Shown piece after piece: positions 1 to 23,851 of a DNA stretch of 23,851 nt. The translations under genes were made by a program, and so were the position numbers. This DNA comes from a virus, in IMG/VR virus record IMGVR_UViG_3300031974_002188, positions 1-23,851 of that record; one strand, 5' to 3'. Below the pieces are notes generated by a model. The model saw nothing but the letters and a program-made list of their open reading frames with translations. It was not told where the DNA came from and did not search any database. The first letter of the stretch is position 1, and each line of letters begins with the position of its first letter.

Positions 1-255
1 TTCTCTAATGAAAGTGATGTAGAAATAGATGATATAACAACATCTTTACTTTATAAAAATGGTGGATTGAATTTCAACTATCCTTGGGAGTTCCAATCCA
101 ACCAAACTTTCCATCAAATCTTTAAAGACCTCTCAGGTGGTAATGCATTCACAGATTCATCATTTATGTATACCACTAAAACAAATTCAGTTGGAGCTAA
201 TACACTTCAGTTTGTTGGATGGACTTTAGCAGATAGAATAGGAATACTAAACTAA
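1..255 (+). CDS. 3' end of an unrecognised phage protein (5' truncated)
   Basis: Frame 1 is open from the first base to the TAA at 253-255, so this is the last 84 residues of a gene that begins outside the window. A TTG at position 67 could be read as a start, but the frame continues upstream without a stop and the upstream residues look like ordinary protein, so I treat it as partial. The tail is mixed polar/aromatic (NYPWEFQSN, SFMYTTKTN) and ends in GILN. There is no signal peptide, membrane segment or motif I recognise. It could be a structural or adhesion protein, but nothing shows that. Confidence 0.65.
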   Translation, partial: FSNESDVEIDDITTSLLYKNGGLNFNYPWEFQSNQTFHQIFKDLSGGNAFTDSSFMYTTKTNSVGANTLQFVGWTLADRIGILN

Positions 256-260
256 AGACC

Positions 261-268
261 TATTTATA
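261..268 (+). promoter_or_regulatory. TATTTATA motif (candidate late-type promoter element)
   Basis: TATTTATA lies in the gap after the first gene and 26 nt before the ATG at 295. The same octamer occurs in four other non-coding gaps (1359, 13001, 15495, 20780). It is the reverse complement of the T4 late promoter TATAAATA, and the window encodes a gp55-like sigma. No TTG -33 element stands at the host-type spacing. Function is inferred from position and recurrence. Confidence 0.35.
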
Positions 269-294
269 CAATGTAATATATATGAAGGATAGGT

Positions 295-381
295 ATGAAT
301 CATTTAGATTCAATAGTAGTTGCGTTCATAGTATATACATTTATAATGTGGGTTTCGAAGAAAAAAGATAATGGCTCTTAA
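295..381 (+). CDS. tiny single-pass membrane protein (28 aa)
   Basis: This reading frame is short but plausible: ATG at 295 is preceded by a purine-rich AAGGATAGGT, and it ends with TAA at 379-381. The product has a hydrophobic stretch from about residue 7 to 20 (IVVAFIVYTFIMWV) followed by a basic tail (SKKK), the arrangement of a small N-out/C-in membrane peptide. It overlaps the next reading frame (371) by 11 nt, a common phage arrangement. No function can be assigned. It could also be a chance frame; the RBS-like leader and the membrane-type composition are the only support. Confidence 0.4.
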   Translation: MNHLDSIVVAFIVYTFIMWVSKKKDNGS

Positions 382-502
382 CAACAAAGAAAATACTAAA
401 GATAGTAATAGGGTTAAGAGCCCTATTTCTAAAAAGAAAAATGAATCAAATAAATATAAACCACAATACTACTTTTGGGATGAATATTGGAATGGAAAAT
501 AA
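371..502 (+). CDS. small basic/aromatic protein (43 aa), unknown
   Basis: ATG 371 to TAA 500-502 gives a 43-residue product, Lys/Asn-rich in the first 30 residues and ending in an aromatic cluster (YYFWDEYW). It overlaps the preceding 28-aa frame by 11 nt. The first ten bases of its coding sequence form one arm of a long inverted repeat (373-422). Composition is unlike a random translation because of the aromatic/acidic tail, but there is no family I recognise and the size makes it uncertain. If the next gene starts at 492 the two overlap by 11 nt; if it starts at 441 the overlap is 62 nt. Confidence 0.35.
   Translation: MALNNKENTKDSNRVKSPISKKKNESNKYKPQYYFWDEYWNGK
373..422 (+). repeat. 10-bp inverted repeat with 30-nt loop
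   Basis: GGCTCTTAAC at 373-382 is perfectly complementary to GTTAAGAGCC at 413-422. The second arm also contains a small hairpin of its own (AGGG-N7-CCCT) followed by ATTTCT. It might act as a weak terminator or as an RNA structure controlling the short ORF that contains it. Confidence 0.4.
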
Positions 503-647
503 TATGATAGAAATTATAATGATATGTTTGATGGTAGTTGGAATCAGTTTGATTTCTCTTATATCAACATTTGTACTTATCAATTGGTTAAGTATACGAC
601 AGATGCAAGAATTGATGAAGTCTAAACGAAAGAAATGGTGGAAGTAA
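441..647 (+). CDS. small single-pass membrane protein
   Basis: The frame runs to TAA at 645-647. Outer limits are given. Internal ATGs at 480, 492 and 504 are all possible, and 492 would give a 51-aa protein with only an 11-nt overlap to the previous frame. The core is a long hydrophobic segment (IIMICLMVVGISLISLISTF) followed by an interfacial stretch and a strongly basic C-terminus (KSKRKKWWK), so the C-terminus is probably cytoplasmic. ATG 441 has an A-rich leader, which suits Bacteroidetes initiation; the N-terminal Asn-rich piece before 492 looks less protein-like. It overlaps the next gene by 13 nt. Membrane location is an inference from composition; a holin role cannot be shown. Confidence 0.55.
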   Translation: MNQININHNTTFGMNIGMENNMIEIIMICLMVVGISLISLISTFVLINWLSIRQMQELMKSKRKKWWK

Positions 648-928
648 AAGACTCTGAAGGTAGGATTGTATTTCACCAATGGGAAAAGAGTTGGTGGAAA
701 AGAGACTACGATAAAAGAGGAAATGTTACAAAGCACGAAACATCGGATGGGTATTGGAGAGAAGCAGAGTATGATTCCCAAAACAGAATCATAAGTTGGA
801 AAACCTCTGCAGGATTTTGGGAAAAGGACATTACCTATGATGAAAGAGGAATCAAAATATATTCACTACATTCACGCTATGGTAGATGTGGTGTTGGTCT
901 AAGAGTCTATGTAGACTCACCAATTTGA
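635..928 (+). CDS. YD-type repeat protein (97 aa)
   Basis: The product consists of about three tandem repeats of roughly 21 residues. The pattern is aromatic pair, charged residues, YD, 2-3 polar residues, basic or Asn, 4-5 residues, then T-S-D/A-G: WWKRDYDKRGNVTKHETSDG, YWREAEYDSQNRIISWKTSAG and FWEKDITYDERGIKIYSLHS. This is the YD/RHS-like repeat type that occurs in short form in many T4-like phage genomes, where its function is unknown. There is no signal peptide or transmembrane segment, so it is probably cytoplasmic. It starts 13 nt inside the preceding membrane gene, suggesting translational coupling. Close to its 3' end is a perfect 6-bp hairpin (GAGTCT-ATGT-AGACTC, 903-918). Confidence 0.75.
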   Translation: MVEVKDSEGRIVFHQWEKSWWKRDYDKRGNVTKHETSDGYWREAEYDSQNRIISWKTSAGFWEKDITYDERGIKIYSLHSRYGRCGVGLRVYVDSPI

Positions 929-947
929 TTTATGGGCAATGGGCGGG

Positions 948-965
948 GGAAAGGCATTTTCCTTT
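948..965 (+). terminator. weak terminator-like hairpin
   Basis: GGAAA (948-952) can pair with TTTCC (958-962), followed by TTT. An alternative fold is AAAGG/CCTTT. The stem is short and the T-run minimal, so this is only a candidate end for the small-gene operon, supported by the promoter immediately downstream. Confidence 0.3.
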
Positions 966-997
966 AAGTGACACACAAAAAAAATCTAAAAACACAT

Positions 998-1028
998 TTG
1001 GAATTCTGAAAAGAATTTTGTATATTTG
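998..1028 (+). promoter_or_regulatory. Bacteroidetes-type promoter (TTG-N20-TATATTTG)
   Basis: TTG at 998-1000 is separated by exactly 20 bases from TATATTTG at 1021-1028, matching the Bacteroidetes primary-sigma consensus (TTG at -33, TAnnTTTG at -7). It lies 23 nt before the ATG at 1052. The spacer contains an AATTC/GAATT inverted repeat. The same layout recurs at 4526-4556 and 16668-16698. Confidence 0.75.
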
Positions 1029-1051
1029 TATCAACATTAAAAACTGAACTA

Positions 1052-1351
1052 ATGACAAAAGGATTTAAAGATTTGAAATTTAAGGAGGTATCGACTAACC
1101 CTAACTTTGGTACATCGTATCAAGCTGAATTACAATTCGATAATGGTTATGGGGTATCGGTTATTGCTGGCCCGACTGCGTACTCATCTCCAAGAGAGTA
1201 CTTACCCAATCCATACTTTTATGAACGATATGAACTCGCCGTTATCAAAGATGGTGATTTGTGTTACGATACAGAAATTACAAGCGATGTATTGTCGTAT
1301 ATGAGTAAGGATGAGATAACAGAGGCTATAGAGAAAGTTCAACAACTTTAA
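1052..1351 (+). CDS. conserved small phage protein (99 aa), unknown function
   Basis: ATG 1052 is the first start after a strong host-type promoter. The protein has a central motif QFDNGYGVSVIAGPTAYSS (about residues 28-46) which I associate with small proteins widespread in T4-like and other marine phages, always of unknown function. The C-terminus (SKDEITEAIEKVQQL) is a probable amphipathic helix. There is no signal peptide or membrane segment. It is transcribed first from its own promoter with a leader of about 17 nt lacking a Shine-Dalgarno site, as usual in Bacteroidetes. Family membership is from memory of the motif and should be regarded as moderate. Confidence 0.75.
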   Translation: MTKGFKDLKFKEVSTNPNFGTSYQAELQFDNGYGVSVIAGPTAYSSPREYLPNPYFYERYELAVIKDGDLCYDTEITSDVLSYMSKDEITEAIEKVQQL

Positions 1352-1358
1352 ATCTGTA

Positions 1359-1366
1359 TATTTATA
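1359..1366 (+). promoter_or_regulatory. TATTTATA motif upstream of membrane gene
   Basis: TATTTATA (within TATATTTATA, 1357-1366) lies 23 nt before the ATG at 1390 and directly after the stop of the previous gene. It could be read as a TATATTTA -7 box, but no TTG is seen at the expected distance, so it is grouped with the TATTTATA set. Confidence 0.35.
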
Positions 1367-1389
1367 TCTAAATCAAAATAGGAGAACAA

Positions 1390-1587
1390 ATGGAACAACT
1401 CAAACAAATGATTAAAATGTTAATCGGTTGGATTAACACCAAAGGATTTACTGCATTAACTGCATTGGCGGTAGGTGTAGGTCTTTGGATGGTAGGAGCT
1501 AAGATTTCTGCTGGTGTAGCATTCGGAGTATTCTTCACCAGAAATTGGGACATCTTAAAAGAAATGGTAACCTCATTTAAGAAGTAA
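1390..1587 (+). CDS. small membrane protein (65 aa)
   Basis: The start is well fixed by an AGGAGA site at 1380-1385, one of the few clear Shine-Dalgarno sequences in the window. Residues about 20-45 form one hydrophobic, Gly/Ala-rich helix or helical hairpin (ALTALAVGVGLWMVGA, then GVAFGVFF), flanked by an amphipathic N-terminus (MEQLKQMIKMLIGWI) and a basic tail. Size and layout are compatible with a holin or another small inner-membrane protein, but there is no lysis gene next to it, so I do not call it. The strong RBS suggests fairly high expression. Confidence 0.65.
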   Translation: MEQLKQMIKMLIGWINTKGFTALTALAVGVGLWMVGAKISAGVAFGVFFTRNWDILKEMVTSFKK

Positions 1588-1618
1588 TATTGTGGAAACT
1601 GTTTGGAGAATTAAGAAT

Positions 1619-1906
1619 ATGATTAGATACCAAAACACAGGTTTGGTAGAGTATGTAGATTTTACATTTACATCAACTTTGGATGGACATACGCATGAAG
1701 AGTTTTCTTCTGTAAAATTGAGTGGTAATGAAAACTCAGAAGGGTTTATTGCATATGATGACCTAACAGAAGAAATTGTACTCCAATGGGTAATGGATGC
1801 ATTGGGTGAAGTTGGTATCGCAAACTTAGAGAATATGAATAGAATGATGCTCATAGCTCTGGCTGATAGAGCGGCAAACCCAACATCAACAGGACTTCCC
1901 TGGTAA
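1619..1906 (+). CDS. small phage protein ending TGLPW (95 aa)
   Basis: The open frame begins with GTG 1592, but ATG 1619 has GGAGA (1605-1609) at good spacing and starts the conserved-looking part, so I choose 1619. The protein has the pattern LTEEIVLQWVMDALGE (about residues 51-66) and finishes with GLPW. I recall this combination from a family of small T4-like and marine-phage proteins of unknown function. It is probably a soluble alpha/beta protein; the N-terminal half (VEYVDFTFTSTLDGHTHEEF) is strand-rich. No catalytic motif is visible. It follows the membrane gene with a short gap and is likely co-transcribed. Confidence 0.7.
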   Translation: MIRYQNTGLVEYVDFTFTSTLDGHTHEEFSSVKLSGNENSEGFIAYDDLTEEIVLQWVMDALGEVGIANLENMNRMMLIALADRAANPTSTGLPW

Positions 1907-1925
1907 ACTATTTTTAAAACAAGTT

Positions 1926-2111
1926 ATGTCTTTTATTATTCTAAAGCACAACCCTAATAACCCTCACGTTATTATTGTGAATGATTCTGAAGGTATCCCT
2001 ATGGAATGGGATACTTTCGAGTCTGCCCAAAGGATGGCAGATATCTTTCAAGCAAATTCTAATCACAATTGTACATACGAAGTAAAGGAGTGGAGAACTC
2101 CATCAAACTAA
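1926..2111 (+). CDS. hypothetical protein (61 aa)
   Basis: ATG 1926 to TAA 2109-2111. It is a small soluble protein with a strand-rich N-terminus (FIILKHNPNNPHVIIVNDSEG) and a helix containing TFESAQRMADIFQ. The plan 'strand, D-S-E-G turn, helix with A-x-x-M-A' is common among short phage proteins whose role is unknown. It lies 19 nt after the previous gene and 6 nt before the next, in one transcription unit. I do not recognise a named family. Confidence 0.6.
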   Translation: MSFIILKHNPNNPHVIIVNDSEGIPMEWDTFESAQRMADIFQANSNHNCTYEVKEWRTPSN

Positions 2112-2117
2112 CAACTT

Positions 2118-2513
2118 ATGAGTAAGCGTAAAGTTATCAATGTTAGCTATCGAAAGGATAGTAAATCATTTCCTGATTGGATGAAGTATGAGATTGAAAT
2201 TCTCAACGAAGATGGTTCTACTGATACCATCCCTGCTTATGGTAGGGATTTACAAGATGCATTATCAAGAGTAGAACACGATAAGAAAGTAGAGAAAGTA
2301 TCGAAGGTAATCAGAAAAGTGCCTGATGTTATATGGGTTCTACTATGGTTTTCTTTTGTTGGTATGTTAACGATGTATGTTATGTCCAACATCGAAATGT
2401 TTGGCACGTGGGCAGGTAGTGTATTCATCGGTGGACTAATGGTTATATCAGGTGTCACTATGTCCATCCACAATTGGTTCACTCTAAGGAATAGAAATAG
2501 AACTGATGAGTGA
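2118..2513 (+). CDS. membrane protein with soluble N-terminal domain (131 aa)
   Basis: Residues 1-65 are polar and charged (beta-type N-terminus, then a helix rich in D/E/K). Two hydrophobic segments follow at about 71-90 (VIWVLLWFSFVGMLTMYVM) and 97-118 (WAGSVFIGGLMVISGVTMSI), and a basic tail (RNRNRTDE) ends the protein. This predicts a cytoplasmic N-terminal domain with a two-helix membrane hairpin. The N-terminal piece includes DALSRVEHDKKVEKV, possibly a short coiled coil. It overlaps the next open frame by 8 nt at the longest possible start of that frame. Function unknown; a role in superinfection exclusion or lysis is possible but unsupported. Confidence 0.65.
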   Translation: MSKRKVINVSYRKDSKSFPDWMKYEIEILNEDGSTDTIPAYGRDLQDALSRVEHDKKVEKVSKVIRKVPDVIWVLLWFSFVGMLTMYVMSNIEMFGTWAGSVFIGGLMVISGVTMSIHNWFTLRNRNRTDE

Positions 2514-2565
2514 TGGTAAAGATGGGAGTAGAGAACTATGGAAAAGAGTAATAAATAAAACAACT

Positions 2566-3117
2566 ATGGCAAATCATATCGAAAACTACATTATTGTTGA
2601 GAACTCAAACGAAGAAGTTCTTAACGAATTGAAAAGAGTATTCAACACAGCAGAAGGTGAATATGATGTTTGGACTGAAGAGTTGGCTAAAAGAGTCTTC
2701 GGTGAAGAAGTACCATCTGTATATGATAGAGAATGGTACGACACTAATTGTGGTTCTAAGTGGATGCATGGCCGTATCGAAGATGATTCAGATGGAGAAC
2801 AACATATCACTATGACATCTGCATGGGATGCTATCAATGGGTTCGTTGGTAGACTTGCAGAAAACCTCCGTAAAATAAAAAGTGATGTTGTGGTATACAA
2901 CACCTTTGAAGATGAGGGTTTTAATTTCTGTGGCGTCTACTTTACAACTGAACACTATACTGATACTGAGTGGTACGATCCATCAGAAGATTATGATATT
3001 GAAGAGATGTGGGAATCCGATGAATTGATGGAAGAGTATGGTAATACACTACATCAGATTCTATTAGACCACAAAGCAATCTACGAAGAAGAGTTGTCAT
3101 ATTTAACAAAATCTTAA
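2566..3117 (+). CDS. Api92-like (ferredoxin-like domain) phage protein, 183 aa
   Basis: The open frame extends upstream to 2506, but ATG 2566 begins with MANHIENYIIVENSNEEVL, the usual opening of Api92-like/DUF1281 proteins (M-x-N-x-x-x-N-x-I/V-x-I/V, then a helix with L-x-x-x-F). I therefore take 2566 as the start. The C-terminal half is strongly acidic and aromatic (ITMTSAWD, FNFCGVYFTTEH, EWYDPSEDYD). It is probably a soluble cytoplasmic protein; the biochemical role of the family is not known. Its stop codon lies inside the TTAACA repeat region that controls the next unit, so the operon ends here without an obvious hairpin terminator. Confidence 0.65.
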   Translation: MANHIENYIIVENSNEEVLNELKRVFNTAEGEYDVWTEELAKRVFGEEVPSVYDREWYDTNCGSKWMHGRIEDDSDGEQHITMTSAWDAINGFVGRLAENLRKIKSDVVVYNTFEDEGFNFCGVYFTTEHYTDTEWYDPSEDYDIEEMWESDELMEEYGNTLHQILLDHKAIYEEELSYLTKS

Positions 3118-3159
3118 CACATTCATTATTGGATAGTATCAAATTTATTAGTATATTTA
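3103..3159 (+). promoter_or_regulatory. TTAACA-repeat promoter (copy 1)
   Basis: TTAACA occurs at 3103-3108 and 3114-3119 (11-bp period), followed by 9 bases, TTG at 3129-3131, 20 bases and TATATTTA at 3152-3159. The ATG of the next gene is at 3178. The distance from the second repeat to the -7 box (32 bases) is identical to that in the copies at 7087 and 14181. The first repeat overlaps the end of the upstream gene. Confidence 0.7.
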
Positions 3160-3177
3160 CAACCTAATAATAATTGA

Positions 3178-3666
3178 ATGGCTAGATACAATCCCTTTAG
3201 ATGGTATACATCAAACAAGTATCGTAAGAAACCTTTAAAATCATCTGCACCTTTATTGTTGAAGATTCGTAATGGTGACTTTGAGTATTCACCATTCTAT
3301 AAAGAAGCAGAAGACAATCATAAGTTGTATCATAAGATGTATGATGAGTATATGAAGACATCATCAATCACAGATATCAACGAACGAAAGGTAGAGGCTC
3401 ATCAGTATGCTAAGATGAAACGAATCAAAGCATATAAGTTAGAAGAGGTTGGATTGGAAGAAGAAGAAACTCGCCTCAAACGATTGAGAGATGAACTTAC
3501 ATCTGAGTTTGGTAAAGACCTTTGGGATAAGTGTTTAGAACAACAAAGAGGTAAGGGTACTACTGAAGATATGTATTGGTGGTATAAGAAACAATGTAAG
3601 ATGGGACAGACACCATCAGAGATTGCGATTTCATTAGGTAGAAAAACAACTAAAGGGTTAAAGTAA
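3178..3666 (+). CDS. hypothetical protein (162 aa), first gene under TTAACA promoter
   Basis: ATG 3178 follows the -7 box by 18 nt with no Shine-Dalgarno site. The protein is highly charged and mostly helical. It has a basic N-terminus (RWYTSNKYRKKPLKSS), a central region rich in Lys/Glu/Tyr, an EEEETRLKRLRDELTSEFG stretch (about residues 95-113) likely to be coiled coil, and a C-terminal segment ending in a small helical motif (GQTPSEIAISLGRKTTKGLK) that looks like a helix-turn-helix fragment. It is coupled to the next gene by a single-base gap. No family is recognised. The basic ends plus the HTH-like tail would allow nucleic-acid binding, which is only a suggestion. Confidence 0.65.
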   Translation: MARYNPFRWYTSNKYRKKPLKSSAPLLLKIRNGDFEYSPFYKEAEDNHKLYHKMYDEYMKTSSITDINERKVEAHQYAKMKRIKAYKLEEVGLEEEETRLKRLRDELTSEFGKDLWDKCLEQQRGKGTTEDMYWWYKKQCKMGQTPSEIAISLGRKTTKGLK

Positions 3667-3667
3667 T

Positions 3668-4003
3668 ATGTTATACGATCCAGACAACGAACTCACAGAA
3701 GATGAGATGAAACAATTGTCAGAAGATGAGTTCTTTGAGTATTTAGATTCTCAAGCTGAATACCTAAAGCAATTCACCAAACCATTGGGTGAGTATCATA
3801 CCAAACGATATGCTAGTATATCAGCAAAGGTAGAAGGTAGGGAACTTACTAATGATGAGTTTGATTTCGCAAAGAAGGTAGGTAAGGAAGGTGATATGGA
3901 AAATTATCAACGGATTATTGATACGATGGAAGAGAAAGGTTTGGAAGAGCCTGACAAATATGTGAAGAATGTAAAGACGAATCGCTCTCAATGGTTTGAT
4001 TAA
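3668..4003 (+). CDS. hypothetical acidic protein (111 aa)
   Basis: It starts one base after the stop of the previous gene (TAA-T-ATG), so translation is probably coupled. It is acidic with Glu/Asp-rich helices (LTEDEMKQLSEDEFFEYLDSQ at the N-terminus) and no membrane segment. Paired with the basic protein upstream it could form a complex, which is an inference from charge and coupling. It ends 6 nt before tRNA-Leu, so the same transcript probably reads into the tRNA cluster. No recognisable family. Confidence 0.65.
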   Translation: MLYDPDNELTEDEMKQLSEDEFFEYLDSQAEYLKQFTKPLGEYHTKRYASISAKVEGRELTNDEFDFAKKVGKEGDMENYQRIIDTMEEKGLEEPDKYVKNVKTNRSQWFD

Positions 4004-4009
4004 TAATAT

Positions 4010-4094
4010 GCTCGGGTGGTGAAATAGGTAGACACGAGGGACTTAAAATCCCTTGACCATTGCGGTCGTGCCGGTTCGAGCCCGGCCCCGAGTA
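4010..4094 (+). tRNA. tRNA-Leu (anticodon UAA)
   Basis: This is a class II tRNA of 85 nt. Acceptor GCTCGGG (4010-4016) pairs with CCCGAGT (4087-4093), with G-U at the first pair. The anticodon loop CTTAAAA (4042-4048) sits on stem AGGGA/TCCCT. There is a long variable arm, and a T arm with GCCGG-TTCGAGC-CCGGC. The discriminator is A4094; CCA is not encoded. It reads UUA, a preferred codon in this AT-rich genome. Confidence 0.95.
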
Positions 4095-4098
4095 CTAA

Positions 4099-4172
4099 GC
4101 ACCCATAGCTCAATTGGATAGAGCAACGCACTTCTAATGCGTAGGTTACAGGTTCGACTCCTGTTGGGTGTA
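4099..4172 (+). tRNA. tRNA-Arg (anticodon UCU)
   Basis: A 74-nt tRNA. Acceptor GCACCCA (4099-4105) pairs with TGGGTGT (4165-4171), again G-U at the first pair. The anticodon stem is ACGCA/TGCGT with loop CTTCTAA (4131-4137), anticodon TCT at 4133-4135. The T loop TTCGACT is canonical. It reads AGA. CCA is not encoded. Only 4 nt separate it from tRNA-Leu. Confidence 0.95.
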
Positions 4173-4176
4173 CAAA

Positions 4177-4249
4177 GACCTCTTAACTCAGTTGGTAGAG
4201 TATCACACTTTTAATGTGAGAGTCCAGGGTTCGAGCCCCTGAGGGGTCA
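4177..4249 (+). tRNA. tRNA-Lys (anticodon UUU)
   Basis: A 73-nt tRNA. Acceptor GACCTCT (4177-4183) pairs with AGGGGTC (4242-4248). Anticodon stem TCACA/TGTGA with loop CTTTTAA (4208-4214), anticodon TTT at 4210-4212. T loop TTCGAGC; discriminator A4249; no encoded CCA. It reads AAA, consistent with supplementing AT-rich codon use. Confidence 0.95.
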
Positions 4250-4263
4250 CTAAAATAAATGAT

Positions 4264-4533
4264 ATGGATTTTTTGATAGGACTTTCTTCAGTAATACCAA
4301 TGGTATTCTTTAATAAGATGGTACTTAATGTAGTACCTAAAGTTCACCCACATACAACGATGGGTATGATTATGATTATGTTAGTAGGTACAGGTGTAAT
4401 ATCAATCAGCTGGACATTTGGTCTACAATCGGAGATTACCAACAACACATCCTTTGTAATGGGAGTTGGGTTGGCTTTGTTCACTAATATGATTAGTAAG
4501 ATATTATATCTTCTACAAAAACCATTTGGATAA
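4264..4533 (+). CDS. small multi-pass membrane protein (89 aa)
   Basis: Starts 15 nt after tRNA-Lys. Hydrophobic segments at about residues 3-23 (FLIGLSSVIPMVFFNKMVL), 32-52 (TMGMIMIMLVGTGVISISWTF) and 64-84 (FVMGVGLALFTNMISKILYL) predict three membrane spans with a very short cytoplasmic tail. Three short spans in under 100 residues is the class I holin layout, but no endolysin gene is nearby and the sequence has no recognised holin motif. The call therefore stays at membrane protein. The -33 element of the next promoter (TTG 4526-4528) lies inside its last codons. Confidence 0.65.
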   Translation: MDFLIGLSSVIPMVFFNKMVLNVVPKVHPHTTMGMIMIMLVGTGVISISWTFGLQSEITNNTSFVMGVGLALFTNMISKILYLLQKPFG

Positions 4534-4556
4534 TTAAAAAATATTTTGTATATTTG
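4526..4556 (+). promoter_or_regulatory. Bacteroidetes-type promoter, near-leaderless
   Basis: TTG at 4526-4528, 20 bases, then TATATTTG at 4549-4556. The ATG of the next gene is at 4562, only 5 bases after the -7 box. Since Bacteroidetes transcripts usually start a few bases downstream of the -7 box, the mRNA would have essentially no 5' leader. Confidence 0.75.
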
Positions 4557-4561
4557 TACCA

Positions 4562-4834
4562 ATGAAATGGGAAAGTGTAAATATAACTGATAAAATTCAC
4601 ATTCTAAAAGAATTGATGAACAATACTATCGCATTTGATGATGGTGACATACATATTGTAAATGCTTTGATTACTGGTTCTCAAAACGATAGAGGTTCTG
4701 ATGACGATTATGGGTTTGATATACAACCACACCATTTGACCTATATGAGAACGATTTGGGATACTGCTATTGAAAATCAAATTGACGATTCAGTAATCCA
4801 AAAGATAAAACTTAAAATGCGGGAGAGGGGTTAA
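4562..4834 (+). CDS. hypothetical protein (90 aa), probably leaderless mRNA
   Basis: The start at ATG 4562 directly follows a strong promoter, leaving no room for an RBS. The protein is acidic in the middle (TGSQNDRGSDDDYGFDIQ, about residues 38-55) and otherwise helical, without membrane segments or known motifs. Its last five codons and stop (ATG CGG GAG AGG GGT TAA, 4817-4834) form the 5' acceptor-like strand and D-arm of the cloverleaf RNA at 4819-4891. Folding or processing of that RNA would remove the 3' end of the message. Function unknown. Confidence 0.65.
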   Translation: MKWESVNITDKIHILKELMNNTIAFDDGDIHIVNALITGSQNDRGSDDDYGFDIQPHHLTYMRTIWDTAIENQIDDSVIQKIKLKMRERG

Positions 4835-4891
4835 GAGAAACCCGTTTGACATCCAGTCAAAAGGAGGTGGGGCAGTTGCCACCCTCCCGCT
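4819..4891 (+). ncRNA. tRNA-like cloverleaf, possibly a non-canonical tRNA-Gly(UCC)
   Basis: The sequence folds as a cloverleaf of tRNA dimensions. Acceptor-like stem GCGGGAG (4819-4825)/CTCCCGC (4884-4890); two bases; arm GGGT(T)/(A)ACCC (4828-4843); one base; five-pair stem TTTGA/TCAAA with 7-nt loop CATCCAG (4845-4861); four bases; arm GGTGG/CCACC with 8-nt loop (4866-4883). U73 and GCGGG/CCCGC match glycine tRNAs, and the middle loop would give anticodon UCC (Gly). Against a normal tRNA: position 33 is A instead of U, the T loop lacks TTCGA, the D loop lacks GG, and it overlaps the upstream CDS by 16 nt. It may be a degenerate tRNA, a tRNA mimic or an unrelated structured RNA. Confidence 0.45.
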
Positions 4892-4906
4892 CTAATTACA
4901 TACATA

Positions 4907-5254
4907 GTGGATTATAAGAGTTTAGAAAAACTAATGGAAGTCCAATACCTAAAAGGTAGATTGGATGAGTTGTACAAAGGATATGTTCCTAATGATACCT
5001 CTACAAAAAACAGATTCGTAGATTCTCGCATATCTAAGTACGAAGAGAAACTTAGAAATGTGGATGAGGTTATATTCCATCTCTACAGAATCGAACAAAT
5101 TAATGTTCAACATTCCAAACGGAAATCAAAACAGAATATGAGTAATCTTTTGTTTGATGCTGTCAGTATCTTAAATGGTATATATTCAGAAAACCCAACA
5201 TTTGAAGTTATGGATTTGTTGAATAGGATGGAAGAGCAACTGAATAAGTATTGA
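4907..5254 (+). CDS. hypothetical protein (115 aa)
   Basis: GTG 4907 opens the frame just after the cloverleaf; ATG 4934 (in frame, starting MEVQYLKGRL) is an alternative start. The protein is helical and charged: a central segment with SKYEEKLRNVDEVIFHLYRIEQ (about residues 43-65) and a C-terminal DLLNRMEEQLNKY are likely coiled-coil or bundle helices. There is no membrane segment or catalytic motif. The next gene starts 1 base after its stop, so it is coupled to the thioesterase and probably belongs to the same operon. Family not recognised. Confidence 0.6.
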   Translation: MDYKSLEKLMEVQYLKGRLDELYKGYVPNDTSTKNRFVDSRISKYEEKLRNVDEVIFHLYRIEQINVQHSKRKSKQNMSNLLFDAVSILNGIYSENPTFEVMDLLNRMEEQLNKY

Positions 5255-5255
5255 T

Positions 5256-5654
5256 ATGATATACATTACTCAACATCCAATTAAGAAATCAGATTTAGGA
5301 TTTCACGGAAACCTATTTGGTGGTAAGTTGTTAGCTTGGTTAGATGCAGCTGCTGTTGCATTCTGTGCAGAGTATTGTGATACTCCTCGTATGGTAACTA
5401 AGTCTATAGACCATTGTGTTTTCAATAACCCTGCCAAAGAAGGTCAGTTGGTTAAGATATATGGTAGTGTCCAAAACATAGGAACTACATCTATCACATT
5501 GAAGATGGAGGCTCGTTCTCATAATGTATATAATGGAAAACAGAATACCATACTTGCAACCAATATGACATTTGTTAGGATAGATGAGCAAGGTGATGCT
5601 ATCCCCATTTCTGAAAGAGCACATAATAAATTCAAAACGAGTAACGATGAATAA
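5256..5654 (+). CDS. acyl-CoA thioesterase, hotdog fold (YciA-like)
   Basis: Predicted to hydrolyse acyl-CoA to free fatty acid and CoA in the cytoplasm. The N-terminal motif NLFGGKLLAWLDAAAVAFC (about residues 19-37) matches the hotdog acyl-CoA hydrolase signature (G-x-x-FGG-x-x-L-x-W-x-D, with the catalytic Asp in the long helix). The following VTKSIDHCVFNNPAKEGQLVKIYG and SITLKMEARSHNV segments fit the family's beta strands. At 132 aa it is a normal single-domain length. It is coupled to the gene before it (1-nt gap) and overlaps thyA by 8 nt (ATGAATAA). A complete host-type metabolic enzyme inside a phage operon is unusual and suggests an auxiliary metabolic gene affecting lipid or CoA pools. 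The substrate cannot be inferred. Confidence 0.85.
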   Translation: MIYITQHPIKKSDLGFHGNLFGGKLLAWLDAAAVAFCAEYCDTPRMVTKSIDHCVFNNPAKEGQLVKIYGSVQNIGTTSITLKMEARSHNVYNGKQNTILATNMTFVRIDEQGDAIPISERAHNKFKTSNDE

Positions 5655-6669
5655 CTTAGACAATCAATATAATCTTCTACTCAACGAATTGTTGGAAGGT
5701 GGTGTTGGTAAAGAAGATAGGACAGGTACAGGAACTCTGTCTGTTTTCGGTAGACAAATCAGACACAATATGAAGGATGGGTTTCCTCTCATTACCACAA
5801 AGAAGATGGCTATCAAAACAATGATGACCGAACTCAAATGGTTTTTGAAAGGAGATACCAACATTAAGTATTTGGTGGAGAATGGATGTAATATTTGGAA
5901 TGGTGATGCTTATAAAGCATACTTAGATAAAGAAACTACACCAGGCATACCTCCACATGATTTTGTTTTATCAAGAAGTGAGTTCACCGATAAGATTAAA
6001 ACCGATGATGAGTTTGCTAAAAAGTGGGGAGAGTTAGGCCCTATCTATGGTAAACAATGGAGAAGTTGGAGAGGGCATCCCTATAGTACTAATCCAAATG
6101 ATTTTGACCAAATCGAAAAACTTATTCAACAACTTAGAACAAATCCAGACTCAAGAAGGTTGATGGTTAATGCTTGGAATGTTAGTCAATTGGATGACAT
6201 GACTCTCCCACCTTGTCATTATGGATTCCAAGTTTATACAAGAGAGCTGAATATGGAAGAAAGAATGGAGTATGCTTTATCTAAAAATGATTTTAGATTT
6301 ACAGATGATATCATAAATGGTGAAGATTATGAAAAACATAACATCCCAACCAGAGCAATCTCACTAATGTGGAATCAGAGAAGTGTAGATACATTTTTAG
6401 GTCTTCCATTCAATATTGCTTCCTATGGAATGTTATTGGAGTTATTAGCTTGGGAAGTTAATATGGTTGCTGATGAACTGATTGGTAACTTAGGTGATGT
6501 ACATCTTTACACCAATCACATAGAACAAGCTACAGAACAACTTGGTCGTACTCCTTTTGAACTACCTACAATAGAGGTATCCAATGTGGATATTCTTAAT
6601 GGTGAGTTCGATTATGAGATTAACGACTATCAATCACACCCAACAATTAAAGCACCATTATCAAATTAA
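5647..6669 (+). CDS. thyA: thymidylate synthase (ThyA family), 340 aa
   Basis: Converts dUMP and methylene-tetrahydrofolate to dTMP and dihydrofolate, supplying thymidine for phage DNA. Clear motifs: EDRTGTGTLSVFGRQIRH near the N-terminus (dUMP-phosphate Arg), LKWFLKGDTNIKYL, GPIYGKQWRSW, SRRLMVNAWNV, the catalytic LPPCHYGFQ with Cys190, and SVDTFLGLPFNIASYG. The frame is open upstream to 5584, but ATG 5647 (MNNLDNQYNLLLNELLEGG) is the natural start and overlaps the thioesterase stop. The protein is longer than E. coli ThyA (264 aa) owing to an insertion before GPIYG (about residues 95-130) and one after CHYGFQ (about 200-235), as seen in other phage and Bacteroidetes homologues. A 1-nt gap separates it from the next gene. 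Confidence 0.97.
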   Translation: MNNLDNQYNLLLNELLEGGVGKEDRTGTGTLSVFGRQIRHNMKDGFPLITTKKMAIKTMMTELKWFLKGDTNIKYLVENGCNIWNGDAYKAYLDKETTPGIPPHDFVLSRSEFTDKIKTDDEFAKKWGELGPIYGKQWRSWRGHPYSTNPNDFDQIEKLIQQLRTNPDSRRLMVNAWNVSQLDDMTLPPCHYGFQVYTRELNMEERMEYALSKNDFRFTDDIINGEDYEKHNIPTRAISLMWNQRSVDTFLGLPFNIASYGMLLELLAWEVNMVADELIGNLGDVHLYTNHIEQATEQLGRTPFELPTIEVSNVDILNGEFDYEINDYQSHPTIKAPLSN

Positions 6670-6670
6670 T

Positions 6671-6847
6671 ATGAAAGACACAAAGTTTAAAATCGGAGAT
6701 AAGGCATTCAAACCAAAAGGGTATAAATTCCCATGTACGATCGTATCAGTATTCGAATCCTCAAAAGGAATCAGAGTAGTAGGCGAGATGGATGAGTATG
6801 GATTACTCCACATCTTTAATGAAGACCAATTGGAACACTATACATAA
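6671..6847 (+). CDS. small SH3-like barrel phage protein (58 aa)
   Basis: The true start is ATG 6671, one base after the thyA stop; the longer upstream frame lies inside thyA. The sequence KIGDKAFKPKGYKFPCTIVSVFE is the typical opening of a small KOW/SH3-like barrel (GD-x-A/V, then P-G/C-x-I/V-x-x-V). It is followed by RVVGEMDEYGLLHIFNEDQLE, a pattern I know from short phage proteins next to nucleotide-metabolism genes. Probably a nucleic-acid or protein-binding module; partner unknown. Its stop overlaps the next start by 1 nt (TAATG). Confidence 0.7.
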   Translation: MKDTKFKIGDKAFKPKGYKFPCTIVSVFESSKGIRVVGEMDEYGLLHIFNEDQLEHYT

Positions 6848-7083
6848 TGGTAATACACATTCATTATAGCCACTTTGGTGATAAGGCACGAAAGTTATTC
6901 TTAGAAGATAAGCTAGGAGATTGTTCTATCGACTACCAACACAACTCTATAATGGGTTGGGATGGTGATGAGGAAATCAATGTATATGATTTCACCAAAA
7001 TATGCAGGATGGACAATCGGTTTAACTCCTATGAGCTGTATCATACAGAGTGGGGTATCACATTGGAAATAGATAAATCTTAA
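6847..7083 (+). CDS. hypothetical protein (78 aa)
   Basis: The start codon overlaps the previous stop (TAATG), so the two are translationally coupled. The protein is acidic/aromatic with His-rich N-terminal strands (VIHIHYSHFGDKAR) and a C-terminal beta segment (YELYHTEWGITLEIDKS). No motif is recognised. It is the last gene of the operon: its TAA at 7081-7083 is followed at once by the TTAACA repeats and a strong intrinsic terminator. Confidence 0.6.
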   Translation: MVIHIHYSHFGDKARKLFLEDKLGDCSIDYQHNSIMGWDGDEEINVYDFTKICRMDNRFNSYELYHTEWGITLEIDKS

Positions 7084-7086
7084 AAT

Positions 7087-7143
7087 TTAACATAAATTTA
7101 ACATATGGGGACTTGGATAAGTCCCCTTTTTTTGTTACATTTA
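7087..7143 (+). promoter_or_regulatory. TTAACA-repeat promoter (copy 2)
   Basis: TTAACA at 7087-7092 and 7098-7103 (11-bp period), 9 bases, TTG at 7113-7115, 20 bases, TACATTTA at 7136-7143. The 32 bases from the second repeat to the -7 box equal those of copies 1 and 4. The core elements straddle the terminator at 7107-7133. The ATG of the VWA gene is at 7154, leaving a leader of only a few bases. Confidence 0.75.
7107..7133 (+). terminator. intrinsic terminator
   Basis: Perfect 8-bp stem GGGGACTT (7107-7114)/AAGTCCCC (7119-7126) with loop GGAT, followed by seven T (7127-7133). It ends the thioesterase-thyA operon. The promoter of the next gene is built through it. Confidence 0.95.
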
Positions 7144-7153
7144 CAAAGTAATA

Positions 7154-9268
7154 ATGAGAGATACTATGAGAGACAATACTAAATACTCCTCCTATTGGTT
7201 AAAGGATGGACTCTTTGATGATGACTCTACTATTGTCAATGATAATCAATCCAAACAAAATAATCTTCTCGCTCTCGCTTCTTATAAGCGGGCAGTATCT
7301 AACTTCGTTAACATTGTAACGGGTGAGAATATTAATGTTACATTTGACCAACGTGGGGGTGATTCTTATACGGATGGTAAATCAGTTACCATCTCAGCTA
7401 AGATGGACGATAAGGACTTTGACCCTACTGTGGGTCTAGCACTACACGAAGGTTCTCACATCAAACTGACTGATTTCAATACGCTTAAAGACCTTCAGAT
7501 TGGTAAGTATCCCGATCCTATAAATGCTACTTACATCACAGAGTTGATGGAGAAGTATGGTGGGATGCACATCTCAGAGGCAACAGAACACATCACTGGT
7601 ATTCTAAAGAACCTACTGAATGTCATTGAAGACCGCCGTATTGACAATTACATTTACACTACTTCACCTGGCTACAAAGGGTACTACCACTCTATGTACG
7701 ATAAGTACTTCAACGCTAAGATTGTTGACAAAGGTCTTCAGTCTTCTGAGTATCGTACTAATGATTGGGAATCCTATATGTTCCGTATCATCAACATCAC
7801 CAACGCGCATCGTGATTTGGATGCACTTCCAATGTTGAGAAAGGTTTGGGAGATGCTTGATTTGAAGAACATTGGTCGGCTCAAAAATACTTATGAAGCA
7901 TTCACCCTCGCTGCTGAAGTCTTCAAAGTGATTGAAGATTCAATCCCAGCCCCACAAAAGTCTGACAACAATGATGATAGTGGTAATGGTTCTGAAGGTG
8001 ATTCTTCTGAAGATATGAATGGTGGTGGTGATTCATCCGAAACCAATGGTAGTGACAATACTGAAGGTAGTGGTGGTGAGTCAACCGAATCATCCAATGG
8101 TATGGATGACTCTGATGGTGATGCTGAAGGTGATGATGTGATGAGTGGTCAACCCAATCGTTCTTCCAATGGTGGTGGAGGTAAGGGTTCTTCAGATGTG
8201 CCTGATTTGACTGACCGACAGAAGAAACAACTTGAGAAAGCTATTGAGAAGCAAAAGAAGTTTCAAGATGGTGATATCACAAAGAAGAAAGTAAGTAAGA
8301 CTGAGAACGAAAAGTTGAAGACTCTATCCAATGCCGGAATTGAGCAGAAAGAGGCTGGGTCTACTTATGGTGGTCAACACTACTACAGAAAGAACACATC
8401 AACGCCTGTTATTGTGGTTCGTAACTTCACCAAGCAGCTTGTCGATTCCAAAACCATCGATATGATTTGTTCGTATGATTGGCGTGTAGACAATAACCAA
8501 CAGAACATCAACAAAGGTATTCAGATTGGTATTCAGTTGGGTAAGCGATTGAAGGTTCGTTCTGAAGAGCGTTCGTTGATTACTCCCCGAATGAAGAATG
8601 GTCGAATCTCAGGTCGACTACTGCATGAGTTGGGTATGGGTAATACACAAATCTTCGACCAGACTGTGATTAACAAACACAAGCCGGCATTCGTTCACAT
8701 ATCGATTGACGCTAGTGGTTCTATGAATGGTTCTAATTGGGACAACGCTCAGGTGGCTGCGGTGGCTATCGCTAAAGCGGCTTCAATGACTTCCAACCTT
8801 GATGTGGTCATCTCCTACCGAAGTATCCAACATAGTGGTGGCAACAATTACCAACCACTTACTCTGATTGCATACGATAGTAGGAAAGATAAGATATCAA
8901 AGATTCAACAACTCTTTAAGTATCTTGATACCAATGGTACTACTCCTGAAGGTTTGTGTTTTGAGTCTATCCTTGATGACATTGTAAAAACCAACAAAGG
9001 TGTTGATTCTTACTTCATCAACTTCTCAGATGGTCAGCCGGGCTTCGATAACAACGACATCTACTACTCAGGTGAGTATGCTATAAAACATACAGCGGAG
9101 CAAGTACGGAAGATGAATATGGCTGGTGTAAAAGTTATGTCCTACTTCATCACAGACTATGGTTATGCAATGGACAACTTCAAAGCTATGTATGGTAAGG
9201 GTGCACAACGAATCGATGTAACATCTCTAATTCCTCTGGCGAAGACTCTGAACAAAATGTTTGAGTGA
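7154..9268 (+). CDS. HExxH metallopeptidase-like / VWA-domain protein, 704 aa (CobT-like)
   Basis: The N-terminal region carries GLALHEGSHIKL, an HExxH zinc-metallopeptidase-type motif (His98, Glu99, His102). The middle (about residues 265-345) is a low-complexity acidic Ser/Gly/Asp/Asn linker followed by a basic helix. The C-terminal third is a von Willebrand factor A domain with the MIDAS motif DASGS (Asp519, Ser521, Ser523) and a later FSDGQPG. Together with the MoxR-type ATPase downstream it matches the CobS/CobT-like pairs of marine T4-like phages. MoxR ATPases with VWA partners act as metal-dependent remodelling machines. Cobalamin synthesis is not implied because no other pathway gene is here. 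ATG 7154 is used; ATG 7166 is possible. It is preceded by a TTAACA promoter. Confidence 0.85.
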   Translation: MRDTMRDNTKYSSYWLKDGLFDDDSTIVNDNQSKQNNLLALASYKRAVSNFVNIVTGENINVTFDQRGGDSYTDGKSVTISAKMDDKDFDPTVGLALHEGSHIKLTDFNTLKDLQIGKYPDPINATYITELMEKYGGMHISEATEHITGILKNLLNVIEDRRIDNYIYTTSPGYKGYYHSMYDKYFNAKIVDKGLQSSEYRTNDWESYMFRIINITNAHRDLDALPMLRKVWEMLDLKNIGRLKNTYEAFTLAAEVFKVIEDSIPAPQKSDNNDDSGNGSEGDSSEDMNGGGDSSETNGSDNTEGSGGESTESSNGMDDSDGDAEGDDVMSGQPNRSSNGGGGKGSSDVPDLTDRQKKQLEKAIEKQKKFQDGDITKKKVSKTENEKLKTLSNAGIEQKEAGSTYGGQHYYRKNTSTPVIVVRNFTKQLVDSKTIDMICSYDWRVDNNQQNINKGIQIGIQLGKRLKVRSEERSLITPRMKNGRISGRLLHELGMGNTQIFDQTVINKHKPAFVHISIDASGSMNGSNWDNAQVAAVAIAKAASMTSNLDVVISYRSIQHSGGNNYQPLTLIAYDSRKDKISKIQQLFKYLDTNGTTPEGLCFESILDDIVKTNKGVDSYFINFSDGQPGFDNNDIYYSGEYAIKHTAEQVRKMNMAGVKVMSYFITDYGYAMDNFKAMYGKGAQRIDVTSLIPLAKTLNKMFE

Positions 9269-9280
9269 TGAATCTAAAAG

Positions 9281-9335
9281 TTAACACAAACTTAACATTG
9301 GAGATTTGGAAGTTACAAAAAGATTCCTTACTTTA
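9281..9335 (+). promoter_or_regulatory. TTAACA-repeat promoter (copy 3, variant)
   Basis: TTAACA at 9281-9286 and 9292-9297; the 18-base block TTAACACAAACTTAACAT is identical to that at 14181-14198. TTG follows at 9306-9308, then 19 bases and a poorer -7 box TTACTTTA (9328-9335). Spacing is 1-2 bases shorter than in the other three copies. It lies in the 114-nt gap before the MoxR gene, where I see no hairpin terminator. Confidence 0.6.
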
Positions 9336-9382
9336 GTACTGTAATTGAGAGAGATAATAAACCGATAAACAAACAATAGATT

Positions 9383-10654
9383 ATGGCGAAAGCACAAAGA
9401 AATGTATTCCTCAAAGTTGTTCGTAATGACAACAAAGAGTTGATTCTCGTTGATTCGAATGGTACTGAGTTTATGGTGCCTGTGATTAATGAGAAGGGTA
9501 GTTCACTCTACAAACGGGCAGTTGCCGCTGCTAACAATCCTTCTAAGTATTGTTTCAAAGCTAGGGTGAAAGGTTCTCTGTCTAACGGAACATTAGAGTT
9601 CGGTCGTGTTCCAGGTGAGAAGTTCAATGGGGCTGAGCCTGTTGGAAACTTCAACAAACCAAATGGTGGTTTGGAGGTTTTCAAAATGGTGACCATCGAA
9701 ACTCCACCATCTGAACCTGTTGAGAAGCCAATGGAAGACAACTTCCTCAGTTTCATCCATACGGAGGCTAAGGGTTTGAAACCCCGAATGTTGTTTATGA
9801 GTGAGTTGAAGTGGAAGTATCTTATCCGAAACATCATCCGTGGTAAGAACATTATGATGACCGGCCCTGCTGGTTGTGGTAAGACGATGGCCGCCAAAGC
9901 AGCCGCCAATTCGATTGAGGGTTATACAATGGAAATCTTCAACTTGGGTTCAACGCAAGACCCCCGAGCAACTCTGATTGGTAATACCCAATTCGACACC
10001 AACAAAGGTACGGTCTTCAACCCATCACCTTTCGTCAAAGCAATTCAGACTCCAAACACTGTGGTAGTGTTGGATGAGATTAGCCGGGCTCACCCTGAAG
10101 CTCACAACATTCTGATGACGGTGTTGGATGCTGGTCAACGATACCTTCGGTTGGATGAGGCGGCTGATTCGCCTGTTGTCAAAGTGGCTGATGGTGTTTC
10201 CTTCATCGCTTCCGCTAACATCGGTAATGAGTACACATCGACTCGACAAATGGATAGGGCGATGATTGACCGATTCACCATCATTGAGATGGATACTCTG
10301 ACCAAAGATGAAGAGTCTGAACTACTTCGGATGATGTACCCATCGGTTGATGAGTCTGTGGTCAATGCGGTTGCTGAGATTACTTCGATGACCCGAAGTG
10401 AGGTTAAGAAAGAAACTCCTCAACTGACCAACTCACTATCTACCCGAACTGCGGTAGAGATTGGTTCTCTCCTCTACGATGGGTTCTCACTCGATGAGGC
10501 TGCTGAGATTACCATCTACCCTCTCTTCGATGACGCGGGAGGTGCTTCGTCCGAACGGACTTACATCCGACAATTCGTTCAGAAGTTCGTTGGGTCAACT
10601 GATGAGGACAATCTCTTCAATACTGAAACTGAAGATTTGACCAATCCTTTCTAA
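9383..10654 (+). CDS. MoxR-type AAA+ ATPase, 423 aa (CobS-like)
   Basis: An ATP-driven protein-remodelling enzyme. Walker A GPAGCGKT (residues 161-168), Walker B VVVLDE (227-232), sensor-1 region FIASANIGNEY, and an arginine-finger-like segment (RQMDRAMIDRF) place it in the MoxR/CobS group. Residues 1-110 are an extra beta-rich N-terminal domain ahead of the ATPase. It follows the HExxH/VWA gene but has its own TTAACA promoter and ends at a strong terminator, so it can be expressed separately. Codon and base composition differ from the surroundings: by hand count 32 of 60 bases in 9841-9900 and 29 of 60 in 10321-10380 are G/C, and arginine is mostly CGA/CGG/CGT. Marine phages carry it as 'cobS', a label I regard as misleading. 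Confidence 0.9.
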   Translation: MAKAQRNVFLKVVRNDNKELILVDSNGTEFMVPVINEKGSSLYKRAVAAANNPSKYCFKARVKGSLSNGTLEFGRVPGEKFNGAEPVGNFNKPNGGLEVFKMVTIETPPSEPVEKPMEDNFLSFIHTEAKGLKPRMLFMSELKWKYLIRNIIRGKNIMMTGPAGCGKTMAAKAAANSIEGYTMEIFNLGSTQDPRATLIGNTQFDTNKGTVFNPSPFVKAIQTPNTVVVLDEISRAHPEAHNILMTVLDAGQRYLRLDEAADSPVVKVADGVSFIASANIGNEYTSTRQMDRAMIDRFTIIEMDTLTKDEESELLRMMYPSVDESVVNAVAEITSMTRSEVKKETPQLTNSLSTRTAVEIGSLLYDGFSLDEAAEITIYPLFDDAGGASSERTYIRQFVQKFVGSTDEDNLFNTETEDLTNPF

Positions 10655-10676
10655 CAACATCGGTTGGAGTTAAGAG

Positions 10677-10702
10677 CCCCACCATTCAGGTGGGGTTTTT
10701 TT
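10677..10702 (+). terminator. intrinsic terminator after MoxR gene
   Basis: Stem CCCCACC (10677-10683)/GGTGGGG (10689-10695), loop ATTCA, followed by seven T. The A-G before the stem can pair with the first T residues to extend it. Confidence 0.95.
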
Positions 10703-10712
10703 AAAACTGATT

Positions 10713-10742
10713 TTGATAATAACTTTATTTTTTGTATATTTA
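10713..10742 (+). promoter_or_regulatory. Bacteroidetes-type promoter (TTG-N19-TATATTTA)
   Basis: TTG at 10713-10715, 19 bases, TATATTTA at 10735-10742, 16 nt before ATG 10759. It starts the run of small genes up to about 12212. No TTAACA repeats are present; the terminator occupies that position. Confidence 0.7.
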
Positions 10743-10758
10743 TCACAAATTAAATTCT

Positions 10759-11070
10759 ATGGATATAAAAGAATTAACAAATATTGTAGTTGAGACTCTT
10801 AGAGAAGATGGGTTCTTTGAGAATAAGTGGATTGATGAACATAAGTTTAGACCACGCTTCTACAATTCAGTTAAGAGTATTAACCTATCAAATGATTTAG
10901 GTCATACATTAGAATCTTTGTTTACTATAGCAGAGGAAATATCTTCGGAGATTATATCGGAGAATGTAACTAATACAATGGATGGGTTGGTAGAAAAGAA
11001 TATTGTAAGTAGAGTCCACGATGAAGATGGTGAACTTACTTACTCACTAAATAAAGATTACAATGGCTAA
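10759..11070 (+). CDS. hypothetical protein (103 aa)
   Basis: A TTG at 10732 would lengthen the frame, but it lies inside the promoter -7 region, so ATG 10759 (MDIKELTNIVVETLREDGFF) is the start. The protein is mainly helical and acidic, with a helix around residues 41-70 (NDLGHTLESLFTIAEEISSE) and a C-terminal strand pair containing VSRVHDEDGELTYSL. There is no membrane segment or known motif. It is the first gene of a small-gene operon and overlaps the next gene by 8 nt. Function unknown. Confidence 0.6.
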   Translation: MDIKELTNIVVETLREDGFFENKWIDEHKFRPRFYNSVKSINLSNDLGHTLESLFTIAEEISSEIISENVTNTMDGLVEKNIVSRVHDEDGELTYSLNKDYNG

Positions 11071-11494
11071 AGAAAGAACATTGAATGAAATAAGACAGGT
11101 CAAAGATTCTGTATACGAACACACATATGATTTAGATAATGTGTTGCCTGATGAGTATTGGAATGCACTTTCTCAATCATTAGAAGAGGTTGACCAATCA
11201 TACAATACACCCGATTGGGATGAGATGGATAGTAACTACTATCATCAATTAAGAGAACGACTCAATAAGGGTGAGGATGAAGTAGGGCCACGAAACTTTA
11301 AACAATATCAGAGTACAGAACTACCCATCCAATCGATTGTAATTCCTGCTGGTAGGCAGCACGATGGTAAGAAGATGGTTGCGTATTATCACATCATCGT
11401 TGAAGATATGGAATTGGGTGAATGTAATGGATACTACCAATTGGTTACAGAAGAACAATTAGAAAAAGAGTTTAACATCAAATATAACAACTAA
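11063..11494 (+). CDS. hypothetical protein (143 aa)
   Basis: Starts 8 nt inside the preceding gene. The N-terminal half is acidic and helical (DEYWNALSQSLEEVDQSYN). The C-terminal half looks beta-rich (PIQSIVIPAGRQHDGKKMVAYYHIIV, then GYYQLVTEEQLEKEF), ending in a helix. No motif, membrane span or signal is seen. Coupled in the same operon as its neighbours. I do not recognise it. Confidence 0.6.
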   Translation: MAKERTLNEIRQVKDSVYEHTYDLDNVLPDEYWNALSQSLEEVDQSYNTPDWDEMDSNYYHQLRERLNKGEDEVGPRNFKQYQSTELPIQSIVIPAGRQHDGKKMVAYYHIIVEDMELGECNGYYQLVTEEQLEKEFNIKYNN

Positions 11495-11497
11495 GCT

Positions 11498-11698
11498 ATG
11501 AAATACTACATTGCAAAAGTAAAGGTGATTACAACAGATAGTAAAGGTCGCCAAAAGAAAACAACAGAACAATATTGTGTTCACGCGGTATCGGTTACAG
11601 ATGCTGAAACAAAGGTGCATGAAGAATTTAAGAACGATGGTCTTACATTCGAAGTTACATCAGTATTGGAAACAAAGATTATAAAGGTAATCAACTAA
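11498..11698 (+). CDS. DUF4494-like small protein (66 aa)
   Basis: The pattern KYYIAKVKVITTDSKGRQKK, then TEQYCVHAVSVTDAETKVHEEF matches what I remember of DUF4494 (aromatic start, K-V, basic loop, K-x-T-E-x-Y-x-V-x-A-x-S-x-T-x-A-E). That small family of unknown function is found mainly in Bacteroidetes and their mobile elements. It folds presumably as an alpha/beta sandwich. The assignment is from memory and would support the Bacteroidetes host. It lies in the operon with a 3-nt gap upstream and 9-nt gap downstream. Confidence 0.6.
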   Translation: MKYYIAKVKVITTDSKGRQKKTTEQYCVHAVSVTDAETKVHEEFKNDGLTFEVTSVLETKIIKVIN

Positions 11699-11707
11699 GG
11701 AGACTAA

Positions 11708-11941
11708 ATGGTGTATGTATCTGGTTCAACTGTGGTGTTTAGTGTATTCGATACTTTAAAGGTTGGTAATATCGTAGAGGTGTTGGTATCTAAAGATAGT
11801 TTTGTATATACAATAAAATCTGAAGAGGGTAAGGTATATGAGAATGTACCAACAGACACCCAAACATCTGAAGTATTTATACACAGCACCGCAACCAGGT
11901 TGTTCAATAAATCAAATCAAAGTGGAGAACAAGAAGTTTAA
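11708..11941 (+). CDS. hypothetical beta-rich protein (77 aa)
   Basis: ATG 11708 has a good AGGAG site at 11698-11702 that overlaps the previous stop. The protein is dominated by alternating hydrophobic residues (VYVSGSTVVFSVFD, NIVEVLVSKDSFVYTIKS), suggesting a small beta barrel of SH3 or OB type. It ends with a short polar tail. There is no signal or membrane helix. The same region read in another frame gives a longer open frame (11838-12212), whose first third I regard as non-coding. Function unknown. Confidence 0.6.
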   Translation: MVYVSGSTVVFSVFDTLKVGNIVEVLVSKDSFVYTIKSEEGKVYENVPTDTQTSEVFIHSTATRLFNKSNQSGEQEV

Positions 11942-11945
11942 GTTG

Positions 11946-12212
11946 ATGAAGAAGAGGGTACTAAAGGTGTATCCTAAAGCAACTACTCAAATGACTAATG
12001 ATGGTATGTACTATGTTTCTACTGGTACTGATAAATGTATTATGTCTGAATATATGATACCACCACAAAAGGATGTGTATAACGCATGGTCAGTATTGAA
12101 TGATACCATCAAAATAAATCAGAACATTCAGAGAACACATCCAAACAGATTGGATAGTGCATCATTTGAAAAAAGATTTCACAGAATATCTCGTAGAAAT
12201 AAACGTGGATAA
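11946..12212 (+). CDS. hypothetical basic protein (88 aa)
   Basis: The frame is open from 11838, but the upstream part overlaps the preceding gene and has poor protein character. ATG 11946, four bases after that gene's stop, begins a convincing MKKRVLKVYPKATTQM. The protein is basic, with a short beta region containing GMYYVSTGTDKCI, the segment IPPQKDVYNAWSVLND, and a strongly basic C-terminus (RFHRISRRNKRG) that could contact nucleic acid. Last gene before a 61-nt gap holding a promoter-like TATTTATT. Confidence 0.6.
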   Translation: MKKRVLKVYPKATTQMTNDGMYYVSTGTDKCIMSEYMIPPQKDVYNAWSVLNDTIKINQNIQRTHPNRLDSASFEKRFHRISRRNKRG

Positions 12213-12217
12213 TCACT

Positions 12218-12243
12218 TTGATTAATTCTACTTTCATATTTAT
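12218..12243 (+). promoter_or_regulatory. possible promoter (TTTG...CATATTTAT)
   Basis: A -7-like CATATTTA (12235-12242) lies in the gap before ATG 12274, with TTTG at 12217-12220. The spacing (14 bases) is well short of the 19-20 seen elsewhere, so this is a weak candidate. Confidence 0.25.
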
Positions 12244-12273
12244 TGTAAATCACTAATATTAAATTACAATGTT

Positions 12274-12564
12274 ATGAAAAAGTTTTCATCAAAGCCGAGA
12301 GGTAGAGTCAATATGGGTGGAGCAACCCAAGACAAAGATAGAGATAGATTAAAGAAGTTAGGTAAGAACTTTAACTCAATTGATTTTGAACTGAGTTCAG
12401 CTATCAACGAATCAAACTATACAGATAGAGGTTTGTCTATTGGTAGTTTGTTGATTGGAAAACACTCTATTGATTTGACATACTCTGAGTGCAATAAGAT
12501 TATCGAAACATTAGAGAACGCACAAAGTACACATAAGCAAAAAATTAGGTTAGGACTATTCTGA
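12274..12564 (+). CDS. hypothetical protein (96 aa)
   Basis: Begins after a short AT-rich gap at ATG 12274. The N-terminus is basic and Gly/Arg-rich (KKFSSKPRGRVNMGGATQDKDRDRLKKLGKNF) and may be disordered. The C-terminal two thirds are helical with alternating polar and hydrophobic residues (YSECNKIIETLENAQSTHKQKI). No known motif. The next gene follows with a 1-nt gap (TGA-T-ATG), so translation is likely coupled. Unknown function. Confidence 0.6.
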   Translation: MKKFSSKPRGRVNMGGATQDKDRDRLKKLGKNFNSIDFELSSAINESNYTDRGLSIGSLLIGKHSIDLTYSECNKIIETLENAQSTHKQKIRLGLF

Positions 12565-12565
12565 T

Positions 12566-13000
12566 ATGTTTGAAAAAGATGAACTCTTCGACCAATTAAG
12601 TCGGGACGATCCTGATATGAAGGAGGCGATGGAAATAGTTGAGTATAGGAGCTTTAAAAGTTCTGTTCCCAATATCTTATTGTTAGAAGAGTTTGTCGAT
12701 ACGATATATAGAAAAGCAGTATCTAAAGACGACTTACAAACAATTTGGTTTTGTGAAAGATATATAAAGGACAGATATCTGTACACCAATGAGGAGTCTT
12801 CAGAAGAGTACAGACACAAAACGCAAGAAAGATTGATAGAGTTATCAAATAGAGTATCTAATGTCTCAGGTGGTAAGTATACACATCTAATGAAGTTTAT
12901 TGATGTTATCATTGGTACTCTATATGAATCCAATAAACTTTTGACAAAAGAAACATTAGAGTATTTGAACAAAGTGTACAAAGGAAAGGTTAAATTCTAA
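12566..13000 (+). CDS. hypothetical helical protein (144 aa)
   Basis: Coupled to the preceding gene by a single-base gap. The product is almost entirely helical and charged, with repeated amphipathic stretches (EFVDTIYRKAVSKDDLQTIW, ESSEEYRHKTQERLIELSNR, KETLEYLNKVYKG), resembling a small helical repeat or adaptor protein. No membrane span, metal site or active-site motif. It ends directly before the TATTTATA at 13001. Not recognised. Confidence 0.6.
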   Translation: MFEKDELFDQLSRDDPDMKEAMEIVEYRSFKSSVPNILLLEEFVDTIYRKAVSKDDLQTIWFCERYIKDRYLYTNEESSEEYRHKTQERLIELSNRVSNVSGGKYTHLMKFIDVIIGTLYESNKLLTKETLEYLNKVYKGKVKF

Positions 13001-13008
13001 TATTTATA
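13001..13008 (+). promoter_or_regulatory. TATTTATA motif immediately before a start codon
   Basis: TATTTATA begins one base after the stop codon of the upstream gene and ends 4 nt before ATG 13013. If it is a -10/-7 element, the mRNA for the next gene would be leaderless. No TTG at the host-type distance. Confidence 0.35.
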
Positions 13009-13012
13009 AACA

Positions 13013-13204
13013 ATGAGTATACATAAGATAGAAGACCCATACAAAAGTAAGATTGTCGAAATCTTACAATCTGAATCCGATTCAGACAAACGACTTCATC
13101 AACTGAAGTTGTATATGTTGGGTGAGTCTTACTTTAAAACATTGTCCAATGACGCTGCGTGGTTGGCACATGAGATTAACAAACAATATAGTCGGAATCG
13201 ATAA
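13013..13204 (+). CDS. hypothetical protein (63 aa)
   Basis: Small charged helical protein: IEDPYKSKIVEILQSESDSDKRLHQLKLYMLGESYF, then SNDAAWLAHEINKQYSRNR. No membrane segment. Its stop codon overlaps the start of the next gene (TAATG), so the two are translationally coupled. There is no sequence signature I can tie to a function. Confidence 0.55.
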   Translation: MSIHKIEDPYKSKIVEILQSESDSDKRLHQLKLYMLGESYFKTLSNDAAWLAHEINKQYSRNR

Positions 13205-13584
13205 TGGCAAATTCTGAATACTGGGATGACGGTGAATTCAATTTCTTCTCCAGCTTAGATGATGTAGATAAGTTAATGTATCTATATGATTTAATGGTGG
13301 GAGACTTTGTGCATGAGTACAATGGAGAAACCAATGTATTCGATGATTCATTTGAGATTGAGTTCGAAGAGGAAGAAGAAAGCATACGACATCAAGTCAT
13401 TGTATCATTCGATAAAGACTCTGTAGATTTGAGAGGAACTGACATAGAACTTTTAGATAAGGTTCTAGGTGATATGGTTATGAATGGTTTGTTGGTGTCT
13501 AATAAGAGAGTATTATTCGATGGTGATGATGTATTAGTAAGATGTAAATTTGTTGGTGAGACAAATCCGATATCACTAAACTGA
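13204..13584 (+). CDS. hypothetical acidic protein (126 aa)
   Basis: Coupled to the previous gene by a TAATG overlap. Very acidic N-terminal half including an EFEEEEES run (about residues 52-60). The C-terminal half has strand-like stretches (HQVIVSFDKDSVDLRG, NKRVLFDGDDVLVRCKFVG). It is soluble, without known motifs. High net negative charge raises the possibility of DNA mimicry or binding a basic partner, but this is speculation. It ends 78 nt before hsp20, in a gap that carries a promoter candidate. Confidence 0.6.
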   Translation: MANSEYWDDGEFNFFSSLDDVDKLMYLYDLMVGDFVHEYNGETNVFDDSFEIEFEEEEESIRHQVIVSFDKDSVDLRGTDIELLDKVLGDMVMNGLLVSNKRVLFDGDDVLVRCKFVGETNPISLN

Positions 13585-13612
13585 CATTTTGTCCATTTTA
13601 TGGAATGGTACA

Positions 13613-13641
13613 TTGATTGAACAATACCAATTGTAAATTTA
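13613..13641 (+). promoter_or_regulatory. promoter candidate for hsp20
   Basis: TTG (13613-13615), 18 bases, then TAAATTTA (13634-13641), 20 nt before ATG 13662. The -7 box fits TAnnTTTA but the spacing is slightly short. A small TCCAT-TTT-ATGGA hairpin lies just upstream (13592-13604). Confidence 0.45.
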
Positions 13642-13661
13642 AAATTAAAAACGGAGTTACT

Positions 13662-13997
13662 ATGTTTGCATTAGAAAGATTACTTAGAGATATGGATATT
13701 ACATATCGCACATGGGACAATTCATCGAACACATCGATGGTTGTTGGGGATGATAATCTAATTATGGAATTCGAAGTTCCAGGATTCTCAAAGAAAGACT
13801 TGAATGTAAAGGTCGAAAACAATGTATTATCAGTAAGTGGTTGTACAGAAGATAGGTCTTTTGATAAATCATACACACTGAGTAATGTATGGGATGCTGC
13901 AGAAGTTTCAGCTGAAGCAAAGAACGGTATCCTAACTATCACCATTCCTAAGAAAGAGGAAATGAAAAGCAAGGTGGTTGAGGTAAAGGTTAAGTAA
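13662..13997 (+). CDS. small heat-shock protein, Hsp20/alpha-crystallin family (111 aa)
   Basis: An ATP-independent holdase chaperone expected in the cytoplasm. The start is ATG 13662, with GGAG at 13653-13656; a TTG at 13617 that opens the frame lies in the promoter region. The alpha-crystallin domain is recognisable: MEFEVPGFSKKDLNVKVENN, then LSVSG, and near the end AEAKNGILTITIPKKEE, the family's A-x-x-x-(D/N)-G-(I/V)-L-x-(I/L)-x-(I/V)-P signature. The length is near the lower end for the family and the C-terminal I-x-I/V oligomerisation motif is weak (KVVEVKVK). Hsp20 genes are common in T4-like marine phages. The next gene begins directly after its stop. Confidence 0.92.
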   Translation: MFALERLLRDMDITYRTWDNSSNTSMVVGDDNLIMEFEVPGFSKKDLNVKVENNVLSVSGCTEDRSFDKSYTLSNVWDAAEVSAEAKNGILTITIPKKEEMKSKVVEVKVK

Positions 13998-14180
13998 GTG
14001 TTGCATAAACAAGTTATAGAAGTATCGGATAAATTATATTTAGTTTTAAGAAGAGTAAAAATAGATCATAGACCTATAGTAGATGCATGGAAAACTCATC
14101 TACAATCAGATATAGTTTTTAAGAAAGAACCATTCTATTATTTTTGTAGGAGTATTATAGATGTCGAACCGATAGATTAA
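13998..14180 (+). CDS. hypothetical protein (60 aa)
   Basis: GTG 13998 immediately follows the hsp20 stop; a GAGGTAAAGG purine block upstream could serve as RBS. The product is a small alternation of strand and helix (VIEVSDKLYLVLRRVKIDHRPIVDAW, then FYYFCRSIIDVEPID). No family is recognised. It would share the hsp20 message and ends one base before the TTAACA repeats of the next unit. Confidence 0.5.
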   Translation: MLHKQVIEVSDKLYLVLRRVKIDHRPIVDAWKTHLQSDIVFKKEPFYYFCRSIIDVEPID

Positions 14181-14237
14181 TTAACACAAACTTAACATAA
14201 GGGGGCTTGTATAAGTCCCCTTTTTTTATTATATTTA
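14181..14237 (+). promoter_or_regulatory. TTAACA-repeat promoter (copy 4)
   Basis: TTAACA at 14181-14186 and 14192-14197, 9 bases, TTG at 14207-14209, 20 bases, TATATTTA at 14230-14237. Geometry is identical to the copies at 3103 and 7087. As at 7087, the core promoter is interleaved with an intrinsic terminator. The next ATG is at 14255. Confidence 0.75.
14201..14227 (+). terminator. intrinsic terminator after hsp20 unit
   Basis: Stem GGGGGCTT (14201-14208)/AAGTCCCC (14213-14220) with one G-U pair, loop GTAT, followed by seven T (14221-14227). It is nearly the same cassette as 7107-7133. Confidence 0.92.
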
Positions 14238-14254
14238 CTATGTAAATAAAAACG

Positions 14255-14368
14255 ATGAAAACAGCATTAAAAGTCGCAGAGTTTGTCGCCATTTGTACTG
14301 CAATGGGATTTGTATGTGCACTTGCGACAATTGGTTATTTGGTAGTATTAGAACAAATGGGTATTTAA
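14255..14368 (+). CDS. small single-pass membrane protein (37 aa)
   Basis: ATG 14255 to TAA 14366-14368, the first reading frame after TTAACA promoter copy 4. After a short basic start (MKTALK) the rest is hydrophobic (VAEFVAICTAMGFVCALATIGYLVVL) with a polar end (EQMGI), so it is a one-helix membrane peptide. It is 2 nt upstream of the next small gene and 178 nt upstream of the UV endonuclease gene, in one operon. Not recognised; position directly behind a strong promoter supports it being real. Confidence 0.5.
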   Translation: MKTALKVAEFVAICTAMGFVCALATIGYLVVLEQMGI

Positions 14369-14370
14369 CT

Positions 14371-14544
14371 ATGGGTATTAAATTTACTGACGAAGCGAAA
14401 GCCGCTATGCGAATCAACTTTGTACTACTGAGTACATATATGTGTATGGACTTACTTCAGATATCATCATTCCCCGTTGGTTTCATTGTGGGTATGGTGA
14501 ACTATCTTTATGTAGTCAACGAACTTAAAAAAATCAAATCGTAG
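14371..14544 (+). CDS. small membrane protein (57 aa)
   Basis: The frame is open from an ATG at 14293, but that part overlaps the 37-aa gene and has little protein character. ATG 14371 begins MGIKFTDEAKAAMRINFVLL and is preferred. Two hydrophobic stretches (INFVLLSTYMCMDLLQI and FPVGFIVGMVNYLYVV) suggest a helical hairpin with a charged tail (NELKKIKS). It ends 2 nt before the UV endonuclease start. Function unknown. Confidence 0.5.
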   Translation: MGIKFTDEAKAAMRINFVLLSTYMCMDLLQISSFPVGFIVGMVNYLYVVNELKKIKS

Positions 14545-14546
14545 TT

Positions 14547-15449
14547 ATGGGTAATTTAGGATACGCGTGTATCAATATGACATTGGGTAAGAAAGGTGTT
14601 ACTACTAATCGTAGTATGATTAAACGAACCTTCTTACAGAAAGGTATACCTTACGCATCTGAACTCAGTATACAGAATGTAAGAGACTTAATTGAGATTA
14701 TTAAGTGGAACGAACAGAACAACATTAAGTTCTTTAGAATGAGTTCAAATATGTTCCCCTGGTCTTCTGAGTATCCTCTATCAGACCTACCACATTATAA
14801 TCGTATCAAAAATCTGTTGGCTGGTGCAGGTGTTCTCGCTAACAAATATGGCCATCGCCTGACATCACATCCTGGCCCATTCAATGTGTTGGTGTCCCCC
14901 AATGAGAAAGTCGTTAAGAACACTATTACTGACCTTTCTATACATGGTGAGGTGTTTGACCTTATGGGACTATCCCGTACACCATACAACAAAATCAACA
15001 TCCATTGTAATGGTGTCTATGGTGATAAGATATCAGCTATGGATAGGTTCTGTAAGAACTTCGAACGATTGCCAGAATCTGTTCAGAGTCGATTGACTGT
15101 AGAGAACGATGACAAAGCTACGATGTACTCTGTAAAAGATTTGATGTACATTCACGAACGGATTGGTATTCCTATTGTCTTTGATTATCACCACCACAAA
15201 TTCTGTACTGGTGACCTGTCTGAAGAAGAAGCACTCAAGCTGGCTGCAAGTACTTGGGGTGATATCAAACCTGTAGTTCACTACTCTGAGAGTAAGTCAC
15301 TACATGAGAACAATGACACTATCAAACCACAAGCTCATTCAGATTATATCTCTGAAACCATTAACACTTATGGACTTGATGTAGATGTAATGGTAGAAGC
15401 AAAAGCTAAAGAATTAACCCTTTTAGAGTACAGAGGCGTTAACGCATAA
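14547..15449 (+). CDS. uvsE: UV damage endonuclease (UVDE/UvsE), 300 aa
   Basis: Nicks DNA next to UV photoproducts, starting alternative excision repair. It is a TIM-barrel enzyme with metal ligands on several strands. The protein opens with the family hallmark LGYACINMTL and keeps FFRMSSNMFPW, HPGPFNVL (His metal ligand), the ENDD motif with the conserved Glu (about residue 187), VFDYHHHKF, and HYSES near the C-terminus. Full family length. It is expressed after two small membrane genes from the TTAACA promoter at 14181. UVDE genes are known in marine T4-like phages, consistent with a host in sunlit water. Followed by a 125-nt gap with a hairpin. Confidence 0.93.
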   Translation: MGNLGYACINMTLGKKGVTTNRSMIKRTFLQKGIPYASELSIQNVRDLIEIIKWNEQNNIKFFRMSSNMFPWSSEYPLSDLPHYNRIKNLLAGAGVLANKYGHRLTSHPGPFNVLVSPNEKVVKNTITDLSIHGEVFDLMGLSRTPYNKINIHCNGVYGDKISAMDRFCKNFERLPESVQSRLTVENDDKATMYSVKDLMYIHERIGIPIVFDYHHHKFCTGDLSEEEALKLAASTWGDIKPVVHYSESKSLHENNDTIKPQAHSDYISETINTYGLDVDVMVEAKAKELTLLEYRGVNA

Positions 15450-15494
15450 TATCCCGTTTAGCTTGTTGTAATATCTTAATTAATTTCTTTTTGA

Positions 15495-15502
15495 TATTTA
15501 TA
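15495..15502 (+). promoter_or_regulatory. TATTTATA motif in the 15450-15574 gap
   Basis: TATTTATA sits just ahead of the hairpin at 15504-15525 and 72 nt before the next ATG. No host-type -33 TTG at 19-20 bp. Confidence 0.3.
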
Positions 15503-15503
15503 T

Positions 15504-15525
15504 GGGGTTGTTGATAAACAACTCC
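15504..15525 (+). terminator. hairpin, probable terminator after uvsE
   Basis: Stem GGGGTTGT (15504-15511)/ACAACTCC (15518-15525), 8 bp with one G-U, loop TGATAA, followed by ATTCTTTTATAT. The T-run is interrupted, so termination may be partial, or the hairpin may be in the 5' leader of the next gene. Confidence 0.55.
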
Positions 15526-15551
15526 ATTCTTTTATATAAGAAAGAATTTGA

Positions 15552-15559
15552 TATAAATA
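15552..15559 (+). promoter_or_regulatory. TATAAATA, exact T4 late-promoter octamer
   Basis: TATAAATA in the coding orientation, 15 nt before ATG 15575. This is the classical T4 late -10 sequence, and a gp55-like sigma is encoded at 18714. It is the only copy in this orientation that I found in a gap. Confidence 0.45.
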
Positions 15560-15574
15560 CAACTCAGGAATTTA

Positions 15575-16666
15575 ATGAAACTAAAAAATAGCAAAATATT
15601 TTCAAAAAAGTTTTGGTTCATTGTATTAATGACTATCAGCACCTTAACATTGGCTGGTACAGCAGCATATTACTCTGTATTTGGATTAAGTACTTTGTTT
15701 GCTGGTGCTAAGTTTCAAGTCATTATTATGGCTTCAGCATTGGAGTTTGCTAAATTAATATTAGCATCATACCTCCACAATAATTGGAAGTCAGCTGGGT
15801 GGATGAAATGGTATCTAACGATTGCATTGGTAACACTTATGGGTATTACATCAGCAGGTATCTATGGATTCCTCACATCAGCTTATCAGAAAACAGCAGA
15901 CCAATTGAATGTTATTGATAAGAAGGTGGATGTAATTGAATTGAAAAGAGATAGGTTTATAGAGTCTTTAGATGGATACAAATTAGAGAAACAACAACTG
16001 AATAATTCTATATCAGAGTTAACCATTGGGTTGTCTAATAATACCATTCAGTACAAAGATAAAGAAACAGGTCAAATCATCACAACGACCTCATCTTCTA
16101 CACGTAGAGTATTAACACAACAACTCAACGATATGAAATCCCAAAGGGATGGTGTATCACAGAAGATGGAATCTCTGACAGATTCAATTACTAAAATGGA
16201 TTTACAGATTTTAGATTTAGAGTCAAACAATGATATAGCAGCAGAGGTGGGGCCATTGAGATACATCTCTGAAATTACAAACAAGCCAATGGGTATCATT
16301 GTTAATTGGTTTACATTACTTATTGTATTTGTATTCGACCCATTGGCAATCTCAATGGTAATTGCATTAAATAAACTTATAAACAGGAAAGAAGATGGAA
16401 GTAGTATTGGTAGTGGCGACATTAGTGATAACGATAGTGGTAGTGGAGATAACACACAGACTAATGATGAAAGCATCGAGGAGGTTCGAATACTTTCAGA
16501 GGAAGTGGAAAAAGAAGGAACGGAAGGGAAGGAAGAAGTTGTTGAAGCAACAAAAGAAGTTGTTGAAGAAACAAAGAAAGAAAAACAAATTAAAAAAGTA
16601 ACGTCCCCACAACCTGTCAGAAAAAGGTATAGTGATTCAGTAGCTATAAATGAGGGTAGAGGATAA
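15575..16666 (+). CDS. membrane protein with large coiled coil (363 aa)
   Basis: The start has AGGA at 15566-15569. Three hydrophobic segments (about residues 12-32, 37-65, 78-100) are followed by a long heptad-rich region (about 105-225; ELKRDRFIESLDGYKLEKQQ and similar). A fourth membrane segment lies near 238-262 (WFTLLIVFVFDPLAISMVIA). The C-terminal 100 residues are highly charged and disordered (GSGDISDNDSGSGDN, then many E/K). The coiled coil between spans 3 and 4 should lie on one side of the inner membrane. The topology recalls phage-encoded membrane remodelling or exclusion proteins, but I know no named family. It stands alone between two promoters. Confidence 0.75.
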   Translation: MKLKNSKIFSKKFWFIVLMTISTLTLAGTAAYYSVFGLSTLFAGAKFQVIIMASALEFAKLILASYLHNNWKSAGWMKWYLTIALVTLMGITSAGIYGFLTSAYQKTADQLNVIDKKVDVIELKRDRFIESLDGYKLEKQQLNNSISELTIGLSNNTIQYKDKETGQIITTTSSSTRRVLTQQLNDMKSQRDGVSQKMESLTDSITKMDLQILDLESNNDIAAEVGPLRYISEITNKPMGIIVNWFTLLIVFVFDPLAISMVIALNKLINRKEDGSSIGSGDISDNDSGSGDNTQTNDESIEEVRILSEEVEKEGTEGKEEVVEATKEVVEETKKEKQIKKVTSPQPVRKRYSDSVAINEGRG

Positions 16667-16667
16667 T

Positions 16668-16698
16668 TTGGTTAATTCAAATTTTATTCGTATATTTG
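16668..16698 (+). promoter_or_regulatory. Bacteroidetes-type promoter for clpP-groES unit
   Basis: TTG (16668-16670), 20 bases, TATATTTG (16691-16698), 30 nt before ATG 16729. It would drive clpP, groES, the HD gene and possibly gp55. Confidence 0.75.
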
Positions 16699-16728
16699 TA
16701 TTAATATACTGATATAAAATATATTGTT

Positions 16729-17364
16729 ATGAGTGATTTATATAATGAGGGGAGAACTACAAGTGGTGACGCACAAGTAAATTATTCCACCACCCCATCT
16801 GAAAAAGAAAAGTGGTTTCAAGAGTTTAGGGAGTTTGATTACGGATTGGATATCAAAGATAATATCATTTTAGTTCAAGACGATATTATTCAGGGATTAA
16901 CATTCGATATCATTTCAAAAGTAAGATTACTCAGAAAGATAAACCCTGATTTAAAAACCATTACACTATTGATTAATTCACCTGGCGGAGATGTTGTAGA
17001 AACATTAGGGTTGATTGATTATATTCGTTCATTAAATACCAACGAAGGTATCAAAACAAATATGGTATGTAGGGGTTCAGCTATGAGTGCTGCTGCATTG
17101 TTATTAGCTGCTGGGACTGGTGTTAGAGCAGCTTCCAAACATTCAAAGATTATGGTTCACCAATTATCAACAATCAATTTCGGTAAGTTAGGTGACATCA
17201 AATCGAATGCAAAGTTCGCAGAACAATTGGAAGATGATTGTAACACTATTATGGAAGAGTGTACAAAGAAAGATAAAAAATGGTGGGAGGCAAATCAACA
17301 GAATGATTATTTCCTATCATCGTCAGAAGCATTGGAATTAGGAATCATAGATAAAATAATTTAA
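16729..17364 (+). CDS. clpP: ClpP-family serine protease (211 aa)
   Basis: Head-tail or SppA/ClpP-fold peptidase most similar to Clp proteolytic subunits. LLINSPGGDVVETLGLIDYIRS gives the oxyanion-loop region, RGSAMSAAALLLAAGTGVR contains nucleophile Ser120, and KIMVHQLS contains His144. The catalytic Asp is presumably in the helix after it (about residues 165-195). The length is close to E. coli ClpP (207 aa). The N-terminal 45 residues are polar and may be a propeptide or ATPase-docking loop. It lies next to groES, not capsid genes, so a role in protein turnover with a host ClpX/ClpA-type unfoldase is more likely than prohead maturation; this is inferred from context. Confidence 0.9.
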   Translation: MSDLYNEGRTTSGDAQVNYSTTPSEKEKWFQEFREFDYGLDIKDNIILVQDDIIQGLTFDIISKVRLLRKINPDLKTITLLINSPGGDVVETLGLIDYIRSLNTNEGIKTNMVCRGSAMSAAALLLAAGTGVRAASKHSKIMVHQLSTINFGKLGDIKSNAKFAEQLEDDCNTIMEECTKKDKKWWEANQQNDYFLSSSEALELGIIDKII

Positions 17365-17367
17365 GTT

Positions 17368-17664
17368 ATGGAATGGAGCTACAAACCTTTAGGTGATAGA
17401 GTCGTTATTAAGATTGTAAAACGGCATGATGAAAAAACATCAGGTGGTCTATATAAACCATCTGGTTCAGAAACAACTATGTTAGGTGAAGTTATCGCAG
17501 TTGGTAACGGATTGTTTACACAAACTGGGGACGCAATCCCAATGAGTGTAAAGGTTGGTGATACAGTCCTATTGGAAGGAACTGGATTCAAACATAGAAA
17601 TGGTAAAGACACATACCACATTTACAGAGAGAGTGAGTTGTTATCTGTATTAAACAAAAACTAA
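17368..17664 (+). CDS. groES: GroES-like co-chaperonin (98 aa)
   Basis: Co-chaperonin lid for a GroEL-type chaperonin, needed by many T4-like phages for capsid folding (gp31 plays this role in T4). Family hallmarks: YKPLGDRVVIKIVKR at the N-terminus, EKTSGGLYKPSGSE (mobile loop with the hydrophobic GL contact), GEVIAVGNG, and VKVGDTVLLEG. It matches GroES in length (E. coli 97 aa) and looks host-like in sequence, unlike the diverged gp31. No GroEL is present in the window, so the host chaperonin is presumably the partner. It sits 3 nt after clpP and 5 nt before the HD gene. Confidence 0.93.
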   Translation: MEWSYKPLGDRVVIKIVKRHDEKTSGGLYKPSGSETTMLGEVIAVGNGLFTQTGDAIPMSVKVGDTVLLEGTGFKHRNGKDTYHIYRESELLSVLNKN

Positions 17665-17669
17665 AAGTT

Positions 17670-18443
17670 ATGGTACATATTTTGGACGAAACCCAAATCC
17701 AAGAGAACTACGAAAAGTTCAGAAAGTTAATCAATCAAACATTCACAGGGGATAGATTAGAATCCCTTAATAAGATGTATGACCACATTGAAGACAGAAT
17801 TGTATTAACTCCTGCATCATCAACTGAACATTTCCACAATGCTTTCGCAGGTGGATACATCGACCACGTTCTCAGAGTTACGAGAAACGCTGTCAAAGTG
17901 TTCGATATGTATGAGGAGCTTGGATTGGGTATTGGTGATTATACAAAAGAGAATGTAATCTTTACTGCCCTCCATCACGACTTGGGTAAGGTTGGTAATG
18001 CAGATGAGAGTTGGTACATCCCAAATGATTCACAATGGCATATTGAGAATCAGGGTAAGATTTACAAAACCAATCCAACAATGCATTGGATGAATCTGAA
18101 TGACAGAACCTTTTGGATGTTGAATCATTTTGGAATCAAATGTTCTGAAGTTGAATGGTTGGGCATCAAACTTACAGATGGTTTGTATGATGACTCCAAT
18201 AAAGAGTACTACATTGCATATAACAAAGACAACGCACTCAAAACATCACTTCCATTCGTAATGCACCAGGCTGATATTATGGCTGCTAGATTTGAGAATG
18301 AGAGGTGGTTGAAACTAAAGCAAGGTCAAGTTACCACTAAGAATGTAGGTGGTAGACCAACTAAAAAACAAAAATTAGAAAATGTAACCATGCCAGAGAA
18401 GATTGATTTCAAATCTATCTTTGGAGATGTGGAAGAAGCTTAA
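17670..18443 (+). CDS. HD-domain metal-dependent phosphohydrolase (257 aa)
   Basis: HD-superfamily hydrolase: GGYIDHVLRV supplies the first His (His66) and ALHHDLGKVG the HD pair (His103-Asp104); a later MHQADIMAARFENERW fits the distal Asp. Such enzymes cleave phosphoester bonds in nucleotides or nucleic acids. In phages they are often annotated as nucleotide hydrolases or (p)ppGpp/cyclic-nucleotide phosphodiesterases, but the substrate cannot be read from sequence. The C-terminal 40 residues are basic (GGRPTKKQKLENV), possibly an extension. It lies between groES and the gp55 unit, with 2-5 nt gaps, so is co-transcribed with them. Confidence 0.85.
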   Translation: MVHILDETQIQENYEKFRKLINQTFTGDRLESLNKMYDHIEDRIVLTPASSTEHFHNAFAGGYIDHVLRVTRNAVKVFDMYEELGLGIGDYTKENVIFTALHHDLGKVGNADESWYIPNDSQWHIENQGKIYKTNPTMHWMNLNDRTFWMLNHFGIKCSEVEWLGIKLTDGLYDDSNKEYYIAYNKDNALKTSLPFVMHQADIMAARFENERWLKLKQGQVTTKNVGGRPTKKQKLENVTMPEKIDFKSIFGDVEEA

Positions 18444-18445
18444 TT

Positions 18446-18736
18446 ATGATACTGACAATAGTAATACTATCAACCCTAACCTTAGTGTTTGGATTCACAA
18501 CATTTAACTTACTTCGAAAGAATGAAAGATTAGAAGATGATATAGAATCATCCGATAAATATTTGGTTGATGCATATTCGTCAATGAAGGATGCATATGA
18601 ACGAATGGTTAAGGTAGATAGGTTGGGTTCGTTTGAGGCTGATGATGAGAGTGGATATATTTTTGAAGAGATTAAATCCACATTGGAACAATTAAATGAA
18701 GAATTCAATTTAGATGCCGAGGAAAAGGAAGAATAA
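18446..18736 (+). CDS. membrane-anchored coiled-coil protein (96 aa)
   Basis: The N-terminal 21 residues (MILTIVILSTLTLVFGFTTF) form a membrane anchor. A charged helical region follows (LLRKNERLEDDIESSDKYLV), and then the segment RLGSFEADDESGYIFEEIKS, which I recall as conserved in small proteins beside gp55 in marine T4-like phages. The tail is acidic (DAEEKEE). The gene overlaps the sigma-factor gene by 23 nt. It could tether or regulate the late transcription machinery, but no function is known. Confidence 0.7.
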   Translation: MILTIVILSTLTLVFGFTTFNLLRKNERLEDDIESSDKYLVDAYSSMKDAYERMVKVDRLGSFEADDESGYIFEEIKSTLEQLNEEFNLDAEEKEE

Positions 18737-19430
18737 AAGATATTTCACCACTATTACTGAGATGGCGATAAATGCCTACAATAATTGTGATGACGATAGA
18801 CTAAAGAATAAAATATACAATAGATTCATACATTACCCGTTTGATAAGTTATCAGAGAATGTAATACATACCTACAAAACTTATTACTTCGATATACCAT
18901 ACGAAGATGTCAAAGCAAGTGTAGTGGCATTTTTAAATGAAAAGATTCATAAGTTCAATGGTGAAAATGGTAGAGCATTTTCTTACTTTACGGTAGTAGC
19001 TAGAAATTATTTATTCAACGAAAACAATGCCAACTATGCACGGATGAAATCAAGAGAAGGTTTGGATGTAGTTGATTCATCAAGGAATATCGTAAACGAA
19101 GTTGTTAGTGAACAGATGAAAGAATCCAAATCAGACTTCATCGACCACTACACTCAGTACATCGATTATCATTTAGACGATATCTTCTCTAAGGATAGAG
19201 ATAGGGCAATTGCTGATTCAATAAATGAGTTGTTCAAAACAAGGAATGACTTATACTCTTACAATAAGAAAGCACTTTACATACTTATTAGAGAGAGGAC
19301 AGGAGTCCATACTCAGTACATAACAAAAGTAGTGGGTAAGATGAAACATATTTACGCAGAGTTATATACTGAATACAATAAATTTGGACACATTGATATG
19401 TTGTATAAGTTAAAGGGAATCGATGGATAA
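18714..19430 (+). CDS. gp55: late RNA polymerase sigma factor, gp55-like (238 aa)
   Basis: Divergent sigma subunit that directs host RNA polymerase to late promoters. The marine T4-like gp55 pattern is clear: KRYFTTITEMAINAYNN, YNRFIHYPFDKLSENVIHTY, and the conserved GRAFSYFTVVARNYLFNENN (sigma region 2-like). It is longer than T4 gp55 (185 aa), with an extended C-terminal part (about residues 150-238) that looks like a helix-turn-helix region. It overlaps the preceding gene by 23 nt and the next by 8 nt. Its place just before the baseplate genes fits a regulator of the late block, and the TATTTATA/TATAAATA motifs are candidate targets. Confidence 0.88.
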   Translation: MPRKRKNKRYFTTITEMAINAYNNCDDDRLKNKIYNRFIHYPFDKLSENVIHTYKTYYFDIPYEDVKASVVAFLNEKIHKFNGENGRAFSYFTVVARNYLFNENNANYARMKSREGLDVVDSSRNIVNEVVSEQMKESKSDFIDHYTQYIDYHLDDIFSKDRDRAIADSINELFKTRNDLYSYNKKALYILIRERTGVHTQYITKVVGKMKHIYAELYTEYNKFGHIDMLYKLKGIDG

Positions 19431-19791
19431 GGATACTGAATTATTTAAGGGAAAAACATTCTCTGATATTATGGCTGATATCTACACTAACTCAAAGAAG
19501 AAAGATAGGCAGTTGAAACTTCTTATTGCTCAATTAGAACCATTGGTTAAAAACATCAATGATGCAACGGTTGTAGTCCCATTGATAAAAGAATATATGG
19601 AGGTATCTGTAAAGAACGATGAACAGATTGTAAAACTTGCAGCGATCGTCCAGCGTATGATGAAAGATGCAAATTCTGAAGATGGTGGTGGATTAGGATT
19701 GTCAGATGATGAAAAGAAACAACTATTAGAAAACGCAAAAGCGATTGATGCAAAAATAGATTCTCTTAAAAATGATGGAGATGATGAATGA
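19423..19791 (+). CDS. conserved phage protein between gp55 and baseplate genes (122 aa)
   Basis: Overlaps the gp55 gene by 8 nt and the next gene by 4 nt (ATGA). A helical protein: KGKTFSDIMADIYTNSKKKD, RQLKLLIAQLEPLVKNINDA, VVPLIKEYMEVSVKNDEQIV, then a Gly/Asp linker (EDGGGLGLSDDE) and an acidic C-terminal helix. I recall this pattern from marine T4-like phages near gp55, always unnamed. A late-transcription accessory role (gp33-like) is possible by position but the sequence does not show it; a baseplate or virion part is equally possible. Confidence 0.7.
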   Translation: MDKDTELFKGKTFSDIMADIYTNSKKKDRQLKLLIAQLEPLVKNINDATVVVPLIKEYMEVSVKNDEQIVKLAAIVQRMMKDANSEDGGGLGLSDDEKKQLLENAKAIDAKIDSLKNDGDDE

Positions 19792-20750
19792 GTACATTCC
19801 AAACAGGCACAATACAATCTATAAATTTAAAAGATGATAATCCCAATGAGGTTTATAGTGTAAGAGTTCTAACCTCAAAAGGTTCAGGTCGGTCTGAAGT
19901 TGCATATCCACTTGATGTAAACATAAAAAGAATTCCACTAATAGGAGAGAGTGTAATACTCATATCCTCATTGGGTGCAGAAGCGAGTGGTGGTAGTCGG
20001 AGAGCCAAACAATATTACATATCATCAACTGCTGTACAATTAAATGTACATAATAATGCATTACCTGCAGGTGCTGTACCTCAACGGAGTACGAATGTAC
20101 TTTCCACATATGTACAAACTCTCACAGGCACTCCTAACATAAGTAAGAAATCAGAAGTAAGTTTAGGTAAAGGATTTGAGGAGAGAACTGATGTTGGTTC
20201 ATTACAACCATTCATCGGTGATGTTCTATTAGAAGGTAGGTTCGGACACTCACTCCGATTTGGATACTCGCCAAAAGAATCAGATACCACACAAAGTCCA
20301 TCGTGGGAATCGTCAAATGCATCTGACCCCATAACCATATTGTCAAATGGTAGAGATGGTGGTTCTTACAATAAATTTAGTGTTGAGGATGTCAACAAAG
20401 ACTTATCATCTATATGGATGGGTTCATCGCAAAAGATAAAGTTAGAACCATCTAATAAGTTTACATTCGGAGTAACTCCACAAAACTCATATAACAAACC
20501 ACAACTGATATTCAATTCAGACAGAGTGGTAATCAATTCAAAGTCAGACTCAGTTTTAATTAGTGGTGGAAAATCAGTAAACATATCTACGAAAAGTTGG
20601 AGAGCTGATATGGATGAGATATTCAATCAGTTAGAAGTAGTGGTTACTGAACTATCAAAAGCTGCATCTGTGATGGTGGGACTTGGTATCCCAATCAATG
20701 TCGCATCTTTATCCAAAGCAGTTGCTAGTTTGAAGTCTATGAAGCAGTAG
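19788..20750 (+). CDS. gp5-like baseplate hub/spike protein lacking lysozyme domain (320 aa)
   Basis: The N-terminal 90 residues have OB-fold character (GTIQSINLKDDNPNEVYSVR, IPLIGESVILISS). The centre contains GDVLLEGRFGHSLRFGYSP and SNASDPITILSNGRDGG, patterns of a virion protein conserved in marine T4-like phages at the position of tail spike/hub genes. The C-terminal region has short repeated strands (FNSDRVVINSKSDSVLISGG) like the beginning of a beta-prism, then helices. It is followed by gp25 and gp6, which supports a baseplate role. T4 gp5 is 575 aa and carries a lysozyme domain, which I do not find here. The hub/spike assignment is by context and pattern, not proof. Confidence 0.7.
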   Translation: MSTFQTGTIQSINLKDDNPNEVYSVRVLTSKGSGRSEVAYPLDVNIKRIPLIGESVILISSLGAEASGGSRRAKQYYISSTAVQLNVHNNALPAGAVPQRSTNVLSTYVQTLTGTPNISKKSEVSLGKGFEERTDVGSLQPFIGDVLLEGRFGHSLRFGYSPKESDTTQSPSWESSNASDPITILSNGRDGGSYNKFSVEDVNKDLSSIWMGSSQKIKLEPSNKFTFGVTPQNSYNKPQLIFNSDRVVINSKSDSVLISGGKSVNISTKSWRADMDEIFNQLEVVVTELSKAASVMVGLGIPINVASLSKAVASLKSMKQ

Positions 20751-20779
20751 TGATATCATCACAAAACAAAACATTCTGA

Positions 20780-20787
20780 TATTTATA
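20780..20787 (+). promoter_or_regulatory. TATTTATA motif before the gp25-gp6 block
   Basis: TATTTATA lies 15 nt before ATG 20803 in a 52-nt gap, with no host-type TTG at 19-20 bp upstream. Position ahead of late structural genes makes it the best candidate of the set for a gp55-dependent promoter. Confidence 0.45.
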
Positions 20788-20802
20788 TAAAAACATAATA
20801 TT

Positions 20803-21300
20803 ATGAAACCAAAAGAATTAGCAAAACTATTAGAGGTGGTAGTTAGAAAGGTGGTTAGAGATGAACTCAAACCCATCATCACAGAGGTTGTAAAGGCATC
20901 TAAACCAGTAGAACAAAGTAGAGTAAAACAACCATCCACCAAAAAGAGTGGTGTAAGTTTATTCGAAGTCTTAGGTGAAGAAACGCAAAAACCACAAACC
21001 AAATTTTCAGATGATGTAATGTTGAATGGTATATTAAATGAAACTGCAAACGATGGTGAGTGGAGAAACTTAGATGGTAATCCATACACATCACAACAAG
21101 CACAAGGATTCAACAGAGCACAAATGGCTGAGATGATTGGGTATAGTGATGGTGTAGCTACCGCACAAACAATGGCACCAATGACAGGACCTGATGGAGA
21201 ACCCATCAACACAAATATCGAAGGTACTGCTGTAGGTGACGCATTGACACGAGATTATTCTGCATTAATGAAAACTATTAATGCTAAGAAAGGAAAATGA
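20803..21300 (+). CDS. putative virion-associated protein (165 aa)
   Basis: Helical N-terminus (ELAKLLEVVVRKVVRDELKPII) followed by a Lys/Pro/Ser-rich linker, then VSLFEVLGEETQ. The C-terminal half is Gly/Ala/Thr-rich (YSDGVATAQTMAPMTGPDG, NIEGTAVGDALTRDYSALM). The tail is basic (KKGK). Low-complexity linkers and position between the hub-like gene and gp25 suggest a structural or assembly protein. I recall similar short proteins beside gp25 in marine phages but no name. It ends 3 nt before gp25, where two stops stand in a row (TGA TAA). Confidence 0.65.
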   Translation: MKPKELAKLLEVVVRKVVRDELKPIITEVVKASKPVEQSRVKQPSTKKSGVSLFEVLGEETQKPQTKFSDDVMLNGILNETANDGEWRNLDGNPYTSQQAQGFNRAQMAEMIGYSDGVATAQTMAPMTGPDGEPINTNIEGTAVGDALTRDYSALMKTINAKKGK

Positions 21301-21303
21301 TAA

Positions 21304-21741
21304 ATGCGGGAACGGACTGAATATAGATACAACCCTATAGACTTTAATGATAATGTAGCAGTTGGAGTTACATTACCATATGGAAAGCTTGGTGGTTTGT
21401 TTAATCTAAGTTATACTACTGAAGAACAATCCGTTTCAAACTTAAAGAACTTACTCTTAACAAGAAAAGGTGAAAGACCATTTCAACCAGAATTCGGTTC
21501 GGATGTGTACTCATTGTTATTTGAGAACATCGGATTGGATTTGTCAGATAGGTTATCCGAATCTTTAAGAGAAGATATAAATTTATGGTTACCATACATA
21601 ATTATTGATGATATCATTGTTGATACAGAACCTGACAGAAACTATGTAAAGATACAATTATCATTTAGAGTTACTGAGCAAGGAGCTAATCAGCAAATAG
21701 TAGTGTTTGTTGATTCTGCTGGAACAACAACTGTAGAATAG
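21304..21741 (+). CDS. gp25: baseplate wedge subunit gp25 (145 aa)
   Basis: Forms part of the inner baseplate and, in T4, starts tail-sheath assembly. The family signature is evident: VSNLKNLLLTRKGERPFQPEFGSDVY (about residues 43-68), then LLFENIGLD and a long helix with the LWLPYIIIDDIIV strand. The length is close to T4 gp25 (132 aa). It precedes gp6 by 8 nt, the standard T4-like arrangement, and both would be translated from one late message. High confidence from sequence and synteny. Confidence 0.95.
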   Translation: MRERTEYRYNPIDFNDNVAVGVTLPYGKLGGLFNLSYTTEEQSVSNLKNLLLTRKGERPFQPEFGSDVYSLLFENIGLDLSDRLSESLREDINLWLPYIIIDDIIVDTEPDRNYVKIQLSFRVTEQGANQQIVVFVDSAGTTTVE

Positions 21742-21749
21742 GTAGTAAG

Positions 21750-23681
21750 ATGGCTAATAACGATTTAGTAAAAAAAGATGTATCACTATTAGGAAGGGAC
21801 TTCGGTGAGTTCAGAAAGAACTTAGTTGATTTCACCAAAACATATTTCCCCAATACATATAATGATTTCAACGAATCATCTCCAGGAATGATGTTTATGG
21901 AGATGGCATCATATGTGGGTGATGTTTTATCATTCTATACAGATACACAATTAAGAGAATCTCTATTACTATCAGCAGAAGAAAACCGAAACCTATTCAA
22001 TATTGTATCAGCATATGGATACAAGCCAAAGAACTTTGTTCCTGCTACAACTACATTAGATGTATTCCAATTAGTTCCCGCCAAAGGAAGTGGTGACGAT
22101 GTTACACCTGATTTCGATTATGCTATGACAATTGAAGATGGGATGCAAGTTGGTTCATCACAAAACAACAATGTAAACTTTATAGCTCAAGGTCAAGTAG
22201 ACTTTTCGGTATCATCATCTTTTAGTCCTACAGAAATAACGGTTTATCAGATTGATGAAACAAACAACATACCCGTATACTATCTTCTGAAGAAAAGTGT
22301 AAAGGTATCAAGCGGAACTATTGAGAGTAAAACATTCACATTCGGTTCACCAAAAATTTATGATAAGATTAAGATTGAAGACCCTAACCTTATTCGAATC
22401 AAAAGTATAACAGATTCGGATGGTGACACTTGGACGCACGTTCCTTACTTAGCACAAGATACTGTATTCAATCAAGTTGAAAACAATTCAGACAACTCAA
22501 CCAACTATTCTCAGTATAGTGGTGACGCACCATATCTTTTAGAACTGAAGAGAGTTCCAAAGAGATTCATTACAAGAATGGAAGATAAAGGTGAGATGGT
22601 TATTCAGTTTGGTGCTGGCATATCTCAGAACGCAGATGAAGAAATTGTTCCTAACCCTGACAATGTGGGTTCAGCACTCTACAACATCGTTGGTGATTTA
22701 GACCAAGGGATTGACCCATCGAATTTCTTATACACAAAGACATATGGAGTCGCACCATCAAACACAACATTGACTGTTGAGTATTTGGTGGGTAATGGTG
22801 TATCTGATAATGTATCTGCAAAAGACTTAACCAACATTACATCTGTAGTAACATCGTTTAAGAACGAATCTAATTTGGATAGTGGTGTTGTCAGATTCAT
22901 CAGAAACTCATTAGCTGTAACCAATACAGAACCCGCTAGAGGTGGTAGGAGTGAAGAAACCAACGAAGAGATTCGTAACAACGCTATGGCATTCTTCGCA
23001 GCACAGAACAGAACTGTCACTAGAGAAGATTATGTAATGAGGTGTTACGCATTACCCCCACAATTCGGTTCAGTAGCAAAAGCATATTTGATGCAAGACT
23101 ACCAAATCGAAGATAAGAAAAAAGACAATACCACAATCTCATCTGAGATACCAAACCCATTGGCATTGAATTTGTATACATTGGGATATGATTTGAATAA
23201 GAATTTGGTAGGATTGAATCCAGCAACCAAAAACAATCTGAGAAACTATATCTCATACTACAGAATGTTAACTGATGCAGTCAACATCAAAGATGCACAT
23301 ATCATTAACATCGGTGTTGATTTTGAAATTACTGTTATGCCTGACTACAATTCCAATGAGGTGTTGTTGAGGTGTATAGAAGAGTTAAAGAATTATTTCA
23401 ACATTGACAATTGGAGAATTGGTGAACCAATCCAACTATCAAAACTTTATGTTATGTTAGACAGAGTGGATGGTGTTCAGAGTGTTCTCAGACCTGACAG
23501 AGAAGGAAATGGTGGTTTAAAGATATTCAACAGATTCAATGGAAACTATTCACCAAACAAATATAGCATTAGTAACGCTACAAAGAATGGTGTAATATAT
23601 CCTGCTAAAGACCCATCTATATTTGAAGTTAAATTCCCTAATAACGATATTAGAGGTAAGGTAGTAACTCAATCATTCTAA
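21750..23681 (+). CDS. gp6: baseplate wedge subunit gp6 (643 aa)
   Basis: The ring-forming component of the contractile-tail baseplate wedge. The N-terminal region FPNTYNDFNESSPGMMFMEM and YVGDVLSFYTDTQLRESLLL (about residues 33-72) is diagnostic for gp6 of T4-like phages, and the RTVTREDYVMRCYALPPQFG segment (about residues 420-440) matches the conserved baseplate-J-like core. The length resembles T4 gp6 (660 aa). The C-terminal part contains the expected IHIDFEI-type strands (IINIGVDFEITVMPD) and helices. Its stop is contiguous with an AGGAGG site for the next gene. Complete, with no frameshift seen. Confidence 0.96.
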   Translation: MANNDLVKKDVSLLGRDFGEFRKNLVDFTKTYFPNTYNDFNESSPGMMFMEMASYVGDVLSFYTDTQLRESLLLSAEENRNLFNIVSAYGYKPKNFVPATTTLDVFQLVPAKGSGDDVTPDFDYAMTIEDGMQVGSSQNNNVNFIAQGQVDFSVSSSFSPTEITVYQIDETNNIPVYYLLKKSVKVSSGTIESKTFTFGSPKIYDKIKIEDPNLIRIKSITDSDGDTWTHVPYLAQDTVFNQVENNSDNSTNYSQYSGDAPYLLELKRVPKRFITRMEDKGEMVIQFGAGISQNADEEIVPNPDNVGSALYNIVGDLDQGIDPSNFLYTKTYGVAPSNTTLTVEYLVGNGVSDNVSAKDLTNITSVVTSFKNESNLDSGVVRFIRNSLAVTNTEPARGGRSEETNEEIRNNAMAFFAAQNRTVTREDYVMRCYALPPQFGSVAKAYLMQDYQIEDKKKDNTTISSEIPNPLALNLYTLGYDLNKNLVGLNPATKNNLRNYISYYRMLTDAVNIKDAHIINIGVDFEITVMPDYNSNEVLLRCIEELKNYFNIDNWRIGEPIQLSKLYVMLDRVDGVQSVLRPDREGNGGLKIFNRFNGNYSPNKYSISNATKNGVIYPAKDPSIFEVKFPNNDIRGKVVTQSF

Positions 23682-23690
23682 GGAGGTAAA

Positions 23691-23851
23691 ATGATATATA
23701 GAATATACGGACAAAAAGATACTACCATATACGAACAGAACGCTCGTAAGAATCAGAACACTGGTAATGATGAAGTATTGGAGGTAACTAAGTTTTTTGA
23801 TGAGGAGTTCAATACTACTTGGATCGGTAATAGTAGAATCCTTACACAATT
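23691..23851 (+). CDS. 5' part of a DNRLRE-like virion protein (3' truncated)
   Basis: The start is fixed by a perfect AGGAGG (23681-23686), the best Shine-Dalgarno site in the window. The 53 visible residues (YRIYGQKDTTIYEQNAR, NTGNDEVLEV, then TTWIGNSRILTQ) follow the pattern 'K-D-T-x-I ... N-x-G-x-x-x-x-L-x-V ... S-R-x-L' of DNRLRE-type beta-sandwich domains. I recall such domains in marine phage baseplate or tail-fibre-associated proteins located after gp6. The gene runs off the end of the window. The function is inferred from position after gp6 and the strong RBS. Confidence 0.7.
   Translation, partial: MIYRIYGQKDTTIYEQNARKNQNTGNDEVLEVTKFFDEEFNTTWIGNSRILTQ

Follow-up and report, generated by a model that had tools for sequence, protein, structure and literature searches.

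Putative operator-promoter units for a host PhoP/PhoB-family response regulator in a Bacteroidota phage

Introduction

The PhoP box of Bacillus subtilis is built from TTAACA-like hexamers about 5 bp apart, often as four half-sites, and in the middle promoters of phage T4 a MotA box substitutes for the -35 element. Bacteroidota promoters have a core of the form -33 TTTG / -7 TAnnTTTG. In this phylum, DAP-seq with PhoP of Riemerella anatipestifer yielded 583 peaks, in which the most conserved bases are TTTAACA. This protein is a global OmpR-family regulator with a very broad regulon; moxR-batA is among its direct targets, with an EMSA at moxR and reduced moxR and batA in a phoP mutant (PMC9603813). 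Among phages, promoters of cyanophage S-PM2d bind the host PhoB (PMC10976474). Searches of the literature for Pho boxes, UP elements or phage promoter motifs of Bacteroidota returned nothing beyond these two papers, and the searchable literature offered little on promoter regulation in Bacteroidota phages.

Here, we analyze a 23,851-nucleotide stretch of viral DNA (IMG/VR record IMGVR_UViG_3300031974_002188; referred to as the window) with four TTAACA-N5-TTAACA pairs. In hexamer and spacing, these pairs are almost identical to the B. subtilis PhoP box, although that host is Gram-positive and its sigma-A promoters differ. The core promoters behind the pairs have the elements of the Bacteroidota promoter and its spacing of 20, but most promoters of this phage group that carry the pair have a -7 element ending in TTTA or TTAG. 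As in T4, consensus promoters coexist with a second class that has an upstream element of its own and a modified core; here, however, the TTG is retained and the repeat is host-like. The window shares with the R. anatipestifer regulon the TTTAACA motif and the presence of a MoxR gene and a VWA gene (batA in the host) behind it, whereas that regulon lies on a host chromosome and its account does not include core-promoter geometry (PMC9603813). The cyanophage Pho boxes (P-SSM2 pstS and the S-PM2d regulon) are likewise host PhoB-type operators on phage genes, and the S-PM2d set contains several unrelated genes, DNA polymerase included (PMC10976474). They belong to another phylum, however, and consist of PyTTAAPyPy(T/A) 8-mers rather than TTAACA hexamers. 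A phosphate response and PhoB binding have been demonstrated there, while both would be predictions for the window sites, and the accessible part of that report contains no terminator overlap of the kind seen at window sites 2 and 4 (PMC10976474).

Results

TTAACA occurs 25 times on the two strands of the window, and the sole spacing found within 7 to 40 bp is 11 bp, which occurs four times. A preliminary description of this DNA had placed the pairs at 3103/3114, 7087/7098, 9281/9292 and 14181/14192 and had described single TTAACA hexamers inside genes as unpaired; the coordinates were confirmed, and all four exact pairs are on the plus strand (Table 1). Dinucleotide shuffles gave a mean of 0.01 pairs and none reached 4, so that the spaced pair is enriched over shuffled sequence. 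These shuffles, the spacing count and the control patterns described below rule out chance or base composition as the source of the pairs. The head-to-tail repeat with an 11-bp period that is typical of a Pho box is thus present in the window, at no other period.

All four pairs sit 5' of a Bacteroidota-type TTG / TAnnTTT(A/G) promoter. The layout is exactly repeat-N9-TTG-N20-TAnATTTA at sites 1, 2 and 4 and N8-TTG-N20-TACTTTAG at site 3; compared with TTG-N19-21-TAnnTTTG, the TTG and the N20 spacer match, while the box ends in TTTA at sites 1, 2 and 4 and in TTAG at site 3. At every site the TTG is retained at a fixed distance, in contrast to a MotA-type replacement of the -35 element. Sites 3 and 4 share 18 identical bases, as had been noted before. 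Site 3 had also been called shorter, with a weaker box; it is indeed one base shorter, but its box form, TACTTTAG / TATCTTAG, is conserved at orthologous promoters. Likewise, four promoters are present as claimed, but not all are fully intergenic, since site 1 overlaps the 3' end of ORF 2506-3117.

Table 1. Operator pairs, core promoters, hairpins and downstream genes in the window
Feature	Position	Strand	Details
Site 1 operator TTAACAAAATCTTAACA	3103..3119	+	Repeat 1 in the last codons of ORF 2506-3117; repeat 2 contains its stop
Site 1 core promoter	3129..3159	+	TTG 3129-3131, N20, TATATTTA 3152-3159; 5' of ORF 3178-3666 and tRNA unit
Site 2 operator TTAACATAAATTTAACA	7087..7103	+	
Site 2 terminator-like hairpin GGGGACTTGGATAAGTCCCC plus seven T	7107..7133	+	Encloses -33 TTG 7113-7115
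Site 2 -7 box TACATTTA	7136..7143	+	Followed by CAAAGTAATAATGAGA
704-aa protein	7154..9268	+	HEGSH (HExxH) and VWA MIDAS-like DASGSMNGS in the translation
Site 3 operator TTAACACAAACTTAACA	9281..9297	+	
Site 3 core promoter	9306..9336	+	TTG 9306-9308, N20, TACTTTAG 9329-9336, then TACTGTAATTGAGAG
MoxR-type AAA+ ATPase	9383..10654	+	AAA_5 match, weak bpMoxR match
Site 4 operator TTAACACAAACTTAACA	14181..14197	+	Immediately 3' of the stop of ORF 13998-14180
Site 4 terminator-like hairpin AGGGGGCTT-GTAT-AAGTCCCCT with T run	14200..14227	+	Encloses -33 TTG 14207-14209
Site 4 -7 box TATATTTA	14230..14237	+	Followed by CTATGTAAAT
UvsE-type UV-damage endonuclease	14547..15449	+	UvdE, 3.4e-63

The 704-aa VWA-HExxH protein has remote PHROG matches to a cobalamin biosynthesis protein and a peptidase, and a 37-codon ORF (14255-14365) lies between the site 4 promoter and the uvsE gene. 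No phosphate gene was recognized in the 24-kb window, so that the pairs have no recognized phosphate-acquisition targets there. Sites 2 and 4 each have a terminator-like hairpin with seven T behind it, which encloses the -33 TTG; the site 2 hairpin covaries in relatives. A spacer hairpin was rejected as a general feature: stems of at least 8 bp occur in only a subset of sites (38%, versus 14% in shuffles), and the set with a 10-bp period, described below, has no excess of spacer hairpins over expectation.

In related phages, the pair is found 5' of 8 of 10 VWA, 8 of 10 MoxR and 11 of 14 uvsE orthologues, the last figure being inflated because uvsE loci, in contrast to VWA and MoxR loci, were retrieved with the full pattern; rows with a distance of >7000 in this comparison are artefacts in which the start was extrapolated at a contig end. 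Upstream of the other genes of these phages the pair is essentially absent. Three of the four promoters thus behave as a regulon, with the pair retained in relatives at sites 2, 3 and 4 and the VWA, MoxR and uvsE units as its members. For the unknown/tRNA unit behind site 1, none of 8 homologs of ORF 3178-3666 carries the pair upstream.

Of 35 pair-bearing promoters in this phage group, 30 have TAnnTTTA or TAnnTTAG and 26 have GTAA shortly 3' of it. Most consensus core promoters in these phages are without the pair; such operator-less promoters mostly read TTTGGAT...TATATTTGT, with GTAA in 7 of 69. Two coexisting promoter classes with these differences would also be expected if a phage-encoded activator marked its middle promoters with the pair in the manner of T4 MotA, the likeness to a Pho box then being convergence or a captured host-like specificity. 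We consider such an activator unlikely. A search of 50 viral records, most of them fragmentary, for Trans_reg_C genes (PF00486; OmpR-type winged-helix) gave none, but an activator may have a different fold, and further evidence on both sides comes from the distribution of the pair.

The exact 11-bp layout was found in 20 further viral stretches with TTTA and in 46 with TTTG, while a 12-bp period (searched with the TTTA box only) and a reversed hexamer gave none. That the viral records range from 5 to 335 kb and have dissimilar surroundings speaks against a phage-encoded activator. Among 47 phage pairs outside the search pattern, 22 have a -7 box 30 to 33 bp downstream (about 0.4 expected), and in 453 kb of related phage DNA the number of exact pairs is 39 for period 11 and 8 for period 10, with no other period exceeding 4. 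The 10-bp period with TTTG, intended as a control, was not empty: it gave 42 viral stretches, concentrated in a few phages, and on inspection these represent a genuine variant, so that the spacing is not exactly 11 bp throughout. A single phage can have up to about 20 promoters with this variant, a number that would fit a phage-encoded activator and seems large for a purely phosphate-conditional switch. In phage RAP44, for whose host species the PhoP motif is known (PMC9603813), there are two exact 10-bp pairs, of which one is accompanied by TTG and TATATTTG at 31 bp. The isolated relatives immuto and Mel-JY01, which have named hosts, contain no pairs, a point against a host regulator as the binder. 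Bacteroides phage B124-14 carries two exact pairs; they are on the strand opposite most of its genes, however, and were left out of the support.

A pair of sites separated by one turn (10 or 11 bp) shortly 5' of -33 could also be contacted by RNA polymerase alpha C-terminal domains, like an UP element, with the promoter being strengthened rather than regulated. The A-rich flanks and an 11-bp ladder of positions in host genomes (see below) would suit such contacts. However, among the pairs outside the search pattern T2, A3 and A4 hardly ever vary, and C5 is kept in 43 of 44 second repeats and 26 of 39 first repeats. This base-specific conservation, with a conserved C and an almost invariant TAA, suits major-groove readout and not the A/T-tract recognition of UP elements. 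Since, moreover, the pair is missing from most consensus core promoters of these phages and host pairs are strongly associated with PhoU_div and PstS genes, we regard an UP-like function as very improbable.

As candidate hosts, 395 Bacteroidia genomes were analyzed. Their pairs form an 11-bp ladder of distances to the -7 box, with clusters near 9, 20-21 and 31 bp. At 9-10 bp there are 21 pairs versus 0 reversed controls, and the downstream genes include 10 DUF47/PhoU_div and 2 PstS-type genes; at 20-21 bp there are 61 versus 1, followed by 4 PHO4-matching, 2 Porin_O_P, 1 PhoU_div and 1 OmpR-family regulator genes. The pair is enriched upstream of PstS genes, and host pst operons have 5 exact and 9 one-mismatch pairs at period 11 but 0 and at most 2, respectively, at other periods. 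No excess at period 11 was seen for the controls, S15 genes and Flavobacteriaceae Porin_O_P (phosphate-selective porin) genes, and 0 of 27 Na/Pi cotransporter genes searched had an upstream pair. As in a Pho box, the element is thus found at phosphate genes of candidate hosts and in helical phase with the core promoter. That hexamer, period and helical phasing are identical there is a further argument against a phage-made activator.

The distances do not agree fully, and this counts against a host PhoP/PhoB-type regulator as the binder: phage pairs lie 31-32 bp from the box with the TTG kept, while those at host phosphate genes mostly lie at 9-21 bp. Host sites at 31-32 bp mostly precede non-phosphate genes (two related Na/Pi cotransporters among 29 scanned), a point in favor of a phage activator, and those at 20-32 bp also lie 5' of DUF1573, DUF456 and other non-phosphate genes. 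Spacer and flank preferences differ by class, with (C/G)TTAACATTAAC at host 9-10 bp sites and TTTAACAAAAT at phage sites, although ten of the host sites are orthologous promoters. These differences would be accounted for by another host regulator of the OmpR family whose half-site is nearly the same and whose signal is not phosphate. We think this quite unlikely, as the sole fitting measured Bacteroidota motif that we found, TTTAACA, is that of PhoP, whose very broad regulon in Riemerella accounts for these observations with no need of another factor (PMC9603813).

Discussion

By computation, the elements are enriched, fixed in geometry, conserved at orthologues and the same as the element at host phosphate genes. 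On balance, we favor the interpretation that the four are putative operator-promoter units of a Bacteroidota phage that uses a host PhoP/PhoB-family response regulator. Since the pair matches the tag before host phosphate-uptake genes, a host control protein probably switches on part of the phage program. The preliminary description had proposed OmpR/PhoB-type operators, for which the one-turn repeat 5' of -33, the same element at host pst and DUF47/Pit genes and one response-regulator gene and the PhoP motif TTTAACA (PMC9603813) now speak. Its further suggestion of a phage regulon, under a host regulator such as PhoB or a MotA-like phage activator, agrees with three conserved promoters but less well with site 1, which is not conserved, and no phosphate gene was recognized near the sites.

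We infer that the regulator of the phage's host binds the sites, that it activates and does not repress, and that phosphate is involved at all. Host RNA polymerase would use a core with TTG at -33 and either TAnnTTTA or TAnnTTAG as the -7 box, and the two TTAACA half-sites would share one face of the DNA about one helical turn 5' of -33. The likeliest binder would be a host PhoP/PhoB-type (OmpR-family) response regulator, placed as a head-to-tail dimer at roughly -45 to -61. There it may recruit RNA polymerase or stabilize it on a core in which the -7 box does not match TAnnTTTG. In this way, the VWA-HExxH protein, the MoxR ATPase and the uvsE unit would be placed under a host global regulator, and the remaining phage genes would use the operator-less consensus promoter. 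It is conceivable, if doubtful, that in diverse Bacteroidota phages a whole promoter class is activated by a host global response regulator and not by a middle activator of the phage's own, and that in some of them operator, upstream-gene terminator and core promoter are fused in a module of about 60 bp.

In summary, this work provides a Pho box for Bacteroidia derived by computation, with positions on an 11-bp ladder, which agrees with the one DAP-seq motif found, and the occurrence of MoxR and VWA genes under one motif in both host and phage offers a concrete lead that can be tested. If our interpretation is true, a recognizable operator would predict the phage genes that respond to a host two-component system, and the cyanophage PhoB case would be extended to another phylum and to many phages.

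RESULTS

There are exactly four TTAACA-N5-TTAACA pairs in the window, each of them on the plus strand, compared with a mean of 0.01 in shuffled sequence, an excess over chance that bears out the preliminary description; its 25 single TTAACA hexamers show an 11-bp spacing (four times) as the only one between 7 and 40 bp. The proposed layout downstream of the second half-site, N9-TTG-N20-TAnATTTA, is correct for sites 1, 2, and 4. The shorter spacing of site 3 (N8) was confirmed, but its box, TACTTTAG, is not merely weak, as had been thought, but a variant kept at orthologous promoters. Sites 2 to 4 are intergenic as claimed, 0 to 12 bases past a stop codon, whereas the 3' end of ORF 2506-3117 runs into site 1.

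Features of the window associated with the pair-bearing and operator-less promoters
Feature	Window position	Remark
Pair, site 1	3103	Precedes ORF 3178-3666/tRNA unit
Pair, site 2	7087	Precedes VWA-HExxH gene
Pair, site 3	9281	Precedes MoxR gene
Pair, site 4	14181	Precedes uvsE unit
Rho-independent-terminator-like hairpin	7107-7133	Covarying in relatives
Rho-independent-terminator-like hairpin	14200-14227	Covarying in relatives
Conserved stretch, ~nnnGTAATnATTGAGA	7144-7160, 9337-9350, 14238-14250	Also at related loci L485-L510
Operator-less core promoter, TTTG...TATATTT(G/A)	998, 4526, 16668	Second promoter class
Operator-less core promoter, with TTTA	10713	Second promoter class
37-codon ORF	14255-14365	Between promoter 4 and uvsE

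In a set of ~14 related viral records, the pair was found upstream of 8 of 10 VWA and 8 of 10 MoxR homologs, counts free of the bias in how uvsE records were fetched, which inflates the corresponding figure for uvsE (11/14); at two further uvsE loci, it precedes a small gene before uvsE. Almost no homologs of other window genes in these records are preceded by the pair, and none of the eight homologs of the gene behind site 1 is, so that conservation at orthologous genes holds for VWA, MoxR, and uvsE and fails for site 1. Since the VWA proteins in the set are only 42 to 64% identical, this conservation does not stem from recent copying. In more distant relatives, the pair stands directly ~74 to 90 bp from the uvsE start.

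Besides the MoxR-type ATPase, UvsE, and the VWA protein, which carries HEGSH and DASGS, the window, a virus fragment of 23,851 bp, encodes thymidylate synthase, Hsp20-like, ClpP-like protease, GroES-like, and baseplate wedge proteins. Its baseplate protein shares 41 to 51% identity with the counterparts in Flavobacterium phage immuto and Mel-JY01, both of which lack the pair. Mel-JY01 (PP395634; L481 to L484), with 51% identity, is recorded from Microcystis; a Flavobacterium phage ranks next among the matches, and this host label may be worth checking.

In viral DNA, the full layout was found in 20 stretches with a TTTA box and 46 with a TTTG box, and in none when a 12-bp period (with a TTTA box) or reversed hexamers were used as controls. 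Changing the period to 10 bp yielded 42 stretches, many of which come from one 139-kb phage (IMGVR_UViG_3300033512_000218), where the form TTTAACATTTATTAACA (L259 to L299, above all those of this record) occupies the same place upstream of ~20 promoters; this period is a genuine variant that keeps the half-sites on one DNA face. Two exact 10-bp pairs are present in Riemerella phage RAP44; they face each other in a gap beside an annotated transcriptional repressor gene (L522, 47.4 to 48.5 kb), and one of them is in the full promoter layout. The first 20 viral records found held ~60 pairs, versus 1 for the backward-read control, and 22 of 47 phage pairs outside the search pattern have a -7 box 30 to 33 bp downstream, versus ~0.4 expected. 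Where repeat 2 of such pairs is exact (n = 49), repeat 1 matches fully in 26 and differs at one base in 11; hexamer bases 2 to 4 are almost invariant.

The -7 boxes of 35 pair-bearing promoters from related phages read TAnnTTTA (20), TAnnTTAG (10), or TTTG (5), and GTAA follows within 12 bases in 26 of the 35, versus 7 of 69 operator-less candidates, which are mostly TTTGGAT...TATATTTGT. The transcript start stretch listed in the table is conserved after pair-bearing promoters and not after operator-less ones. An upstream site combined with a non-consensus core would be the pattern expected of an activator-dependent promoter class. In addition, the spacer of sites 2 and 4 is occupied by a hairpin of ~8 to 9 bp and the T run after it; the -33 TTG falls within the hairpin's 5' arm and loop. 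Nine related hairpins keep 97.5% of base pairs, three pairs having changed on both sides; the hairpin is confined to some of the phage sites. Its position would allow termination of the upstream transcript and initiation of the following one within one short module.

In host genomes, the pair is enriched near pst operons at period 11 only, one operon having four tandem half-sites; six pairs at period 11 lie upstream of PstS genes, versus one across nine other periods, and S15 and porin gene controls showed no excess. Unselected host pairs stand ~9, 20 to 21, or 31 bp from the -7 box. Across 395 Bacteroidia genomes, there were 21 matches at 9 to 10 bp and 61 at 20 to 21 bp, versus 0 and 1 reversed controls, respectively. 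The genes downstream include PhoU_div (DUF47; 10) and PBP_like_2 (PstS type; 2) for the former (n = 21) and DUF1573 (5), PHO4 (4), Porin_O_P (2), PhoU_div (1), MoxR ATPase (1), and an OmpR-family regulator (1) for the latter (n = 29), this regulator having Response_reg and Trans_reg_C domains and being sequence-related to RegX3, MtrA, and PhoP. The pair is therefore a predicted Pho box of Bacteroidia. At the phage-like distance (31 to 32 bp, with TTG), host genes are mixed, with phosphate genes in 2 of 29 scanned, both Na/Pi cotransporters from related species; at least one such site lies in a prophage-like stretch (host locus L067, identical in sequence to viral record L090).

At 20 to 21 bp, host pairs having, for example, AGTCA as the spacer are found repeatedly ahead of DUF1573 and further nonphosphate families (L446, L447, L450, and L464 to L473), which suggests additional targets or a related regulator. 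Three Bacteroidales loci (L044, L062, and L066) have a common pair-bearing promoter followed by CACCGCG, in two copies ~100 bp apart in L066. The promoter-like TTAACACTTCCTTAACATTTGTTGCGTTG is common to four metagenome-assembled genomes titled Alphaproteobacteria (L028, L061, L065, and L068), an atypical setting for a promoter of the Bacteroidota type.

DISCUSSION

Both the operator and its geometry are firmly established. Of the proteins that might bind it, the candidate with the most support, and one somewhat more probable than not, is a PhoP/PhoB-type regulator of the host: the phage pair shares hexamer, period, and phasing with an element of host genomes that is linked both to phosphate genes and to an experimentally determined PhoP motif, and a search of 50 viral records for a winged-helix regulator found none. 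Against this reading, the distance to the -7 box differs from that at host phosphate genes, spacer preferences differ between phage and host, host genes at the phage-like distance are mixed, and the 10-bp variant has many sites per phage. A phage-encoded activator binding the pair is a serious, if rather improbable, rival. That phosphate is the signal is possible but doubtful.

Independent experimental support for the hexamer as a Bacteroidota PhoP target, with a broad regulon including MoxR/VWA genes, comes from Riemerella anatipestifer, in which PhoP DAP-seq gave 583 peaks with TTTAACA as the most conserved motif bases, PhoP bound moxR and other promoters in EMSAs, and moxR and batA (VWA) were lowered in a phoP mutant (PMC9603813). 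It is of note that such use of a host regulator by a phage would have a precedent in cyanophage S-PM2d, where host PhoB binds a set of phage genes (PMC10976474).
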